Assembly: GCF_003855255.1 (NCBI RefSeq)
Contig: NZ_CP034072.1
Coordinates: 5,990,889 to 6,054,888 of the forward strand
Source: Mycolicibacterium nivoides
Lineage (GTDB): Bacteria > Actinomycetota > Actinomycetes > Mycobacteriales > Mycobacteriaceae
Direction of reading: 5' to 3'
Length of the DNA stretch: 64,000 nt
Of the stretch, positions 1 to 64,000 are shown piece after piece. The position numbers were made by a program, and so were the translations under genes. How positions within the stretch are numbered: the first letter of the stretch is position 1; every line of letters starts with the position of its first letter. A model generated the notes under the pieces. It searched no databases, was not told the DNA's origin, and saw only the letters and a list, made by a program, of their open reading frames with translations.

Positions 1-104
1 TCAATTCAGTGGCAACTCTCAACAAGGGCCTGGACCAGGAATCCATCGTCAAGACGATGTCGACCGCAGCGATCAAGGCACTCACCTCGCCTCGCGACGA
101 ATGA
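1..104 (+). CDS. C-terminal end of a truncated gene, possibly TetR-type
   Basis: An open frame entering from the left edge reads about 33 codons and stops with TGA at 102-104; the peptide ends ALTSPRDE. The start lies outside the window. The short helical tail (GLDQESIVKTMSTAAIKAL) resembles the C-terminal helix of TetR-family regulators, but this is too little to assign a family. It runs convergently toward the TauE-like gene at 196-981. Confidence 0.4.
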   Translation, partial: NSVATLNKGLDQESIVKTMSTAAIKALTSPRDE

Positions 105-107
105 CAC

Positions 108-123
108 GCTGGGCGGGCCCAGC
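108..123. terminator. Short GC hairpin between convergent genes
   Basis: GCTGGGC and GCCCAGC face each other just after the stop at 104 and before the convergent gene ending at 196. The stem is up to 7 bp with a very small loop and no clear U-tract. It is plausible as a mycobacterial-type hairpin terminator but weak. Confidence 0.35.
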
Positions 124-195
124 CAGATACTCGCGTAGGGATTCCACTTCGGCACCGTCAGGGATGGCTCACGGAACCGTTCGACTCTTGGTGCG

Positions 196-981
196 TTAGT
201 ACAGCGCAGCCAGTGTCATCGCTACGCATACTGTGCCGATCAGCCCAACATAGGCACGGGCGTGGACGATGTCGGGGATCGTGATCCCATAGCGCCGCAG
301 CACAACCACCACGGGTGTCGCACCCAACAGCAGCGCGGCCGCAGAGGTGACATCCACCGATGCGATCAGCGGCACAACGGCGGGTGCCGTGATGGCCAGC
401 GTCATCGGATTCGCAAGAGCTGTCGCCGATTCCATGGAATGGCCGGCTCGACGCAGCAACGGGACGGTAAGCACGCTGCCACCCACTCCGAGGAACGCGG
501 CAACAGCGCCAACCGGGAGCCCGAATCCGGCTCGAATAGTGCGGCGTTGAGTGGCCACCCCGACGGGGCGGACGAAACCCGGCCGGACGACGGCATCCAT
601 GAGGGTTATACCCAGGTACGCCACGAACGCCCACTGCCCGAGTTCGGCCGGCGCGAATCGCGCGGCCAGGCCGCCCACTATCCCGCCCATCGCCAGCAGT
701 GCCAGCAGGGCACGCTTCCCGCGCAGGCTCGCAAGGATCTCGCGGCGGGTCGACGCGGTGGCAATAGCTGAAGCGGCGAAGACTACGACGGCCGATGTGG
801 CCACTGCGGTTCGCATCGCTTCAGCGCCGAGTTCGGCGTCCGCCCACACGATCACCGGGACGGTGACGAACCCGCCGCCAAAACCGAACAACACCGTCGT
901 GACGCCCGAAAGCGCACCAATTACGACCAGGATCTCGAAGGTCACGCTCTCATCGAATCGTCCCTGGGGGTCTGCCGACAA
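196..981 (-). CDS. TauE/SafE-family membrane exporter
   Basis: This 261-residue, very hydrophobic protein has about eight membrane segments. It carries the duplicated glycine-rich hairpins typical of TauE/SafE (formerly DUF81) permeases: GFGGGFVTVPV near residue 32 and GVGGSVLTVPLL near residue 165. Known members export sulfite, sulfoacetate or other small organic anions across the inner membrane; the substrate here cannot be read from sequence. Its length is normal for the family. It is divergent from the AraC-type gene at 1029 with only 47 bases between, so the AraC protein may control it, which is inference. An upstream in-frame ATG is used as the start, and a methionine closer to the first membrane segment is not available. 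Confidence 0.85.
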   Translation of the reverse strand: MSADPQGRFDESVTFEILVVIGALSGVTTVLFGFGGGFVTVPVIVWADAELGAEAMRTAVATSAVVVFAASAIATASTRREILASLRGKRALLALLAMGGIVGGLAARFAPAELGQWAFVAYLGITLMDAVVRPGFVRPVGVATQRRTIRAGFGLPVGAVAAFLGVGGSVLTVPLLRRAGHSMESATALANPMTLAITAPAVVPLIASVDVTSAAALLLGATPVVVVLRRYGITIPDIVHARAYVGLIGTVCVAMTLAALY

Positions 982-1028
982 GCGAAAGCCGGACGACTAT
1001 CTTCGCGTTTCGGACATAGGATGGGCAG

Positions 1029-1826
1029 GTGCGCAATGTCGCGGCAGATGACTTCGACGAGGTACCGCGGGTGGTATTGCCCGTAGGAACCGACTATCCC
1101 GACGGCTTCGTACTGGACTGGCATTCGCACCGACGTGCGCAATTTCTGCACAGCTTGACCGGAGTGATGGTGGTCGAAACGCGCGACGGCACCTGGACAG
1201 TTCCCACGGACCTCGCGGTACTGATCCCGCCGGGCGTTCAGCACCTGATGCGAACTCAGGAGGTGAGCACTCGCAGCCTCTACATAGAACCCCAGGCCGT
1301 GCCCTGGTGGCCCCACCGCTGCATCGTGGTGGAAGTGACCCCGCTGCTGCGTGAACTCCTGCTTGTCGCAGTAGATTTCGACGCCGACTACGATCCGTCC
1401 GGTCGCGAGGGCGCAGTTACTACGTTGCTGTTGCATGAGATCGCCGCGCTGACTCCCGTGTCACTTCATGTCGCACTGCCCAGCGCCTCGGACCTAGGCG
1501 CACTATGTCGCGACTACCTCACCGAACCGGACGTTCGAATTGATAACGCGCAGTGGGCCGCCCGGGTGAACCTCGGCGAGAGAGCATTCAGCCGCCGGTT
1601 CCGCGCCGAAATGGGCGTCAGCCCGGCCGCATGGCGTCGCCGCGCGCGACTGCTCGCCTCAGTTCCACTCCTACGCCACGCCACTGTCACCGAGGTGGCA
1701 GGCCGCCTCGGGTACGCAAGCCCGGCTGCGTTCACGGCCGCCTTCTCCGCCGAGTTCGGAACATCGCCATCGCGTATGACGGGCGCCCCGGGCAGGCTGA
1801 CAGGCCGAGCACATCCTGATCGGTAG
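1029..1826 (+). CDS. AraC-family transcriptional regulator
   Basis: This 265-residue regulator has an N-terminal cupin-like sensor domain (WHSHRRAQFLH near residue 30, followed by IPPGVQHLM). Its C-terminal AraC double helix-turn-helix covers roughly residues 165-255 (WAARVNLGERAFSRRFRAE, then EVAGRLGYASPAAFTAAFS with GTSPS). The GTG at 1029 is taken as start. It overlaps nothing and gives a normal family length. The divergent neighbour encodes a TauE-type exporter, the likeliest target. The ligand is unknown. Members of this 'cupin plus AraC' type often bind small aromatic or sugar-like inducers. Confidence 0.85.
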   Translation: MRNVAADDFDEVPRVVLPVGTDYPDGFVLDWHSHRRAQFLHSLTGVMVVETRDGTWTVPTDLAVLIPPGVQHLMRTQEVSTRSLYIEPQAVPWWPHRCIVVEVTPLLRELLLVAVDFDADYDPSGREGAVTTLLLHEIAALTPVSLHVALPSASDLGALCRDYLTEPDVRIDNAQWAARVNLGERAFSRRFRAEMGVSPAAWRRRARLLASVPLLRHATVTEVAGRLGYASPAAFTAAFSAEFGTSPSRMTGAPGRLTGRAHPDR

Positions 1827-1860
1827 CCAGCACCACTTCGTGCGGCGCACATGGGATTAC

Positions 1861-2592
1861 CTAGGTGGCCAGCCGCCGCACAATCTGACCGGCCCGGCGC
1901 AGCACGTCCATCTGCGCCGGGTTGTACAGATCGGCCATCGCGTCATCGATAGCCTTCTCGGCAAAGTTCGCACCGCGCGGGGCGTCGGCGCGGGCCTCGG
2001 TGAGTCCGGGATGGGCCTGCCGGACCGACCAGATGTAGGGCGCCAGCCGCTCGGCGAGGTCCTGGCGTGTCGCCTCGTCGGCGTCGGCGGAAAGTGTGTC
2101 CAGCTCCGATGCGGCCGGATCCTCGCGGGTGTCCCTGATCAGGTCGGCATAGACCTGTCGGCCGCGGGGGCCCAGCACCCGGCTCAGGACCACCATCAGT
2201 TTGCGATCCGCGTCGGTCATCTTGGCGACGGCGTCCACGGGCGCGAACTCGGGCGGCAGATCCGTCGGCGCGGAGTTCTCCAGCAGCTCACCGAGCTCCT
2301 CGCGGGCCCGTTGCAGCCGATCGATGGTCGCCGCCAGCTCGGCGTCCAGTTCCCGCAACGCCTGTTCGGGATGCTCGTCGGTGTCACCCAACGCCGCGAT
2401 CTGCGGGAGCGAGAACCCCAGGTCGACGAGCCGTTTGATGCGGACCAACCGGACCAGGTGCGCCACGCCGTACTGCTTGTACCCATTTGACCGGCGTTCA
2501 GGCTCCGGGAGCAGGCCGACCTGGTGGTAATGGCGGACGGCTCGCAGACTGGTTCCGGCCAGTTCGGCGATCTCCCGAGTACTCCACGCCAC
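1861..2592 (-). CDS. MerR-family transcriptional regulator
   Basis: This 243-residue protein has an N-terminal MerR winged helix (STREIAELAGTSLRAVRHYHQVGLLP) and the following wing. After these comes a long dimerisation helix around residues 75-110 (ELDAELAATIDRLQRAREELGELLE) and an extended C-terminal domain without the cysteines of metal-sensing MerR proteins. It is therefore more like the drug- or small-molecule-sensing TipA/SoxR-like group. It is divergent from the S9 peptidase gene, with about 70 bases between them that contain three tandem ATGCCC units (around 2602-2619) and a TTGACT hexamer at 2625-2630. Control of the peptidase is plausible but unproven. Confidence 0.85.
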   Translation of the reverse strand: MAWSTREIAELAGTSLRAVRHYHQVGLLPEPERRSNGYKQYGVAHLVRLVRIKRLVDLGFSLPQIAALGDTDEHPEQALRELDAELAATIDRLQRAREELGELLENSAPTDLPPEFAPVDAVAKMTDADRKLMVVLSRVLGPRGRQVYADLIRDTREDPAASELDTLSADADEATRQDLAERLAPYIWSVRQAHPGLTEARADAPRGANFAEKAIDDAMADLYNPAQMDVLRRAGQIVRRLAT

Positions 2593-2601
2593 CCGTCCAT
2601 C

Positions 2602-2630
2602 ATGCCCATGCCCATGCCCGGGACTTGACT
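2602..2630 (+). promoter_or_regulatory. MerR/S9 intergenic region with tandem ATGCCC and a -35-like hexamer
   Basis: The 69-base divergent intergenic stretch holds ATGCCC repeated three times directly, followed by TTGACT, a good -35 match reading toward the peptidase gene. No clear -10 was found at normal spacing, which would suit MerR-type promoters with long spacers. This is tentative. Confidence 0.3.
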
Positions 2631-2661
2631 GTGCCGCTACGTCCGAGTGTGCGATGGAGGC

Positions 2662-4548
2662 ATGCCAACACCCGAGTTGCTCTCCGTCGACGATCTGTTC
2701 GCGCCGCCCGCCCGCGCGCAGGCATCGATCTCACCCGACGGCACCCGTATCGCCTACCTCGCGCCGTGGCGTGACCGCCTCAACATCTGGATCCAGGACG
2801 TGGACAACCTCGACGGCGAGCCGCAGCGCGTTACCGCCGACAGCACCCGCAGCATCATTCACTACGAGTGGACCAGGGACTCCCGCTGGCTGCTCTACCT
2901 GCAGGACACCGGCGGCGACGAGAACTGGCACGTCTTCCGAGCCGACCCGCAGGACCCCGAGTCCGGTGGGGTCGATCTGACCCCGTTCCCGGGAGCGATG
3001 GCCGCCCACGAACTGCTCGGCGACCCGGCCAAGGCGATGGTGTACTCCAACAAGCGCACACCGACCCTGATGGACGCCTATGAGCTGGACATCGCCACCG
3101 GTGAACTCACCATGGTGGCGGAGAACCCCGGCAAGGGAGCAGGCTGGCGGGCCAGTAGCAACGGCGACTTGTTCTCCACCGCACTGACTGCCGACGGTGA
3201 CGTGGAGCTGTTGCAGTGGGAGCCGCGGACCGAGACGCTGCGCTCCATCGTCACCTTCGACGGCCGTGACTACACGATGGGGCTGTACCCGATCACCGTC
3301 ACCCCGGACGGCACCGGCATCTGGATCGGCTCCAACGAGGGCACCGACCGGACCCGCATCGTGCGCGTCGACGTCATCACCGGCGAGCAGACCCACGTCG
3401 ACAGCCATCCCGTCTACGACGTGGACACCCGGGCCAGCGTGTTCACCACACTGGCCGAGCCGCTGATCCTGGACCGGCGCACCGGCGATCTGCTCGGGGT
3501 GCGGTACCTGTTGGAGCGTCAGGTGATTCAGCCGCTGGATCCGCACTTCGCCGCGGTGCTGGCGAACCTGGAGAAGCTGTCCGACGGCGACGTGAACGCC
3601 CTGAGCTCCGACCTGACCGGCCGACGCTGGGTGGTCAACTTCACCCATGACCGCGAAGCGGGGATGACCTACCTCTACGACCACGACACCGGGGACAGTC
3701 GGCTGCTGTTCGGCTCGCATCCGCAGCTGGATCCCGAGATCCTGGCATCGATGGAGCCGGTCACCATCCGCTCGCGCGACGGGCTGGATCTGCACGGGTA
3801 TCTGACTCTGCCGGTCGGGTTGCCGGCGAACAATCTGCCGATGGTGCTGCTGGTGCACGGCGGGCCGTGGACGCGGGACGGTTGGATGTTCACCCCACCG
3901 GTGCAACTGCTGGCCAACCGCGGATATGCGGTGCTGCAAGTCAACTTCCGCGGGTCGGCGGGCTTCGGCAAGGCCTTCACCAAGGCCGCGGTCGGTGAGT
4001 TCGCCGGCAAGATGCATGACGATCTGATCGACAGTGTGGACTGGGCCGTCGAGCAGGGATATGCGGATCCGAAGCGGATCGCCATCTTCGGCGGCTCCTA
4101 CGGCGGCTACGCGACGCTGGTTGGTATCACCTTCACACCCGATGTGTTCGCCGCCGCAGTCGATTACGTCGGTATCTCCGATCTGAGCAACTTCATGCGG
4201 ACGCTGCCTGAGATCGCACGCCCGCACCTGGCCAACAACTGGCACCTGTTCGTCGGCGACCCCGACGACCCAGACCAGTTGGCCGATATGCTGTCGCGTT
4301 CACCGATCACGAAGGTTGACCAGATCCGCACGCCGCTGCTGGTCATCCAGGGCGCCAACGATGTTCGCGTGGTGCAGGCCGAATCCGACAACCTGGTCGA
4401 GGCGTTGCGCGACCGCGGAGTCAAGGTGGAGTACATGATCAAACACGACGAGGGGCACGGATTCATCAATCCGGACAACGTGATCGACATGTACAAAACG
4501 GTCGACCGCTTCCTCGCCGAGCATCTCGGTGATGGAAGGAAATCGTGA
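2662..4548 (+). CDS. S9-family prolyl oligopeptidase-type serine peptidase
   Basis: This protein of about 628 residues has an N-terminal beta-propeller with SPDG-type blade repeats (residues ~1-370) and a C-terminal alpha/beta hydrolase. The catalytic triad is visible. Ser479 sits in GGSYGG, Asp567 in QGANDVRV and His599 in DEGHGF. The oxyanion-region motif LVHGGPW is also present. This is the arrangement of acylaminoacyl-peptidase/S9C enzymes, which release N-blocked or short-peptide residues in the cytosol. A GTG five codons upstream (2647) is an alternative start; I prefer the ATG at 2662, which begins MPTPELLSVDDL. It overlaps the next gene by GTGA, so the two are probably cotranscribed. 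Confidence 0.88.
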   Translation: MPTPELLSVDDLFAPPARAQASISPDGTRIAYLAPWRDRLNIWIQDVDNLDGEPQRVTADSTRSIIHYEWTRDSRWLLYLQDTGGDENWHVFRADPQDPESGGVDLTPFPGAMAAHELLGDPAKAMVYSNKRTPTLMDAYELDIATGELTMVAENPGKGAGWRASSNGDLFSTALTADGDVELLQWEPRTETLRSIVTFDGRDYTMGLYPITVTPDGTGIWIGSNEGTDRTRIVRVDVITGEQTHVDSHPVYDVDTRASVFTTLAEPLILDRRTGDLLGVRYLLERQVIQPLDPHFAAVLANLEKLSDGDVNALSSDLTGRRWVVNFTHDREAGMTYLYDHDTGDSRLLFGSHPQLDPEILASMEPVTIRSRDGLDLHGYLTLPVGLPANNLPMVLLVHGGPWTRDGWMFTPPVQLLANRGYAVLQVNFRGSAGFGKAFTKAAVGEFAGKMHDDLIDSVDWAVEQGYADPKRIAIFGGSYGGYATLVGITFTPDVFAAAVDYVGISDLSNFMRTLPEIARPHLANNWHLFVGDPDDPDQLADMLSRSPITKVDQIRTPLLVIQGANDVRVVQAESDNLVEALRDRGVKVEYMIKHDEGHGFINPDNVIDMYKTVDRFLAEHLGDGRKS

Positions 4549-5231
4549 CCGACAAACTGGAGCAGGGACATTCACCAACCTTGCTCGAACGCACGGGCGG
4601 GGTGTCCGGTCTGGTGTACGCCAGCCTGCCCACGTTTGCCTACGTCATCACGAACGCGATAGCGGGCCTGAACGCGGCAGTCGTGATATCTATGGGCTTC
4701 AGCGTCGGTCTGATCGTGATCCGACTGTCGCGCAAGCAACCCATTCAGCCGGCGGTATCAGGACTGCTCGGGGTCGTCGTCGCCGCGCTGATCGCCTACT
4801 ACACCGGGTCGGCCGAAGACTACTTCCTGCCTGGAATCTGGCTCAGTCTGGCGATGGCGACCGTGTTCTCCGTATCCCTCTTGGTACGGCGCCCTTTGGT
4901 CGGAGTGATATGGAACCTGCTGCGTAGTACCGGGCCCGATCGATCATGGCGCACCGACACCGTGGCGCTGCACGCGTTCGACGTCGCCACGCTGGCATTC
5001 GTGGCGTTGTTCTCCGCGCGATTCGTTGTGCAGCAATGGCTTTACGATGGTGGCTTCACCGGCTGGCTAGCGTTCGCCCGGATCGCCATGGGCTATCCAC
5101 TGCTCGGCGCGGTGTCCGTGATCGTGTACTGGGCGATCCGCCGGGCAAACCGACGAATAGACCCAGATACCCATCGGCTCAGCACCGGGACCGATGCGAG
5201 CGACTCTCCCGAGCCCGCTGCTCGCGCCTGA
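4545..5231 (+). CDS. DUF3159-type integral membrane protein
   Basis: This 228-residue protein has five or six predicted membrane helices and an N-terminal segment ERTGGVSGLVYASLPTFAYVI. That pattern, with the following NAIAGLNAAVVIS, is characteristic of the actinobacterial DUF3159 family, whose function is not known. Further features are the RRPLVGVIWNLL loop and a basic/acidic cytosolic tail. It starts at GTG 4545, overlapping the peptidase stop by four bases, indicating translational coupling. The family call is from memory of its signature; the membrane topology is seen directly. Confidence 0.72.
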   Translation: MTDKLEQGHSPTLLERTGGVSGLVYASLPTFAYVITNAIAGLNAAVVISMGFSVGLIVIRLSRKQPIQPAVSGLLGVVVAALIAYYTGSAEDYFLPGIWLSLAMATVFSVSLLVRRPLVGVIWNLLRSTGPDRSWRTDTVALHAFDVATLAFVALFSARFVVQQWLYDGGFTGWLAFARIAMGYPLLGAVSVIVYWAIRRANRRIDPDTHRLSTGTDASDSPEPAARA

Positions 5232-5237
5232 TTCGCT

Positions 5238-5255
5238 GCCGGGGCAGCTCCCGGC
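5238..5255 (+). terminator. Hairpin after the S9/DUF3159 operon
   Basis: GCCGGG (5238-5243) pairs with CCCGGC (5250-5255) a few bases after the DUF3159 stop. The stem is 6 bp without a strong U-tract. Confidence 0.4.
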
Positions 5256-5698
5256 TACACCCGGGTCGGATAGCAGGGCGCGGCGGCATTGTCGAGATCC
5301 CGACATCCACGCGGCATCAACTTGAGAATTCCGACGCGGAGACCTGAAAACGACGGCACTGCCGGTTGCCATTCTCGATGGCGGACGGCACCTTTCTGCC
5401 CTGCATGTTTTCTCGACGTTGCCACGGCGCTGGCGGATTCTGTTGCCATATAGATGGCAGATCCTGAAACGAGACGATTGTGCAGAACTGCAGAAAGCGT
5501 TTCTGGGACTCGTTCGTTGATTTCTCGGGCGGCTTTGTGAGGTTGCACCGGCGGGCAGATGTGCCCCGGTATCTCGGTTGTCGTTGAGCGCCTTTGGTCA
5601 CGGCGTTGCGCTGGTAAGGGATTCGCGCTCAGCTTCCAGGCCGGACACCGCTCGAATAGCGCTGATGGTCGGCGGTGCAAGGAACTGTTTACACGCGA
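5256..5698. other. Gene-poor, lower-GC stretch at the left edge of the island
   Basis: About 440 bases show no ORF with recognisable family features. The base composition is visibly less GC-rich than the flanks, with runs such as TGTTTTCTCG and TTCTGTTGCCATATAGATGG. Small ORFs on both strands look like shadows. Together with the racemase remnant just to the right, this looks like a recombination scar; no transposase remnants or terminal repeats were found. Confidence 0.4.
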
Positions 5699-5968
5699 CT
5701 ACAGGCCATGTTCGCTTCGGAATACCTCATATGTGGCGGCGATGATTTCGCAGGTTGCCTCCGGATGATCCGCGGCGACGCGCGCGATGGCGGCTCGTGT
5801 GAACGGTCCAAGGTCGGTGGCGCCACCCAAGTCTTTTCCTTGGGTGAGAGCAGCGTTGAAAGTCGTTCGGAACTGTTCGGGTAGATGCCTTTCGCATAGC
5901 TTATCGATGACCGCAGTGTGCGCGGAAATCCTAGCGGCAGAACGGTGCAACGGGTTGTCAGTCGGCAT
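5699..5968 (-). CDS. Small hypothetical protein
   Basis: This 89-residue, mostly helical ORF begins MPTDNPLHRSAARISAHTAV and ends VFRSEHGL. Its ATG overlaps the end of the racemase remnant by 11 bases. No domain, signal peptide or membrane segment is visible. It could be a real small gene, or itself a leftover of a larger reading frame damaged when the racemase gene was truncated. Confidence 0.35.
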   Translation of the reverse strand: MPTDNPLHRSAARISAHTAVIDKLCERHLPEQFRTTFNAALTQGKDLGGATDLGPFTRAAIARVAADHPEATCEIIAATYEVFRSEHGL

Positions 5969-6158
5969 TGGTGTCTCCCTGGTCGTGGCAGCGAGGCATC
6001 CGCGTGCCTATTCCGGTGAGGATCTCGCAGGCGATAGTGCCGGGGGCGCCGGCGAGATCGGTGGCGCTGGGTACAGCGGTAGCGGGGTCACCGAAGATAG
6101 TCACGGTATCCGCCACTTCGATGCCCAGGCCGGTGACGTCGACGACGAATTGGTCCAT
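5958..6158 (-). pseudogene. alr: Truncated alanine racemase (C-terminal beta-domain remnant)
   Basis: Sixty-six codons beginning MDQFVVDVTGLGIEV and containing TDLAGAPGTIACEILTGIG and RMPR match the C-terminal domain of alanine racemases. In that domain the conserved MDQ and GTI.YE.LT segments line the active-site entrance. In frame just upstream, the reading is TAG-GGG-TGC-ATG, so a stop precedes the remnant, and the PLP-lysine N-terminal barrel is absent. The usual protein is about 370 residues. It lies 40 bases after the ABC ATPase gene on the same strand, so it was probably once the last gene of that operon. It is very unlikely to make an active racemase. Confidence 0.75.
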
Positions 6159-6198
6159 GCACCCCTATGCATCCGCCGGTGAAGCCACGAACCCGCTC

Positions 6199-6999
6199 CT
6201 AGGTGTCAGTCGTACTGCATGCATCGCCGTCAGCCGTCCCGCTGGGCCCTTTTCCGGGGATGGAGTCCAGCAGCAGCTGGGTGTAGGGGTGGCGCGGATG
6301 TGTGAAGAGATCGTTGCTGGGTCCGTGCTCGACGATGACGCCACCGTGCATGACCGCGGCACGTTCGGTCATGTAGCGGACGACGGCGAGATCGTGGCTG
6401 ATCAGCAGCATGGACAGTCCGCGCTCCTCCTTGAGGGTTAGGAGCAGGTTGAGGATCTGTGCTTGCACGGAAACGTCCAGTGAGGATGTTGGCTCGTCGG
6501 CAACCAGGAGATCAGGCCCACAGGCCAGGGCCCGCGCGATACCGACCCGTTGGCATTGGCCGCCGCTCAGGCGTGCAGTTCGCGAGCCGAGCGCCCGGGA
6601 GGGTAAGCCGACCTCCTCCAGGAGCTTGCGCGCCTGGTCGATGGCATTGCGCCGAGACCCGGCGTTCCAGCGGTGGAATGAGTCGGCGACGATTTCCTCG
6701 GCGCTGAGCTTCGGGTTGAGCGCACCATAGGGGTCTTGGAAGACCATCTGGACTCTGCGGCGCATCGCGTCCTTGGCCGGCCGCTTACCCCAAGCTTGTC
6801 CGCAGATAAGGACCGTACCCGCCTGCGGGGCCACCAAACCGATGATCACCTTTGCCAAAGTGGTTTTCCCGCAGCCACTCTCACCGACAAGACCGACGGA
6901 TTCACCAGCTTCGACAGCGAGGGAAACCCCCTTGAGCGTGAGTTCGCGGGCATCGTATCCCGCAGTCACGCCCGACACTTCGACCAGTAGTTCAGACAT
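6199..6999 (-). CDS. Dpp/Opp-type ABC transporter ATPase (DppF-like)
   Basis: This 266-residue nucleotide-binding subunit has Walker A GESGCGKTT, the Q-loop FQDPYGALNP, signature LSGGQCQRV, Walker B LLVADEPTSSLD and the H-loop LISHDLAVV. The C-terminal HPRHPYTQLLL segment is typical of oligopeptide-transporter ATPases. ATG 6999 (MSELLVEV) is chosen because it overlaps the upstream ATPase stop by eight bases; a longer frame to 7134 would run deep into that gene. It is the last intact gene of a four-gene import operon and acts with the DppD-like subunit on the inner face of the membrane. Confidence 0.9.
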   Translation of the reverse strand: MSELLVEVSGVTAGYDARELTLKGVSLAVEAGESVGLVGESGCGKTTLAKVIIGLVAPQAGTVLICGQAWGKRPAKDAMRRRVQMVFQDPYGALNPKLSAEEIVADSFHRWNAGSRRNAIDQARKLLEEVGLPSRALGSRTARLSGGQCQRVGIARALACGPDLLVADEPTSSLDVSVQAQILNLLLTLKEERGLSMLLISHDLAVVRYMTERAAVMHGGVIVEHGPSNDLFTHPRHPYTQLLLDSIPGKGPSGTADGDACSTTDT

Positions 7000-8020
7000 C
7001 GAATTCCTCTTCAGCACGTATACACCGGACGAAATGCCCTGCTTCGACCTCGTCGACCGGCGGGGGGCTGCTCCTGCATTGGTCCACGGCGAGCGGACAG
7101 CGGTCTGCGAATCGGCAACCCGATGGCCAGGCACCCACCGCAGGTGGGCGCCCCGGCAAGCCTTTCAACCGTGCCCCCAAATCGTCGGTCATCGATGGAC
7201 GCGCTTGCATCAGCGCGGCCGTGTAGGGATGCCGAGACCTCCCGAAAATTGTTTCGGTGCTGCCTGATTCCATTGACTGCCCGGCATACATCACCAGGAC
7301 GCTGTCGCAGACATCGCTGACAACGCCGAGATCGTGTGTCACCAGAATGAGTGCCATGCCGGTCGAAGTACACAGCTCGGTCAACAATTCCAGAAGCCGA
7401 CGTTGCACAGTCACATCTAGAGCTGTGGTCGGCTCGTCTGCGACCAACAGTCGCGGCTCGCCGGCAATACCGAGTGCGAACATGACACGCTGGCGCATGC
7501 CACCGGACAGCTCGTGCGGATACTTGGTGAGTACTCCTTTGGGGTCGGGCATATGCACCGCTGCCATCAGCTCCTCGGCGCGCCGCGTTGCGTTCTTCTT
7601 GCTCACCCCGAAATGCCGAACCGCCTCGGTAAGCTGTTGGCCGATCTTCATTACGGGGTTCAGCGAGTTCAGCGAACTCTGTGGGATGAAACCGATTTCG
7701 CTTCCCCGGATCTGCCGCCACTGCCGGTCGTCCAAGGTAAGCAGATCCATATCGCGATACCGTAACTCGCCGGAGGCCTCCAAGCCCCTCCGCTGCAGGG
7801 CACCGAGCACCGCTCGACAGGTGATCGATTTGCCGGATCCGGTCTCCCCCACGATGCCCAGGCGTTCGCCCTGGGAGAGCGTGAAACTCACTGAGTCCAC
7901 GATAGGTACCTGACCGGCGCGGACGACAAGGTCCCGGGCGCTCAGGAGGATGTCGTGGGAATCAGCGGCGGCCGCAGCTGGCATGTTGATCTCCAGAGTT
8001 GCTGGGGCGTGGGTGCTCAT
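6992..8020 (-). CDS. Dpp/Opp-type ABC transporter ATPase (DppD-like)
   Basis: This 342-residue ATPase has Walker A GETGSGKS, signature LSGGMRQRV, Walker B LLVADEPTTALD and H-loop LVTHDLGVV. The C-terminal oligopeptide-transporter extension carries the cysteine pattern GCRFADRCPLAVDQC and a final RCIRA, which in this family binds an Fe-S cluster or stabilises the fold. The ATG at 8020 overlaps the permease stop by four bases (ATGA). A longer frame extends through the permease gene and is a shadow. It energises import together with the DppF-like subunit. Confidence 0.9.
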   Translation of the reverse strand: MSTHAPATLEINMPAAAAADSHDILLSARDLVVRAGQVPIVDSVSFTLSQGERLGIVGETGSGKSITCRAVLGALQRRGLEASGELRYRDMDLLTLDDRQWRQIRGSEIGFIPQSSLNSLNPVMKIGQQLTEAVRHFGVSKKNATRRAEELMAAVHMPDPKGVLTKYPHELSGGMRQRVMFALGIAGEPRLLVADEPTTALDVTVQRRLLELLTELCTSTGMALILVTHDLGVVSDVCDSVLVMYAGQSMESGSTETIFGRSRHPYTAALMQARPSMTDDLGARLKGLPGRPPAVGAWPSGCRFADRCPLAVDQCRSSPPPVDEVEAGHFVRCIRAEEEFDV

Positions 8021-8898
8021 TTGTCCCCCTCGGACAGGACTCGGGACCCCTGCCCCATGAGCCGGACTGCGATACCGGTGCACACGATGAACAGACCGGG
8101 ACCTAGGCATACCCAAGGTGCCTCGCTCAGAACTGAACGGCCGTCGTAGATGATGCTGCCCCACTCGGGAGTCGGTGGTTGCACGCCGGCACCCAGGAAC
8201 GGCAGGGCGGCAATCACGCCGATCACCAACACCGCGTCGGACAACCCATACGTGAGTGTGGCGGGCAGAACATTGGGGAAGATGTGGCGACGCACGGTCG
8301 TCCACCAACTGAGGCCGCTGACGCGCGCTGCTACCAGGAAGTCGCGCTGACGCAGCGAGAGCGTCTCGCCCCGCGCAATACGCGCGTAGACGCTCCAGCT
8401 GGTCAGGAACAGCGCGACCAGAATTCCGGGAACGCCGGGCGGCAGGATCCAGAATGTGGTCGATTGTCCGATCACTACGGCAAGGGCAAGGATCAGGATG
8501 TTGAAGGGAAACGCGAGAATCGCGTCGACGGTACGCATGATGACCCGGTCCAGCAGCGAGCCAGCGACCAGTCCTGACGCGATCCCGACCACTGTGCCGA
8601 CAAGCAGCGGCACGACAACTCCGATGAAGGCGACGCCGAGGTCCAGTCGACCACCGATGAGGGTGCGGATGAAGACATCGCGCCCGAACGCGTCCGTACC
8701 GAATGGGTGGGCCAGGCTCGGACCGGTGAGTGGTATGCCCACGAAGTCGGTGGTCGAGGTGGTGACGAACAACGGCACCAGGACGCACAGCGCAACAATG
8801 GTGCCGAACAGTCCCGCGCCGGCAGCAAAGGTTCCGTTGACGCGAGTCGACGCTAGCCGTGCGCGCGCTGCGACGGCGATCGGTGCAAGTGAGGTCAT
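8017..8898 (-). CDS. Dpp/Opp-type ABC permease (DppC-like)
   Basis: This 293-residue permease has an N-terminal segment, then the HPFGTDAFGRDVFIRTLIGGR motif region typical of DppC/OppC. Five further helices follow, with the cytosolic EAA-type loop RDFLVAARVSGLSWWTTVRRH, where the ATPase docks. The end of the protein has the usual LPFLGAGVQPPTPEWG segment. It overlaps both neighbours by four bases, so the four transporter genes are translationally coupled. Confidence 0.92.
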   Translation of the reverse strand: MTSLAPIAVAARARLASTRVNGTFAAGAGLFGTIVALCVLVPLFVTTSTTDFVGIPLTGPSLAHPFGTDAFGRDVFIRTLIGGRLDLGVAFIGVVVPLLVGTVVGIASGLVAGSLLDRVIMRTVDAILAFPFNILILALAVVIGQSTTFWILPPGVPGILVALFLTSWSVYARIARGETLSLRQRDFLVAARVSGLSWWTTVRRHIFPNVLPATLTYGLSDAVLVIGVIAALPFLGAGVQPPTPEWGSIIYDGRSVLSEAPWVCLGPGLFIVCTGIAVRLMGQGSRVLSEGDK

Positions 8899-9929
8899 GA
8901 GCGTGCCCTTGGGTCGACGGCAGCATGGAGGAGATCGGCGACGAGATTGCCCGCAAGGACGATGAGTGCGGTGATCACGGCGGCTCCCTGGATGGTCGGA
9001 TAGTCACGCTGGGAAACGGCATTCACCAATTGGGTTCCGATTCCCGGCAGGTCGAAGACCGCCTCGATGACGGCGGCGCCGCCGATCAGAGTCCCTATGT
9101 TCATACCCACGACCGAGATGGTCGGCATCAGACTGTTCGGCAGCACATGACGCAACGCCACCCGGGTCGGGCTGTGGCCGCGCAGGATGGCGGCCTCAAC
9201 GAAGTCCTCGTTCATGATCTGGCGGGCACTCGTCCACACCGCGCGATGCACCAGTGCGCCGAGGTAGGCGCTGAGTGCCAACGCCGGCAACCACACGAAT
9301 TGCCCATTGGCAGGCCAACTCCCGGCCCATCCCCCGGCCGGCGCCAATCCCCAGCGCACGGCTACGAAGACCAGCATGATGAGTCCGAGAAGGAAAGGCG
9401 GGGTCGCCAGCGATGAGGTGGACAGCACCTCGAGGGTGTTGCGCACCAAGCCCGATTTCGACAATGCGGCCACCAGACCGCTCAGCGATCCGAACAGCAC
9501 CGAGATGACCACCGTCGTGGCGATGACCGACAGGGTCACCGCCAGAGGCGGAAATAGCAGGCTTTCCACTGATTGCCCCGGGTGCGCCACCGACTGCCCG
9601 AAATCACCTTGCACGACGTCACCTACATAGGTGAGGAACTGGTTCAGGAGTGGCCTATCAAGCCCGAGAGCTTCCCGCAGTGCGGCAACCTTTTCCGGCG
9701 ATGCGTGGATCCCCAGGATGGTGCGTGCTGGATCGCCGGGAACCAGATGCACCAACAGGAAACTCAGCGCCACCACGATCAATGTGACGACGATCGAATC
9801 GAGGAGGCGCTTTCCCGCGGCGATCGCCAGGCGGGCTGCGGGAGCGTTACGCCAGCGCATACGGGTCTCTGGTGGTGCGCCGTTCGGGCGAGTCGGCACC
9901 TTCTGTTCACTGTCCGCAATCACCGTCAC
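8895..9929 (-). CDS. Dpp/Opp-type ABC permease (DppB-like)
   Basis: This permease of about 344 residues has the family hallmarks LVHLVPGDPA after the first helix, LGLDRPLLNQFLTYV, and the EAA loop EDFVEAAILRGHSPTRVALRHVLPN. The terminal segment is DLPGIGTQLVNAVSQRDYP. The start is uncertain. GTG 9929 (VTVIADSEQK) gives a normal length. An in-frame ATG at 10016 adds 29 residues with no family-like features, and an internal ATG near 9860 is also possible. It is the first gene of the import operon and divergent from the first PLP enzyme gene. Confidence 0.85.
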   Translation of the reverse strand: MTVIADSEQKVPTRPNGAPPETRMRWRNAPAARLAIAAGKRLLDSIVVTLIVVALSFLLVHLVPGDPARTILGIHASPEKVAALREALGLDRPLLNQFLTYVGDVVQGDFGQSVAHPGQSVESLLFPPLAVTLSVIATTVVISVLFGSLSGLVAALSKSGLVRNTLEVLSTSSLATPPFLLGLIMLVFVAVRWGLAPAGGWAGSWPANGQFVWLPALALSAYLGALVHRAVWTSARQIMNEDFVEAAILRGHSPTRVALRHVLPNSLMPTISVVGMNIGTLIGGAAVIEAVFDLPGIGTQLVNAVSQRDYPTIQGAAVITALIVLAGNLVADLLHAAVDPRARS

Positions 9930-10166
9930 AAGCCCAGACCCGATCCGTCGGCGCGGGTGCGATCGGGCTGACCGACTGCCACCGCAATCTCCCAAAGCGA
10001 CCGTTGTGAGACCCAAGCCATCGCGGCGGCACGGCCACAGTTCCGCGTAGCTGATTCTGGCGGAGAAATCACGACATCGGACCGGTCGACTGAGGGCATG
10101 CCGGGGAGGCCACCCCTTCCTCGGTCATGGGTCTCACAGGTCATACGCATATCCCGTCATCTACTG

Positions 10167-10174
10167 ATAGTATG
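10167..10174 (+). promoter_or_regulatory. ATAGTATG site in the dppB/PLP-enzyme divergent promoter
   Basis: ATAGTATG lies in the roughly 380-base divergent region between the dppB-like gene and the first PLP enzyme gene. It is preceded by CTACTG, forming a small TACT-GAT-AGTA dyad. The same ATAGTAT core occurs upstream of three other transcription units in the island (13283, 18946, 21562). It could be a -10 hexamer (TAGTAT, or TACTAT on the other strand), an operator, or both. The rest of the intergenic stretch shows no gene. Confidence 0.5.
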
Positions 10175-10310
10175 TCTTTAGTGAAGCGCACCACAGAAGC
10201 AGTGTCAATACGCGAATGCCGCGCCCATCGTCCGCCACCTCGCCAAGCAGTTCGGTGCGGCCGGCGCGCGCGTACCACAGTTCGCAAGCCGCCCCGGCTG
10301 GAGCAGCACG

Positions 10311-11603
10311 ATGCCAGGTGACACCCCCGTAAAGCCGGTGCTGCCAGCGTGGACGGCGACGGAACCCGCCGACCGAGCGGACTGCATCAGCCAACAACAG
10401 TGGAAGGGAACATCCCTGCAGGACAGCATGTTTGATCCGGCAGGGAACAGCGTTCCGATTGTCCAGTCCGGTTTGATGTGGCCAATGGCCTGCGTACGTT
10501 TGTCTTCGATGCACCACAACGCCGCGGTCGTACGCGACGTGTGCCAGGCGCACGGGGTGCAGCTGGCACCGCACATGAAGGCCAGTATGTCGCCGGAGGT
10601 CGCAGCGCTGCAGACCCACGGGTCTCCGTGGGCGCTCAGCGTGGCATCGGCGGCACAGCTGATGGCCGTGCGTTCCTGGGGCGCCGGGCGGGTGCTGTTG
10701 GCCAATGAGACCAGCGACCCAACGTTGTTGTCTTGGCTGCGTGCCGAACTCGTCCGCGATCCTGGGTTCGAGTGCTACTTCTATGTGGATTCGGCAGCCG
10801 GTGCCGCCCTGGCAGGGAAGTATCTGGCCGAGGCGCCGTCGGCGTACACCCTCATCGAATGCGGCTACCCCGGCGGACGGGCTGGCGCACGTCGGTACAA
10901 CCAGGTCGCCGAAGTTGCCTATGTGGCTCGCGATTGTGGGCTGCGTGTGGTCGGCGTTGCGGGTTACGAAGGCATGCTCGCCGAGGATCGTTCGGATCGC
11001 TCCATTCGACGTGTGAGGTCCTTCGGGCTGTTGTTGCGGCGCTGGCTTGGCCAACTCGACGAGGACGGACTTCTCGACTCCGCGTGCGAAGAGTTCGTGA
11101 TCAGCTGCGGGGGCAGCATGTTCTTCGATGTGCTCGCACGGGAACTCGGGGCGCCGTGGGCGTTGGCGCGCCCGGTGGTTCCGGTGCTTCGAGCGGGTTC
11201 GTTCATTCTTCACGACCACGGCCACTACGCGGGAGCCGGGCGACCTGGTCGTGACCTGGGTTTGCGGCCGGCGCTAGAGATCTGGGCGCAGGTTCTGTCG
11301 CGCCCGGAATCTGACTTGGTGATCCTTGGTGCCGGTCGTCGCGATATCGGTTCCGATCTGGGATTGCCCGTCGTCGTGCGCAGCGTCGCTCCGGCTGCAC
11401 CACTGCATCGCGCCGAAGCAGAGGTGTTCGATATGCACGACCAACATTTGTTGGTCAAAGTTCCTCCCACACACCGCGTTAACGTCGGCGATGTGGTGGT
11501 TCTCGGCGTTTCGCATCCGTCAATCACCATGGACAAATGGCCCGCGTTAGCAGTGCTCGATGACGATGACCGCATCATTGGCCGCATCTCGACCTATTAC
11601 TGA
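10311..11603 (+). CDS. Fold-type III PLP enzyme, D-amino acid deaminase-like, copy 1
   Basis: This 430-residue protein of the D-serine dehydratase/D-threonine aldolase/D-glucosaminate dehydratase superfamily has an N-terminal alanine-racemase-like barrel. The PLP lysine is expected at Lys90 in APHMKA. The C-terminal beta-domain contains ISCGGSMFFDV, SGRRDIG-like GAGRRDIGSDLG and DMHDQHLLV. The final metal-site motif reads SHPSITMDKW. At the position where the second copy has His-x-Cys, this copy has His402-x-Ser404. The start is supported by colinearity with copy 2 from the N-terminal WKG/FKG segment on. It probably cleaves or deaminates a D-configured 2-amino acid; a changed or lost metal requirement is inferred from the Cys-to-Ser change. 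Confidence 0.8.
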   Translation: MPGDTPVKPVLPAWTATEPADRADCISQQQWKGTSLQDSMFDPAGNSVPIVQSGLMWPMACVRLSSMHHNAAVVRDVCQAHGVQLAPHMKASMSPEVAALQTHGSPWALSVASAAQLMAVRSWGAGRVLLANETSDPTLLSWLRAELVRDPGFECYFYVDSAAGAALAGKYLAEAPSAYTLIECGYPGGRAGARRYNQVAEVAYVARDCGLRVVGVAGYEGMLAEDRSDRSIRRVRSFGLLLRRWLGQLDEDGLLDSACEEFVISCGGSMFFDVLARELGAPWALARPVVPVLRAGSFILHDHGHYAGAGRPGRDLGLRPALEIWAQVLSRPESDLVILGAGRRDIGSDLGLPVVVRSVAPAAPLHRAEAEVFDMHDQHLLVKVPPTHRVNVGDVVVLGVSHPSITMDKWPALAVLDDDDRIIGRISTYY

Positions 11604-11617
11604 TGAAATCCAACAGC

Positions 11618-11649
11618 TTCAGGCCCGGCCTTGAGGGGCCGGGCCTGAA
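11618..11649. terminator. Strong bidirectional hairpin terminator
   Basis: A perfect 13-bp stem (11618-11630 with 11637-11649; TTCAGGCCCGGCC and its complement) with a 6-base loop lies between the convergent PLP-enzyme gene and binding-protein gene. Confidence 0.85.
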
Positions 11650-11685
11650 CTCTGCGTAGGGAGATGTCGTGCCGACGTGAAAGGT

Positions 11686-13260
11686 CTATTGACCCGGGCC
11701 GGTTTCGGCGGTCCCGACCTGGAACACACCTGCCGGCGTCAACGCCACTACCCGCGGCGACAACGACGATGCCCAGATCGAGGCAAAATCAGTTAGTGGG
11801 ACAAACGGCAGATCGCGAGCGAACCGGTCGTTGATCTTGGTGAGAATGCCTGTGCGTGCCGTCCGATCGGCGGCCGCTGATAGTTGAACCACCAGGTCGG
11901 TCATCTCCGGTGAGTTGTACGACGAAAACAGGGAGTTGATCCCGCCATCGGGGGTGAGGCCCAGCGGCAGCATCGTCAGCTCGGGCGCGTTCGCCAAGTC
12001 GTAGAGGCTACTGACCTCCATCTGAAAATTGCCGTTTTGCTCGTTGGTGTTGATGGTGGACTGGTCTACCGTCTGCAGAGCGACGGTGATTCCGACATCG
12101 GCGAGGTTCTGCTGAATGATGGTGGAGATGGAGTCGAAGGGCGCAAACCCTGACCGCACCATGATGTTGAGGTTGCACCCGCCCTGGCAGGCCGTCCCCT
12201 TCAGGAGTTCTTTGGCCTTCTCGATGTCACGGTCGGTGGATACCGAGGAGTCATGACCCTCCATCGTCGACGGCAAGAAACTGCCGAGAACCTTGTTCTG
12301 GCCCAAGTAGGCGATGTCGTTGATCTGGTCGCGGTCGATCGCAGCCGAAATCGCCTGCCTCACTTTCGGTTCGTCGAGCGGTTTGCTGAGGTTGTTCATG
12401 AACAGATATACGCCGCCGTACTGTGGAGTGGCGTAGGCCTTGGCCGGCGACTTCACCTGCTTGGCTAGAGCTGCCGACAGCTGGCCGGCGACGTCGATCT
12501 GACCGGTATTCAGTTGGGCTAGACGGGTGTTGGCGTCAACGACGACTTTGAACTCGACATTGGGCACTACGGGCTGTAACTCAGCGGGGTAGTTCTCGTT
12601 GCGTTTGAACACCACGTCGTTTGGATTGTTCGCCACCAAAGCGTACGGACCTGCCGAGACGGGGTGCTGCCAGAATTGCGGATCTGTCGCGGCTGCGGCA
12701 GGAAAGACGCCGACCGGCGCTTCGGTCAGGGCAAGCGGGAAGCTCGCGGCCGGGTGCTTCAGGGTGAAGATGACTTCGGTGGTGCTGGGCGCCGTCACCG
12801 AGGCCAGGGACCCGATGATGCCGGCATTGGCGTTGGCGGGGTCGTGGAGGGCACGTTCGAATGTCGCCACAACATCCGCGCCGGTCAGCGGACTTCCGTC
12901 GGAGAACATCAAGCCATTCCGCAGCGTGCACGTGTAGTTGAGCTGCGAGTCGTCGAATTGACAACCCGTCGCCAAACCCGGCGCTGCCTTGCCTTCCCGC
13001 TGCACCATCAGGGTTCCGGAGATCAGCCCGAGCGCCATCACGTCGACCTCCTGTGTCGCCTGATTGGGATCGATTGAGACGATCGAGGCTCCAACGCCGA
13101 CGCGGATCGTGTCAGGAATGACAGCGGGTAGGTCGCCGGTTGTTTCCGCGACGCCGGCGGTGGACATCGGCTGTTCTCCCGCCGTCCCGCAAGCAGTCAG
13201 CAATCCACCACTGATCGCCACGATCGCGACCGCCGCGAGCGACCTACATTGTGTCTTCAT
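11686..13260 (-). CDS. Lipoprotein substrate-binding protein of a Dpp/Opp-type importer (SBP family 5)
   Basis: This 524-residue protein has a short signal peptide ending in the lipobox LLTAC-G (Cys near residue 24), so it is predicted to be lipid-anchored outside the membrane. The body has the family-5 pattern: LRNGLMFSDGSPLTGADVV, then GPYALVANNPNDVVFKRNENYP, and VRQAISAAIDRDQI. It is the only solute-binding gene near the four-gene transporter and very probably delivers its substrate to it. It is transcribed separately, from a promoter that carries the shared ATAGTATGAGT motif. Family members bind di/oligopeptides, nickel chelates, or sugar conjugates; the ligand is not deducible. Confidence 0.88.
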   Translation of the reverse strand: MKTQCRSLAAVAIVAISGGLLTACGTAGEQPMSTAGVAETTGDLPAVIPDTIRVGVGASIVSIDPNQATQEVDVMALGLISGTLMVQREGKAAPGLATGCQFDDSQLNYTCTLRNGLMFSDGSPLTGADVVATFERALHDPANANAGIIGSLASVTAPSTTEVIFTLKHPAASFPLALTEAPVGVFPAAAATDPQFWQHPVSAGPYALVANNPNDVVFKRNENYPAELQPVVPNVEFKVVVDANTRLAQLNTGQIDVAGQLSAALAKQVKSPAKAYATPQYGGVYLFMNNLSKPLDEPKVRQAISAAIDRDQINDIAYLGQNKVLGSFLPSTMEGHDSSVSTDRDIEKAKELLKGTACQGGCNLNIMVRSGFAPFDSISTIIQQNLADVGITVALQTVDQSTINTNEQNGNFQMEVSSLYDLANAPELTMLPLGLTPDGGINSLFSSYNSPEMTDLVVQLSAAADRTARTGILTKINDRFARDLPFVPLTDFASIWASSLSPRVVALTPAGVFQVGTAETGPGQ

Positions 13261-13278
13261 AGTCTCATCCTGTCAGTC

Positions 13279-13289
13279 ACTCATACTAT
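13279..13289 (-). promoter_or_regulatory. ATAGTATGAGT site upstream of the binding-protein gene
   Basis: On the minus strand ATAGTATGAGT ends 18 bases before the ATG at 13260, followed by an AGGATGAG ribosome-binding stretch. It is identical over 11 bases to the site at 21562-21572 in front of the second SDR. TAGTAT is a plausible -10 hexamer; the longer identity suggests an overlapping operator. Confidence 0.55.
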
Positions 13290-13345
13290 TTGTTGTGGAA
13301 CGGCCGGGATCGCCTGCTCAATCGCTACCGAACGGGCCTGCACGG

Positions 13346-14761
13346 TCATCGACGGTCCTCGGCAGGAAACGTGATGGACTGGACCTTCGGGGGATTCAGC
13401 GACGTCAGGGTCACAGCGCAGCGCAGCTGTCCGCGCTGACCGCGCACTGCCCATTCCAAGTGGGCGGGCGAGGTGCTCACGGGCTCGCATAGCTCGAGCG
13501 GTTGCTGTCGGCAATCGTCCGTGAAGTCGACGGCTGCTGCGGCGGAGGCGAACTGGGCCCGCCGCTGGAGTCGAGGCAGGTCCAAGTCAAGGTTGTCGGC
13601 GAATATCCGGTCCGCCACAGCGTCGTCCCACCGCGCAAGCAGTTGTTCGATGTCATTACGTGCGTTCAGCGTCACGGGCCATAGGTCGGTGCGTGCAGGC
13701 CGGGCGTCGGCGGCCAGCACATGTTGCAAGGCGGCGATTGCCGGCGATTGGGCGTAGGAGGCGTTCTCCAGAACGACGACTCCCAGTTGTGTTGCCGGGT
13801 GCCAGGCCATCTGCGCGCTGAAACCCGGGTAACCGCCGCGATGGGAGACGATGATGCCTTCGTCGTGGAGTTCGACTTCCAGGCCATAGCCGTAGCCGGC
13901 CGCCCGGATCGGTTGATGCATGCGTAACGGGTCGAGTTGGTGGATCTGCTGCATTTCGCGCCGACTGCTGGCCGCAAGAGTGCGGTCACCGGACGCGCCC
14001 AGCGGGTACCCGGCTGCCAGCCACCTACACCAGGACGTGAGGTCGTTGGCGGTCATGTACAGGCCCCCGATGGGTGAGAATGCGCCTGGACTGGTGACGG
14101 GAGCGGGTTGCCAGCGTCCGTGGACGTTGACGAAGCCGTCAGCGATGCCGTCGCAGGCGGTGGCCGTAGATGTGTCGAAAGCGGTCTGCTGTAGGTCGAG
14201 CGGGCGCAACAACCGGCTGGTGACGAATTCACGGTAGCCAATACCACTGGCCCGCTGGATGATTCGTCCGAGTAGGGCATATCCGAGGTTGGAGTATTCG
14301 TAGCGAGTGCCAGGCCTGCTAGCGAGCGTGAAGCCGCGCCGGCACAGGTCGGTGAAGTCGGCGTCGGACATAGACTCTTGCCGATCGGCCCACGGGTTGT
14401 CGGTGGCCAAGCCTCCTGACATGCTCAGCAGGGCGCCGACCGTGGACAACGGTGGTGGCTCAGATCCGGGCAGCTCCCAGACGCCGATATCAACGAAGTC
14501 AGATATCGAGTCCTCAAGGGTGAGCACTCCGGCATCGCGCAGTTGCAGGATCGCTGCTGCGGTGAAGCTCTTGGTGCATGAGGCGACGCGGAACGCGGTG
14601 TCTACGCTGGGAGGGCGGCCGTCGGCGGCGGCAGTTCCGTAGGCACCGCTGAAACCCACGCCGTTCGCAGTGAATACGGTATAGACGGCGCCAGGCACGA
14701 TGCCGGCAGTGACCCGTTGACCGATCAAGGCGTGTATCGCTGATTGTGCGTCCGCGAGCAT
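13346..14761 (-). CDS. S12-family serine hydrolase (D-aminopeptidase / class C beta-lactamase-like)
   Basis: This 471-residue penicillin-binding-protein-fold hydrolase has all three active-site motifs: Ser61-x-x-Lys64 (SCTK), Tyr156-Ser-Asn158 (YSN), and His307-Arg-Gly309 (HRG) in place of KTG. HxG in motif three is typical of D-aminopeptidase and esterase-type S12 members rather than true beta-lactamases. No signal peptide is visible, so it is probably cytosolic. About 110 residues follow the catalytic domain, as in D-aminopeptidases, which have extra C-terminal beta-domains. It is the last gene of a five-gene operon with SDR, U32-like, lactonase and aldehyde dehydrogenase genes. D-residue-specific amide or peptide hydrolysis is inferred from this context. 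Confidence 0.82.
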   Translation of the reverse strand: MLADAQSAIHALIGQRVTAGIVPGAVYTVFTANGVGFSGAYGTAAADGRPPSVDTAFRVASCTKSFTAAAILQLRDAGVLTLEDSISDFVDIGVWELPGSEPPPLSTVGALLSMSGGLATDNPWADRQESMSDADFTDLCRRGFTLASRPGTRYEYSNLGYALLGRIIQRASGIGYREFVTSRLLRPLDLQQTAFDTSTATACDGIADGFVNVHGRWQPAPVTSPGAFSPIGGLYMTANDLTSWCRWLAAGYPLGASGDRTLAASSRREMQQIHQLDPLRMHQPIRAAGYGYGLEVELHDEGIIVSHRGGYPGFSAQMAWHPATQLGVVVLENASYAQSPAIAALQHVLAADARPARTDLWPVTLNARNDIEQLLARWDDAVADRIFADNLDLDLPRLQRRAQFASAAAAVDFTDDCRQQPLELCEPVSTSPAHLEWAVRGQRGQLRCAVTLTSLNPPKVQSITFPAEDRR

Positions 14762-14770
14762 CGTCAGCTC

Positions 14771-16234
14771 CTACCGTTGCACCTCGGCAGGCACCAACGC
14801 CGGCGGAAGCCCTTGGAAGGCGACCGGTCGCAGGAAGCGCATGATGGCATCTGGCCCCACCGAGGTGAACAGCGGATTCGAGGTGGCTGGGAACGGTCCG
14901 CCGTGGTGCTGACCGGTCACTACGGCTACACCAGTTGGCCAGGAATTCCACACCACCCGACCTGAGATTCGTGCAGCCACGCGGATCACGTGGCGCAGCA
15001 GCGCGCACTCGTCGCGGCCGTGAATCGAGCTCACCAGGCAACCCTGCAGCGTGCAACAGAGGGCCATAAGTTGGTCGTCGTCGTCGTATTCCACCAACAA
15101 GCCGGCAGGCCCGAAGTACTCGCGGTCGATCAATGAGCGGTTCTGCAATGCCATGTCGGCGCTGAGGCTGAAAACCACTGGCCGTACGTGGAATCCGCTC
15201 GCAGGAAGGGACGCAGTCGATTCGTAGATTGCGACGCCGGACCGCCCTTTCAGTTGCTCCACCCCAGCGACGAACTCTGATTGGATGCCCCGGTGCAGCA
15301 GCGCCGCGGCGGGTCGGGCCAGGATCTGTTCAGCAATCGCCGCCGACAGGTTGACGCGTCGTGGAGCGATCAGCAACCCGGGATTCGTGCAGAACTGGCC
15401 GCCGCCCAGAGTCAACGAATCAAGGTAGTCGCCGATGAAACTGTGGACGTCGGTGATGGCATCAGGTAGGACGAAAACAGGGTTGACACTGCCGAACTCG
15501 CCGTAGAACGGGATGGGGTCTGGCCTGCTGGCGGCCACGCCTGCCAGGGCGCGCCCACCCGCGAAGGAGCCGGTGAATGCGGCGGCGCGGACCGTGGGGT
15601 CGCTCACAAGTCGTATGCCTTCGTCTATACCGGAGACGAGTGCGAACACACCAGGATCCACTCCGACTTCCGACAGCGCGTCGTCGATGATGCGCGCGGT
15701 GAGCAGCGACAGCTGCGGGTGTGCCGGGTGCGCCTTGACTATGACGGGGCAGCCGGCAGCCAGCGCGGAGGCGGTGTCTCCCCCGGCGACGCTGAAGGCG
15801 AAGGGGAAATTGCTGGCGGCGAAAACTGCGACGGTTCCGAGGGGCAGGTGGTACCGGTGAAGGTCAGGGCCACCTGGCGGGGTCCCGGTGTCGCCGGGGA
15901 TTGTTACACCGGCGTGGGCGAGGTGCGCACCATGAGCGATGACCTCGGCGAACATCCGCAGCTGTGTGGTCGTACGGGCGACTTCGCTTGTCAGCCGAGG
16001 TGTTCCGAGCCCTGTTTCGTCGTCGGCGATCGCGACTAGGTCCCGGCTCGCATGGGCTAGCGCATCGGCGATGCGGCGCAGCGCTGCAGCACGGACTGGT
16101 CCTGGCGTTGCGGCCCAGCCGGGGCCGGCTTGCGCTGCGCGCTGCACGATCTCGTTGTGCTCGTGTGCTGAAGTCTCGGCGAAGCCGATCGCGCCTGACG
16201 CTCCGGAGCTGGGATTGGTCGATGTCGACGTCAT
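14771..16234 (-). CDS. Aldehyde dehydrogenase, 2-ketoglutarate-semialdehyde dehydrogenase type
   Basis: This 487-residue NAD(P)-dependent aldehyde dehydrogenase has the catalytic cysteine in GGGQFCTNPGLL, the general-base glutamate in FYGEFGSVNPVF and the NAD-binding FAASNFPFAFS. These wordings are those of the KGSADH/2,5-dioxovalerate dehydrogenase branch, which oxidises 2-ketoglutarate semialdehyde in pentose and hydroxyproline breakdown. The ATG at 16234 is chosen because it has AAAGG eight bases upstream; the frame is open to 16369 but would overlap the lactonase gene. It lies 49 bases after the lactonase gene and nine before the S12 hydrolase gene, so it is in the same operon. Confidence 0.83.
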   Translation of the reverse strand: MTSTSTNPSSGASGAIGFAETSAHEHNEIVQRAAQAGPGWAATPGPVRAAALRRIADALAHASRDLVAIADDETGLGTPRLTSEVARTTTQLRMFAEVIAHGAHLAHAGVTIPGDTGTPPGGPDLHRYHLPLGTVAVFAASNFPFAFSVAGGDTASALAAGCPVIVKAHPAHPQLSLLTARIIDDALSEVGVDPGVFALVSGIDEGIRLVSDPTVRAAAFTGSFAGGRALAGVAASRPDPIPFYGEFGSVNPVFVLPDAITDVHSFIGDYLDSLTLGGGQFCTNPGLLIAPRRVNLSAAIAEQILARPAAALLHRGIQSEFVAGVEQLKGRSGVAIYESTASLPASGFHVRPVVFSLSADMALQNRSLIDREYFGPAGLLVEYDDDDQLMALCCTLQGCLVSSIHGRDECALLRHVIRVAARISGRVVWNSWPTGVAVVTGQHHGGPFPATSNPLFTSVGPDAIMRFLRPVAFQGLPPALVPAEVQR

Positions 16235-16283
16235 CTGGAATGCCTTTGTGGTCGGAAGTTGGTTTTCTTTCGGGTCTAGTGAT

Positions 16284-17192
16284 CTAGCCGCCATAGCGGT
16301 GTGGCGCGATGCCACGCCCTGCCCCGAACCAGGCCAAAACGTGACCGGCCCAAGGTTCTTCATCCTCAATGGCGGTAGCGACCCGAGCTGACGTTACGAA
16401 CAAGGTGTCCAGAGCGGCCCCGCCGAACGCCGGACACGTGGGGTGGCTGACCGGCAGAGCGAAGATGTCTCGCAACCGTCCGTTTGGGGAATAGCGGCGT
16501 AGATGGCCGCCCTCCCAGACTGCTACCCACACGTCGCCGGAGCGGTCGACGGTGAGCCCGTCGAGGTACCCCAACGCGGGATCTATGGTGGCGAATTCTT
16601 GGCGCTGTCCGAGCCCGCCGGTGTGCAGGTCGTATTCGTAGACGTACACCACAGGTTGGCCGGAGTCGATGAAGTACATCCTGCGTCCGTCGGGTGACCA
16701 GCCGATGCCGTTGGATTCGGTGAGATCCCCCAGCAGTCTCCTCGCGTGGCCGTCAACGGATACGGAGAACAGCTCCCCCAAACCGACGACGTTTCCACCG
16801 GTCGTTCCGACCAGCAGCCGGCCGGCGGGATCGCAGGAGCCGTCGTTGAACCGCACCCTCGCGATATCGATCGGAAGGTAGATCGGTCCACGGTCGGGGC
16901 GGCCGTCGCCGTCGAGCAGCACGATGTGCTGGCCGGTGGCCACAGCGAGGCCGCCGTTGGCACGCAGCAACGTGACTCCGATGGGCAGCCCCTCGGGCTG
17001 CGACCAGATCACCGTGTCATCGCACCCGCCACTGGAATGCACCTTGCCAGTGACGCAGTCAGTCCAGATCAGCCTGTTCGAGCGGACGTCCCACAAAGGG
17101 TGCTCACCGAGCTCAGCGCCCGCTTGCACCGCAACATGCCACTGAGCGGTCTCGCCGTCGAGCGTGCGAACGGGCGGAACGGGCTCGTTCAC
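16284..17192 (-). CDS. SMP-30/gluconolactonase-family lactonase
   Basis: This 302-residue six-bladed propeller has the usual metal-site landmarks: GEHPLWD (Glu) near residue 33, RFNDGSCDPAGRL (Asn) near residue 114, SNGIGWSPDG, and YLDGLTVD (Asp) near residue 208. Family members hydrolyse sugar lactones to aldonic acids. It overlaps the U32-like gene by four bases (ATGA). With an SDR two genes upstream, this resembles a sugar or amino-sugar dehydrogenase plus lactonase pair. The exact lactone cannot be read from sequence. Confidence 0.85.
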   Translation of the reverse strand: MNEPVPPVRTLDGETAQWHVAVQAGAELGEHPLWDVRSNRLIWTDCVTGKVHSSGGCDDTVIWSQPEGLPIGVTLLRANGGLAVATGQHIVLLDGDGRPDRGPIYLPIDIARVRFNDGSCDPAGRLLVGTTGGNVVGLGELFSVSVDGHARRLLGDLTESNGIGWSPDGRRMYFIDSGQPVVYVYEYDLHTGGLGQRQEFATIDPALGYLDGLTVDRSGDVWVAVWEGGHLRRYSPNGRLRDIFALPVSHPTCPAFGGAALDTLFVTSARVATAIEDEEPWAGHVLAWFGAGRGIAPHRYGG

Positions 17193-18151
17193 CGCACGGG
17201 GATTCCGAGATCGGCAGCCCTACCGACGGTCTGCCTGAACCCACCGCCGCATCGGTCGACCCACTCCAGAGCGACGCTGGCGCGGCGCACCTTCTCCCGG
17301 GCGATTACCGTCGCCTGGTCGACCAAGTGCAGACCACTCGGATACAACCCAGCAGAATTCCGCAGCCCGAACTTCGCATACAGCGGCCTGGCGATGGTGA
17401 TCAGGTCGGCCAGCTGCTCGCCTCGCACCACGCCTCCCATGGAGTCAGGGGCCTCTACGTATAGGTCGAGCGGAGCCCTCGTCACCGAACGCATCTCGGC
17501 AAGTTCGTGAATCGACATATCCGTCGGCAGGTTGACCGTGGCGGCGCCGAGACGTTCCAGGAGTGCGAGGCTGGCGGGGTTCGACGGTGCACACAGCACG
17601 GATCCTTTCCACACCACGTCAGCTGGAATGTGGCCGGACCGCTGGGCTCTGACCAGTAGATCCAGCAGGCCGAGATCGGCGATCAGGAAACTACGGATAC
17701 CGCAGTCGATCGATCGGTGCACATCTTCGACCGCATAGCGCAATTGGCGCATGCCGCGCACCGAACCGTGCAGGAACCCGCCGTCGTCGGCGCGTGACAT
17801 GGCGGCGATACCCCACTCTTCGCGAGGCCCGGTGAACAGACAGACCTCCACGGCCCGATCCGCGCCGATGTTCGCCATCTCCTTCTGCTCAGCCAGCGTC
17901 AACGTCATTGCGCCGCTGCCTTGAGAGACCCGGTTGACGGTCACGCCTCGGCTGTCGGCCTCGTCGAGGACCGCTCGTAGCACCTCCGGCCCCTCAACCG
18001 AGGGAATCTCGATACGGAAGTCGGCGCCATCGGCGAATCGAGCCTGGCTCCCGCCGGGGACGAGTTCCGCCGGCATACCCGCCTCGCTTAGGAGCGCGTC
18101 GGCCAGCAGGGGCACCGGATCGGACAGTGAAACAGCTTGCTGTGCTGTCAT
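17189..18151 (-). CDS. U32-like TIM-barrel protein of unknown activity
   Basis: This 320-residue protein resembles the U32 'peptidase' family. Matching segments include FLIADLGLLDLL, KGSVLCAPSNPASLALLERLGA, LYVEAPDSMGGVV and KFGLRNSAGLYPSGLHL, consistent with a barrel repeating strand-helix units. It lacks the classical U32 signature with clustered cysteines, so protease activity or an Fe-S cluster should not be assumed. The ATG at 18151 is used; it follows the SDR stop by two bases, whereas the frame to 18241 would lie inside that gene. It is in the same operon as lactonase and dehydrogenase genes, so a metabolic role (for example aldolase- or epimerase-like) is as likely as proteolysis. Confidence 0.55.
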   Translation of the reverse strand: MTAQQAVSLSDPVPLLADALLSEAGMPAELVPGGSQARFADGADFRIEIPSVEGPEVLRAVLDEADSRGVTVNRVSQGSGAMTLTLAEQKEMANIGADRAVEVCLFTGPREEWGIAAMSRADDGGFLHGSVRGMRQLRYAVEDVHRSIDCGIRSFLIADLGLLDLLVRAQRSGHIPADVVWKGSVLCAPSNPASLALLERLGAATVNLPTDMSIHELAEMRSVTRAPLDLYVEAPDSMGGVVRGEQLADLITIARPLYAKFGLRNSAGLYPSGLHLVDQATVIAREKVRRASVALEWVDRCGGGFRQTVGRAADLGIPVR

Positions 18152-18153
18152 CT

Positions 18154-18906
18154 TCAGCCTTCCTGGTGAACCGGATTGAGGTCGGATTCGCCGCGCAGGC
18201 TGATACCGCCGTCGACAGAGATCAACTGGCCGGTGATCCACGCTGCGTCGGTGGACAGGAGCATGCGTACCGCTGAGCCGATATCGGAGGCATGGCCGAT
18301 GCGGCCCAACGGTGTCCGCCGGACGATCTCACGCATCTCGTCGGCATCCTGGAGCGCTTCGTGAGTCATCGGAGTGTCAGTCTCGCCCGGCGCCACGATG
18401 TTCACTCGGATGTCGTGCTCGCCCAATTCGGACGCGGCCGTTTTACCCAACATCGTCACCGCCGCCTTGGAGGCGCAGTACTGGCTGATGCTCCGGCATG
18501 GCCAGAAAGCGTTGTTCGAGGCGATCAAGATCGCCGATCCGCCTCCCCCAGCGGCAATCCTGTTGCGCGCGAACGCACGCAGAGCCCGAACCGAGCCCAT
18601 CAGATTGATGTCGAGCACCGTGTTCCAGTCCTCGTCACTGGAATCCACCAAGTACTCACCAGCGCAGATGCCCGCCGAGTTGACCAGCGCCACCGCGTCG
18701 GGATGTGAATTCACCCATGCGTCGACTGCAGCAGTGTCACGTACATCAACGACAGTGCCCACCCCACCCACTTGCGCGGCCACCTGCTCCACTGCGACGT
18801 CCCGGTCGGCAAGAGCCAGCCGCCAACCTGCCTGCGCGAGGGCCTTCGCGGCCGCTCGACCGATTCCTGAAGCGGCGCCCGTGATGAGCGCGAGTTGACC
18901 GGTCAT
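18154..18906 (-). CDS. Short-chain dehydrogenase/reductase, first of the island
   Basis: This 250-residue SDR has the classical pattern TGAASGIG (residues 9-16), the NSAG motif, catalytic Ser in LIASNNAF, YCASK, and the C-terminal LISVDGG. ALADRD at the end of the second strand favours NAD(H). It has AAAGGAG just upstream of the ATG. It heads an operon of five genes (SDR, U32-like, lactonase, aldehyde dehydrogenase, S12 hydrolase). Oxidation of a sugar or amino-sugar hemiacetal to the lactone used by the SMP-30 neighbour is a reasonable inference. Confidence 0.85.
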   Translation of the reverse strand: MTGQLALITGAASGIGRAAAKALAQAGWRLALADRDVAVEQVAAQVGGVGTVVDVRDTAAVDAWVNSHPDAVALVNSAGICAGEYLVDSSDEDWNTVLDINLMGSVRALRAFARNRIAAGGGGSAILIASNNAFWPCRSISQYCASKAAVTMLGKTAASELGEHDIRVNIVAPGETDTPMTHEALQDADEMREIVRRTPLGRIGHASDIGSAVRMLLSTDAAWITGQLISVDGGISLRGESDLNPVHQEG

Positions 18907-18945
18907 GAATGAGAACTCCTTTGATCGCGATGGACAACCAGAGAG

Positions 18946-18952
18946 ATACTAT
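18946..18952. promoter_or_regulatory. Shared ATACTAT/ATAGTAT site in the SDR/PLP-enzyme divergent promoter
   Basis: ATAGTAT on the minus strand lies 39 bases upstream of the SDR start, giving TAGTAT as a -10 candidate for that operon. On the plus strand the same bases give TACTAT for the second PLP-enzyme gene at 19006. The whole divergent region is 99 bases. It is the third copy of the island-wide core motif. Confidence 0.5.
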
Positions 18953-19005
18953 ATGATGATGATAATGAAAGCTACTGTGACTATGCATAGAAGGCGAGGC
19001 CAAAA

Positions 19006-20274
19006 ATGGCACTGAAGTCCTTGGCCAACAACGGAACAGGCGCGGGAGCCGCCCCGCCGGACAACTTGTTCAAAGGCCTGCCATCCGGCTCGACACTGAA
19101 AAACCCGCTGCCCGTATGCGCGCTCTCAGCGGGATTCATGTGGCCGATGGCCGTTATCAGCGATCCGGCACTGCGCAACAACGCCGCCCTGATGTCCGAA
19201 GTTTGCGCTCGCTACGGCGTGCAGCACGCGCCGCACCTCAAGACCTCGATGTCACCCGAACTGGCGGAATTGCAGGCAGATGAGGGCGCATGGGGTTTCA
19301 CTGTCGGGTCGAGTTCGCAGGTCCGTACCGCCAGGTCGTGGGGTTGGCGACGCATCGTTTTGGCGGCTGAGTGCGTCGACGCGCAGTTCCTGCGCTGGCT
19401 GGGCTGCGAACTCGAAGCAGACCCAACATTCGAGTTCTACCTGTTCATCGACTCGGTGGCGGGCGCCCAAGTGGCCGCACAGTACCTCGGCAACGTCGGA
19501 GTACGTGCTGGAATCCTTCTCGACGTGGGCCATTCAGGCGGGCGCACCGGCGTCCGCGATGATGATTCCGCCCTGGCGGTGGCCCGCGCGATCGCAGATC
19601 TCGAGCTTTCCCTCGCGGGGATCGCGGGCTACGAAGGGACCGTCGGCGCCGAACGCACACCTGCGGTCACGTCGGCAGTGTCGGCCTACCTCCGCCGCTT
19701 ACGTACCACCGCAGAACTGCTGGACCGCAATGGCATGTTCGACCCGCGACGGGAGTCGTTCATCGTCAGCTGCGGCGGCAGCACGTTTTTCGACCTCGTC
19801 GTCGACGAGCTCAGCCGATACTGGACGCTCACCCGTCCCGTGACGACGGTTCTGCGCAGCGGCTGCTATCTGCTGCATGATCACGACTTCTACGCGTCTA
19901 GCGCGCCGACCTTTCCGTGGGGCGGGCGGCTTCAACCGGCCCTAGAGGTGTGGGCCCAGGTGATTTCGCGTCCCGAGCCCGGTTTGGCCATCCTCAACTC
20001 GGGCAGGCGCGACATCGGCTTCGACCTCGGCCTGCCCATTCCGCTGCGCATCATCGATCCCAGCTCGACAGTTCACAGCATTACGGCAGGAACCATCACC
20101 GAACTCAACGATCAACACGCCTACCTGACAATCCCTGCAGCACAACAGCTCTCGGTCGGCGACTTGGTCGCACTCGGCCTGTCACACCCCTGCACCACCA
20201 TGGACAAGTGGCGCGCGATACCCGTCATCGATGACGAGCTTCAAGTCATCGACTACGTACGAACTCACTTCTAG
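19006..20274 (+). CDS. Fold-type III PLP enzyme, D-amino acid deaminase-like, copy 2
   Basis: This 422-residue paralogue of the enzyme at 10311 has PLP Lys79 in APHLKT and the barrel motif LLDVGHSGGRTGV. It also has GIAGYEG, VSCGGSTFFD, NSGRRDIGFDLG and ELNDQHAYL. The C-terminal metal motif is SHPCTTMDKW (His394, Cys396), the His-x-Cys pair that binds zinc in D-serine dehydratases. The HPCTT(F/M)DKW wording is that of the bacterial 'amino acid deaminase' branch, which from family knowledge includes D-glucosaminate dehydratase and D-threonine aldolase activities. It is followed 28 bases later by a RidA gene, which fits an enzyme that releases enamine products. Confidence 0.83.
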   Translation: MALKSLANNGTGAGAAPPDNLFKGLPSGSTLKNPLPVCALSAGFMWPMAVISDPALRNNAALMSEVCARYGVQHAPHLKTSMSPELAELQADEGAWGFTVGSSSQVRTARSWGWRRIVLAAECVDAQFLRWLGCELEADPTFEFYLFIDSVAGAQVAAQYLGNVGVRAGILLDVGHSGGRTGVRDDDSALAVARAIADLELSLAGIAGYEGTVGAERTPAVTSAVSAYLRRLRTTAELLDRNGMFDPRRESFIVSCGGSTFFDLVVDELSRYWTLTRPVTTVLRSGCYLLHDHDFYASSAPTFPWGGRLQPALEVWAQVISRPEPGLAILNSGRRDIGFDLGLPIPLRIIDPSSTVHSITAGTITELNDQHAYLTIPAAQQLSVGDLVALGLSHPCTTMDKWRAIPVIDDELQVIDYVRTHF

Positions 20275-20302
20275 ACACACCCACCACACAGAAAGGCTCG
20301 AC

Positions 20303-20677
20303 ATGAAATTGATCAGCACCGACCGCGCCCCGCATCCCGCTGGCGCCTACGGCCAGGCCGTCGTGGCATCGGGGTTCGTCTTCACCGCGGGAATGGCACC
20401 GGTGGATCCGGTCACCGGCAAGGTGATCGGAGAAGGCATCCGCGAACAAACCCGCCGTACTCTCGACAATCTGGAAGCCGTCTTGGAGAGCGCCGGATCG
20501 AGTCTGAGTCAGGTCGTCAAGGTGACCGTCCATCTCGAAGACGTCGAGCGCGACTGGCCCGAATTCGACGCCGTATTCGGCGAGCGGTTCGAAGGACACC
20601 GGCCGGCGCGTACCGCAGTGGGGTCCCGCCTCGGCGACATCCTGGTCGAGATCGACGCAATCGCCCTCGCACCCTGA
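20303..20677 (+). CDS. RidA-family enamine/imine deaminase
   Basis: This 124-residue protein has the RidA landmarks HPAGAYGQAVVASGFVFTAG, the EQTRRTLDNLEAVLESAGSSL helix, and RPARTAVGSRLGDILVEIDAIA. The arginine and glutamate in the last part contact the imine carboxylate in family members. ATG 20303 has GAAAGG six bases upstream; an upstream in-frame start at 20231 would overlap the PLP enzyme. The pairing with a D-serine-dehydratase-like enzyme is functionally sensible, because RidA hydrolyses 2-aminoacrylate-type intermediates to keto acids and ammonia. Confidence 0.9.
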   Translation: MKLISTDRAPHPAGAYGQAVVASGFVFTAGMAPVDPVTGKVIGEGIREQTRRTLDNLEAVLESAGSSLSQVVKVTVHLEDVERDWPEFDAVFGERFEGHRPARTAVGSRLGDILVEIDAIALAP

Positions 20678-20688
20678 CCGCACGGAAC

Positions 20689-20731
20689 AGCCCCGGAAGC
20701 GATGTGCCTGAAACTCAGCGCTTTCGGGGCT
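20689..20731. terminator. Hairpin between ridA-like and gntR-like genes
   Basis: AGCCCCGGAAGCG (20689-20701) pairs with CGCTTTCGGGGCT (20719-20731), 12 of 13 bases, with a 17-base loop. It serves two convergent genes and overlaps the last codons of the regulator gene. Confidence 0.65.
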
Positions 20732-21530
20732 TCTTCGTAGTCGGCCAGTCAGGCTTCCACCGATGGTCCACCTCGTCGAGTTGCTCATCGCTCAGCGCCC
20801 GTCGAAGAGTGGTCCCCACCGACCAATCGAGGTGCCGCGCCATCTCACGACGGGCTCCTACGACATCTCGGTTACGCAATGCCTTTGCGATTTCGAGGTG
20901 CGCATCATGCACGTCGCGGACTTCACTTGCGTCGAGCTGATCCACCGCCCACGTCGGGACCAGCTCGCGTCTGATGTCCGCAACCAACCGGGTGAGCACC
21001 AAATTGCCGGAACCCTCAGCTATCGCTCCGTGAAAAGCGAGATCGTCGGTGACCCGACCACGCACATCAAGAGGCTCGTCGTCTTTGTCCGCAGCATCAT
21101 CGTGCATGCGCTGTGCCATTTGCACGATCTGATCGAGCTGCTCATCACTCGCCCGGACTGCGCACATCTCGGTCGCTGCGATCTCCACCAGTCGCCGGAC
21201 CTCGTAGAGGTCGGCGGCTAGAGAGCCAGCCAGCTGCTCGCGCGAAATGGCGTGCTGCACCAGGTCTTCGAGAAAGCGCCAGTCTTTGGCCGCCGTGACG
21301 GTCGACTTGCGTCCGTGCTTGACATCGATCAGGCCGGCCGAGGACAACGCCTGCAACACTTCACGGCCCACGGTTCGGGATACCGCGAATTTCTTCGCGA
21401 TCACTTCGGCGGGCGGCACGATGTCCCCCTCCCGCAACCGTCCCGCCACAATGTCGCGGGCCAACCTCCTCGCCACCCGCTCATGCAACCGTTCCTGTTC
21501 AATCACGTCGTCGTCCCAGGAAATCGACAT
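20715..21530 (-). CDS. FadR-type GntR-family regulator (FCD domain)
   Basis: This 271-residue protein has a GntR winged helix (residues ~12-85, PPAEVIAKKFAVSRTVGREVLQALSSAGLI). A helical FCD ligand domain follows, whose metal/ligand residues fall in DLAFHGAIAEGSGN, VHDAHLEI and MARHLDW. Such proteins usually sense organic acids and repress nearby catabolic genes. It is divergent from the second SDR across 44 bases containing one of the four ATAGTAT sites. It is the only dedicated regulator in the island and the best candidate to act at all four sites. Confidence 0.88.
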   Translation of the reverse strand: MSISWDDDVIEQERLHERVARRLARDIVAGRLREGDIVPPAEVIAKKFAVSRTVGREVLQALSSAGLIDVKHGRKSTVTAAKDWRFLEDLVQHAISREQLAGSLAADLYEVRRLVEIAATEMCAVRASDEQLDQIVQMAQRMHDDAADKDDEPLDVRGRVTDDLAFHGAIAEGSGNLVLTRLVADIRRELVPTWAVDQLDASEVRDVHDAHLEIAKALRNRDVVGARREMARHLDWSVGTTLRRALSDEQLDEVDHRWKPDWPTTKKPRKR

Positions 21531-21561
21531 TCGCCCTCCGAACCGGAAATCCGGCCATCAG

Positions 21562-21572
21562 ATAGTATGAGT
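21562..21572 (+). promoter_or_regulatory. ATAGTATGAGT site between gntR-like and SDR genes
   Basis: ATAGTATGAGT ends three bases before the SDR ATG at 21575. If TAGTAT (21563-21568) is the -10 box, transcription would begin at or near the ATG, giving a leaderless mRNA. TAGTATGAGTA fits the general FadR-type operator TNGTNNNACNA with one mismatch. On the other strand TACTAT could serve the regulator gene, allowing autoregulation. Confidence 0.55.
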
Positions 21573-21574
21573 AT

Positions 21575-22339
21575 ATGTTCTTCAGTGAGGATTATAACGG
21601 AGCTTCATGCCCTGAACGGGCAGACATTGCCCTCGTGACGGGTTCGGCGGGCGGAATCGGGTCTGCGATCGTCGCTGAACTCAAACGTCGCGGGATGATC
21701 GTCATTGGCGCCGACCGCACCCCTGCGGGCAGTGGCAGCGAAGACCACTTCCTCTCAACAGATCTCGCAGAAGTCGAAGCCGACAGCTTGATCACGGCCT
21801 CCACCGACGCGTGCGGGACGGCGCCCCACGTGCTGGTCAACTGCGCCGGAGTGAGCATCGATGCTCCGGCCGAGACATTGAATCGGCAGCAACTCGAACG
21901 CGTTCTGGCCATCAATCTGATCGCGCCCATCGAACTCTCGATCGCCGCCGGCCGCCGGATGCTCGAAGACGGCTACGGCCGCATCGTGAACATAACGTCG
22001 ATACACGGTCGCGCCGGAGCCATCGGATGCCTTCCTTACGACGCTTCCAAGGCCGGACTCGACAATGCCACGCGCACCCTTGCCGCCGAGTGGTCACGCC
22101 GCGGTGTTCTCGTGAATGCCGTCGCGCCAGGCTTCGTCCGCACCGCGATGTGCACCGACGAGCGGCTCTCACAGCCGTGGTTCACCGAAGGCTACGTCGC
22201 GAATGGCCGCCTGCCGTTGGGCCGCGCAGCACAGCCAGAAGAGATCGCAAAACCCGTCGCATGGCTATCAAGTCGCGAAAATACCTATGTCACAGGACAA
22301 GTGATCTACGCCGATGGTGGCCTATACAGCACATTCTGA
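21575..22339 (+). CDS. Short-chain dehydrogenase/reductase, second of the island
   Basis: This 254-residue SDR has TGSAGGIG near residue 25, VNCAG, ITSIHGRAG with the catalytic serine, and YDASK. Its C-terminal end is VIYADGG. An unusual N-terminal extension of about 22 residues (MFFSEDYNGASCPERAD) precedes the first strand; no other in-frame start exists before it. The gene is alone on its transcript. It may oxidise a keto-deoxy acid or another product of the PLP enzymes, which is inference. Confidence 0.82.
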   Translation: MFFSEDYNGASCPERADIALVTGSAGGIGSAIVAELKRRGMIVIGADRTPAGSGSEDHFLSTDLAEVEADSLITASTDACGTAPHVLVNCAGVSIDAPAETLNRQQLERVLAINLIAPIELSIAAGRRMLEDGYGRIVNITSIHGRAGAIGCLPYDASKAGLDNATRTLAAEWSRRGVLVNAVAPGFVRTAMCTDERLSQPWFTEGYVANGRLPLGRAAQPEEIAKPVAWLSSRENTYVTGQVIYADGGLYSTF

Positions 22340-22950
22340 CCCAGTGTCCCGAGTCGTTGATTCGCTCTCATTTGTATCGCGAGGCACGGCGCCTCGACGT
22401 CTCACTGCAGCTCAGATCTGTGGCGAAACATTGAACGGGCGGCCACCTCGGTTTTCGCCGAGCACCTAGAATTGCTGTGCAGGTGACCATTTCGGAAACC
22501 CTGTCGACCCTGCCACGAGGCGATATCCGCCAAACACGGCTAGCCTCGACGCAGTCAGTTCTCGTCCTCAAGCCATTCGGCCGGAACGAGGCGGATGGCT
22601 CTGCGCCAGCGGTGTCTTACAGCCTCCCGGAACCACTACTCGTCTACGAGGTCAGGGTGGTCGCTCAGAATGATCTGTTGTCGTTTCCGGAACTGCGCCG
22701 GCAATGATGCTTCCCCTGACCTGCGGGTAATGCAAGTTCCATTTGATGTTGTGAGCGGATTCTTCCAATTGAAGACTGGCAAGATCGAAACCGCACAGAT
22801 GTTCAGGGCACCGACAGAAGACCGACATACGACCGGGATCGGCTGGGGCGCAAGGCAAGCCTCCCTGGGTGTGCGTAAGGATCCGACTGCCCCGAACGGG
22901 GCGCCTCCGCTGTAGTGGAGAGACACCCCGCCGAGAGCGGGCACGAGGGT
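22340..22950. other. Intergenic stretch with hairpins at its right end
   Basis: About 600 bases between the SDR and the PGRS gene hold no convincing ORF. Small frames on both strands have no family features. At the right end, GCCCCG/CGGGGC (22889-22902) and CCCGC/GCGGG just before 22950 form hairpins, the likely terminator for the PGRS gene on the minus strand. Confidence 0.5.
22889..22902 (-). terminator. GC hairpin downstream of the PGRS-fusion gene
   Basis: GCCCCG-AA-CGGGGC is a compact perfect stem about 50 bases past the stop of the minus-strand gene. A second small stem lies next to it. Confidence 0.45.
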
Positions 22951-25839
22951 CTATACGGTGACGGGCGACTCCTGCGGAACCGGAATCTCGAAGGCGTTCA
23001 GCACCGCCGAGGCGCCGAGGTACGTGCTGGCCAGATTGACCAGATCGACGAGCCCCTCCCGTCCGAACGCGGCTTCGGCCGCGTAGTACAGCTCATCGCT
23101 GACTCGGTAGGTCGACACCAGTTCCTGTACGAACTGGGCGGCAATCAGCTCATCGCCACTGAGCCCGACCGGAGCCTGACCGCTGCCCAGCGAAACGATT
23201 GCCTCCTCCGGCAGGCCCGCGAGCCGGGCCACCTTCGAATGCGACCAGACCTCATAGTCCGAACCCCAGAGCCCGCCGACCGACAGGATGACAACCTCTT
23301 TCACCCGGGCGGACAGCGTCGAAGATGCGAACGTGTTGCCCACATCGAACTGCGCTCCGCCAATGACGGGGTTATACAGATAGGCGTTCAACGGACCGAT
23401 CAAATGCCCATCTGGTGTCACCAGCTCGATACCCGTCGCCTGCTGGATCGGTAATGCGAGGGCCTTGATCCGCGCCGCAAGCTCGAGCTGGGCCGGTGTG
23501 GCGGTAGCCAGATCCAGCAACGGCAACCTGCCGCCCAACCCGTTCGGGCCGTCCGGTGACGGCGGCGTGGCGGGCGCCGGCGTCGGCAGCACCGCGGGCG
23601 CCGCCGGATTCGGTCCACGTACGTTGAAAGCGTTCAGTGTCGCCGACACACCGAGGTAGGTACTCGCCAAAGTGACCATGTCGACGACACCGGCCCGACC
23701 GAACGCCGCCTCGGCTGCTTGGTAGGTTGCCTCGCTCACCCGATAGGTCGAAATGAGCTCCTGCACGAACTGCGCAGCAACCAGTTCGTCTCCGGTCAGA
23801 CCGACCGGAGGCTGACCACTGGCCAGCGACACGACGGCGTCCTCGGGCACACCAACCATGCGGGCGACGAGTTCATGAGCGTACAGCTCATAGGACGACC
23901 CCCACTTGCCTCCGACCGAGAGGATCACGATCTCCTTGACCCGAGGGGACAAGACCGACGAGGAGAATGTATTGCCGACATTGAAGATCGCCTCACCGAC
24001 GACCGGGTTGTACAGGTAAGCGTTCAGCGGGCCCAACAACAGCCCGTTGACATCCTCCAACTGAATTCCGGTCGCCTGCTGAATCGGCAGCCCCAGCCGC
24101 TTCATCAATGCTGCCAGCGCCGCCTGTGCGGGAGTGGCGGAGTTCAGGTCGATCAACGGCAACCGTCCGCCGAGTCCGCCGTTTCCGCCCAGACCACCAC
24201 CGGCGCCGGCCAACGCACTCGCACCGTTGGCTCCGTTTGAGCCGACGCGGCCGAACATGCTGCGCGTGCCACCAACGCCACCGAGCCCCGCAAAACCGGC
24301 CGCACCGCCGAAGCCGCCGGTGCCACCGACACCGGCACTGTCGGTGAGTTGGCCGCCGGCCAGCGTGACCACGGTGGCTCCCCCGGTGCCACCGAATCCA
24401 CCGGCACCACCGATACCGGCCGCACCACCGGAGCCGCCGTTACCACCGTCACCGGCCAACAGACCGGCGTTTCCGCCGGAACCACCGGCACCCCCCGTGC
24501 CTCCGCTACCGCCGTCACCACCTGGACCACCGTCCTCTTCAACGCTCGACGCAGTGATGCCGTGCGCTCCGGCACCACCAGCACCCCCGGCACCGCCGTC
24601 CCCTCCTCGTCCACCCCAACCGAACAACAGGCCGGCACGGCCACCGGAACCGCCATCACCACCGACTCCGCCGTTACCACCGCGGCCATTGTTCGTACCG
24701 GACTCGCCCGCAACTCCTGTGAGCCCGCTGCCACCGTCGCCGCCTCGACCGCCGTTACCGCCCAAGAGTCCAGCGTTGCCGCCGCGTCCTCCCCCTGCAC
24801 CGAGACCACCAGCACCACCATCACCGCCGTTGCCCCACAACAACCCTCCGGCGCCGCCCCGTCCGCCGTCCACACCCGCGACGGTGCTCGACCAACCGGC
24901 GCCACCGTTGCCCAGCAGCCAGCCGCCGCCGACACCGTTCGGGTTGGCCTGTGTCCCAGCGGCTCCGTTACAGATCAGGCCGCAACGCCCACCAAACGCC
25001 GCCGACCACGGCACCGCCCCCCGTGCGGTCAACGATTCGTCGGCTGCTCGCGCCGCGCCGAACACGAAGGCAGGTGCGCCGGCCGGTGGCGTGATCGGTA
25101 GCGCCGGATCCGACCCAGCCGAATCCGCTGCCGATTGCGAAGTCGCACGCGCGATGCTCAGCTCGACCGGCCCCTGCTGCGCAGACACTCTCGCCGCGGC
25201 GGGCTCTGCGCGCGAGACCTTGTCATCGCTCTCATTACTGACTTCGCGCTTGTTATCAACTCGCTTGTTGTCAACGCGCTTGCCGTCAACGCGCTTGCTG
25301 ACACCCCGCTTCTTCTCAGCGCCCTTGTCGCCACTGCTCTTTTCACTATCGTCAGCGGTTCGATCTCGGTCCGCGCGGTCACCGGTTGCCACGCTGCGGC
25401 GGCCGCGACCGGTGTCGTCAGAACGGTCGCCACGATCGGTACCGGATGTTGGTCGCGACGAATCAGATTGGGATGAACCACGACCCGACGACGAACCACC
25501 CGACGAATCCGACCGAGAAGACCCACGACCCGACGACGAACCACCCGACGAATCCGACCCACCCGACGACGTGTCCGCCGCGGCGATGCCGTGCCCGGTC
25601 GTCAGGGCGAGGCCCATTCCCGCGGCGACCACACCGACACGCAGCCATTGACTCCAGGTTTCAGGTATCAGAAGCCAAGTTCTGGATGTCGACGCAAGCG
25701 GTCTGCTCGCCGGACTGCGAACCACCGAGGAGGCCGGGTGATCTCCGCCGGGATGCTCACACAAGTGGCGGGATTGGTGCCCGTTCCGCGTGGAATCGCA
25801 TTGATCCAGCTCACTCGTGGGCCCAGGATTCGTAGACAT
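22951..25839 (-). CDS. Secreted PGRS-type glycine-rich protein fused to two carboxymuconolactone-decarboxylase-like domains
   Basis: This protein of about 962 residues starts at the ATG at 25839 (AAGGAG upstream; a TTG three codons earlier is less likely). Its order is: an N-terminal tail; a hydrophobic signal segment around residues 66-87 ending HGIAAAD; a Ser/Gly/Arg-rich low-complexity region with KRVDNKRVDNKR-type repeats; a CGLICNGAAGT linker; a PGRS region of GGxGGx repeats (~290-560); and two tandem domains of about 190 residues. Each domain contains PIQQATGI, GPLNAYLYNPV, VGNTF, RVKE(I/V)VILSVGG.WGS.YE and STYLG. They resemble AhpD/carboxymuconolactone decarboxylase folds but lack the redox CxxC. 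No PE domain is present. It is probably exported and surface-associated; its enzymatic role is unknown. Confidence 0.8.
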   Translation of the reverse strand: MSTNPGPTSELDQCDSTRNGHQSRHLCEHPGGDHPASSVVRSPASRPLASTSRTWLLIPETWSQWLRVGVVAAGMGLALTTGHGIAAADTSSGGSDSSGGSSSGRGSSRSDSSGGSSSGRGSSQSDSSRPTSGTDRGDRSDDTGRGRRSVATGDRADRDRTADDSEKSSGDKGAEKKRGVSKRVDGKRVDNKRVDNKREVSNESDDKVSRAEPAAARVSAQQGPVELSIARATSQSAADSAGSDPALPITPPAGAPAFVFGAARAADESLTARGAVPWSAAFGGRCGLICNGAAGTQANPNGVGGGWLLGNGGAGWSSTVAGVDGGRGGAGGLLWGNGGDGGAGGLGAGGGRGGNAGLLGGNGGRGGDGGSGLTGVAGESGTNNGRGGNGGVGGDGGSGGRAGLLFGWGGRGGDGGAGGAGGAGAHGITASSVEEDGGPGGDGGSGGTGGAGGSGGNAGLLAGDGGNGGSGGAAGIGGAGGFGGTGGATVVTLAGGQLTDSAGVGGTGGFGGAAGFAGLGGVGGTRSMFGRVGSNGANGASALAGAGGGLGGNGGLGGRLPLIDLNSATPAQAALAALMKRLGLPIQQATGIQLEDVNGLLLGPLNAYLYNPVVGEAIFNVGNTFSSSVLSPRVKEIVILSVGGKWGSSYELYAHELVARMVGVPEDAVVSLASGQPPVGLTGDELVAAQFVQELISTYRVSEATYQAAEAAFGRAGVVDMVTLASTYLGVSATLNAFNVRGPNPAAPAVLPTPAPATPPSPDGPNGLGGRLPLLDLATATPAQLELAARIKALALPIQQATGIELVTPDGHLIGPLNAYLYNPVIGGAQFDVGNTFASSTLSARVKEVVILSVGGLWGSDYEVWSHSKVARLAGLPEEAIVSLGSGQAPVGLSGDELIAAQFVQELVSTYRVSDELYYAAEAAFGREGLVDLVNLASTYLGASAVLNAFEIPVPQESPVTV
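22975..23545 (-). repeat. Second copy of the duplicated CMD-like domain
   Basis: It encodes the C-terminal domain (GLGGRLPLLDL ... LNAFEI). It is clearly a tandem duplicate of 23620-24180, with the same motifs in the same order. Boundaries are approximate. Confidence 0.75.
23620..24180 (-). repeat. First copy of the duplicated CMD-like domain
   Basis: It encodes GLGGRLPLIDL ... LNAFNV. The two copies are separated by a Pro/Ala-rich linker of about 25 residues (PAAPAVLPTPAPATPPSP). Boundaries are approximate. Confidence 0.75.
24181..24990 (-). repeat. PGRS glycine-rich repeat region
   Basis: It contains imperfect GGN/GGX codon repeats encoding units such as GGAGG, GNGGDGG, GLLGGNGG. The opposite strand reads as a long proline-rich frame, which is a shadow. 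Confidence 0.8.
25478..25559 (-). repeat. Perfect 37-bp direct repeat in the Ser/Gly/Arg-rich region
   Basis: The 37 bases at 25478-25514 recur exactly at 25523-25559, encoding two SDSSGGSSSGRGS units after the signal segment. This is a likely site of slippage and length variation. Confidence 0.8.
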
Positions 25840-26048
25840 GGCTCTCAACTCCTTGCTGGAACAACACCCTCATTGGTGTTGTGCGCGTCACAATTGACGG
25901 CTCTGCCGTTTATAGCCAACGGTTTCGGAGAGGGTCAAGGTCCTGCAGAGGTTACGAACGGGTACCGGTTGTGCCAGTCTCGGCATCCTCGTCCGACCGA
26001 AACACCCTCATGTCCAGAGGATTCCAGATGAATCGAGCGACGACCCGA

Positions 26049-26594
26049 TCACGAGGAAGCGCGCGGAGGCGGCCGGAAGAAGACGGCCAGCTGGACAAAG
26101 CTGCCGACAATTCCCAGTGTCGCCGCAATCGCTAGGGCCGCCCATCCATGCAGCAGCGACCACAAGGCGGTATCGCGAAACACCATATAGTCCAGGCTGA
26201 GTCGGCCGGCCCCAGTACCTGCTACGGACAAAGCGCCGACCGCCAGCACCAGGTTGTACTCCCAGCCATCCTTGGTGACGAAGAATCCGTTGCCACGGTG
26301 GACGGTCCACACCGCCACCACCATCAACGACACGAATCCGGCAGCCGCCAGCGGCATCAGGAATCCGACCGCCAGGCACACCCCGGCGGCGATCTCGGCG
26401 CCCGCGGCGACTCGCGCATGAAAAGCACCGGGCGACATGCCGATGCTGTCGAACCACCGGGCGGTGCCCGCAATGCCACCGGGACCGAAGAGCTTGTTAC
26501 AGCCGTGCGCGGCCATCGTTAGCCCGAGAACCGCCCGCAGTAGCAAGAGCGCCACCTCGTAGCCGGACACATCACCAGAAACGGTCATATGCAT
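26049..26594 (-). CDS. DoxX-family membrane protein
   Basis: This 181-residue protein has four membrane helices and the DoxX landmarks LLLLRAVLGLTMAAHGCNKLFG near the start and GTARWFDSIGM. Acidic and glycine residues then fall in AAGAEIAAGVCLAVGF. The family is linked to redox or sulfur metabolism in membrane complexes in mycobacteria; the role here is unknown. It is six bases from the small HTH-like gene upstream, so the two are probably one transcript. The ATG at 26594 follows AAAGGA. Confidence 0.82.
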   Translation of the reverse strand: MHMTVSGDVSGYEVALLLLRAVLGLTMAAHGCNKLFGPGGIAGTARWFDSIGMSPGAFHARVAAGAEIAAGVCLAVGFLMPLAAAGFVSLMVVAVWTVHRGNGFFVTKDGWEYNLVLAVGALSVAGTGAGRLSLDYMVFRDTALWSLLHGWAALAIAATLGIVGSFVQLAVFFRPPPRASS

Positions 26595-26600
26595 GTCCTT

Positions 26601-26900
26601 TCACGCGGAACGTTGCTCGACGGAAGTCGGGACTGGCAGCTTCAGCGACGAGGCCATCGACTCCAGCTCACGCTTGACTGCAGCCTCAACTTTGGCTCGA
26701 TTCACAGCCGAAAGCAGCGCCAAGTCCTCGGATCGCAATGAGTCCCGCTGGGCTTCCATCTTTTTGACGATCCGGTTGAAACGCCGGTTCAATTGAGGCA
26801 GGCTCATCCCGAAGCGCGGCAGCACCTCATCCTCAGGCGGTCCACCGAATGGCTGCCAGCGCAGCATGTATTGCACGATCCTCCGGTCGAACCAGTCCAT
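26601..26900 (-). CDS. Small HTH-like protein, DUF3263-like
   Basis: This 99-residue protein starts MDWFDRRIVQYMLRWQPFGGPPED. The layout (a short helix with RRI, then W-rich loop, acidic stretch, FGMSLPQLNRRFNRI) resembles mycobacterial DUF3263 wHTH proteins, but the similarity is general. The second half is a charged helix. A longer frame reaches 27005; the ATG at 26900 begins at the recognisable domain. It lies directly before doxX. Confidence 0.45.
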   Translation of the reverse strand: MDWFDRRIVQYMLRWQPFGGPPEDEVLPRFGMSLPQLNRRFNRIVKKMEAQRDSLRSEDLALLSAVNRAKVEAAVKRELESMASSLKLPVPTSVEQRSA

Positions 26901-27066
26901 AGTCACGCCTACCCTCCGTCGCTCGATCTCAATCCCGCGCATTGCACCAAAAGCACCAATTATGTTGGTAATTAAGATTTCACGGCTACGACGACGAACA
27001 GTCAACAGGCCGGACGGGTAGGTCTGACACCATCACTCGGCCGACGGGTCGCCCGCCTCCGGTCCC

Positions 27067-28188
27067 TCACCGATCAATTCGGCGCCAGGGGCCCGAGGCA
27101 AGGCGGTCCAGCGCATCGGGACATGGTGTGAACCCGGCGCCGGGACCGGAATCTACATGGATTGTCCCGTCAGCGGAGAACGACAGCTGCTGGGATACCA
27201 GCTGATCGAACCAGGGCACGTACTCCAGCCACACGTCATCCTGACGAAGCGTCGCCAGCAGCTGTGCCGATACATGCGGATACAGATGTGGCAGCATCGT
27301 GGCGCCGGATTCACGGACTTTCTCAGCGATGTGGAGCCATGCCCATAGTCCCCCGAGACGTTCGGGTTCTCCGACGATGTAGGGCACGCCGGCGCCGACG
27401 AGTTGATCGACATCGGCCGGGGCGAACAAAGTCTCGCCGCTGGCGATGGGGATGGGGCACCGCTCCGCGAGATCACGGTAACCAGCCATGTCGCCGTGCG
27501 GTAGTGGATCCTCGATCCAGTTGATTACGAACGGCTCGAAACGTTCGGCGGCACGCAGCGCGGTTTCCGCGTTGTCCCACCGTTGCAGGGCATCGACCAT
27601 GATCACCGCATCCGCAGGAAGACAGTCTCGGACCGCATGAATCCGGTCCACATCCTCGTCGAGGTCCGGCTTGCCGACCAGCATCTTCATTGCGCGGACA
27701 CCGCGCGCGCACATGCTTGTCGCTTCTGCCACCAACTCGTCGATGCTCGATTGCAGCATCAGCCCCGTCTGGTACAGCTGCACCCGATCACGCCGTCGCC
27801 CGATCAGGTCGGCTAAACCGACACCGCGACGCCGGCAGACCAGGTCCTCGGCGGCCATCCGAAGGCCGGAAGATGCGAACGCCATCACACCGTGCTCCCC
27901 GATGAATCTCGTCGCAGCCCGGATACCAGCGTCGAGTTCCGCCAGATTGGACCCAGGTGCCACCTCTGCGCACAGATGGCTCAGCCCGACCCCGACCAGC
28001 GCGGCCTGGGCTTGCTGCTGAAACCAGAGTAGTGAAAAGCCCTGGAAGCCTTCACGGTCGGTCAACCTGAGCACCACGACCGGCATGTCCGTCGGCGTCA
28101 GCCGGCCGTTCGGTAGTCGAAACGGACGAATACCGGTGGGAATACCCAGGTATCGCACCTCGACGCACTCGATACAGATATCTGTCAT
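27067..28188 (-). CDS. Enolase-superfamily enzyme (mandelate racemase/muconate lactonising type)
   Basis: This enzyme of about 373 residues has the capping domain first and then the barrel. Likely catalytic lysine is in RAMKMLVGKPD, metal ligands in MVDALQRWD (Asp), WIEDPLP (Glu) and ASGETLF (Glu), and the acid/base histidine region is PHLYPHVS. This corresponds to the MR subgroup, which abstracts a proton alpha to a carboxylate, commonly as a sugar-acid dehydratase or racemase. The start is uncertain. ATG 28188 (MTDICIECVEV) begins at the domain; ATG 28248 has GGAGG upstream and adds 20 residues. It is divergent from an aldehyde dehydrogenase gene. Confidence 0.8.
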   Translation of the reverse strand: MTDICIECVEVRYLGIPTGIRPFRLPNGRLTPTDMPVVVLRLTDREGFQGFSLLWFQQQAQAALVGVGLSHLCAEVAPGSNLAELDAGIRAATRFIGEHGVMAFASSGLRMAAEDLVCRRRGVGLADLIGRRRDRVQLYQTGLMLQSSIDELVAEATSMCARGVRAMKMLVGKPDLDEDVDRIHAVRDCLPADAVIMVDALQRWDNAETALRAAERFEPFVINWIEDPLPHGDMAGYRDLAERCPIPIASGETLFAPADVDQLVGAGVPYIVGEPERLGGLWAWLHIAEKVRESGATMLPHLYPHVSAQLLATLRQDDVWLEYVPWFDQLVSQQLSFSADGTIHVDSGPGAGFTPCPDALDRLASGPWRRIDR

Positions 28189-28450
28189 GTTGGCGGTGGC
28201 AAGCACATCGAGCGCGTCCACCTCAGCTGCCACCCATCGGTCGATCATCTGCGCGGGGTGCCTCCGTTCTTCATGTCCTGCACCTTCACCTACCGCAGAA
28301 GCTAGTCCGACCGGATAAACAATGGGTGGTTGCATTGACACCCCCGCACAAAACAGGGCACTGTCACCACCACTTAGCCTCCTTGACCGTCCCGGCGGCA
28401 ACGATGAAGCTTGGGATACACCGCCGCAGCTGCCTGAATCATCTGTTCTG

Positions 28451-28465
28451 ACAATGGGAAATTGT
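28451..28465. promoter_or_regulatory. ACAAT-n5-ATTGT inverted repeat in a divergent promoter
   Basis: Perfect 5-bp arms with a 5-base spacer lie between the enolase-superfamily gene and the aldehyde dehydrogenase gene. The whole 350-base region has no other gene. It is a candidate operator for an unidentified regulator. Confidence 0.4.
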
Positions 28466-28540
28466 TAGCGCCCAGGATGTTTCGGAGACGAATGACTAGC
28501 GGTGCTCACGTCACAACGTCGACTTGTAAGGCGGTCAGCA

Positions 28541-29998
28541 ATGTCAGCTCGTGGACAAGCACTGGGTTCCCGTCAGCGCGACACGATCTACATCGGCGGC
28601 CAGTGGGTGGCATCGACCGGCACCCGCCGGGACATCGTCTCACCGGCCACCGTCGAGGTCATCGGATACGCGCCGGACGGGACAGCCGCCGATATGGATC
28701 GTGCGGTCACGACCGCACGCAAGACCTTCGACGACGGTGGATGGTCGGGGCTACCGATCACCGATCGCGCCCGCTATCTGCGCCGTGCCGGTGAGATCTA
28801 CGCCGAGCATTCCAACGAGATCGCCGAGCTCATCACCGCAGAGATGGGCAGTCCGATCACCTTCTCGCGTAATGCTCAAGGCCCCATAGCGCAACATGTT
28901 CTCGCGTATTTCACCGCACTGGGTGACCGCTTCGAGGTCGAACAGCAACGCACGGAGCTCAGCGCCCCGGTATCGGTGATCCATGATCCGTCCGGTGTGG
29001 TGGCCGCCATCGCTCCCTGGAACTATCCGCAGGCATTGTTGCTGATGAAGATCGCGCCCGCCTTGGTAGCCGGCTGCACGGTGGTGGCCAAGCCATCTCC
29101 CGAAACCGCACTCGACGGATTGCTGCTGGCCCAGATCTTCGACGAGGCCGGGCTGCCGCCGGGGGTGCTCAACGTCGTGCCCGCAGACCGAGAGGCCGGC
29201 GAACACCTGATCAGCCATCCAGGTGTGGATCGGGTGGCCTTCACCGGATCCACCGAGGCGGGTCGACGCGTCGCCGAGATCTGTGGTCGCGACCTGCGGC
29301 GCTGCACGCTGGAGCTGGGCGGTAAGTCCGCCGCGTTGGTTCTCGACGACGCCGATATCGCCCTCACAGTCGCGGGCCTGCGCGATGCAGCCTTTCGGAA
29401 CAGCGGCCAGACCTGCACAAATCAGACCCGAATTCTGGTTCCACACAGTCGAATCGACGAGTTCACCGACGCCTTCTGCGACATGGTGTCGTCGATGGTG
29501 GTCGGCGATCCGACCGATCCAGCCACCGAGATCGGCCCACTCGTGTCGCAGCGTCAGCGCGAGCGCGTTGAGGGTTATGTCGCCATCGGGCAGGCGGAGG
29601 GCGCCAAGCTGGTTCTGGGCGGTGGCCGGCCGGCCGGCCTCGACACCGGTTGGTACGTGGAGCCGGCTGTGTTCACCGGGGCCGATAACGGTATGCGCAT
29701 CGCCAGGGAGGAGGTCTTCGGCCCCGTGGTCTGCCTCATCCCCTATACCGATGATGAGGAGGGACTGGCCATCGCCAACGACTCCGAATACGGCCTAGCC
29801 GGAAGCATCTGGGGTACCGACGTCGACCGCGCGACTGCGCTGGCCAAGCGCGTGCGGGCCGGCATGATCCTCGTCAATGGCGCCGGCGCCAGCTTCGACG
29901 GGCCGTTCGGCGGGTTCGGTCAGAGCGGTATCGGCCGGGAATGCGGTATCGAAGGCCTGCTGGCCTACACCGAACCCAAACAAGTTCCCCTGTTCTAA
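28541..29998 (+). CDS. NAD(P)-dependent aldehyde dehydrogenase
   Basis: This 485-residue ALDH has the NAD-site motif APWNYPQ, the GSTEAG loop, catalytic Glu in LELGGKSA and catalytic Cys in NSGQTCTNQTR. The EEVFGPVV and FGQSGIGRE motifs are also in place. The ATG at 28541 is chosen (MSARGQALG); an upstream in-frame start at 28502 has no better ribosome site. It is followed 52 bases later by an amidohydrolase gene on the same strand, so they form a small operon ending at a strong hairpin. The substrate is unknown. Confidence 0.9.
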   Translation: MSARGQALGSRQRDTIYIGGQWVASTGTRRDIVSPATVEVIGYAPDGTAADMDRAVTTARKTFDDGGWSGLPITDRARYLRRAGEIYAEHSNEIAELITAEMGSPITFSRNAQGPIAQHVLAYFTALGDRFEVEQQRTELSAPVSVIHDPSGVVAAIAPWNYPQALLLMKIAPALVAGCTVVAKPSPETALDGLLLAQIFDEAGLPPGVLNVVPADREAGEHLISHPGVDRVAFTGSTEAGRRVAEICGRDLRRCTLELGGKSAALVLDDADIALTVAGLRDAAFRNSGQTCTNQTRILVPHSRIDEFTDAFCDMVSSMVVGDPTDPATEIGPLVSQRQRERVEGYVAIGQAEGAKLVLGGGRPAGLDTGWYVEPAVFTGADNGMRIAREEVFGPVVCLIPYTDDEEGLAIANDSEYGLAGSIWGTDVDRATALAKRVRAGMILVNGAGASFDGPFGGFGQSGIGRECGIEGLLAYTEPKQVPLF

Positions 29999-30050
29999 TC
30001 CCTTCCAAATTCGGTGATTGCCGCTCCGGCGGCGGAAAGGTACGGATTTC

Positions 30051-31316
30051 ATGCCCAGTGATCTGGAGGATTCGCTTTCGGATTCCAGCATCTTCACGAT
30101 CGGCCGCGACCACGAGTTGTCGTTCCTGCCCGAGCCCGAGCCCAAACCCGTTTGGTGCCCTGTCATCTCGGTCGATGACCACTCTTTCGAGCCATCGACA
30201 CTCTTCGACACCGTGCCGGCCAAGTTTCGCGATGACGTTCCGCGGCTGGTCGATGTCGACGGCCGTCCGGCGTGGCAGATCGCCGATAAGCAGTTCTTCT
30301 TCAGCGGGATGGACGGTGCGGCCGGGCGGCCCATCACCGAGTGGCGGTCCATGCAGATGCGACTCCAGGACTATCGCGCGTCGGTCTACGACACCGACGC
30401 GCGAGTCCGCGACATGGATATCGCGGGTGTCTGGGGTTCGCTGTGTTTCCCCTCCATCACGTGGGGGTTTGCCGGCACCACGCTGTCGCGGATGCCGGAC
30501 AAGGAGTTGGGTTTCGCGTGTGTGCAGGCCTACAACGACTGGGCGGTCGAACAGTGGGCGGGTTCGCATCCCGATCGTTTCATCCCGTGCGCACTGAGCT
30601 ACCTGGCCGACGCAGAACTGGCCGCCAAGGAGATCTACCGCAACGCGGAGCGCGGTGTACACGCGGTCAGCTTCACCGAGAATCCGGCCCAGCTCGGATT
30701 CCCCAGCGTGCATTCCGATCACTGGGAGCCGTTCTGGCGGGCCTGCGCCGAGACCGAGACCGCGATCAATCTGCACATCGGGTCGTCCGGGCGGATCAGC
30801 TGCCCCTCGCCCGATACCCCGGTACCGGCCCAGGTCGCGTTGTTCCCACTCAACGGCATCGAAACCGTCGTCGACTGGATATTCTCTGGAATTGCGCAGC
30901 GTTACAACGATATTCACATCGTGTTGTCGGAGGCCGGTATCTCCTGGGTGCCGATGGTCGTGGAGCGCCTGCACCGCGCCTACCGCCAGCGGGAAGCCGA
31001 ACCCGAGGTCTGGGCAGGTTCGACAATTCACCCTGTCGACGTTCTGCACCGCAACTTCTGGTTCACCTCCATCGAGGATCCGTCCGCATTCCAGCGCCTC
31101 GATGTGATCAGCGAAGACCGGATGATGCTCGAAGTGGACTTCCCGCACACCGACAGCTCCTGGCCGGACAGCCAAGAACTGTTCCGCGCCGAGCTGGAAA
31201 CACTGCCGACCGAGACCATCAAGAAGATCTGTTACGGCAATGCCGCGGCGCTGTATCACCACCCGGAGCCACCGCAGTCCATGCTCGACGAATCGGTACT
31301 GTTTGCACCGAGATAG
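30051..31316 (+). CDS. Amidohydrolase-2 family (ACMSD/gamma-resorcylate decarboxylase-like) enzyme, first of three
   Basis: This 421-residue metal-dependent barrel has its N-terminal metal motif as VDDHSFEP, the barrel His in LHIGSSG and the acidic metal ligand in VDFPHTDSSWP. This is the PF04909-type family of hydrolases and non-oxidative decarboxylases acting on ring or branched carboxylates. GGAAAGG precedes the ATG at 30051. Two more members of the family lie at 35020 and 42493; this one and the third share the PHTDS.WP wording and are closer to each other than to the second. Confidence 0.85.
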   Translation: MPSDLEDSLSDSSIFTIGRDHELSFLPEPEPKPVWCPVISVDDHSFEPSTLFDTVPAKFRDDVPRLVDVDGRPAWQIADKQFFFSGMDGAAGRPITEWRSMQMRLQDYRASVYDTDARVRDMDIAGVWGSLCFPSITWGFAGTTLSRMPDKELGFACVQAYNDWAVEQWAGSHPDRFIPCALSYLADAELAAKEIYRNAERGVHAVSFTENPAQLGFPSVHSDHWEPFWRACAETETAINLHIGSSGRISCPSPDTPVPAQVALFPLNGIETVVDWIFSGIAQRYNDIHIVLSEAGISWVPMVVERLHRAYRQREAEPEVWAGSTIHPVDVLHRNFWFTSIEDPSAFQRLDVISEDRMMLEVDFPHTDSSWPDSQELFRAELETLPTETIKKICYGNAAALYHHPEPPQSMLDESVLFAPR

Positions 31317-31350
31317 CGCAACGGCGCGCACACCTCGATGCGGTATGACG

Positions 31351-31388
31351 CGATGGGGGCGGGTAGCTTCGGCTACCCGCCCCCATCG
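31351..31388. terminator. Perfect 17-bp hairpin with TTCG loop
   Basis: 31351-31367 pairs without mismatch with 31372-31388 around a TTCG tetraloop, between the convergent amidohydrolase and FMN reductase genes. It is a very stable bidirectional terminator. Confidence 0.9.
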
Positions 31389-31404
31389 TGCATGCTCCGG
31401 TGTA

Positions 31405-31971
31405 TCACACGGTGTCGGTGGATTGGTCGAGGAGTTGCGCGGCAAGACAGTCGATCTGACCGATGACGGACTCGTCCTGGATCGAGCCGTCCGGACCCCA
31501 TGTCGCCGTCGCGGAGTTGATCGCCACACCCAAGGGAGTCGGCCACGCACGCAGTGCGTGGCCAATCGTTCGCAACTGCCCGAGCGTTCCGACTGCGGCC
31601 TGCCACCCGTACGCGCATGCGATGGCGCCCCAACGGATGTCAGCTAGATAGGTACGCCCGTCAGCACGGAGATCCTCGGCGTAGTCCAAGGCGTTCTTCA
31701 CCAGTCCCGAGACCGCGCCGTGGTACCCAGGCGAGGCGACGACCACCGCATCGGCGGCCCGCAAACCTGCCACCAGAGCGGTCGCCTTGGCAGTCCGCAT
31801 GGTGCCGTAGGGGTTGTACATCGGCAGGTCCAGGTCGTCACCGCAGAACAACTTCGTGTCGGCACCCAGGCGCTCGACGGAGGCCAGGCAGTGCCGTAAC
31901 ACCCGTTCGGTGGATGAGTCGGCACGCAAGGTGCCGCCGATACCGACCACCAGGGGCTTCTTTGTTTGCAC
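31405..31971 (-). CDS. NAD(P)H-dependent FMN reductase-type flavoprotein
   Basis: This 188-residue flavodoxin-fold protein has the phosphate-binding loop GTLRADSSTERVL, the PMYNPYG segment and the flavin loop SPGYHGAVSGLVKNALDY. Members reduce FMN or quinones and often supply reduced flavin to two-component monooxygenases. Here it may support the LLM oxidoreductase or protect against quinones, which is inference. It is separated from the cupin gene by a hairpin, so it is transcribed on its own. Confidence 0.85.
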   Translation of the reverse strand: MQTKKPLVVGIGGTLRADSSTERVLRHCLASVERLGADTKLFCGDDLDLPMYNPYGTMRTAKATALVAGLRAADAVVVASPGYHGAVSGLVKNALDYAEDLRADGRTYLADIRWGAIACAYGWQAAVGTLGQLRTIGHALRAWPTPLGVAINSATATWGPDGSIQDESVIGQIDCLAAQLLDQSTDTV

Positions 31972-32012
31972 AGGACCGTCACCTTCTATGTCTGGTGTTC
32001 ATGGGACATGCG

Positions 32013-32051
32013 ACCAGCGCCGGACGAGCTGATGCTCACGTCCGGCGCTGG
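32013..32051 (-). terminator. 13-bp hairpin downstream of the cupin gene
   Basis: CCAGCGCCGGACG (32013-32025) pairs perfectly with 32039-32051. It lies after the cupin stop at 32069 and before the FMN reductase gene. Confidence 0.75.
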
Positions 32052-32068
32052 ATTTGCTGGGTATGCGA

Positions 32069-32554
32069 TTACACCGCTGGAGCGTTGGAGCTTCCCTGCA
32101 GCCGCGAGAGCGCCTCGTTCACTCGGCCGGCGACATCGCCGGCGACCTCGTCGTCGGCATCACCGATAGGCAACATTCCCTTTGCGGCGGAGAAGATCTC
32201 GACCGACAGGCAACCCTGTTCACCAGCAACGTGCGGACCGTAGTACTCGCGGGGATCGGAGGTCATGATGTCCCCGGACCGCAGAATGTCGCCGTCGGGC
32301 AGCGTGATCGAGCCCGATATGACGACCTCGACCCGGTAGCAGTCGTGCGCATGACGCGGAAGCGTGTCTCCCGGGGCGATGCGCAGCATGGAGACGACCG
32401 CATTGTCTGGATCGGTGCTGCTCTCCCCCATCACGATTGCACCTAGATCCCACCCCGGCATCACCTCACGCGTCGCTGCCCCCGCGAACCTCAGCTCGGG
32501 CGGGGTGATGGCATCGAAGAAGCCGGGATCGCTGACCTTGTAGTACTTCGGCAT
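32069..32554 (-). CDS. Cupin-domain protein
   Basis: This 161-residue single-cupin protein has motif one around APGDTLPRHAHDCYRVEVVISG and motif two around LRSGDIMTSDPREYYGPHVAG. The ligands His-x-His are present, but the glutamate spacing is a variant. The ATG at 32554 follows AAAGG. It may be a small dioxygenase, isomerase or sensor; no closer assignment is possible. It is the last gene of a cluster with alcohol dehydrogenase, P450 and amidohydrolase genes on the same strand. Confidence 0.75.
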   Translation of the reverse strand: MPKYYKVSDPGFFDAITPPELRFAGAATREVMPGWDLGAIVMGESSTDPDNAVVSMLRIAPGDTLPRHAHDCYRVEVVISGSITLPDGDILRSGDIMTSDPREYYGPHVAGEQGCLSVEIFSAAKGMLPIGDADDEVAGDVAGRVNEALSRLQGSSNAPAV

Positions 32555-32661
32555 GGACGACCTTTCTATCCTTGGGCTGTTTGTGACGTTAGGGAGCGCT
32601 GGGGCGGCGGCCAAGAGGCCCGGTCATGCTAGTGCCGTTACCACCACCTTGCGGGCGGCGA

Positions 32662-33750
32662 TCAGAAGGTGGTGATGACGCTGCGAACCACGTCCCCGGA
32701 CAGCATCGCCTGCATCGCGTCATTGATGCCGTCCAAGGCCACCTCGTGGGACACCATGTCATCGGTCCTGAGTCGACCGTGTTCGATGAGATCGATGAAT
32801 TTCTGGAAATCCCGGCGTATCTGGGCCGATCCGGCCACGCAGCCCTTCACCATCTTCTCCTGAGACTGCAGGTCGAATGCCGGCAGTCGCAGTTCACTGT
32901 CGATCGGACCATAGCCGACCAGTACGATCACTCCGCCCTTGTCGAGCATGGCGTAGGTCGATGCGAACGTTACCGGTCCACCGACGACATCGAAGGCGAA
33001 ATCGACACCACGTCCGCGGGTCATCTCCCGCACCTGCTCGGCTGCCGGGTGTGCCGACGGGTCGATGACATCGGTGGCCCCAATCCGCAGTGCAAGTTCA
33101 CGTTTCGATGCGACTGGGTCGATCGCGATGATCCGAGCTGCCCCGGCGACCACCGCCCCCTGGATGACCGACAGTCCCACCCCGCCGCACCCGACGACAG
33201 CCACCGTCGTACCCGGCCTGACATGCGCGGTGAACAGGGCCGCGCCGACCCCGGTCGTCATGCCGCAGCCGAGCAGCGCCAGGTGCGCGTCGGGCAGGTC
33301 CGTCCGCACCGGTACCACCGATGCTTCGTCACAGGTGAGGAACTGACTGAAAGTACCGATACCGCTCATCGTGTTGACGCGCGTGTGGTCACTTCGCACC
33401 GCGCGCGGGCGCTGCATCAACGAGGCCAGCGAGTCACACAGGTGGGTGCGGCCGTCGGTGCAGTACGTGCACGTGCCGCACGCGGGCCGGAAGGAGGTGA
33501 CCACCCGATCCCCGACTGCCACGCGGGACACCTGTGAGCCGACGTCGAGGACGATGCCTGCGCCTTCGTGTCCACCGATCATCGGGCCCGAGAACATCGT
33601 AGGGAACAGGCCATTGCGCATGGACAGATCGGTGTGACAGATACCGCTGGCCCGGACCTCCACGATGACATCCCGCGGGCCCGGCGGCAACGGGGTGACG
33701 GTCTCGACCGAGAGGTTGGCTCCAAGTTCATGCAGAACCGCGGACCTCAT
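32662..33750 (-). CDS. Zinc-dependent alcohol dehydrogenase (medium-chain family)
   Basis: This 362-residue MDR enzyme has catalytic zinc ligands in GICHTD and GGHEGAG and a structural zinc site CGTCTYC-x7-C. The Rossmann motif GCGGVGLS is present, with Asp in AIDPVASK favouring NAD. This layout matches class III-like and NDMA-dependent mycobacterial alcohol dehydrogenases. Two in-frame ATGs lie at the P450 stop; I prefer the one at 33750, which overlaps the stop as TGATG and has AAGG nine bases before it. It probably oxidises the alcohol produced by the neighbouring P450. Confidence 0.88.
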   Translation of the reverse strand: MRSAVLHELGANLSVETVTPLPPGPRDVIVEVRASGICHTDLSMRNGLFPTMFSGPMIGGHEGAGIVLDVGSQVSRVAVGDRVVTSFRPACGTCTYCTDGRTHLCDSLASLMQRPRAVRSDHTRVNTMSGIGTFSQFLTCDEASVVPVRTDLPDAHLALLGCGMTTGVGAALFTAHVRPGTTVAVVGCGGVGLSVIQGAVVAGAARIIAIDPVASKRELALRIGATDVIDPSAHPAAEQVREMTRGRGVDFAFDVVGGPVTFASTYAMLDKGGVIVLVGYGPIDSELRLPAFDLQSQEKMVKGCVAGSAQIRRDFQKFIDLIEHGRLRTDDMVSHEVALDGINDAMQAMLSGDVVRSVITTF

Positions 33751-34976
33751 CAGCATGGCCCTTCCTGGAAACGCACCGGCAGGTAATCGATGCCCATCAT
33801 CTGGCCCATCATGAGATGCGGATTGTGTCTCGGTTCACCCACCAGTTCCAGCGGCGGCCGGTTCAGGAGAGCCTTCATCAGGACATGAATCTCCGCGCGC
33901 GCCAAAGTCGCTCCCGCGCAGTAGTGCGGTCCGATGCCGAACGTCACGTGTTGTCTGGGATTGACGCGGTTCGGACAGAACGACTCGGCATCCTCGAACT
34001 GTGCGGGGTCGCGGTTGGCAACCGCGTAGAGCAGAACCAGCCGCTCACCGGTGGACAGGTCGCTGCCGTTGAGCGTGGTCGGTGAGGTCGTGGTGCGGAA
34101 CATGGTCTGCACGGGCGGCAGCATCCGCAGACCTTCCTCCACGACACCCTCCAACGGAATGGCACCCGAGCGCATGCCGGCCTGCAGGTCCGGATCGCTG
34201 ACCACATGATGCACCAGACTTCCGATGGCATGAGCCGTGGTTTCGAACCCGGCGAACACGAACGTCCGGAAGATGTTCTTCAGCTCGTCGTCGGTGAGCT
34301 TGCGACCGCCGAAGTCCATGTGTACCAGTCGACTCAGATAGTCGTCACCGGGATTGTCCCGTCTCTCACCGAAGTACCGGGCGGCCTCTACATCGAGCTC
34401 CTGCAGGGCCTCCACCATGGCCGGTGTGCCGGCGTTCTCCAGGATCTTTGTAGCGAAGGCCTGGATCATCTCATTGGCATCCTCGCCGAGACCGAGCAGA
34501 TGTCCCACGGCGCGCACCGGGATTTGCACCGCGACATTCTGCACGAAATCGGTCTCATCCCCGGCGGCGAACCCGTCGAGCATGCGTTCGGTGAGGCCCT
34601 CCAGGTAGGGCAGGAGCTTACGCACCCGGGGTGCGCTGAGTACCTCCATGAACAGTTTCCGGTAGGCGATGTGCTCAGCCCCATCGAATTCGATCGGGAT
34701 GCTGGGAGGGCGGCCCTCATGCGGAGGATGCAGCACGCCACTGGCCGACGAGAACGTCTTGGCGTCCTTTTCGACCTCGATCACATCGTCGTATCGGGTC
34801 ACCAGCGCGTAACCACCATGGGCGGCGGTCTTCGGTACCGGACAACCCGAGTTGAGGCCACGGTAAACCTGTTGCAGTCTTTCGTAGTTGAGCTCCGGGT
34901 CGAGGTGGTCGAATGTCGTCACCGCACCTGCGGCGTCGTCGGATTCGAGGCCGTGACCGGATTGCGTCTGTGTCAT
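33750..34976 (-). CDS. Cytochrome P450
   Basis: This 408-residue soluble bacterial P450 has the I-helix oxygen-activating motif AGFETTAH, the K-helix EEGLRMLPP and the heme loop FGIGPHYCAGATLARAE, with the proximal cysteine in HYC. It belongs among mycobacterial CYPs that use a 3Fe-4S or 4Fe-4S ferredoxin. A small ferredoxin gene lies at 46075, 11 kb away; no reductase gene is in the window. Hydroxylation of a terpenoid, alicyclic or fatty substrate is likely, but the CYP family cannot be named from inspection. Confidence 0.92.
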   Translation of the reverse strand: MTQTQSGHGLESDDAAGAVTTFDHLDPELNYERLQQVYRGLNSGCPVPKTAAHGGYALVTRYDDVIEVEKDAKTFSSASGVLHPPHEGRPPSIPIEFDGAEHIAYRKLFMEVLSAPRVRKLLPYLEGLTERMLDGFAAGDETDFVQNVAVQIPVRAVGHLLGLGEDANEMIQAFATKILENAGTPAMVEALQELDVEAARYFGERRDNPGDDYLSRLVHMDFGGRKLTDDELKNIFRTFVFAGFETTAHAIGSLVHHVVSDPDLQAGMRSGAIPLEGVVEEGLRMLPPVQTMFRTTTSPTTLNGSDLSTGERLVLLYAVANRDPAQFEDAESFCPNRVNPRQHVTFGIGPHYCAGATLARAEIHVLMKALLNRPPLELVGEPRHNPHLMMGQMMGIDYLPVRFQEGPC

Positions 34977-35019
34977 GGTTACCTTGCGTTTCGGATGTCC
35001 GGGCGGGGAAAGGTGCGGC

Positions 35020-36204
35020 TCACGCCGGCAGCAGTAACTCGCCGTTGGTGTTGAAGAACTGTTCGACCGCCGATTGCGGTGCCGACGACAGTGCCTTGGT
35101 CAACACCGTCCGGGAATCTTTACCGCCTTCGACATGGGGGAAATCGGTGGCGTAGCAGTACATTGGCCACACATTGGTGTGTTGCTCGTAATAACGCCCC
35201 AGTGGCTCGAAATAGAACGGAGTGACGCGCACGTTGCGGGCGAGATACTCGGAGGGCCGCAACGAGAGCGTGTCCTTGAGTCGTGACTTGAACATCGTGT
35301 CAGCCCAGATATCCAGCCGGTCGGCGAGTGGACCTGCCCAGCCGGCGGCCAGCTCGATGGCTCCGAATCGCAGCGCCGGGTGCCGCTCGAAGACTCCGCC
35401 GAGAACCATTGTGGAGACCATGTTCTCCGCGCAGTAGTGAATGTTGGTGGCTCGATACGGCTCGATCGGCAGTTCGATGCTCGATTTGTCGGACGGATGG
35501 AAGATCTCGACACCCTGCGACCACGCCGACGAGCTGATGAATCCGCTGTCGGTACCGAGATGGATGGTCACCGGAACGTCTGCCTCGGCCGCGAGCCGCC
35601 AGAACGGATCCAGCTGGGGATGGGCCGGCGACGCACCCGCTGGGGGTACGTTCGCCGGGATCATCAGGGCGCGGATACCCTGGTCGATCGCCCACTTGGC
35701 CTGCTCGACAATCGATTCCGCGGGTGCGTCGGTCATCACGATGCCGACCGGCCGTACCCGATTCGATGTCGACCGGGTGATCTCAGCGGCCCACTCGTTA
35801 TGGGCATCGACCGCTTGACGGCCAATCGCGCGGCCATCGAACTTCTGCGCATCGAATCCGAGCCAGGCAGGTGCGTTCGGGTCGTTCACCAGGATCAGCG
35901 CGAACAGGCCGAAGGTCGGGAAAACGAGCTGACGAGAGATCTCCATCTCGTCGAGAACCGCCGGACGGCGACGCAGGTCGATGGCCGACGGGGCGGTCGC
36001 GCCCTTGAGTTGCCACACCGATTCCTGGTTGATCGCAGTGGTGTCACCTTCCAGCCCCGGCACCGATAGCGAATTGGCCCGGGTTCGGGTCAGGATGTCG
36101 AATCCGACCTCATTGATGCGGCGGGCGATCTCTTCGCCGAACACCTCACCCCAAAGCTCCAGCGGCGCCATCTCGTGGCTATCGACGTCGAGAACCGTTG
36201 ACAC
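35020..36204 (-). CDS. Amidohydrolase-2 family enzyme, second of three
   Basis: This 394-residue barrel enzyme has VDSHEMAP as N-terminal metal motif, HLGTDS in the barrel and ATDFPHVEGGKDS at the C-terminal metal site. That last motif differs from the PHTDSxWP of the other two copies, so a different substrate is likely. It is separated from the P450 gene by 43 bases and probably heads the operon amidohydrolase, P450, alcohol dehydrogenase, cupin. It is divergent from the ThDP-enzyme gene across about 160 bases with no strong repeat. Confidence 0.84.
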   Translation of the reverse strand: MSTVLDVDSHEMAPLELWGEVFGEEIARRINEVGFDILTRTRANSLSVPGLEGDTTAINQESVWQLKGATAPSAIDLRRRPAVLDEMEISRQLVFPTFGLFALILVNDPNAPAWLGFDAQKFDGRAIGRQAVDAHNEWAAEITRSTSNRVRPVGIVMTDAPAESIVEQAKWAIDQGIRALMIPANVPPAGASPAHPQLDPFWRLAAEADVPVTIHLGTDSGFISSSAWSQGVEIFHPSDKSSIELPIEPYRATNIHYCAENMVSTMVLGGVFERHPALRFGAIELAAGWAGPLADRLDIWADTMFKSRLKDTLSLRPSEYLARNVRVTPFYFEPLGRYYEQHTNVWPMYCYATDFPHVEGGKDSRTVLTKALSSAPQSAVEQFFNTNGELLLPA

Positions 36205-36367
36205 GTCTTCCTCCTTGGGGATTTTCTAACCTTCACCGTGATGCTGCGCTGGTCAACACTGGGGCACAAGTCGGTGCTGGTGCTGGTATCAGCTCAACCC
36301 CCGTAAGAGTTGAACTACGGCTTGGCAGAGGCGATTCCGATGATCGGTGCATGGTTCTATAACCAGA

Positions 36368-37990
36368 ATGTCCCACAAAATCTCCGGCCATACGGCCCTT
36401 GCTCAGGCATTCGTCGATCAGCGCGTCACAACCGCCTTCGGGGTGATCGGGGAAGGCAACATCCAGGTGCTCGCCCAGCTGCGGGACAACCATGGCGTCG
36501 ACTACGTGAAGGCCGCCCGTGAGGACGGTGCGGTGCTGATGGCCGGTGGGTACGCCGCGGTCACCGGTGCGGTCGGCTTCGCCTCGGTGACGCACGGTCC
36601 CGGCCTGACCAACGCGGTCACCGCCCTGACCCACCTGGCCCGCCGTCGGATTCCGGTGGTGGTTTTCGCGGGCGACACCGACCCTTTGCTACCGCACGGT
36701 CGCCAGCGCGTCGACCAGGCCGGTATCGTCGCGCCGACCGGCGCAGGCTTTCAGCAGGTGTACTCCGCCGACGCCATTTCCGACGATGTGGCGCACGCCT
36801 TCGGCCGCGCCCGCGACGAACGTCGACCCATCGTGCTCAACGTGACGGTCGACGTCCAACGCCGTTCGACCACCTATCAACCCACTCAGGTCAATATCGC
36901 TGCGTTACAGGCCATTGCGCCAGACCCGGCGGCCCTGGACCTGGCCGCCGGAGCGATCGCCGATGCCCGTCGTCCGGTCATCCTGGCCGGGCGTGGGGCG
37001 GTGCTGGCGGAGGCTCGTACCCAGCTGACAGCCCTGGCCGCGCGGATCGGAGCCCCGCTCGCCACCACTGTGTGCGCCAAGGATTACTTCCGCGGTGAGC
37101 CATTCGATCTGGGGATCTGCGGCAGCCTCTCCCACCAGATCGCCACCGATACCATCCTGGCGGCCGATTGCCTGATCGTCTTTGGGGCCAGCCTGAATAC
37201 GGATACCACGGCGGAAGGGTCCCTGCTGGAGGGCAAACGCATCGTGCAGGTGGACCTGGAATCCGCGCACCTTGGCCGGCATGCTCCGGTCGCTGCCGCC
37301 GTCCACGCCGACGCCGCTCAGACTGCGGTCACCTTGGTGGACTGGTTCGATGAGGTGAATCTGCCGCGATCTGGCACATTATGCACTCCGGAACTCGCGG
37401 AGCGACTGGCCCAATACGACCCGCGTACGGAATTCACCGCGCAGCGAAGCGATATGGTCGATCACCGCGAACTGACACTACTGCTGGATGCGGTGTTCGA
37501 GCGCGAGCGCACCTATGTCTGCGATTCAGGTTTGTTCATGCTGCCGGGTTACTCGTGGCTGCACGTGACCGAGCCTTCGGCCTTCATCGAGACGGTGGCG
37601 TTCGGATCGATCGGCCTCGGGCTGGCGACGGCAGTCGGTGCAGCGGTGGGCAGGCCCGACCGGCCGACGCTGGTGACCGTCGGAGACGGCGGCCTGACCA
37701 TGGGCGTCGCCGAGCTGCTGACCGCCGCGCGCTACGGACTGGACATGGTTGTGGTGGTGTACAACGACGGCGCCTATGGCGCCGAACTCGCGATCACCGA
37801 CCGTATCGGCATGGGCCATGATCTGCCGCTGCTCGGGGATGTGAACTTCGCCGCCGTCGCCGAGGCAATGGGCGTACCGGCGGTGCGCATCGAGGGCCCC
37901 GATCAACTTGACCGAATCGCCACTGCGCTCGCGGGTCGCACGGGTCCGCTCCTCATCGACGTCAGAACCGGGACTCCCCCAGCACACTGA
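36368..37990 (+). CDS. Thiamine-diphosphate-dependent enzyme (acetolactate synthase-like)
   Basis: This 540-residue protein has the three-domain ThDP layout. The activating glutamate is Glu52 in REDGAVLMAGGYA, followed by THGPGLTNA in the first domain. A middle FAD/NAD-like domain follows (PVILAGRGAVLA). The cofactor-binding motif GDGGLTMGVAEL...VYNDGAYG is in the last domain. It is not a typical IlvB: the sequence around the active-site loop is variant, so benzaldehyde-lyase- or oxalyl/2-hydroxyacyl-CoA-lyase-like carbon-carbon cleavage is possible. ATG 36368 (MSHKISGH) is preferred to one seven codons upstream. It is alone on the plus strand amid the degradation genes. Confidence 0.82.
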   Translation: MSHKISGHTALAQAFVDQRVTTAFGVIGEGNIQVLAQLRDNHGVDYVKAAREDGAVLMAGGYAAVTGAVGFASVTHGPGLTNAVTALTHLARRRIPVVVFAGDTDPLLPHGRQRVDQAGIVAPTGAGFQQVYSADAISDDVAHAFGRARDERRPIVLNVTVDVQRRSTTYQPTQVNIAALQAIAPDPAALDLAAGAIADARRPVILAGRGAVLAEARTQLTALAARIGAPLATTVCAKDYFRGEPFDLGICGSLSHQIATDTILAADCLIVFGASLNTDTTAEGSLLEGKRIVQVDLESAHLGRHAPVAAAVHADAAQTAVTLVDWFDEVNLPRSGTLCTPELAERLAQYDPRTEFTAQRSDMVDHRELTLLLDAVFERERTYVCDSGLFMLPGYSWLHVTEPSAFIETVAFGSIGLGLATAVGAAVGRPDRPTLVTVGDGGLTMGVAELLTAARYGLDMVVVVYNDGAYGAELAITDRIGMGHDLPLLGDVNFAAVAEAMGVPAVRIEGPDQLDRIATALAGRTGPLLIDVRTGTPPAH

Positions 37991-37995
37991 ACAAC

Positions 37996-38031
37996 CGTGT
38001 GGCCCCGCCCAAATCCGGACGGGGCCACACG
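37996..38031. terminator. 12-bp hairpin between convergent ThDP and CoA-ligase genes
   Basis: CGTGTGGCCCCG (37996-38007) pairs perfectly with 38020-38031, immediately after one stop and just before the other. Confidence 0.85.
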
Positions 38032-38032
38032 A

Positions 38033-39655
38033 CTATCGCCTGTCCCAGCTGACGTTCGCTTTCTCCCGGTCCCAGGTAGCCGTGGTGGCACCCTCGTCGC
38101 GCAGTTGATACTTGTGCACCCGGCCGACCGCACTGACCGGTAGTGCTGCACGGAATTCGATATAGCGGGGCAGCGCAAAGTACGGCATCCGGTCCTTGAG
38201 CCATTCGAACAGCTCGATCTCGCTGAGCTGCGCGCCGGCCTTGAGCACTGCGGTCACCTTGAGATCGTCCTCGGTCACCTCGGAGCGCACCGCATGCACG
38301 GCCACCTCGGCGACCGCGATGTGACCGAGGATCACCTGCTCGACTTCCTGGCTGGAGATGTTCTCACCACGACGCCGCAGGTAGTCCTTCTTGCGGTCCT
38401 CGAAGTAGAAGAAGCCATCCTCGTCGAAGCGGCCGAGATCTCCGGTATGGAACCACAAGTTACCCATCGCAGCTGCGAATGCATCCGGGCGCTCCCAGTA
38501 TCCTTCGAACATCACGCTCGGACGTTTGGGACGGCAGACGATCTCACCGATCACCCCGGGCTCCACCTCTCGGTCGCTGTCATCGAAGATCCGGACGTCG
38601 AAGCACTCGGTGTTGGCCTTGCCTGAGCTTCCCGGCGGTGCCGCGATGCCGGCGGGCAGAGTTGTCAGCGGAAATCCCTCGGTGAGCCCGTAGGCGTTGC
38701 CGCCGACCACCTGCACACCGAACCGTGAGCGCCAGATATCCTGCAGCTCAGCCGGAAACGGCGCACCGTGCACGACACGGATCTGGCCATGGCACGATGA
38801 CATCTCCGGCGTGTCGTCCATCCGAGCGATCAGTGAACCCATCGACCCGAGCAGGTTCACCACCTGCGCGCCGCAGCGCTGCATCTCCGGCCAGAAACCC
38901 GAAACCGAGAACCGGCTGGCGATCGATGCAGGACTGCGCAGCAACATGCTGCCGACGACCGTGCCGCTGACCAGGTTGAAGTGATAGATCGGCAGCGGGC
39001 TCCAGTTGAGCTCGCCCTCTTTGCGCCCGCACTGCTCGATGAACCCACGGGCGGAGTTGAACACGTACCCATTGGAGATCACGCATCCTTTCGAGGGACC
39101 CGTCGTTCCTCCGGTGTAGATGATCAGCGCGGTATCACGCGCACCCCGCACCACATGGGCGGCTTCGTCGGGCTCGAGTAGGTAGTCGGCCAATGGTTCC
39201 ACCGAGACCGCACCGATCGAGGTGCACGCTGTGGCGCCGCGTACCAGAATACGTTCCAACTGAGGAAGATTCGCGATCTCGGTACGAAACCGGTCGACGA
39301 AGTCCGCCTCACAGACTACGACCCGGGCACCGGAATCCGCGACGACATGTGCCAAGAAGCTGCCCTTGAGGGCCGTGTTCACCGGCACCCAGATCCCGCC
39401 GCGCAGGTTGGTGGCGAACCACAGCGACACTGCGTCGACGTTGTTGTCCAGCATCGTGGCCACCGTCTGGTCCGGCATCAGCCCGGCCTTGCCCAGCCCT
39501 GCCGCGAACGCAGCGGCACGCTCGAAGATCTGGCGATACGTGTACTCCTGGCCGCTGAAGTCGAGAAACAGCTCATCGCCCACCTCATCGACACGTTCCC
39601 GAAGCAACCCGACGACGCTGGGCTCATCCCGCGGTCCGTACCACACATCAGACAT
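38033..39655 (-). CDS. Acyl-CoA synthetase (AMP-forming, FadD-type)
   Basis: This 540-residue ANL-family ligase has the P-loop IIYTGGTTGPSKG and the acyl-site motif GGNAYGLTEG. The adenylate motif WFHTGDLGRFDEDGFFYFEDRKKDYLRRRGENIS follows. The C-terminal catalytic lysine is in GRVHKYQLRD. It activates a carboxylic acid as CoA thioester for the enzymes downstream on the same strand. The ATG at 39655 overlaps the crotonase stop by eight bases; a frame open to 39874 lies inside that gene. The acyl chain cannot be inferred. Confidence 0.9.
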   Translation of the reverse strand: MSDVWYGPRDEPSVVGLLRERVDEVGDELFLDFSGQEYTYRQIFERAAAFAAGLGKAGLMPDQTVATMLDNNVDAVSLWFATNLRGGIWVPVNTALKGSFLAHVVADSGARVVVCEADFVDRFRTEIANLPQLERILVRGATACTSIGAVSVEPLADYLLEPDEAAHVVRGARDTALIIYTGGTTGPSKGCVISNGYVFNSARGFIEQCGRKEGELNWSPLPIYHFNLVSGTVVGSMLLRSPASIASRFSVSGFWPEMQRCGAQVVNLLGSMGSLIARMDDTPEMSSCHGQIRVVHGAPFPAELQDIWRSRFGVQVVGGNAYGLTEGFPLTTLPAGIAAPPGSSGKANTECFDVRIFDDSDREVEPGVIGEIVCRPKRPSVMFEGYWERPDAFAAAMGNLWFHTGDLGRFDEDGFFYFEDRKKDYLRRRGENISSQEVEQVILGHIAVAEVAVHAVRSEVTEDDLKVTAVLKAGAQLSEIELFEWLKDRMPYFALPRYIEFRAALPVSAVGRVHKYQLRDEGATTATWDREKANVSWDRR

Positions 39656-40427
39656 CTGTTTGAGCACTCTCGCTTCCTGTGTGCCGCGGCGACCAGACCG
39701 GTGGCCGGCGTTGGACATATGCGGTGAATCCTTCGTGCGCCTCCGCGGTCCTGATCGAGGCACCCACACTGCGATCATCGACCAACGGAATATGTTGGTG
39801 TGCGGCAGCTTTCCAGGCTGCGCGGGCCGCAGGACCGGCCTCGCGGAGATCGGAGGCGATACGTTCGGTCGCATCTTCGAGGTCGTTATGCGGCACCACC
39901 CTGCCGATAAGGCCCATCGAAAGCGCCTCGTCGGCCGAGAACGAGCGTGCGGTCAGGGCGAGTTCTTTGGCACGCGCCAGGCCCACCACGGCGGGCAGTA
40001 TCGCCGAACTCCACGGCGCGGCGACGCCGAGGCGCAGTTCCGGCAGCCGGAACCGGGCCCGGTCGCTGGCCACCGCCACATCGGCAAGCACAGCAAACCA
40101 CACGCCACTGGCCTGGCAGTGTCCGTTGATCGCGGCGATGACGGCAACCCCGCTGCGGTGCAATGTCGGGAACGGGAGTTCGACATCCTCACCATCTTCC
40201 CCGTCCTCGGTGTGCGCGGCCGGATCGCCACCGGCGATGAAGACATCACCGCTGCCCGTCACCACCAGTACGTCGAGGTCGGGATCGGCCTCGACCTTGT
40301 CGATGAGGCGGCCGAGGCCGGTGTACATGGCATCCGACATGGTGTGGGGCCGAAGGGGATTATCCACAGTGCACCACGCGGTACGGCCGCGACGCTCGAC
40401 CCGCAGCCCGGTACTACTCAAATCCAT
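39648..40427 (-). CDS. Enoyl-CoA hydratase/isomerase-family protein
   Basis: This 259-residue crotonase-fold protein has the oxyanion segments VVTGSGDVFIAGGD and INGHCQASGVWFAVLAD, followed by LPELRLGVAAPWSS. It starts at ATG 40427, sharing one base with the stop of the acyl-CoA dehydrogenase gene (TGATG), and overlaps the CoA-ligase start. The upstream extension to 40610 is a shadow. It is probably the hydratase of a short beta-oxidation operon. Confidence 0.87.
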   Translation of the reverse strand: MDLSSTGLRVERRGRTAWCTVDNPLRPHTMSDAMYTGLGRLIDKVEADPDLDVLVVTGSGDVFIAGGDPAAHTEDGEDGEDVELPFPTLHRSGVAVIAAINGHCQASGVWFAVLADVAVASDRARFRLPELRLGVAAPWSSAILPAVVGLARAKELALTARSFSADEALSMGLIGRVVPHNDLEDATERIASDLREAGPAARAAWKAAAHQHIPLVDDRSVGASIRTAEAHEGFTAYVQRRPPVWSPRHTGSESAQTDV

Positions 40428-41581
40428 CAGACACCCAGCATCCGGCGGCCGATGATGTCCTTCATGATCTCGTTTGTGCCTCCGTATATGGCCATCGCCC
40501 GGCCGTCGCGCCAGGCCCGCCCGACGGCACATTCCTCCATGTAACCGTAGGCGCCGTGCAATTGGACGCAGGTGTGCAGCACCCGGCTGTTGAGGTCGGT
40601 ACACCACCACTTAGCCTGCGCCGCTTCCTCGCCGGTCAGCTCGCCGGTCAGATGCGCGGTCAGTTGAGCATCGACGAAGGCCTGTGCGACGTCTAGCTCC
40701 GTGCGCATGGTCGCCAGCTGGAACCTCGAATTCTGAAAGGACCCGATGGGTTGACCGAACGCGTGCCGGGTCTTGCAGTAGGCCAAGGTCTCGTCGAACG
40801 CGGCACGCGCGTGTGCCAGGGCCATCACCGCGATCGAAAGCCGTTCCTGCGGAAGCATGGTCATCAACTGGTAGAAGCCGCGGCCCTCCTCACCGAGCAG
40901 GTTGTCCGCCGGCAGGACCACGTTGTCGAAGAACAATTCCGCCGTATCGGCAGAGTGTTGGCCGACCTTGTCCAGATTGCGGCCACGGCTGAAGCCCGCG
41001 CGATCTGCCTCCACGACGAGCAGGCTCAAGTTTCGCTGCGCAGGTCCTTCGAACCCGGTACGGCACACCACGATGACGATATCTGCGTTGATCCCGTTGG
41101 ATATGAATACCTTATTGCCGGTGAGCACATAGGAGTCTCCGTCGCGAACCGCGGAGCTGGAGATCGCCGCAAGGTCCGAGCCGGTATTGGGCTCCGTCAT
41201 CGCGATGGCACCGACGAGCTCACCGGAGGCCAGCCCGGGCAACCACCGCTGCTGTTGTTCGGGGGTGCCGTACTTGATGAAGTACGGCACCACGACATCT
41301 GCATGGTTGGAGATGCCCAGCCCGGCATTCATCACACCTGCCCGGCACACCTCCTCAAGGAAGATGGCATTGAACCGGAAGTCCGAAAGGCCGCCGCCAC
41401 CAAACTGTTCGGGGACGGCCACACCCAGTATTCCGGCGGCCCCGGCCTTGGTGAAGACCGCTTTGTCGATGATTCCTGCGTGCTCCCACTGCTCGAAGTT
41501 CTTGGTGAGCTCGCGCCCGATGAATGTTCTGGTGGAATCCCGGAACATCTCATGCTCGTCATCAAAGATGGTTCGCTTCAA
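40427..41581 (-). CDS. Acyl-CoA dehydrogenase (FadE-type)
   Basis: This 384-residue flavoprotein has the FAD/substrate motif AIAMTEPNTGSDLAAI and the C-terminal helix QLHGAYGYMEEC. Its end is IYGGTNEIMKDIIGRRMLG. The YGGT wording lacks the glutamate of medium-chain enzymes at that place, so the base is probably on another helix, as in long/branched-chain types. It precedes the crotonase and CoA-ligase genes with one-base and eight-base overlaps, forming a tight operon with the LLM oxidoreductase gene 12 bases upstream. Confidence 0.9.
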   Translation of the reverse strand: MKRTIFDDEHEMFRDSTRTFIGRELTKNFEQWEHAGIIDKAVFTKAGAAGILGVAVPEQFGGGGLSDFRFNAIFLEEVCRAGVMNAGLGISNHADVVVPYFIKYGTPEQQQRWLPGLASGELVGAIAMTEPNTGSDLAAISSSAVRDGDSYVLTGNKVFISNGINADIVIVVCRTGFEGPAQRNLSLLVVEADRAGFSRGRNLDKVGQHSADTAELFFDNVVLPADNLLGEEGRGFYQLMTMLPQERLSIAVMALAHARAAFDETLAYCKTRHAFGQPIGSFQNSRFQLATMRTELDVAQAFVDAQLTAHLTGELTGEEAAQAKWWCTDLNSRVLHTCVQLHGAYGYMEECAVGRAWRDGRAMAIYGGTNEIMKDIIGRRMLGV

Positions 41582-41593
41582 TTCGGAAAACTC

Positions 41594-42496
41594 CTATGTG
41601 TTCGTGATCATGTCGACCAAGTTCGGCAAGGCCTCGGCGATCGCGCCGATGTCGAGGCTGTGGATCGAAGGGCGCCGCTCCCCCACCTGCCAGGGCGCCA
41701 GCAGCAGTGAATCCACTCCCACATCCCGCAACGCCCGCACCGATTCCGGTGTCACGGCTCCGCGCAACCCGGTTCGCGTCGTGAACGGGCGCGACGGCGC
41801 GTTGAGGGCGGACCTTGCAGTCTCCAACCTTCCCATCATCGCTGCCACATCTTCGACGGTGTGGTTGGCACCGACCCAGCCATCGGCGACGGCAGCGCAG
41901 CGCCGAGCCGCCACCTCCGACGTCCCCCCGACAAAGATCGGAATCGGCCCTGGCGGCGTGGGGTTGACCGCGACGGCATCGAACGTGAAGAAGCGGCCCT
42001 CGTGCGCAACCGGGGCGCCGGTCCACAATTCCGGTATCAGCTCCAACATCTCATCCAACACAGCGCCTCGGGACGAGAACCACTCGTTGCCGAGCGCCTC
42101 GTATTCCTCACGGAGCCATCCGACACCCACACCCAGCTCGAACCGGCCGCCCGCCATTGCCGCAACGGTCGCGGACTCCTTGGCCAGCATCACCGGGTGA
42201 CGCAGCGGCGCGAGCAGCACAGCAGTCATGAAGCGGATGCTCGAAGTACGTGCTGCCAGACCGGCGATCGCCACGATCGGATCTGGTAACAGGGTGTCGG
42301 TCGGCAAGCTGGCAGGTCGACCGCCTCCGTAGGGATACGGGGAAGAGAACTCCGCGGGCACCGCGGGGTGCTCGGAGAGCGCAACCCCGGTGACCCCGGA
42401 CCGCTCAGCCGCGAGGGTGAGTGCAACCAGACCCTCCGCGGGAAGGAACGGCAGCGACAGCCACACGTCCATCCTGCGGGGGTGGCCCGCGGTCAC
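41594..42496 (-). CDS. Luciferase-like (LLM) oxidoreductase, probably F420-dependent
   Basis: This 300-residue single barrel begins with MDVWLSLPFLPAEGLV after a short lead and contains RHPVMLAKESATVAAMAGGRFELGVGVGW and IPIFVGGTSEVAARR. These are typical of mycobacterial F420-dependent LLM enzymes. A GTG start at 42496 overlaps the amidohydrolase stop by four bases (GTGA). It could carry out a hydride transfer or Baeyer-Villiger-like step on a cyclic intermediate. F420 use is inferred from the lineage, not seen. Confidence 0.85.
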   Translation of the reverse strand: MTAGHPRRMDVWLSLPFLPAEGLVALTLAAERSGVTGVALSEHPAVPAEFSSPYPYGGGRPASLPTDTLLPDPIVAIAGLAARTSSIRFMTAVLLAPLRHPVMLAKESATVAAMAGGRFELGVGVGWLREEYEALGNEWFSSRGAVLDEMLELIPELWTGAPVAHEGRFFTFDAVAVNPTPPGPIPIFVGGTSEVAARRCAAVADGWVGANHTVEDVAAMMGRLETARSALNAPSRPFTTRTGLRGAVTPESVRALRDVGVDSLLLAPWQVGERRPSIHSLDIGAIAEALPNLVDMITNT

Positions 42497-43719
42497 TGCC
42501 GGGTCGCGGGAGGCTCGGGCAGTGCGAAGTTGAACACCCGCGATGCGTTGGTCTGCATGACCTTTCGCTTCACCTCATCGGAGAGCCCCGCCAGCTCCTT
42601 GTGCGCTACCTCGATGCAGTTGGGCCACGTTGAATCGGTATGCGGGTAGTCCGTCTCGATCATCACGTTGTCGACACCGATCTTCTCGATGGACGCCACC
42701 CCGAACGAATCCTCGATGAAGCAGCCGAAGATGTGCTTGCGGAACAGCTCCGAGGGCATGGCCGAGAGATCCAGTCCACCGGAGTTGCTCTCGTCGCCGC
42801 CCCAGCCCTTGAGATAGTCATCCGCACTGAAACCGTCCTTGGCCGCCCAGCCACGCTGAACCTCCACCACGTGGTCGCACCGCTCGATCACGTAGGGAAT
42901 CCAGCCGATCCCGCCCTCGGACAGGCACAACTTGAGATTCTCATACTTCGGCAGCCAGGGGCTGAACAGCCAGTCGATGCAGGCCGCAGCGGTACTCGCC
43001 ACCGGGGAGAGCGCGATCACGCCCAGCATGGGCATATCAGGAGATGTCGAGGGCAGCCGCGACGACGAGCCCAGGTGCATGCAGAGCGGCATCCCGGTGT
43101 CATTGGCGGCGGCGATCATCGGTTCCCAGTACCCGCTGCGATCATGAATGGACGGCAACCCGAGCTCATAGGCATTCTCGCTGAAGGCGATCGCCTTTGC
43201 ACCCATCGCTGCGGTGCGTTCGATTTCCTTGGCGGCCAAGGCAGGATCCCACAGGGGCAGGATCACCATCGGAATCAGCCGGTCCGGAGCTGCCCCGCAC
43301 CACTCCTCGATCATCCAGTCGTTGTAGGCCTGCACGCACAGCAGCCCGAGCTCACGGTCCTCGGCCTCGGTGAACTCCTGTCCACAGAACCGCGGGAATG
43401 ACGGAAATGACAGCGAGGCAAGCACACCGGCGCGGTTCATGTCCTCGATTCGCGCGTTCGGCTCGTAGCACCCTGGCCGCATATCGGCGTAGGTAATGGG
43501 CAACGGACTGAAGTCCTCGCGCTTCTTCCCGGCCGCAGCGGAGAGTCCGGTGGTGGGCTTGCGCTTGCCTTCAAAGACCCACGCTTCGCCGTCAGCGTCA
43601 TTCACTATGTGCGGGCCGGCCTCCTTGAACTTCGCCGGAAGCCGTTCCTGCCAGACGTGCGGCGGCTCCAGAACGTGGTCGTCGACGGAGACCAGCCAGT
43701 CCAATGAAATGTCCGTCAT
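42493..43719 (-). CDS. Amidohydrolase-2 family enzyme, third of three
   Basis: This 408-residue barrel enzyme has VDDHVLEPP near the N terminus, MHLGSSS in the barrel and TDYPHTDSTWPN near the C terminus. It is closely similar in layout to the first copy (30051). GGAGAG precedes the ATG at 43719; a frame reaching 43749 would have a poorer start. It is in the same operon as the LLM, acyl-CoA dehydrogenase, crotonase and ligase genes. Hydrolytic ring cleavage or decarboxylation of a cyclic keto acid is plausible. Confidence 0.85.
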   Translation of the reverse strand: MTDISLDWLVSVDDHVLEPPHVWQERLPAKFKEAGPHIVNDADGEAWVFEGKRKPTTGLSAAAGKKREDFSPLPITYADMRPGCYEPNARIEDMNRAGVLASLSFPSFPRFCGQEFTEAEDRELGLLCVQAYNDWMIEEWCGAAPDRLIPMVILPLWDPALAAKEIERTAAMGAKAIAFSENAYELGLPSIHDRSGYWEPMIAAANDTGMPLCMHLGSSSRLPSTSPDMPMLGVIALSPVASTAAACIDWLFSPWLPKYENLKLCLSEGGIGWIPYVIERCDHVVEVQRGWAAKDGFSADDYLKGWGGDESNSGGLDLSAMPSELFRKHIFGCFIEDSFGVASIEKIGVDNVMIETDYPHTDSTWPNCIEVAHKELAGLSDEVKRKVMQTNASRVFNFALPEPPATRQ

Positions 43720-43745
43720 CTTCTCTCCTTCGATTGTTGGTCGCG

Positions 43746-44558
43746 TCACGACGACGCGGCGGCCCTTGAGTTACCGATGTTTCGCTCGGTGGTGTAGCTG
43801 TCCAGTTGTTCGCGGAATGTCGGCAGGGCAAACGTCTCGGCTTCCGCTGCGAACGCGAAGTCGATCACGTTGCCGACAGCGGCGGTCACGTGCATGTTGA
43901 GCGCGCGCTTGGTGTCCCGCAGCGCCTGTTTCGGTTGGTCGGCCAGCCTTCGGGCCAGGGCATGTGCACTGGGCAGCACCTCCTCGGCGGGCACGACGTG
44001 GTTCGCCATCCCCAGGCGCTCAGCCGTGGCGGCGTCGATGCGGTCGCCGGTGAGCAGATACTCCTTGGCACGCAACATGCTCATCACCAACGGCCAGGCC
44101 AGCGCACCGCCGTCGGCGGCCACGAGCCCGAGAGTCACGTGCGGGTCCGCCATGAACGCCCGCTCGCTCATGAACACCACATCGGACAGCACCGCAAGGC
44201 TGCAACCCAGGCCGACGGCCGGACCGTTGACGGCGGCGATGACGGGTTTGGGGAAGGCGATCAGTTCGGTGACGATGCGGCGTGCCTCGGCCATGGTCCG
44301 GTAGCGAAAGTCCGGATCGTTGGAGACGCGGTTGAGGAAATCCATGTCGCCGCCGGCCGAGAAACCCCTACCGGCTCCCGTCAGCACGACCGCGCCCACC
44401 TCGTCGTCATCGCGCAGTCCGGCCCAGACATCCGCCAGTTCCGAATGCAACTCCTCGTTGACCGCGTTCATCCAATCCGGCCGGTTCATCGTTACCGTCC
44501 GGACACTGCCGGTGCCTTCCACCAGAAGAACACCCGAATCGCGATTGTTGTCGTCCAT
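43746..44558 (-). CDS. Enoyl-CoA hydratase/isomerase-family protein
   Basis: This 270-residue crotonase has LTGAGRGFSAGGDMDFL and VNGPAVGLGCSLAVLSDVV oxyanion segments and a C-terminal helix rich in Ala/Leu. GGAGGTT precedes the ATG at 44558; earlier in-frame codons read into the divergent promoter region. It is probably the first gene of the long minus-strand operon down to 38033, across only 26 bases to the amidohydrolase. Confidence 0.88.
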   Translation of the reverse strand: MDDNNRDSGVLLVEGTGSVRTVTMNRPDWMNAVNEELHSELADVWAGLRDDDEVGAVVLTGAGRGFSAGGDMDFLNRVSNDPDFRYRTMAEARRIVTELIAFPKPVIAAVNGPAVGLGCSLAVLSDVVFMSERAFMADPHVTLGLVAADGGALAWPLVMSMLRAKEYLLTGDRIDAATAERLGMANHVVPAEEVLPSAHALARRLADQPKQALRDTKRALNMHVTAAVGNVIDFAFAAEAETFALPTFREQLDSYTTERNIGNSRAAASS

Positions 44559-44839
44559 ATAACCTCCGTCAGTCCCGTTCAGTATTTCCAGCACCGGACC
44601 GCACGGAACAGATTGCGACCATGCCATTAGCAGCACTGCCACGCTGCGTCGTCGGTGGCACGGCCTGGCAGTCTCGGCACCACACTGACCGACGGCCCCC
44701 CGAGTAGCATCGCCACGCACATCGGTGCCGCACCCAGAGATGCCGTACCACAACGATATTGGCGGATCGCGACAATGGCGTCGCCGACCGCCGGACCGGC
44801 ATCGGGATCCGTCGCGTCACAACTCAATTTGGAGGACAC

Positions 44840-46006
44840 ATGCACGAGGCCGTGATCATCGATGCGGTACGTACACCCATCGGCAAACGCAACGGGTCCC
44901 TCGCCGATATGCACCCCGCCGATCTGTCAGCCCACGTCTTGTGCGCGCTGGCCCAACGCACCGGTATCGACCCGGCGATGGTCGATGATGTGCTGTGGGG
45001 CTGCGTGAACCAGGTGGGCGATCAGGCCGCCCAGATCGGTCGCTACTCGGTCTTGGCCGCCGGTTGGCCGGAGGGCGTCGCCGCGATGACCGTCAACCGG
45101 GCTTGCGGTTCCAGCCAATCGACGTTCGATTTCGCTGCCGCCCTGGTCCGCTCGGGGCATTACGACATGGTGGTGGCCGGCGGCGTGGAGTCGATGAGCC
45201 GGGTGCCGCTGGGTGCCGGGCGCGATCTCGGCCGGCCGTTCGGCCCACGCGCACGGCAGCGGTATCAGACCGAGTTACGCGACGGGGGCTTCCCGAACGA
45301 GGATTTCAATCAGGGAGTGGGCGCGGAGTTGATCGCGCAGCGCTGGGCGCTGACCCGTAGGCGCCTCGACGAGTTCTCGGCCCGTTCGCACGAGCTGGCG
45401 GCCTCGGCGATCGACGCCGGGGCGTTCGACACCCAACTGGCCCCGCTGCCGGACAAGCCGGACTTCTCGGCCGACGAGGGGCTGCGCCGTGGCACCAGTC
45501 CCGAAACCCTGGCCAGCCTGAAACCGGCGTTCCAGGCCGACGGTGTCATCCACGCGGGCAATTCTTCACAGATCTCCGACGGCGCATCGGCCACGCTGAT
45601 CTGTAGCGCCACCAAGGCCCGTGAACTCGGGCTGACACCCATCGCCCGCTACCACACCGGCGTCGTGGCCGGTTCAGACCCCGTACAGATGCTGACCGGA
45701 CCGATCCCCGCAACCGAAAAGCTTTTGCGCAAAACGGGATTGAGCATCTCCGATATCGGCGTGTTCGAGGTCAACGAGGCGTTTGCCTGCGTACCACTGG
45801 CCTGGCAGCAGAACTTCGACGTACCCGAAGAACGCCTGAACCCGCTCGGAGGCGCCATCGCAGTGGGCCATCCGCTCGGGGCATCTGGCACTGTGCTGAT
45901 GACGAGGATGATTCATCACATGCGCGACAAAGGAATTCGATACGGGCTCCAGACGATGTGCGAGGGCGGCGGGACGGCCAACGCCACCATCGTCGAACTC
46001 GCGTAA
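44840..46006 (+). CDS. Acetyl-CoA acyltransferase (thiolase)
   Basis: This 388-residue thiolase has the nucleophile Cys89 in NRACGSSQ, the histidine motif AVGHPLGASGT and the second cysteine in TMCEGGGTANA. ATG 44840 has GGAGG five bases upstream. It would perform the final cleavage of a 3-ketoacyl-CoA produced by the crotonase and dehydrogenase steps. It is divergent from the crotonase gene across about 280 bases without a clear repeat, and cotranscribed with the ferredoxin gene. Confidence 0.92.
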   Translation: MHEAVIIDAVRTPIGKRNGSLADMHPADLSAHVLCALAQRTGIDPAMVDDVLWGCVNQVGDQAAQIGRYSVLAAGWPEGVAAMTVNRACGSSQSTFDFAAALVRSGHYDMVVAGGVESMSRVPLGAGRDLGRPFGPRARQRYQTELRDGGFPNEDFNQGVGAELIAQRWALTRRRLDEFSARSHELAASAIDAGAFDTQLAPLPDKPDFSADEGLRRGTSPETLASLKPAFQADGVIHAGNSSQISDGASATLICSATKARELGLTPIARYHTGVVAGSDPVQMLTGPIPATEKLLRKTGLSISDIGVFEVNEAFACVPLAWQQNFDVPEERLNPLGGAIAVGHPLGASGTVLMTRMIHHMRDKGIRYGLQTMCEGGGTANATIVELA

Positions 46007-46074
46007 GTGGTGCTTTCGGTGCTCTCATCGCCTCGCTCTCGCTGCGCAGAGCCGATTTCGGCACGATTGCAGCC

Positions 46075-46266
46075 ATGAGGATTTCGGTGAACTACGATCT
46101 GTGTGAGTCCAACGCCTTGTGCTGCTTCGCGGCACCGGAGATTTTCGAGGTGCGCGAGGACGAACTGCTGTATGTCCTCGACGACAACCCGCCGGAAACC
46201 ATGCGCGCCGAGGTTTATGAGGCGATCAATGCGTGCCCGAAGCGAGCCATCACCATCGATGACTGA
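46075..46266 (+). CDS. Small ferredoxin (P450-type, CxxNxxC)
   Basis: This 63-residue ferredoxin has the reduced cluster motif CESNALC followed by a distal CP (ACPKRAI), the pattern C-x2-X-x2-C-xn-CP of mycobacterial P450 ferredoxins. The usual fourth-cysteine position is Asn here. Such proteins carry 3Fe-4S or 4Fe-4S clusters and pass electrons to a CYP partner, probably the P450 at 33750. The ATG at 46075 begins MRISVNYD. The stop codon lies inside the terminator hairpin. Confidence 0.88.
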   Translation: MRISVNYDLCESNALCCFAAPEIFEVREDELLYVLDDNPPETMRAEVYEAINACPKRAITIDD

Positions 46267-46282
46267 TCGATGGTGATGGCTC
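46244..46282 (+). terminator. 17-bp hairpin that includes the ferredoxin stop codon
   Basis: 46244-46260 pairs perfectly with 46266-46282 around a 5-base loop. The last codons of the ferredoxin gene form one arm. It separates convergent ferredoxin and TetR genes. Confidence 0.85.
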
Positions 46283-46286
46283 ACGC

Positions 46287-46907
46287 TCACGTGTAGGCCC
46301 GAATAAAGGCATCAACACCGTCGACGAGAATCGAGTCGATGACATCTCCGGCAGATGCGGCCGATGCGTCGACGGTGTCCTGCACGAGCAGGACCGTGAG
46401 TGCGATGAAGTGCTCGGCGGCCCGGAGCGGGGAATCGGTGCGGATCGCCCCTTCCTGGACGAACTGCGCCATCCGCTCGGTGAACAGCGCCATCGGCTTA
46501 CTGTGGTCCAGTCCGAGTACGGGACTGCCGCCGGAGGCGGCGCTCAGCAGATTGCGGTATTTGAGGTAGTCGGTGGAGGGCAGCGCCTCCACCGCGATCC
46601 GCCGCACGAACGCCAGCAGCCCATCGCGCAGTTCGCATCCTGTCGGTAGCTCGTCGGCGAGCGCGGCCGCCACCGTCACCAGCACGCCGTCCGCCAGCCG
46701 TTCCACCACCGTGGACAGTATGGTCTCCTTGTCCCCGAAGTGGTCATAGACAGTCCGCTTGGACACATCGGCGCGGGCCGCGATCGCGTCAACGCTGGTC
46801 GACTTGAACCCCGCGGTGAGAAACAGCTCCTGAGCAGCGTCGAGAATCGCACGACGCTTGATCTCCGAGCGGCCGCGACGGCTCGAACCCGTGGTCCCGG
46901 TGGTCAT
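46287..46907 (-). CDS. TetR-family transcriptional regulator
   Basis: This 206-residue repressor has the helix-turn-helix SVDAIAARADVSKRTVYDHFGDKETIL near the N terminus and a helical ligand domain. The ATG at 46907 is preferred over an in-frame TTG at 46925. It lies next to the 11-bp inverted repeat at 46941-46969, its probable operator, and at the edge of the 27-46 kb catabolic cluster, so it may control that cluster or the XRE gene. The inducer is possibly an acyl-CoA. Confidence 0.88.
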   Translation of the reverse strand: MTTGTTGSSRRGRSEIKRRAILDAAQELFLTAGFKSTSVDAIAARADVSKRTVYDHFGDKETILSTVVERLADGVLVTVAAALADELPTGCELRDGLLAFVRRIAVEALPSTDYLKYRNLLSAASGGSPVLGLDHSKPMALFTERMAQFVQEGAIRTDSPLRAAEHFIALTVLLVQDTVDASAASAGDVIDSILVDGVDAFIRAYT

Positions 46908-46940
46908 GTGCTGAATCAACTCCAAAGTGTGACGAATATC

Positions 46941-46969
46941 AAACTAAACTAGTCGGTGTAGTGTAGTTT
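46941..46969. promoter_or_regulatory. Inverted-repeat operator between tetR-like and XRE genes
   Basis: AAACTAAACTA (46941-46951) and TAGTGTAGTTT (46959-46969) are inverted copies matching at 10 of 11 bases, with a 7-base spacer. The region is otherwise GC-rich, so this AT-rich dyad stands out. Its size fits a TetR dimer site. Confidence 0.75.
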
Positions 46970-47171
46970 CGAATCTGTGAACAATGGTGTTCCAGGTGCA
47001 ACACAAAATATGGATGCAACCGGATCGGTCATCTTGCAGGCCCCGCGGCGTACGCCCGGTGCCGTCAGTTCCTCGACACCATCGCGCCTTTCAGCGCGGC
47101 CCTGTTCGCGACCCCCTCACCGTCCGACCCCCTCGGACGGACCCAGCCCCCCGCGACGAGGAGACTGCCTC

Positions 47172-48095
47172 ATGGACGACCGCACCCTGACTCTTCCCGG
47201 TCACGCACCGGCCCTCGGCACCGATCCAGGGGCGCCGCAACTGGTCACCGCGGTCGGCCGCAGCCGGACCACGGAGGACCAGGCCAGGCGCAACTCGCTG
47301 GCCGCGTTCCTGCGAGCCCGGCGGGAGTCGCTGCAGCCAGAGGACATCGGGATTCCGCGACGCGGACGCCGACGCGTGAAGGGACTGCGCCGGCACGAGG
47401 TCGCCGACACCGCAGCGGTGAGTGTCACCTGGTACACGTGGCTGGAGCAGGCACGAGATATCCACACCACCCCGCAGGTCATCGAAGCCTTGGCTCGCGC
47501 ACTGCAACTCGATGACAGCGGGCACAGCTATCTGCGCCGACTCGCGGGAGTCACACCGCGCACCACCTATACCGACGCGCGCGATATAGGTTCGAGTATG
47601 AAGGCCCTTGTCGACAATCTGCTGCCCAACCCGGCGCACCTGATGCTCCCGGCCTCCGACCTGGTGACCTGGAACCGCTCCTATGCTCAGCTGTTCGTCG
47701 ACCCCGCGACCTTGGCCCCGGAACACCGCAACGGTTTGTGGATCCAGGTCATGTTTCCGGAGATGCGCGACCGCCTCGTGGATTGGGAACTGGAGACGCG
47801 TCGCGCCGCCGGCCGCTTCCGCGCCGAAGCTGCCAAGTACCCCGGTGATCCGCACTTCGCCAGCGTGGTCGACACGCTGACCGCCGAAAGCAGCTTCTTT
47901 CATGACATCTGGGAACGCCACGAAGTTCAGGGTGCCGCAGACCATGTCGAGACGATCGACCACCCCCATGTCGGTCATGTGCGTGCCCGGCTGATGCAGC
48001 TGCGCCCGCTGGAGCATCCGAACATGTTGTTGATGGTGCACATGCTCGCCGACACCGAATCGCGGGAACGCATGCAGGCCCTGCTCGCCGGCTGA
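47172..48095 (+). CDS. XRE-family regulator with MmyB-like ligand domain
   Basis: This 307-residue protein has an N-terminal HTH (LAAFLRARRESLQPEDIG, then RRVKGLRRHEVADTAAVSVTWYTWLEQAR). A PAS-like MmyB domain follows (NPAHLMLPASDLVTWN ... LIWIQVMFPEMR). Members often bind a fatty-acid-like ligand. The ATG at 47172 follows GAGGAGAC. An in-frame start at 46977 would place 65 low-complexity residues before the domain and is rejected. Confidence 0.85.
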   Translation: MDDRTLTLPGHAPALGTDPGAPQLVTAVGRSRTTEDQARRNSLAAFLRARRESLQPEDIGIPRRGRRRVKGLRRHEVADTAAVSVTWYTWLEQARDIHTTPQVIEALARALQLDDSGHSYLRRLAGVTPRTTYTDARDIGSSMKALVDNLLPNPAHLMLPASDLVTWNRSYAQLFVDPATLAPEHRNGLWIQVMFPEMRDRLVDWELETRRAAGRFRAEAAKYPGDPHFASVVDTLTAESSFFHDIWERHEVQGAADHVETIDHPHVGHVRARLMQLRPLEHPNMLLMVHMLADTESRERMQALLAG

Positions 48096-48106
48096 CATCG
48101 GCGGCG

Positions 48107-48514
48107 CTACCGCCGGCGCCAGCGCAGGACCGCCACCCGCCAGCCCTGGGACCCGAACTCGACATCGTCGAATCCGACGTCGACGGACTGCCCGATCCGC
48201 AGACCGCGGCCATCGGCCGGTCCGTCGATGTACCCGGGCACCAGCAGATCGTCCTGTTCTTCGAGCCGGACCATGACGACGACCGAGGGCGCCGACTCAG
48301 CGCCGGGCCGGTGACCGACGGTCCACGACGCAATGGTGCCACGACCGCTCGCCGCAACCCAGTTCCACTCCAGTGAACTGCAGTCACCGCACACCGCACG
48401 GGCTGGCCAACGAAGCCGCCGACAGCGTGCGCAATCCTGGACAAGTAGCTCGCCCCGCTCCAACGCATCCCACCACGGTGCCGAATCAGCATCGGCCAGA
48501 GGATGATTGGTCAT
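48107..48514 (-). CDS. DUF35 zinc-ribbon/OB-fold protein
   Basis: This 135-residue protein has a rubredoxin-like zinc ribbon CARC...CGDC in the first 45 residues and then an OB-fold (GTIASWTVGHRPG ... VPGYIDGPADGRGLRIGQSVDVGF). DUF35 proteins partner thiolase-fold enzymes; the known case is the ChsH2-Ltp2 aldolase complex of cholesterol side-chain degradation. Here it directly follows an Ltp-type gene by five bases, which supports the same arrangement. Confidence 0.87.
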   Translation of the reverse strand: MTNHPLADADSAPWWDALERGELLVQDCARCRRLRWPARAVCGDCSSLEWNWVAASGRGTIASWTVGHRPGAESAPSVVVMVRLEEQDDLLVPGYIDGPADGRGLRIGQSVDVGFDDVEFGSQGWRVAVLRWRRR

Positions 48515-48519
48515 AATGG

Positions 48520-49683
48520 CTACCCTCCCCGCTTCAGGATGACTGCACCGGTGATACCACTGTTGATCCCCGGTTGAGCGGTCGACAGCGCCACCTCGGC
48601 ACCGGCGACCTGCCGGTCACCGCATTCATGGCGCAGCTGCCGTACCGCCTCGACGACATGGTTGAGACCGTGCACGTATGCCTCGGACAGATGACCACCA
48701 TGGGTGTTGACCGGAAGCCGACCCCCGATCCTCGTCTCCCCCTCCGCGATCATCGATGCCGCCGCACCGGGTTCACAAAACCCGTATGCCTCCAACTGCA
48801 AAGGCACCAGTGAGGAGAACGCGTCGTAGAACTCGGCCACATCGATGTCCTCGGGGCTCATCCCAGCCGCCTCGTACAGCCGTGGTGCCATCCGCGTCGC
48901 CCCCGACACGGTGATATCCGAACGGTGGTTGGACGCCAACTGACTGCCCCCACCCGATGCGGTGGCGCAGATGGTCACCGGACGACGCCGGGTATCCCGA
49001 CTGCGAGCCGGGGACGTCACGACCATCGCGACAGCAGCATCGGATTCGATACAGCAGTCGAATAGCCTCAGCGGTTCGTAGATCCACCGCGAACCGAGAT
49101 ACTCGTCCATGCTGAGCGGTTGCCGCATCATCGCCGCCGGATTGCGAACTGCATTGTCGCGCTGGTTGATCGCCACCATGCCGAGATCCTCCTCGGTGAG
49201 CCCGTACCGGTGCATGTAGGCGCGGGTGAACATGGCGAATTGCGCGGGCGCGGAAGCGTGTTGGTAGGGCAGCCAGTACTGCGCATCAGAGGACATTCCG
49301 GTCATGGCCGCCGCACCCGACATACGCGGACCCGAACGCGCGTTCAGCGCCCGCCACACCACCACGCAACGGGCTTGCCCAGTGGCCACCGCGCTGGCCG
49401 CCGCAGCCAGCGGTGCGATACACGAACTACCGCCCCCGAATACATCTCGGATAAACCTCACATCAGCGATGCCCAGCACCTGAGCAACCAGTGCTGGGTC
49501 CGCCGAGTCGGCGATACGGTGACACGCTACCCCGTCGACGTCACGTGCCGTCAGGCCGGCATCCGCGAGCGCGGCGCTGATGGCCTGCACCGCGAGGGTG
49601 AGCGTGGAGACGCCCGAGCGCTTGGAGTATTGCGTACGCCCGACACCGACGATTGCGGCCGCGTCCCGAAAAGGGTTGTCCAC
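48520..49683 (-). CDS. Ltp/SCP-thiolase-type protein, candidate acyl-CoA retro-aldolase
   Basis: This 387-residue thiolase-fold protein has IVGVGRTQYSKRSG at the start, GGGSSCIAPLAAAASAV around the usual nucleophile region, and NTHGGHLSEAYVHG near the C terminus. Tyr286 (EFYDAF) and Tyr336 (SEAYVHG) are 50 residues apart, matching the spacing I recall for the two catalytic tyrosines of Ltp2 (294 and 344). With the DUF35 gene beside it, retro-aldol cleavage of a 3-hydroxy branched acyl-CoA is more likely than thiolysis. Otherwise it may be a non-catalytic lipid-transfer protein. Confidence 0.82.
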   Translation of the reverse strand: MDNPFRDAAAIVGVGRTQYSKRSGVSTLTLAVQAISAALADAGLTARDVDGVACHRIADSADPALVAQVLGIADVRFIRDVFGGGSSCIAPLAAAASAVATGQARCVVVWRALNARSGPRMSGAAAMTGMSSDAQYWLPYQHASAPAQFAMFTRAYMHRYGLTEEDLGMVAINQRDNAVRNPAAMMRQPLSMDEYLGSRWIYEPLRLFDCCIESDAAVAMVVTSPARSRDTRRRPVTICATASGGGSQLASNHRSDITVSGATRMAPRLYEAAGMSPEDIDVAEFYDAFSSLVPLQLEAYGFCEPGAAASMIAEGETRIGGRLPVNTHGGHLSEAYVHGLNHVVEAVRQLRHECGDRQVAGAEVALSTAQPGINSGITGAVILKRGG

Positions 49684-49816
49684 AAGCCGAATCTATCGGA
49701 ATCTATGGGCCGCGACGTGGTGGACCGCGCACTATCACCAATGCCCATACGCTGGCTGCAACCATTGCGCGCTGTGTCCTGACCATGGTGTCATCGCAAC
49801 CATTTTCGCCGTCGGT

Positions 49817-49826
49817 AACCGCGGTT
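49817..49826. promoter_or_regulatory. AACCGCGGTT palindrome upstream of the CaiB-type gene
   Basis: A perfect 10-bp palindrome flanked by GGT/AACC lies in the 215-base divergent region between the Ltp-type gene and the CoA-transferase gene. It is a possible operator; short perfect palindromes also arise by chance in such DNA. Confidence 0.35.
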
Positions 49827-49898
49827 AACCTGCTGACGGAATGATGGTTGCCTTCGAATGTGGTCCATCCCAATGATACTCACGGCGAAAGAGATACG

Positions 49899-51083
49899 AT
49901 GACGACGCAGAACCACCGAACCGAGGCACGCGGTCCGCTACTGGGACTGAAAGTGCTCGATGTGGGCCAGCTCGTCGCGGGCCCGATGATCGGCACCTAT
50001 CTGGCGGATTGGGGAGCCGATGTCGTCAAGATCGAACAACCTCGAGTAGGTGACCCGATCCGCAAACTCGGGTCACACTCCGGCGCACCGCTGTGGTGGA
50101 AGATCAACGGCCGCGGAAAACGTTCCATCGCCCTGGACCTGCATGAGCAGAACGACCGCGATGTGCTGTTGACGCTGGTGCGCTCGGCCGACATCTTCAT
50201 CGAGAACTTCACTCCCGGCACCATGGAACGCTGGGGGCTGGACTATCCGACACTGCGTTCGATCAACCGGAGGCTGATCATGCTGCGCGTCAGCGGCTTC
50301 GGCCAGACCGGGCCGAACCGCACGAGTCGGGCGTTCGGGCGGATTGCCCAGTCCTTCAGTGGATTCTCCTCGGTGAACGGGTTTGCCGACCGGCCGCCCG
50401 TCCACCCCGGCATCCCGGTCGGCGACTACTTCGGCGCCCTCACCGGGACTGCCGCCGTGCTGGCAGCTTGTCTGGAACGAGAGCAGTCCGGTGAAGGTCA
50501 AGAGATCGACTTGGCCTTGTACGAGGCGTGCTTCCGCCTCATGGAACTGATGACTGCCACATTCGATCAAGAGGGCAGGGTGATCGGCCGCGAGGGTACC
50601 TCCAACACCTATGTGGCACCGGTCGGTACCTGGAAGACCGCTGATGGAAAGTGGTTCTCCCTGACCGCCAGCACACAGCCGGTGGCGGAGAGATTGCTGC
50701 AGACCGTCGGTGGCGCGGAGTTGGCCGCCGACGACCGGTTCACATCGAACTCGCTGCGGGTCGCCAACCGGGAAGAGCTCGACGCGATCCTGGCTTCCTG
50801 GGTGAACAGTCACACCACCGCAGAACTGATCGGCATCTGCGATGACAGCGATGTCGCCTACTGTGTCGAGTACGACGCCGCCGATATTTTCTCCGATGCC
50901 CATTATCAGGCGCGGGGCGCCATCGAAACGGTGCAGGACCCGGTGTACGGCCCGATGCGGATGCCCGCGGTGGTTCCCCGGTTCAGCCGAACCCCTGGGT
51001 CCATCCGGTGGACCGGCGAAGAACTCGACGCCAGCCGCGATGAGGTGCTCAGCGATCCGTGCTGGAAGAACGGAACACCCTGA
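49899..51083 (+). CDS. CaiB/BaiF family (type III) CoA-transferase
   Basis: This 394-residue protein has the type III landmarks GLKVLDVGQLVAGPMIGTYLADWGADVVKIEQP, then GKRSIALDL, RSADIFIENFTPGTMERWGLDY and VPVGDY-like IPVGDYFGALTG. Members move CoA from a donor thioester to a carboxylate without ATP. This could activate the substrate of the 48-58 kb acyl-CoA enzymes. The ATG at 49899 follows GAAAGAG; an earlier in-frame start at 49848 adds no domain. It is alone on the plus strand and ends at a strong hairpin. Confidence 0.9.
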   Translation: MTTQNHRTEARGPLLGLKVLDVGQLVAGPMIGTYLADWGADVVKIEQPRVGDPIRKLGSHSGAPLWWKINGRGKRSIALDLHEQNDRDVLLTLVRSADIFIENFTPGTMERWGLDYPTLRSINRRLIMLRVSGFGQTGPNRTSRAFGRIAQSFSGFSSVNGFADRPPVHPGIPVGDYFGALTGTAAVLAACLEREQSGEGQEIDLALYEACFRLMELMTATFDQEGRVIGREGTSNTYVAPVGTWKTADGKWFSLTASTQPVAERLLQTVGGAELAADDRFTSNSLRVANREELDAILASWVNSHTTAELIGICDDSDVAYCVEYDAADIFSDAHYQARGAIETVQDPVYGPMRMPAVVPRFSRTPGSIRWTGEELDASRDEVLSDPCWKNGTP

Positions 51084-51109
51084 TCAAATGTCGCCGCCAG
51101 CCATGCAGA

Positions 51110-51142
51110 GCAGGGCCGAACACCAATGGTGTTCGGCCCTGC
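51110..51142. terminator. Perfect 15-bp hairpin after the CoA-transferase gene
   Basis: 51110-51124 pairs with 51128-51142 around a 3-base loop, between convergent genes. Confidence 0.9.
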
Positions 51143-51169
51143 CGGGTAGTCAGCCGCGAGCGGGTCAGT

Positions 51170-51952
51170 TCATCGGCCGGTGAAACTACCCGTCCGCCGC
51201 TGTGTCATCGCCGAAAGGGCCTCGCCGACATCATCGGTCGTAGCCAGCACGGCGACATGCGAAGACACCATGTCCAACGCCGGACGCAGCTCCAGACTTG
51301 CCGACTGTCTGGTGACCCGTCGGATCATCCGCACGCTCGCCGGCGGATTGGCAGCGATCGACCGAGCCAGCGTCATGGTCGCGTCGGACAATTCGTGCGG
51401 TTGCACCACGCGGTTCACCAGTCCGATCCGCAGCGCCTCGGCGGCATCCACGGGTTCGCCGGTGAGTAGCAGCTCCAGCGCATTGGCCAGACCGACCAGC
51501 CGTGGCAGGAAGTACGCGCCCCCGCCACCGGGTGCCAGCCCGAGCTTGACGTATCCCTCAGAGACCTTTGCGGTACTTGACATCACCCGTAGGTCACACA
51601 TGAGCGCCATGTCCAGGCCGGCACCGACGGCCACCCCGTTGATCGCGGCGATGATCGGCTTGCCGAGATCCTCGACCGCCAGGGCAATTCGCTGAATCCC
51701 GGCGTGTAGGTCTGTCTTTCGTTCGAGGGGGGTCAGCGGGTCGGTGAGCCAAGCAAGGTCGATTCCGGCACAGAAGGCTCGGTCACCGGCTCCGGTCAAC
51801 ACGACCACGCGCACTTCGTCATCAGTTCGACAATGCCGAAGTATCTCCTCCCAGTCTCGGATCATACTCATGGTGAATGCATTTCGCGCCTCTGGTCGAT
51901 TGATGACGAGGGTGCCGACACCGTCGGCGACTGCAAATTCGAGGTGGTCCAT
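51170..51952 (-). CDS. Enoyl-CoA hydratase/isomerase-family protein
   Basis: This 260-residue crotonase has LTGAGDRAFCAGIDLAWL and INGVAVGAGLDMALMCDL oxyanion segments, then EGYVKLGLAPGGGGAYFLPRLVG. It is 42 bases after the degenerate acyl-CoA dehydrogenase gene on the same strand and is the last gene of the operon from 58643. It would hydrate the enoyl-CoA produced by the dehydrogenase pairs. Confidence 0.88.
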   Translation of the reverse strand: MDHLEFAVADGVGTLVINRPEARNAFTMSMIRDWEEILRHCRTDDEVRVVVLTGAGDRAFCAGIDLAWLTDPLTPLERKTDLHAGIQRIALAVEDLGKPIIAAINGVAVGAGLDMALMCDLRVMSSTAKVSEGYVKLGLAPGGGGAYFLPRLVGLANALELLLTGEPVDAAEALRIGLVNRVVQPHELSDATMTLARSIAANPPASVRMIRRVTRQSASLELRPALDMVSSHVAVLATTDDVGEALSAMTQRRTGSFTGR

Positions 51953-51994
51953 CTGATTTCCTACCTTTCATCCAACCGGTTGTCTCACCAGTGC

Positions 51995-53104
51995 TCAGCG
52001 CCAGTTCGCGCCGGTGACACAGGCCCAGGCATCGGCGGCACCCAGAACAGTCCGACCGACGTGCCGGGCGTGGTGGCTCACGGTGCCGAACTCGTCGACC
52101 CAGCTCCTCGCGCGCAACGTCGAGGGCCACAGCGAATGCTCGATGCTGGTTCCGATCGCGCCGTGCAGCTGATGCGCGGACCCGGTCACTGCACCGACCA
52201 CCGGGCCCAGGACCGCTCTGGCCACCGATACCGCGTACTCGGTACGGTTATCCCCGAATCCGAAGTCGGTGGCGGCGGCCACTGCCAATGTCACTGCGGC
52301 GCGGGCACGTTCAATATCACCTGCCATGACAGCCAGCGTGTGCTGGACGCTCTGCAGCTTGCTCAACGGCCGGCCGAACTGCACCCGCTCGCGACAGTGC
52401 CGCACCGAGGAGTCTGCCGCGGCATCGAGCGCGCCGATCAGCTGGACGGACCGGGCCCACGCGCCACGGCATTCGTATTCAGCGACGACGGACGCATCAA
52501 CTGGACGCAACATCTGGTTGGCGATGGCGAAGGCGATCTCGTCGCGCGGTTCACCGGCCAGATTCATACCATCGGTGACCACCGCGTCGGCGGGATCGGC
52601 CAGCCCGACGTGCAAGGCCGCGTCGTCGGCGCCAGGCTCGCGCACCTCGACCAACACCACACGGGCGGCCGAACGCGCCCATGGGACCGCACTCGCCACG
52701 CCGGTGACCAACCCCCCCAGCGCCGTCCCCACGGCCCGGCCCGCGGTCAACGGTCTGCCGGTCGGGACGTCGATATCGGCGCATTGCATCAGCCAAGCCG
52801 CCAGCAGGTCAGTCTCGGCAACCGGAACCGCGGCGCTGCTGCGCGCCAACCAGTACAGCACCACCGCGAGTTCGGCGGGTCCCGCCTCGTTGTCCGCATC
52901 GCTGGTCAACCGGTCAAGGCCGCTGGCGACCAACGTATCCCAGAGCTGCTGATCGAAGGTGTCCGGCCGCCGGCGGCACCCGACACGGGCATCGAAGGAG
53001 CGTCTACCGAGATCGCCGGCCAGTTCGGCAAGTGCATCGAACTCACCGGTCCCGGACGTGGCGTCGAAGACACCATTGGCCAACACAGAGTCGAAGTTCG
53101 TCAT
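51995..53104 (-). CDS. Acyl-CoA dehydrogenase-like subunit, degenerate partner (pair A)
   Basis: This 369-residue ACAD-fold protein keeps the helical C-terminal part (RERVQFGRPLSKLQSVQH, QLHGAIGTSIEHSL) but lacks the usual EPxxGSD flavin/substrate motif. It also lacks the terminal GGTxEI motif, ending in RSWVDEFGT instead. Such partners form alpha2beta2 complexes with a canonical FadE in mycobacterial steroid degradation, sharing FAD across the interface. The ATG overlaps the canonical partner's stop by four bases. Confidence 0.82.
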   Translation of the reverse strand: MTNFDSVLANGVFDATSGTGEFDALAELAGDLGRRSFDARVGCRRRPDTFDQQLWDTLVASGLDRLTSDADNEAGPAELAVVLYWLARSSAAVPVAETDLLAAWLMQCADIDVPTGRPLTAGRAVGTALGGLVTGVASAVPWARSAARVVLVEVREPGADDAALHVGLADPADAVVTDGMNLAGEPRDEIAFAIANQMLRPVDASVVAEYECRGAWARSVQLIGALDAAADSSVRHCRERVQFGRPLSKLQSVQHTLAVMAGDIERARAAVTLAVAAATDFGFGDNRTEYAVSVARAVLGPVVGAVTGSAHQLHGAIGTSIEHSLWPSTLRARSWVDEFGTVSHHARHVGRTVLGAADAWACVTGANWR

Positions 53105-54276
53105 CGCAATCCCATTCCCCGCGCTACGACACCGCGCAGCACCTCGTTGGTTCCGCCCCGCAGTGTGAACAGCGGCCGATGCAGCCACGCGGTGTTCAGC
53201 ATTGCCTGCAGGCCCGGGTCGGTCGGCAAGCGATCCAGCAGATCGACGACGATATCGATCGACTCCTGCTCGAATCGAGTTCCCAGATCCTTCACCAACG
53301 CAGCCTGATTGGCAGCCGACTGCCCGGCCACCAATGCTCTGGCCACCGCCACCGACAATTGGCGCAACGACGTCAAGCGAGCGATCAGGTGGCCGACATC
53401 GGCCAACAGCGCATCATCGTGTTCGACTTGTGCGGCCAGCCGAGCCAGCGCGCCCGAGATCAGCGGCATCGTCGTCAGAATGCGTTCGGGCCCACTGCGC
53501 TCGAAGGACAACTCGGATGTGACCTGGTGCCATCCGTTGCCGATCTCGCCGAGTACATCGGCCTCGGCGATCTCCACATCGTCGAGCAGTACCTCGTTGA
53601 AGTGATGCTCGCCGGACATCAACTCGATGGAACTGATGGTCACGCCGGGCGTGTCGCACGACACCAGGAACTGGCTCAAGCCGGCATGCCGGTTTTCAGG
53701 ATCGAGCGCACCGGTGCGGGCGAGGACCACGATCTGGTGCGAGTGGTGGGCTCCGCTGGTCCACACCTTGGTGCCCGACAGCTTCCATCCGCCCTCCGTT
53801 CTGGTCGCACGGGTGGAGACCGCAGCCAGATCCGAGCCGGCACCGTGCTCACTCATACCGATCGCCGAGTAGAAACGGCCCGCAGCGATACGCGGCAGGA
53901 TGCGGCGACGCTGTTCCTCCGTGCCGTAAGTGAGCAGTGCGGGTGCGACCTGCCGATCGGCGATCCAGTGCGCGGCCACCGGCGCGCCATGGGCCAGCAG
54001 TTCCTCGGTGACCACGTAGCGGTGCAGATGGCCCAGTCCCATCCCGCCGTACTCACGTGGTGTGGTGATACCCAGGAAGCCCGCGCCACCGAGGCGTTCG
54101 CTGAAACCTTCGTCCCAGCAGGACAACCATGAGTCGACCTGGGGGACCCAGCCGTGCGCATCGCGATCGGCGCGCAGAAACTCCCGGATTCCCTTTCTTA
54201 TCGCCGCCAATTCGGCACTGTTGGCGGACAGGTCGGCGAAGAATCCGCTCACCGAGCGGATGGCGTCGGTGCTCAC
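53101..54276 (-). CDS. Acyl-CoA dehydrogenase, canonical subunit (pair A)
   Basis: This 391-residue FadE-type flavoprotein has AIGMSEHGAGSDLAAVST, the FERSGPERIL helix and the C-terminal RGGTNEVLRGVVARGMG. The start is GTG 54276 (VSTDAIRSV), overlapping the SDR stop by four bases; the frame open to 54510 lies within the SDR gene. The catalytic base is not in the classical YEGT position (RGGT), as in heteromeric FadEs. It should work with the overlapping downstream subunit. Confidence 0.87.
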   Translation of the reverse strand: MSTDAIRSVSGFFADLSANSAELAAIRKGIREFLRADRDAHGWVPQVDSWLSCWDEGFSERLGGAGFLGITTPREYGGMGLGHLHRYVVTEELLAHGAPVAAHWIADRQVAPALLTYGTEEQRRRILPRIAAGRFYSAIGMSEHGAGSDLAAVSTRATRTEGGWKLSGTKVWTSGAHHSHQIVVLARTGALDPENRHAGLSQFLVSCDTPGVTISSIELMSGEHHFNEVLLDDVEIAEADVLGEIGNGWHQVTSELSFERSGPERILTTMPLISGALARLAAQVEHDDALLADVGHLIARLTSLRQLSVAVARALVAGQSAANQAALVKDLGTRFEQESIDIVVDLLDRLPTDPGLQAMLNTAWLHRPLFTLRGGTNEVLRGVVARGMGLR

Positions 54277-55181
54277 GGCCGCACCGGCAGCGGGCCGGCG
54301 AGCCCGCGCGGCGCGGTACCCCACAACCAGCGCGCCGCCTGGTGCAGTTCGTCGAATTCCAGGCGCTCGCCGTTGCGCGCTACATAGTGGTGTGGTGCCT
54401 CGGTGGATCCGACGATGCGGATCAGTCTGCGACCGTCGATGCGCAGTATCTGGCCGGTCAGCCACGACGCCTGCGGCGATTGCAACCAAGCCACCACGGC
54501 CGAGATGCATGCCGGATCGAGTTCCGGATCCGCGGCCCGCTCCTCACCGAAGAACGATGCGCTCATCCGGGTGACTGCCAGCGGGGAGATTGCATTGACC
54601 GCGACCCCGTAACGCTGCATCTCCATCGCAGTGACCAAGGTGAGCGCGCCGATACCCGCCTTGGCCGCGCTGTAGGCGGCCTGGCCGGGGTTACCCCACA
54701 GCCCGGCACCCGAGACGGTGTTGACGATGTGGGCGTCCACTGAGTGTCCGCTCCTGGCCATCGAGCGCCAGTAGTCACAGGCGTGTTTGGTCACCGCGAA
54801 AGTGCCCTTCAGGTGGACATCGACCACCGCGTCCCAGGCCTGTTCCGTTGCGCTGGTGATCACCTCATCGCGCAGAATCCCCGCGTTGTTCACCACGCCG
54901 GTGAGCGTTCCAAACGTCGATACCGCCCGGGCGACCATATCCCGGGCATCGTCCCAATCGGTGACCGACCCGGTGTGCGCCAACGCGGTTCCTCCGGCAC
55001 TGGTGATCTCAGCGACCACGGCTTCGGCGGGGCCAACGCCTCCACCGCTGCCATCACGATCCACCCCGGGATCGTTGACCACGACCGCGGCGCCACGCGC
55101 CGCGAGCTCCAGGCAGTGGGCGCGTCCGATACCGCGACCTCCTCCGGTGACCAGAACCACGTGACCGTCCAGTGCTGACAT
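54273..55181 (-). CDS. SDR-family 3-hydroxyacyl-CoA dehydrogenase-like protein
   Basis: This 302-residue SDR has TGGGRGIGRAHCLELA, the insertion with VVNDPGVDRDGSG characteristic of the multifunctional-enzyme-type (HSD17B4-like) hydroxyacyl dehydrogenases, then VNNAG and YSAAKAG. GAGAAGGGA precedes the ATG at 55181. It would oxidise the 3-hydroxyacyl-CoA formed by the crotonase. It is coupled to the pair A dehydrogenase by a four-base overlap. Confidence 0.87.
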   Translation of the reverse strand: MSALDGHVVLVTGGGRGIGRAHCLELAARGAAVVVNDPGVDRDGSGGGVGPAEAVVAEITSAGGTALAHTGSVTDWDDARDMVARAVSTFGTLTGVVNNAGILRDEVITSATEQAWDAVVDVHLKGTFAVTKHACDYWRSMARSGHSVDAHIVNTVSGAGLWGNPGQAAYSAAKAGIGALTLVTAMEMQRYGVAVNAISPLAVTRMSASFFGEERAADPELDPACISAVVAWLQSPQASWLTGQILRIDGRRLIRIVGSTEAPHHYVARNGERLEFDELHQAARWLWGTAPRGLAGPLPVRP

Positions 55182-55198
55182 ACCCGATCCCTTCTCGA

Positions 55199-56377
55199 TC
55201 AGACGCCGAACAACTCGGCTATCCTTCTGCGCCGCAACGGCCAATCTGCATCGCGCAGGTCTGCGTGACCGCTTTCGGTCACGATGAGGTCCACATCACC
55301 GGCCGGTGTGGAGACCGGCCGGCTGAGCTGCTGTACCAACGGGCTGCGACCATTCACCATCGAGGGGGTGGCAATGATTGACAGTCCTCGCGGGTGCATT
55401 CGGGCGGCGGCGCAAAAGTCCGGATGCCCGCCGATCCCGCCGATAACCTTGTCGCCCTGCCCCTCGACGTTGACCTGTCCCACGTGGTCAATCTCGACGG
55501 CCGTGTTGACGGCCACGAACGGAATGCCCCGCGAAAGCCGCGTCAGATCGTGGGTGTACTGCACCCCGCGCAGAATCGGTCGCCCCTCTGCCCAGTCGTA
55601 AAGCTGCTCGGTTCCGGTCAGATAGGTCGCCGACGGGGTGCCACGAAGCAGTCCGTGGCGGTCCAACTCGACCACCGCATCGGTCACCAGGCCAGTGTCC
55701 ACATGCAGCGGCACCTTCGCGCGCCGCAACAGCGCGGTACCCAGTTGCCCAGGGCCGTACTGGATCCGGGCATCGGCCGGAATGAACCGCAGCACCGCGT
55801 CGGCGAGCGCCTCGTGAACCGGATCGGGTTCACGGTGGTGACGCACCGGCCCGGCGCAGCTGCGGCCGATGATTTCGACCTGGTCCGGATTCAGTGGTGG
55901 CTCGGCCGAGGCCATCGTGGTGGCCTCGTCTATCACCGCCAACACCGACACCCCGTCGTCGACCAATGCGCGCTGGTAGGACACCTCACTGCCGAAGTGC
56001 AGTGCACCCGCACGTTCGACGAGCCGGGTGACCAGCAGCTGCGGCCGAAGCCGATCGGCTAGCAACGCGGGCCACGCCGAGAACCTGGCTGGAACGAATC
56101 GTGTTGTCTCACTGCGCATCAGCGGCCGAGCTCCAGCACCGGGCATCAACACGATCAGCTCCGCGAAGGCCGACGCATCCAGCCCGACCGCAGGTTCGGG
56201 CAGCCAGCCGACCACCAGTCGGATCCCCCCGATCTCGGCTGCCGCACTGCACAGTTCCGCGCACACCGAGGTGCCGTCGGGGAGTCGTCCCGCTACCCCC
56301 ACCCCATCGCCGAGGGCCACCGTCATCCCCGGACGCAGCCGCGCCCGGAACACGTCGGCGAGAGCCAGCATGGTCAA
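55199..56377 (-). CDS. Acetyl-CoA hydrolase/CoA-transferase-family protein
   Basis: This 392-residue protein has an N-terminal half with the RLRPGMTVALGDGVG opening and a C-terminal domain. That domain carries AVNTAVEIDHVGQVNVE and GGHPDFCAAARMH, the wording of AcH/CoT transferases, whose catalytic glutamate is in this part. It may move CoA from a pathway intermediate to another acid or hydrolyse a CoA ester. The stop of the upstream dehydrogenase overlaps its start by four bases. Confidence 0.8.
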   Translation of the reverse strand: MTMLALADVFRARLRPGMTVALGDGVGVAGRLPDGTSVCAELCSAAAEIGGIRLVVGWLPEPAVGLDASAFAELIVLMPGAGARPLMRSETTRFVPARFSAWPALLADRLRPQLLVTRLVERAGALHFGSEVSYQRALVDDGVSVLAVIDEATTMASAEPPLNPDQVEIIGRSCAGPVRHHREPDPVHEALADAVLRFIPADARIQYGPGQLGTALLRRAKVPLHVDTGLVTDAVVELDRHGLLRGTPSATYLTGTEQLYDWAEGRPILRGVQYTHDLTRLSRGIPFVAVNTAVEIDHVGQVNVEGQGDKVIGGIGGHPDFCAAARMHPRGLSIIATPSMVNGRSPLVQQLSRPVSTPAGDVDLIVTESGHADLRDADWPLRRRRIAELFGV

Positions 56378-57516
56378 TGCGGTTCCCGGGGCAGCTTCAG
56401 AACCCGCTCGGCAAGGATGTTGCGCTGAATCTCGCTGGTGCCGCCGAGAATCGTCTGGGCCCGCCCTACGAGCATATGCCGCACCAGTTCGTCGAGCTCG
56501 GGATCGATACAGGCATCGACGCCCAGTACATCGGTAGCTAGGTCGGACAGGTCGCGATCGGTCTCAGAGGCAACAAGTTTCAGAACCGAAAACTCCGCCG
56601 AGGTAACGTCGCCTCCGGCCACGGCGCGCTGCCAGGTGTACCGCAACAGCCAGGTTCTGGCCCACAGTCGCGTCATCGACCGAGCCAACACCGGGTCCAG
56701 GTCACCACGGCTGCGCGCGGCCGCAATCAGGCCGTCAAGGCGGCGGAACATCGCTACGGCATGGGTGCCCAGGGTCAGCCGCTCCCGACCGAGCATCGCC
56801 AGTGCCAACTCCCAGCCTTGGCCCGGGCGGCCAACCAGGGCCTGCGCCTGAAGTTCGACACCGTCGAGGAAGACCTCGTTGAACTTCGACTCCCCGTCGA
56901 TCTGACGCAGCGGACGCACCGTGATACCCGGGGACCGCATCGCGACGATGAACATCGACAATCCTCGATGCTTGTCGGATCCAGTCCTGGCCAACAGGAT
57001 TCCGAAATCAGCATCCGCGGCACCGGAGCTCCACACCTTTTGTCCGTCGACCCGCCAGCCCGTCTCGGTGGGTTCGGCGCGGGTACGCAGGGAGGCCAGA
57101 TCCGAGCCCGCCTCCGGCTCGGAGAACAGTTGGCACCAGATGTGCTCGCCGGTACGGATGGGTTCGAGGTGTCGCGTCTTCTGTTCGTCGGTGCCGTAAC
57201 GGATAAGCACCGGGCCGACCAGGTCGGGCCCGAAGATGCTGAACTGTCGAGGAACTCCGGCATACGCGCATTCCTCGGCGAACATCGCCTGGAACGCCAC
57301 GGATGCGTCCCGTCCGCCGTACTCGACCGGCCAGTGCAGGCAGGTGAAGCCGTGTTCGGCCAGAAAGGCATGCCATTCCGATCCCGGCCCGACATCCGCC
57401 CCCGTCGGGGTGGGACCATAATTGCGCAGTGCCGCCGGTTTGGGCGCGTCGGCCAGGAAGGCCCGCAGTTCGGCACGAGTGACCGTCGGGGAGGCGGTGT
57501 CGGGGTCGCCGGTCAC
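56374..57516 (-). CDS. Acyl-CoA dehydrogenase, canonical subunit (pair B)
   Basis: This 380-residue FadE has LFSEPEAGSDLASLRTRAEPTE, the MLGRERLTLGTHAV helix and the C-terminal ILGGTSEIQRNILAERVL. It overlaps the partner gene upstream by four bases and the transferase gene downstream by four bases, so all are translationally coupled. Together with the degenerate subunit it resembles the FadE26/27- or FadE28/29-type heteromers of steroid side-chain beta-oxidation; the substrate is not known. Confidence 0.88.
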   Translation of the reverse strand: MTGDPDTASPTVTRAELRAFLADAPKPAALRNYGPTPTGADVGPGSEWHAFLAEHGFTCLHWPVEYGGRDASVAFQAMFAEECAYAGVPRQFSIFGPDLVGPVLIRYGTDEQKTRHLEPIRTGEHIWCQLFSEPEAGSDLASLRTRAEPTETGWRVDGQKVWSSGAADADFGILLARTGSDKHRGLSMFIVAMRSPGITVRPLRQIDGESKFNEVFLDGVELQAQALVGRPGQGWELALAMLGRERLTLGTHAVAMFRRLDGLIAAARSRGDLDPVLARSMTRLWARTWLLRYTWQRAVAGGDVTSAEFSVLKLVASETDRDLSDLATDVLGVDACIDPELDELVRHMLVGRAQTILGGTSEIQRNILAERVLKLPREPH

Positions 57517-58643
57517 GATGCCATACCGATCATCGCGGCTGACTGTGTAAGCACCGTCCAGTGCGCCGTCGGCAATCCGAACAGCACCTCGTCGGTGCGG
57601 GCCCGTTTGACGTACAACCCGGCGGCATGCTCCCAGGTGAAACCGATACCACCGTGAATCTGCAGGTTCGCATGTGCGGCATCACGCAGCGTTTCCGAGC
57701 ACACCGCCTTGGCCATGCTGACCAGCCACGACGCGTCTGGGTCGGCTGCGTCGATGGCCTCCACCGCCGCCAGCGACGCCGACCGGGCCATCTCCAATTC
57801 CACCAGCATGTCCGCGCAGCGGTGTTTGATGACCTGGAACGATCCGATCGGGCGGTCGAATTGCCTACGCACCCGGGCGTATTCGACCGCCATCTCCAGG
57901 ACCCGCTCGGCGGCGCCTACCTGCTCGGCAGTGAGCACGGCGATGGTATACCGCAGGCTGTCTTCGACGATATCCTCGACCGGTCGATGTGCAGCGAGAT
58001 GGCGGGCCGCCGCAGCGTCCAGGTCGACAGTAGCCATCGGCCGGGTCGCATCCAGCACCGGTTGCGCGGCGACCGAGACCCCCGGCTGATCGCGGTCGAC
58101 AAGATAGAGCTGTTGCTGGCCTTCGCACTCCGCGAGAACGACGATGTCCTGTGCACTCGCGGCGCCGAGAACATGGCTAATCGATCCCGAAAGACGCCAC
58201 CTTCCACCATGGTTGGCCGCTACCGGCAATTCGTCCTCGCGGACGCGGCCGCACCTGACAGGCACCCCAGCTGCCGCGGTGCGCATGCCGGAGCCCATGT
58301 CGTCCAACACATCGGCGGCACCACCGGTTGCGGTGAGCAGTCTCGTGGCCAGGACCGCCGACGAAAGGAACGGCACTGGGGCGAGCGTGCGACCCATCTC
58401 GTGACCGATTACGGCGTGAGCTACAGCCGGACGGTGATCATCCTGGTCACTTTCCGGGATACCTATGGCAGCGACACCGACCTGAGCACACAGGGCTTGC
58501 CAGAGCGCGCGGTCGAAGCCACGGTCGGCCATCGGTGCCTCGTAGGCGACCGCACGCAACCGGTGTTCGGGTAACAGACGCGTGCACGCGGCACGTACCG
58601 AAGAGGCGAGCGTTGCTCGCTCGTCAGCGGAAAGCGTAGTCAT
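57513..58643 (-). CDS. Acyl-CoA dehydrogenase-like subunit, degenerate partner (pair B)
   Basis: This 376-residue ACAD-fold protein has RRQFDRPIGSFQVIKHRCADMLVELE and HGGIGFTWEHAAGLYVKRAR intact. It has no EPxxGSD-type motif and ends in RTDEVLFG rather than GGTxEI. It is the first gene of the long minus-strand operon to 51170. It is paired with the canonical subunit at 56374, paralleling pair A. A small GGGGT/ACCCC dyad lies between it and the IclR gene. Confidence 0.82.
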   Translation of the reverse strand: MTTLSADERATLASSVRAACTRLLPEHRLRAVAYEAPMADRGFDRALWQALCAQVGVAAIGIPESDQDDHRPAVAHAVIGHEMGRTLAPVPFLSSAVLATRLLTATGGAADVLDDMGSGMRTAAAGVPVRCGRVREDELPVAANHGGRWRLSGSISHVLGAASAQDIVVLAECEGQQQLYLVDRDQPGVSVAAQPVLDATRPMATVDLDAAAARHLAAHRPVEDIVEDSLRYTIAVLTAEQVGAAERVLEMAVEYARVRRQFDRPIGSFQVIKHRCADMLVELEMARSASLAAVEAIDAADPDASWLVSMAKAVCSETLRDAAHANLQIHGGIGFTWEHAAGLYVKRARTDEVLFGLPTAHWTVLTQSAAMIGMAS

Positions 58644-58760
58644 CTAAGCTCTTTCACGGCTATGGAGGCCCTCTCAGAGGAAGAACAGCCTCAGTTATAC
58701 CGCCGGGCACCAAGCGATGAAAGGCGAGACAGGGGTGTTGAGGATACCCCCATGTGCACG

Positions 58761-59531
58761 TCAGACGACGCCCAGTGGGCCACTAACTCTGTTGTGCAAC
58801 AACAGGTTTGATATCTTCGAGGCCGCAGGAAGCAGGATGTTCTCCAGCTCGCCCTGAGTACGCACCGAGCGATTCGAGGAGTAGGCAAGCCCCAACGCCG
58901 CAGGCGTGCTCGCAACGGCCAGTTGCGCGGCGATACAGGTGACCCCGTAGCGAAACTCCTGGTCACTGATCGACAGCGCAGGCGACACCAGCTGGCGTTC
59001 AAGCCGTGAGCTGGTCTTGATCGTATGACATGTATATCTGTGCAACGGGTTTTGTGAAAGATATGCCTCTCGCTGGCCACTCTCGGCCTGCGCCAGAATG
59101 CTCTTGCCAACCGCGGTGGCATGGCCAGGAAGGCGGACGCCGGGCCAGCAGTCGATCCTCGGGGCGGCCGGGTGCTCGACCATGCTCCAGACTTCGACCT
59201 CGCCGTGGAGCAAGCCTCCGATCATGACGTGTGATCGCGTCGCGGTCGCCAAGCGTGTCATCGCCTCGCGCACCAGTCGATAGTCTCGCGCACGACCTTC
59301 CAGTTCCGCGACGGTGGCGAATTGCGAACCCAGCACATAGCGACCGTCATGAGTGCGTGCGAGATACTCCTCATGCACCAGCGTCCGCACCAGGCGATAC
59401 ACAGTGCCGATCACGATTCCGGTTGAATCACTGAGAGATCTAGCAGTCAGTGGACCACGCTCAGCGACTACGTCGACGAGTTTCATCCCCCGTTGCAGGC
59501 TTTGGATCAGAGTGGGAGCAGACGTGTCCAC
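58761..59531 (-). CDS. IclR-family regulator, full length
   Basis: This protein of about 256 residues has an N-terminal winged helix (LIQSLQRGMKLVDVVAERGPLTARSLS, then GTVYRLVRTLVHEEYL). A GAF-like effector domain follows, containing GKSILAQAES and GYGVTC-like FRYGVTCIAAQ. The start is uncertain: GTG 59531 or GTG 59546 overlapping the stop of the preceding short IclR gene. It sits between the acyl-CoA operon and the mce operon and is the obvious candidate to control one or both. Confidence 0.83.
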   Translation of the reverse strand: MDTSAPTLIQSLQRGMKLVDVVAERGPLTARSLSDSTGIVIGTVYRLVRTLVHEEYLARTHDGRYVLGSQFATVAELEGRARDYRLVREAMTRLATATRSHVMIGGLLHGEVEVWSMVEHPAAPRIDCWPGVRLPGHATAVGKSILAQAESGQREAYLSQNPLHRYTCHTIKTSSRLERQLVSPALSISDQEFRYGVTCIAAQLAVASTPAALGLAYSSNRSVRTQGELENILLPAASKISNLLLHNRVSGPLGVV

Positions 59532-59535
59532 GGGT

Positions 59536-59817
59536 TCAACCCACACCGGTGACGGTGGCCAACGACCGCGGCCCCGCCGGAGCGGTGGAAAAACCAGTCC
59601 AGTCCAGCCGCCCACCCAGCACATACGCGCCGTCATCCAACCGGATCAGATAGCCGTCGTGGACCAGCGTCCGCAGCAGATGGTAGGCCGTCGGAAGGGA
59701 AAGCCCGACCTGACGGGCAACGGGCTTTGCGTGCAGCGGACCGTGCGTGGCCACCACGTTGATGATCCGCAGACCGCGCTGTAGTGATCGAATCAGGGTC
59801 TGCTCTTCGCCTACCAC
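59536..59817 (-). CDS. HTH-only IclR-like protein
   Basis: This 93-residue ORF matches only the IclR winged helix: TLIRSLQRGLRIINVVATHGPL, then LSLPTAYHLLRTLVHDGYLIRLDDGAYVLGGRL. It then stops after about 20 unrelated residues, with no effector domain. The HTH closely resembles that of the next gene, suggesting a duplication with one truncated copy. It may be a pseudogene, or a real short competitor or partner for the same DNA site. The two genes touch or overlap, so they are one transcript. Confidence 0.65.
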   Translation of the reverse strand: MVGEEQTLIRSLQRGLRIINVVATHGPLHAKPVARQVGLSLPTAYHLLRTLVHDGYLIRLDDGAYVLGGRLDWTGFSTAPAGPRSLATVTGVG

Positions 59818-59860
59818 CGCACCTCCCGAAGCTCTGGGCCGAGTGAGTGTTTGTCCGTAC

Positions 59861-59912
59861 GCAACGAACTCTAGGTAGCCGACGACCGCAGGGACAATGG
59901 GTAGTTCGTTGC
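59861..59912. promoter_or_regulatory. Widely spaced inverted repeat upstream of the IclR pair
   Basis: GCAACGAACT (59861-59870) and AGTTCGTTGC (59903-59912) are perfect 10-bp inverted copies, 42 bases centre to centre, about four helical turns. They lie 44 bases upstream of the short IclR gene and about 120 bases after the mceF stop at 60028. This is a likely IclR-type operator with possible DNA looping. The rest of the 210-base gap shows no gene. Confidence 0.6.
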
Positions 59913-60027
59913 TAGCACTTCCGGTAACACCGATGAACCCACGTCACCGACCGCGTGAAGCGCTGCGCAGACATCACCGGCGACCGAGATGTGCTACTGA
60001 ACAACACTGTGCCAGCGCTCGATTCGG

Positions 60028-61521
60028 TCACCCGTCGGCGGTCAGCATCGATTGCCAGGTCTGATTGGGACGTTGGTGCGCCAGATTGGCCAGTGCGTAG
60101 ATGTTTCCGTCCGGTCCTACATACGATCCGTCATCAGGGTTGTACGACGTGAACGCTATTGGTATGTCCTCGATTTGGTTCATCACGGGCGGCGCAAGGG
60201 CGGCCGGCGCAACCTGGGGCGCAGGGCCCGGAGGCGCCGGCGGGACGGAGTCGACCTGCGGCACCCCCTGACCCGATGTGGTGGCGTTAGGATCTCCCTT
60301 CCAGTTGAACCCGTCATTGAGCGGGACATACATCTCGTCGCCGTTGCACATCTTGGCCGTCGGCGCGCGTTTGCCTGGATTGTTGACACACGGGAGGTTT
60401 CGCGCGCCACGCACATTGAAAGGAGAATCCTGCGGCACTCGGCAATACAGATCACCCGCGGGGCGGTCCGGATAGTCCTCGAATGCCGGCGATCGTTGCT
60501 GGCTGGGCGGAAGAAACCCGGTCAGGCAGGGCGGTGGCACGTTGAGGTTGAGATCGAAGGTGACAAACGGCCCCTTGTAGGCGCTCATGACGCCCATACC
60601 GGGCACCAGCGAACTCCCCAGGACGGCAATGGCCTGGGGTACCAGCACCAGGACCTGACGTACGCCGGCCTGGTAGGTGACCGCCAGCTCGCCAATCCCA
60701 GCCAGATTGGCGAGCATGATCGGCAAGGACGGTTGCAGCCGCTCGAACAATTGGCGGACCTCCCCCGCCGCAGCGGCCCCGTCAGGAAGGAGATTCCGCA
60801 CCGAGGCATCACGCTCGGCCAGCTGACCGGTGACGCCGGCCAGCCGCGCTGCCCATGACCTGATCTCATCGGCGGTGTCGTTCTGGGTATCCAGAACCGG
60901 TGCCGATTCATCGATCACTGTGGTGAGCGCTCCCAGATCCGTCTTCGCTCCCGAGGCCAATTTCGTGGACGCTCGGACCAGCCGGGCAAGGTCGGGACCC
61001 AGTCCGCCGAATGCGAGCGCACTCTCGTCGATGACGGTGCGCAGGTTTTCCGCAGGAATCGCTGTCAAACCCCGGTTGGTCTCGTCGAGAATCGTATTGA
61101 TGTCGACGGGGATTCCGGTGCGGTCGGCCGCGATGACGTCGCCATCGCGCAATGTGGCGCCGCGGGCCTCGGCGAGCGGGGTGAGTTCGACGTATTGTTC
61201 GCCGATCGCCGACCTGCTGTGTACGCGGGCCGTCACGTCCGCAGGGATGGGCACATCGGAGCTCAAGGACAGGTCGGCCTCGACGCCGGTATCAGTCATA
61301 CGGACGTCGGCGACGCGCCCCACGCCCAAGCCGCGGTAGGTGACATTGCCTGACGGGTAAAGCCCGCCGGTGCTGGGCAGCTCAATGGTCACCCGGTACT
61401 GGCCGATGCCGAGCACACGGGCGGGCACCTCCATGAATCCGACGCCCATCACCACGGCCGCCACCACCGACACCACGGTGAACAGTGCAAGCTGCAATCT
61501 GATCCGTCTGTTAAGTCTCAT
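60028..61521 (-). CDS. mceF: Mce-family protein, MceF position
   Basis: This 497-residue protein has an N-terminal membrane/signal segment (LFTVVSVVAAVVMGVGF) and the MCE beta-domain (YRVTIELPSTGGLYPSGNVTYRGLGVGRV). A long helical region follows and then a Pro-rich C-terminal tail. It is the last gene of the mce operon, in the place of MceF in the order A-F. In mycobacteria the six Mce proteins form a periplasmic tunnel that delivers lipids such as sterols or fatty acids to the YrbE permeases. It is one base past the mceE stop. Confidence 0.9.
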   Translation of the reverse strand: MRLNRRIRLQLALFTVVSVVAAVVMGVGFMEVPARVLGIGQYRVTIELPSTGGLYPSGNVTYRGLGVGRVADVRMTDTGVEADLSLSSDVPIPADVTARVHSRSAIGEQYVELTPLAEARGATLRDGDVIAADRTGIPVDINTILDETNRGLTAIPAENLRTVIDESALAFGGLGPDLARLVRASTKLASGAKTDLGALTTVIDESAPVLDTQNDTADEIRSWAARLAGVTGQLAERDASVRNLLPDGAAAAGEVRQLFERLQPSLPIMLANLAGIGELAVTYQAGVRQVLVLVPQAIAVLGSSLVPGMGVMSAYKGPFVTFDLNLNVPPPCLTGFLPPSQQRSPAFEDYPDRPAGDLYCRVPQDSPFNVRGARNLPCVNNPGKRAPTAKMCNGDEMYVPLNDGFNWKGDPNATTSGQGVPQVDSVPPAPPGPAPQVAPAALAPPVMNQIEDIPIAFTSYNPDDGSYVGPDGNIYALANLAHQRPNQTWQSMLTADG

Positions 61522-61522
61522 C

Positions 61523-62656
61523 TCAACGTCCTTGATCGGCGATATAAGGTGCGGTCAAGGGGTTCCCACTGGTGTACGGGCTCGGCATCTGCCCTATCGT
61601 TCGACCCCACTGCATCTCCAGTTCAGTCAGGTTGCCCTCGAATCGGGTTCCGGTGAGAAAGCCCGCGTCGAGTCGGCTGAGCGTAAGGTCGAAGACCCCC
61701 GTGAGGTTCACATAGTCACCGCGAAAATAATTGCCGATATTCTCCTTGACGAACGGGAAGGTCGTCAGGTAGCTCAGCGAAGTGACCATCGCCGGGCCGG
61801 CATTGGCCAGGGACTCCAGCACGGGACCGAGATCGCTGAGCTCCGTGATCAAGTCATCCTTGGTGCGGCTGACCGCATCGGTGGTGAGGGCACCGAACTG
61901 ACCGAGCTTTTCCATTGCTTGCGCCAGTTCGGTGCGGCGGTCAGCCAGCACCTCTAGTGCTCGTGGAATGGTGTCGAGGGCACGATCCAGAACCGGTGTA
62001 CGCGAGGCGAACTGCGCGACAAGCCGGTTGACGCTGTCTGCTGCGTCGATGATGTCCTGAGTCTGGTCTTCGACGTTGGCGACGAACACGTCGACCTGCT
62101 CGATGAGACTGCGCAGATCGCCGGACCGGCCGGCGAACGCCGTGCTCAAGGACTGGGTGATGTCATGGACCTGGCCGAGGCCACCACCGTTGAGCACCAT
62201 CGACAGCGCGGCAAGTGTCTGCTCGGTGGTGGGATAGCTGCCACCCGCGGATAACGGGATCAGCGAACCCTCGTGCAGGCGGCCCTCAGCGTCGACGCCG
62301 ACAGGCGGCGCCAGTTCGATGTGCAGCGAGCCCAGCAGACTGGTCTGGCCTATCGTCACGGTCGAGTTGGCCGGCAGGGCGACATCGGCGTTCAGTCGCA
62401 TCGTCAACAACGCATGCCAACCCTGACGCTCGATCGCCGTGACCGTACCGACGGTGACGTCCCCGACGCGTACACGCGAATTTCGTTGAATGTTACCAAC
62501 ATCGGGCAGCTGGGCCTGAACGGTGTAAGCCCCGGGGCCGCTGCCCTCCGTACCAGGCAGCGGTAGCGAGTTGGCCCCCTGCCAACCGCACCCGGCCGCC
62601 AGAACCACTGTCGTCACCAGGCCCGTCAACAATGCCGACCGGCTTCGGCTCATCAC
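61523..62656 (-). CDS. mceE: Mce lipoprotein, MceE position (LprK-like)
   Basis: This 377-residue protein has a signal peptide and lipobox LAAGC-G (Cys near residue 23), followed by WQGANSLPLPGTEG, the conserved start of mycobacterial MceE/Lpr proteins. The MCE domain then follows (YTVQAQLPDVGNIQRNSRVRVGDVTVG). It is lipid-anchored and is the fifth Mce subunit. The start overlaps the mceD stop by four bases, so the operon is coupled. Confidence 0.92.
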   Translation of the reverse strand: MMSRSRSALLTGLVTTVVLAAGCGWQGANSLPLPGTEGSGPGAYTVQAQLPDVGNIQRNSRVRVGDVTVGTVTAIERQGWHALLTMRLNADVALPANSTVTIGQTSLLGSLHIELAPPVGVDAEGRLHEGSLIPLSAGGSYPTTEQTLAALSMVLNGGGLGQVHDITQSLSTAFAGRSGDLRSLIEQVDVFVANVEDQTQDIIDAADSVNRLVAQFASRTPVLDRALDTIPRALEVLADRRTELAQAMEKLGQFGALTTDAVSRTKDDLITELSDLGPVLESLANAGPAMVTSLSYLTTFPFVKENIGNYFRGDYVNLTGVFDLTLSRLDAGFLTGTRFEGNLTELEMQWGRTIGQMPSPYTSGNPLTAPYIADQGR

Positions 62657-63930
62657 GAGCCCGCTCCCCGTGGCACCAACATGCCGTACAAGTCCCGGGG
62701 TGCTTGCTCGGCCGGCAACTGCGGCTGGACCGCATCCGGAGCCGGCGGGGAGGGGGGCGGTACGTAATCAGGGCGCATCCAGTCCTCGCTGTAAGTGATC
62801 TCATTCGGGCGGGCATAAGCGCCGACGACAGGGTTCGCCCCCACCGGCGGAAAGTTCATCTGCCGGTTCTTCACGATCGGCGCCAGATACTGGACGCAGA
62901 GCTTGGCCGATTGCTCAGCATTCAGGCGTGAAGCGGCTTGTATTGCACCACAGAGGAATTGGATCGGATTGGCGAAGTTGTTGAGGCTGAAGGCCCCGGC
63001 GAATCCACCGATGGCGGGCGGATAGATATTGACGAAGTTGGCTAATCCGGTCGGGGCAACGTGCAGGGTTTGCTCCAGATCGTCGTGGCTCTCCTGCAGT
63101 GCGCGGCTGATAGAAGCCAGCTTGTCGGCCGTCACCCCTATCGTCTCGCGATTGTCCGCGGTGAAACCGGCCACCTCGCCGACGACCGCATTGAGCTCGT
63201 CGATGGCCGTTCCGATCTCCTGTGGCTGATTGTCGAGAAGCTCCGTGGTAGCAGCCAGGTTGCGGTTCAGCTCGCGCATCACGTCCTTGCTGTCCTGCAG
63301 CGCCGACACCACCAGCGCCAGATTCCGGGCGGTCGCGAAGATGTCGTCGCTGTGATCACCGAGTGCGGACATTGTTGTTGCGAGGCTCTTCAACGCCCCG
63401 TGGATGTTGTCCCCTTGTCCGCGTAGATTGTCCGCCGCTGAATTCACGTAGGCGCCGAGCGTGCTCACCCCGCCGGGCGCGGTCGGCCGCAGCGCCTCGG
63501 CCAACTTGCCCAACTGCTCACGCAGGTCATCCCATTCGACCGGAACGGCGGTGCGGTCGATCGGTATCACGGCGTCGTCGACCATCTCCGGTCCACCGGT
63601 GTATGCGGGGACCAGTTGCACCGCCCGCGCCGAGATCAGCGAAGGTGACAGGATCACCGCCTTGGCATCGGCAGGAATTCGGTAGGTGTCATCGACCCAC
63701 ATGGTGATCTGCACCTGGTCCGGTTGCGCCTCGATCGTCGCGATCTCACCGACACGTACCCCAAGGATCCGTACGTCATCACCAGGGAAGATGCCGGTGC
63801 TGTTCGCGAAGTAGGCGGTGATGTGCGTGCGGCCGGCTGACTCGCAGAACCGCAGTGCGGCAGCTCCGCAAGCGAGCATGACCACAAGGCCGATGACCGC
63901 CGCGAGCCGCCCGGTCCTGGATGTCGTCAT
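62653..63930 (-). CDS. mceD: Mce-family protein, MceD position
   Basis: This 425-residue protein has an N-terminal membrane segment (AAVIGLVVMLACGAAAL), the MCE domain (ITAYFANSTGIFPGDDVRILGVRVGEI), a helical middle and a Pro-rich C terminus (PPPSPPAPDAVQPQLP). It starts at ATG 63930, overlapping the mceC stop by four bases. It is part of a lipid-import complex; which mce operon (1-4 or other) cannot be told from this part. Confidence 0.9.
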   Translation of the reverse strand: MTTSRTGRLAAVIGLVVMLACGAAALRFCESAGRTHITAYFANSTGIFPGDDVRILGVRVGEIATIEAQPDQVQITMWVDDTYRIPADAKAVILSPSLISARAVQLVPAYTGGPEMVDDAVIPIDRTAVPVEWDDLREQLGKLAEALRPTAPGGVSTLGAYVNSAADNLRGQGDNIHGALKSLATTMSALGDHSDDIFATARNLALVVSALQDSKDVMRELNRNLAATTELLDNQPQEIGTAIDELNAVVGEVAGFTADNRETIGVTADKLASISRALQESHDDLEQTLHVAPTGLANFVNIYPPAIGGFAGAFSLNNFANPIQFLCGAIQAASRLNAEQSAKLCVQYLAPIVKNRQMNFPPVGANPVVGAYARPNEITYSEDWMRPDYVPPPSPPAPDAVQPQLPAEQAPRDLYGMLVPRGAGS

Positions 63931-64000
63931 CGTCCTCCTTCGATGTCCGTGCCTCCGCCGGTCGGCGTTTCACCGGGCGCCGGGACGAATACCGGTCCAT
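63927..64000 (-). CDS. mceC: C-terminal end of MceC, truncated by the window edge
   Basis: The last 23 codons read GPVFVPAPGETPTGGGTDIEGGR and stop with TGA overlapping the mceD ATG. The Pro/Gly-rich tail and the operon position identify it as the end of an MceC-type gene; the rest lies to the right of the window. Confidence 0.75.
   Translation of the reverse strand, partial: GPVFVPAPGETPTGGGTDIEGGR

Follow-up and report, generated by a model that had tools for sequence, protein, structure and literature searches.

Among the closest described counterparts of the locus analyzed here is the Dga pathway, which, as described in PMC9529869, comprises the phosphotransferase system DgaABCD, the ammonia-lyase DgaE and the aldolase DgaF, and for which RidA-type enamine chemistry is discussed. 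Non-phosphorylating sugar-acid oxidation of the Weimberg/Dahms type proceeds through a dehydrogenase, an SMP-30 lactonase, dehydration to a 2-keto-3-deoxy acid and an aldehyde dehydrogenase, and the end segment of meta-cleavage pathways is encoded in the order MhpD-MhpF-MhpE. Characterized proteins of peptidase family U32 (PF01136) hydroxylate RNA and ubiquinone and hold an iron-sulfur cluster through four cysteine ligands. The fold-type III PLP enzymes of the zinc D-serine dehydratase/D-threonine aldolase family use His and Cys as metal pair in the dehydratase and His347/Asp349 in the aldolase (PMC4401734).

An island within a 64,000-nucleotide stretch of Mycolicibacterium nivoides DNA (the window) resembles several of these systems in part. 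As in the Dga pathway, a PLP ammonia-lyase would convert a 2-amino sugar acid to a 2-keto-3-deoxy acid on which a second enzyme then acts. However, the island has no evident phosphotransferase system or phosphorylated intermediate, its PLP enzyme belongs to fold-type III (PF14031) rather than to the SelA-like group, and a U32-like protein comes next. SelA/DgaE models gave no match among the island proteins scanned, and DgaF (PF07071) was found in none of 29 locus-derived genomes, a set that excludes the window's own and for which the control genomes were silent too. With the Weimberg/Dahms type, the proposed route has in common the dehydrogenase, lactonase, dehydration and aldehyde dehydrogenase steps, but PLP2 and RidA stand in the position of IlvD/Edd, and the island has neither a second dehydratase nor an aldolase of FAH or DHDPS type. 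No IlvD/Edd dehydratase was detected among the island proteins or in loci L010-L013. Every gene named in the initial annotation, the alanine racemase remnant included, was confirmed in the window (Table 1). The island holds the SBP5 receptor, two permeases and two ATPases of a Dpp/Opp importer (DppF/D/C/B plus an SBP_bac_5 lipoprotein with the lipobox LTAC, read by eye).

Table 1 Features of the island in window coordinates.
Feature	Position	Strand	Basis
Alanine racemase remnant, last 58 C-terminal-domain positions, downstream of DppF	5961..6164	-	Ala_racemase_C PF00842, E 1.8e-12
DppF-type ATPase, start at MSELL assumed	6199..6999	-	PF00005 + PF08352; 79-81% in G101, brisbanense, sp. 852013, S2-37
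DppD-type ATPase, start approximate	6992..7999	-	PF00005 + PF08352; 77-83% in five relatives
DppC-type permease	8017..8898	-	PF00528; 83-87% in relatives
DppB-type permease, true start probably near 9893	8895..10016	-	PF00528 + PF19300; 83-84% in relatives
PLP1, fold-type III, HPS for HPC, in-island paralogue of PLP2	10311..11603	+	PF14031; motif; tree
Peptide/solute receptor, lipoprotein, SBP family 5	11686..13260	-	PF00496, E 3.3e-73
Motif copy upstream of receptor gene, 1 mismatch	13283..13295	-	
S12 serine hydrolase, D-aminopeptidase/esterase fold	13346..14761	-	PF00144; nearest structures 2qmi, 4y7p
Aldehyde dehydrogenase, true start probably near 16240	14771..16369	-	PF00171; nearest structures 1eyy, 3v4c
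SMP-30-type lactonase	16284..17192	-	PF08450; whole barrel aligned with regucalcin
U32-like TIM-barrel protein, 320 aa	17189..18151	-	Sequence comparisons + locus contexts
SDR1	18154..18906	-	PF13561; 85-90% in relatives
Motif copy, divergent SDR1/PLP2 gap	18946..18958	-	
PLP2, D-serine-dehydratase-like, HPCTTMDKW	19006..20274	+	PF14031 + PF01168; nearest structure 3gwq
RidA, true start probably near 20303	20231..20677	+	PF01042, TIGR00004
GntR/FCD (FadR-type) regulator	20715..21530	-	PF07729 + PF00392; 85-90% in relatives
Motif copy, divergent regulator/SDR2 gap	21556..21568	+	
SDR2	21575..22339	+	PF13561; 73-76% in relatives

The island is a conserved catabolic block of importer, regulator, putatively deaminating PLP enzyme with RidA, lactonase and aldehyde dehydrogenase, as had been proposed, and no description of this combination was found in the open-licence PMC literature. 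Gene order and relative orientation are kept in five other mycobacterial genomes. With DppF and PLP1 set aside, the remaining 13 genes show 65-90% identity to their counterparts there; DppF, compared in the four genomes for which that part was retrieved, reaches 79-81%. The core from DppF to SDR2 has a single order across the six genomes in unrelated surroundings, while the presence of PLP1, of a second receptor and of Alr differs from one relative to another. Scattering of the genes is contradicted by the co-occurrence data: the U32 orthologue is present in 5 of 297 genomes, and in all five the PLP2 orthologue lies less than 1 kb away. The PLP1 orthologue occurs in S2-37 only, that is, in one of the five block-bearing relatives among the 297 genomes. 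Horizontal spread of the block would form part of the explanation that we tentatively prefer. A plasmid origin was considered, and a search of the plasmid collection ('near' mode) gave no match.

That explanation, favored with reserve, is catabolism of a 2-amino-2-deoxy sugar acid or of its conjugate or lactone. It amends the amino-sugar route put forward in the initial annotation. Observed are the gene content, its conservation and co-occurrence, the promoter motif and the surroundings of U32 relatives; from these and from protein families we infer the substrate and all of the chemistry. The Dpp importer would bring in a conjugate from which the S12 hydrolase may release the amino sugar (acid); SDR1 and the SMP-30 protein would oxidize the sugar to the lactone and open it. 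PLP2 and RidA, judged by fold, metal motif and the RidA gene itself, would then eliminate water and ammonia, leaving a 2-keto-3-deoxy (4-hydroxy-2-oxo) acid. On this acid the U32-like TIM barrel would act, most likely as a dehydratase yielding a semialdehyde, which the aldehyde dehydrogenase would oxidize to a 2-oxo dicarboxylate; from a five-carbon substrate this would be 2-oxoglutarate. If the U32-like protein were an aldolase, it would instead deliver pyruvate and an aldehyde, the latter for the same dehydrogenase. Outside the window, this amended route draws support from U32 relatives in sugar-acid clusters, from a version with a DgaE-like enzyme and RidA, and from a D-serine-dehydratase (DSD)-like gene next to a KDPG-type aldolase elsewhere in the same genome.

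Both PLP enzymes exceed the PF14031 cut-off of 22 bits (PLP2, 70 bits; PLP1, 55.4 bits) and carry the Schiff-base lysine motif. For the alanine-racemase-like N-terminal barrel (PF01168), PLP2 gave a hit at E 4.4e-8 and PLP1 none at 1e-3. The motif HPCTTxDKW, previously ascribed to both, applies to PLP2 (HPCTTMDKW), whereas PLP1 reads HPSITMDKW. PLP2 has the metal pair His-x-Cys of the zinc D-serine dehydratase family and PLP1 has Ser in place of the metal-ligand Cys; HPS is restricted to PLP1 and P0121-P0123, with HPC in the remaining 118 of the 122 aligned rows. The His-x-Asp pair of D-threonine aldolase is absent from both. Unlike the usual Gly before the lysine (APHGK in 110 of the 122 rows, plus APHGKS in three), the island enzymes show Leu or Met (APHLK/APHMK). 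The structure nearest to PLP2, 3gwq, is annotated as D-serine deaminase. Our preferred reading is that PLP2 and RidA would deaminate a 2-amino sugar acid, and literature searches did not confirm the statement that fold-type III PLP enzymes act on D-glucosaminate. The DSD-like gene elsewhere in the genome is accompanied, besides the KDPG-type aldolase, by a GntP permease, an amidohydrolase, an IclR regulator and RidA. In 11 of the 297 genomes, a DSD-like gene has a PF01081 gene no more than 1.8 kb away, which agrees with a 4-hydroxy-2-oxo product. Against the preferred explanation, the aldolase-linked DSD-like clade is distinct from the island PLP clade in the tree. For the ordinary DSD-like clade of mycobacteria (L124-L129), the 15-16 kb examined contained no KDPG-type aldolase.

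The SMP-30 protein scores 216 bits against PF08450, and its GExPxW, RFNDG, SNG and DG stretches, which hold metal and active-site residues, align with regucalcin, identifying it as an SMP-30/regucalcin lactonase. For the aldehyde dehydrogenase, the KGSADH-type label comes from the nearest solved structures; no NCBIfam equivalog cut-off was reached (KGSA dehydrogenase model NF042993, 85.8 bits; cut-off 770). In the S12 hydrolase the motifs SCTK, YSN and HRG were read by eye.

The U32-like gene, merely listed in the initial annotation, turned out to be the most informative clue to the pathway. Its product falls just short of PF01136 (22.2 bits; Pfam cut-off 22.4), a domain that many relatives carry in precomputed annotation. 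Databases list at least 7585 members of the family, most of them annotated as hypothetical or as 'U32 family peptidase'. It differs from peptidase family U32 as a single barrel of ~320 aa without the four cluster cysteines: only one Cys column is conserved above 30%, and since this best column reaches just 55%, the cluster set is not there. With the cysteine set missing, a role as Fe-S hydroxylase was rejected. A peptidase role was rejected as well; the context gives it no support, and a sequence search of the PDB came back empty at E 1. Over 55 sequences, among them the four from loci with an acetaldehyde dehydrogenase (AcDH) and the aldolase DmpG, ten positions are invariant: E48, E53, R74, E102, D159, K182, N207, E233, R243 and K260. 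Fold comparison returned generic barrels only, which counts against our explanation.

An IlvD/Edd sugar-acid dehydratase is encoded nearby in 59 of 75 distant actinobacterial U32 loci, and the U32 relative lies directly downstream of IlvD/Edd in 53 of 78 loci examined. A zinc alcohol dehydrogenase accompanies U32 at 49 of the 75 loci, an aldehyde dehydrogenase at 23 and SMP-30 at 19, in line with the preferred explanation, although the low figure for the aldehyde dehydrogenase also speaks against it. At L050 and L054, U32 occurs with an Opp importer, a DgaE-family PLP enzyme, an amidohydrolase and RidA; the DgaE-family enzyme would be a non-homologous PLP ammonia-lyase in the place of PLP2. 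Two further loci (L062/L072) have U32 beside an enolase-superfamily enzyme, although these enzymes score best against cycloisomerases, which speaks against our reading. Partners of the IlvD/Edd, DgaE-like, enolase-superfamily or DSD-like type suggest that a 2-keto-3-deoxy (4-hydroxy-2-oxo) acid is made and that U32 acts on it. Among IlvD loci, a recognized lyase is present in 13 of 22 without U32 and in 8 of 62 with it (Fisher p 5.7e-5), a difference that loses significance (p 0.086) once seven single-genus loci are collapsed, the U32 loci having themselves been found by U32. A DHDPS-family lyase stands in 6 of the 75 U32 loci and an FAH protein in 2, and these eight contradict U32 as a plain 'missing lyase'. 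U32 as a helper of IlvD was rejected, the mycobacterial island and L050/L054 being without IlvD. In the window's genome, no gene of the FAH, HpcH, DHDPS or PF01081 families maps to the island.

In four mycobacteria (L119-L122), a U32 relative of 34-36% identity is followed by AcDH and DmpG, matching the order of E. coli mhpD-F-E. Because the U32 relative takes the position of MhpD before the AcDH-aldolase pair, a (de)hydratase is favored over an aldolase. This argument is weakened by an IlvD gene ~8.6 kb downstream at the same loci, whose product could supply the 4-hydroxy-2-oxo acid with no need for a hydratase. Unlike in the Mhp segment, no FAH-type hydratase was found at these loci, which continue with genes for an amino-acid permease, an ALDH, an amine oxidase and IlvD. 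Four control regions of the window's genome contained no AcDH-DmpG pair, hence giving no reading on FAH beside one. That the U32-like protein is itself a 2-keto-3-deoxy acid aldolase, the remaining pathway unchanged, we consider improbable: both Lys182 and Lys260 are invariant in its TIM barrel, and it occupies the place of the DgaF- or KDPG-type aldolase in comparable PLP pathways (PMC9529869; the DSD-like locus of the same genome), but at the four mycobacterial loci the U32 relative is already followed by a DmpG-type aldolase, and the fold result is generic. The (de)hydratase assignment extends to a broader proposal, possible but more doubtful than the pathway itself, in which U32-like proteins would be a new TIM-barrel class with 4-hydroxy-2-oxo (2-keto-3-deoxy) acids as substrates and, most likely, (de)hydratase activity. 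They would represent a third structural solution beside FAH and DHDPS, common to actinobacterial sugar-acid, amino-sugar-acid and meta-cleavage-like pathways; in mycobacteria they would complete a non-phosphorylating amino-sugar-acid route in which an enzyme of D-serine-dehydratase fold replaces IlvD.

The other route offered in the initial annotation is a live rival, although a rather unlikely one that we do not prefer. Here, D-residue peptides, e.g., muropeptide-derived, would be imported and hydrolyzed, with S12 as D-aminopeptidase, PLP2 as D-serine/D-threonine dehydratase and the sugar-type genes handling an attached sugar. The Dpp importer, the likeness of S12 to Pab87 and alkaline D-peptidase (its nearest structures), the annotation of 3gwq and the dehydratase His-Cys pair retained in PLP2 (PMC4401734) fit this proposal, yet S12 scores 42.8 bits, far under the cut-off of 443, against the D-aminopeptidase model. 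The racemase remnant is real, and in G101 the corresponding position, the operon end, carries a full-length Alr frame, with a stretch 58% identical to the remnant. Both count in favor of this rival, and such an Alr would suit D-amino-acid work better than the amino-sugar reading, but it is absent from the examined flanks of three other relatives. Moreover, conversion of D-serine to pyruvate has no need for U32, lactonase or aldehyde dehydrogenase, and U32 relatives lie mostly in sugar-acid clusters. Even less probable than the aldolase is a block for something else, loosely assembled, with U32 as sugar-acid epimerase or isomerase. The variable PLP1, second receptor and Alr are compatible with it, as are some U32 loci where known enzymes already make up a full set (L016, L026), whereas the constant DppF-to-SDR2 core argues against it.

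If the amino-sugar-acid reading is true, a family largely labeled hypothetical or peptidase would gain a function, sugar-acid metabolism an extra enzyme relevant to pathway engineering, and mycobacteria would consume an amino-sugar-like acid via a block built from known parts. Labels of 'D-serine deaminase' on such PLP enzymes may then conceal amino-sugar-acid dehydratases. Searches of the open-licence PMC literature found no report of U32 proteins in sugar-acid metabolism.

The window's two divergent gaps contain no classic FCD operator pattern. One motif is common to three island promoter gaps (receptor, SDR1/PLP2 and regulator/SDR2), suggesting a single regulon. It was derived by eye from comparison of the gaps and tested afterwards, and the shuffle control, taken by itself, gives modest backing (3 hits, compared with 0.85 on average; 1 of 100 shuffles reached 3). 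Action of the regulator only elsewhere, named earlier as evidence against the island, is weakened by the shared motif, a putative target through which the FCD regulator probably governs the unit.

Re-examination of the window confirmed the gene list of the initial annotation, including the alanine racemase remnant. The same gene order was found in M. brisbanense, M. aquaticum, Mycobacterium sp. 852013-50091 and Mycolicibacterium sp. S2-37, the first four loci of a U32-alignment scan of named genomes (79 loci; the output was limited to the top 80 among 178 confirmed stretches), and in a fifth relative, G101, where a full-length frame encoding both Alr domains stands in place of the remnant. Thirteen island genes are 65-90% identical across relatives, with DppF at 79-81% in the four genomes for which that part was fetched. 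Among the five relatives PLP1 is present in S2-37 only. A second receptor occupies its place in all five and is absent from the window; S2-37 alone has both.

In a draw of 297 genomes from the genus, a U32 orthologue was detected in five, and in all five (own copy counted) a PLP2 orthologue of at least 67% identity lies less than 1 kb away; PLP2 matches in the other 106 genomes do not exceed 48%. For window ORFs of at least 150 aa on both sides of the island, the fetched flanks of four relatives offered no convincing counterpart, which suggests that its surroundings differ between genomes. No plasmid match was found. The island is a real, conserved, catabolic gene set.

Features of the island and of related loci (window coordinates unless a locus is named)
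Feature	Position	Strand	Remark
SDR1, U32-like, SMP-30, ALDH, S12, receptor, DppB, DppC, DppD, DppF		minus	listed 5' to 3'
Alanine racemase remnant	5961-6164	minus	follows DppF; matches last 58 positions of Ala_racemase_C
PLP1	10311-11603	plus	between receptor and DppB, opposite orientation inside transporter region; Ser for metal-ligand Cys
PLP2 with RidA		plus	
GntR/FCD regulator		minus	between RidA and SDR2
SDR2		plus	
Shared motif	13283, 18946, 21556		all in island gaps
PGRS repeats	22951-25848	minus	adjoining island; one long frame with weak carboxymuconolactone decarboxylase match
Enolase-superfamily protein, second aldehyde dehydrogenase	27067-29998	divergent	about 5 kb past island
Second DSD-like locus of own genome, L123 (G000:C1:1508000-1524000)	3860-11257		KDPG-type aldolase
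Protein of about 390 aa without Pfam match	L081:8713-9900		cluster c7, also in 32 other loci

Both divergent gaps of the island share the motif CATCANATAGTAT, whose three window copies (up to 2 mismatches) are a modest count by themselves, as dinucleotide shuffles gave a mean of 0.85 copies and reached three in 1 of 100. Conservation is the stronger point: both gaps carry the motif within 2 mismatches in all six island genomes, the SDR1/PLP2 gap is alignable around it, and a related 15-base pattern matched 12 of 168 loci, all island loci of these six genomes. The FCD regulator presumably binds this motif.

The best solved relative of PLP2 is 3gwq, annotated as D-serine deaminase. PLP2 carries a His-Pro-Cys metal motif; according to PMC4401734, a His plus Cys or His plus Asp pair holds the metal in this family, and the metal is proposed to activate the substrate beta-hydroxyl. 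Among 122 rows, Ser replaces this Cys only in PLP1 and P0121-P0123. The Schiff-base lysine is preceded by Leu or Met in the island enzymes versus Gly in most relatives. A tree of 19 mycobacterial sequences resolved three supported groups, namely island PLP1 (a long branch) with PLP2, enzymes whose genes neighbour a KDPG-type aldolase gene, and all remaining sequences. The own-genome aldolase-linked locus comprises a GntP permease, a PF01081 aldolase, an amidohydrolase, the PLP enzyme and divergent IclR and RidA genes; GntP and amidohydrolase recur in three of five aldolase-linked loci fetched. Comparison of two match sets showed that 11/297 genomes have a PF01081 gene no more than 1.8 kb away from a DSD-like one. 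Since D-serine would need no such aldolase, the DSD-like fold in mycobacteria plausibly yields 4-hydroxy-2-oxo acids, an argument that extends to the island enzymes by analogy only, because they form a separate clade. The L123 locus is probably an acylated amino-sugar-acid pathway.

In four mycobacteria, a U32 relative (34-36% identical) is followed by acetaldehyde dehydrogenase and a DmpG-type aldolase, which is the order of E. coli mhpD-mhpF-mhpE, whose first gene encodes a hydratase. A small own-genome profile found no FAH protein at these loci. As an aldolase is already present there, U32 is less likely to be one; a role as (de)hydratase acting on 4-hydroxy-2-oxo acids would fit both the island and the mhp-like settings. 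Counting against the hydratase reading, all four loci have an IlvD gene some 8.6 kb further downstream, and the 4-hydroxy-2-oxo acid could derive from IlvD. The whole cluster (L119-L122: IclR, U32 relative, AcDH, DmpG aldolase, amino-acid permease, ALDH, amine oxidase, IlvD; DmpG frame split in L120) looks like an undescribed catabolic set.

A control set of 29 IlvD loci was chosen irrespective of U32; the 22 that lacked U32 were compared with 62 distinct loci carrying both genes (59 from the scan, three new from the control). A DHDPS, FAH or HpcH protein occurred in 13/22 loci without U32 versus 8/62 with it (Fisher p = 5.7e-5; 0.0027 for loci >15 kb; 0.086 with seven loci of one genus collapsed), faintly suggesting that U32 may stand in for such an enzyme.

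The amino-sugar-acid route proposed initially is retained in altered form as our preferred, still tentative account: PLP2 and RidA would deaminate, U32 would process the keto-deoxy acid and ALDH would oxidise the product. Its main rival, import and hydrolysis of D-residue peptides followed by deamination or aldol cleavage, is a serious but less probable reading. Under the amino-sugar-acid route, a dehydratase activity of U32 together with a KGSA dehydrogenase activity of ALDH would imply a five-carbon amino acid with 2-oxoglutarate as end product; aldolase activity of U32 would instead be expected to give pyruvate and an aldehyde. Searches of open-licence papers turned up no description of the island or of a sugar-acid-type role for U32 proteins.

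The gene of the c7 protein, M24/creatinase-like by eye (HYQGGPIG), immediately precedes that of U32 in 28 of 78 loci. Six U32 loci (L042, L043, L046, L048, L051, L052; representatives scanned in L048 only) carry an M20-type deacylase, an SDR and a GFO/IDH/MocA protein, with a GNAT acetyltransferase in five, and look like an acyl-amino-sugar version.
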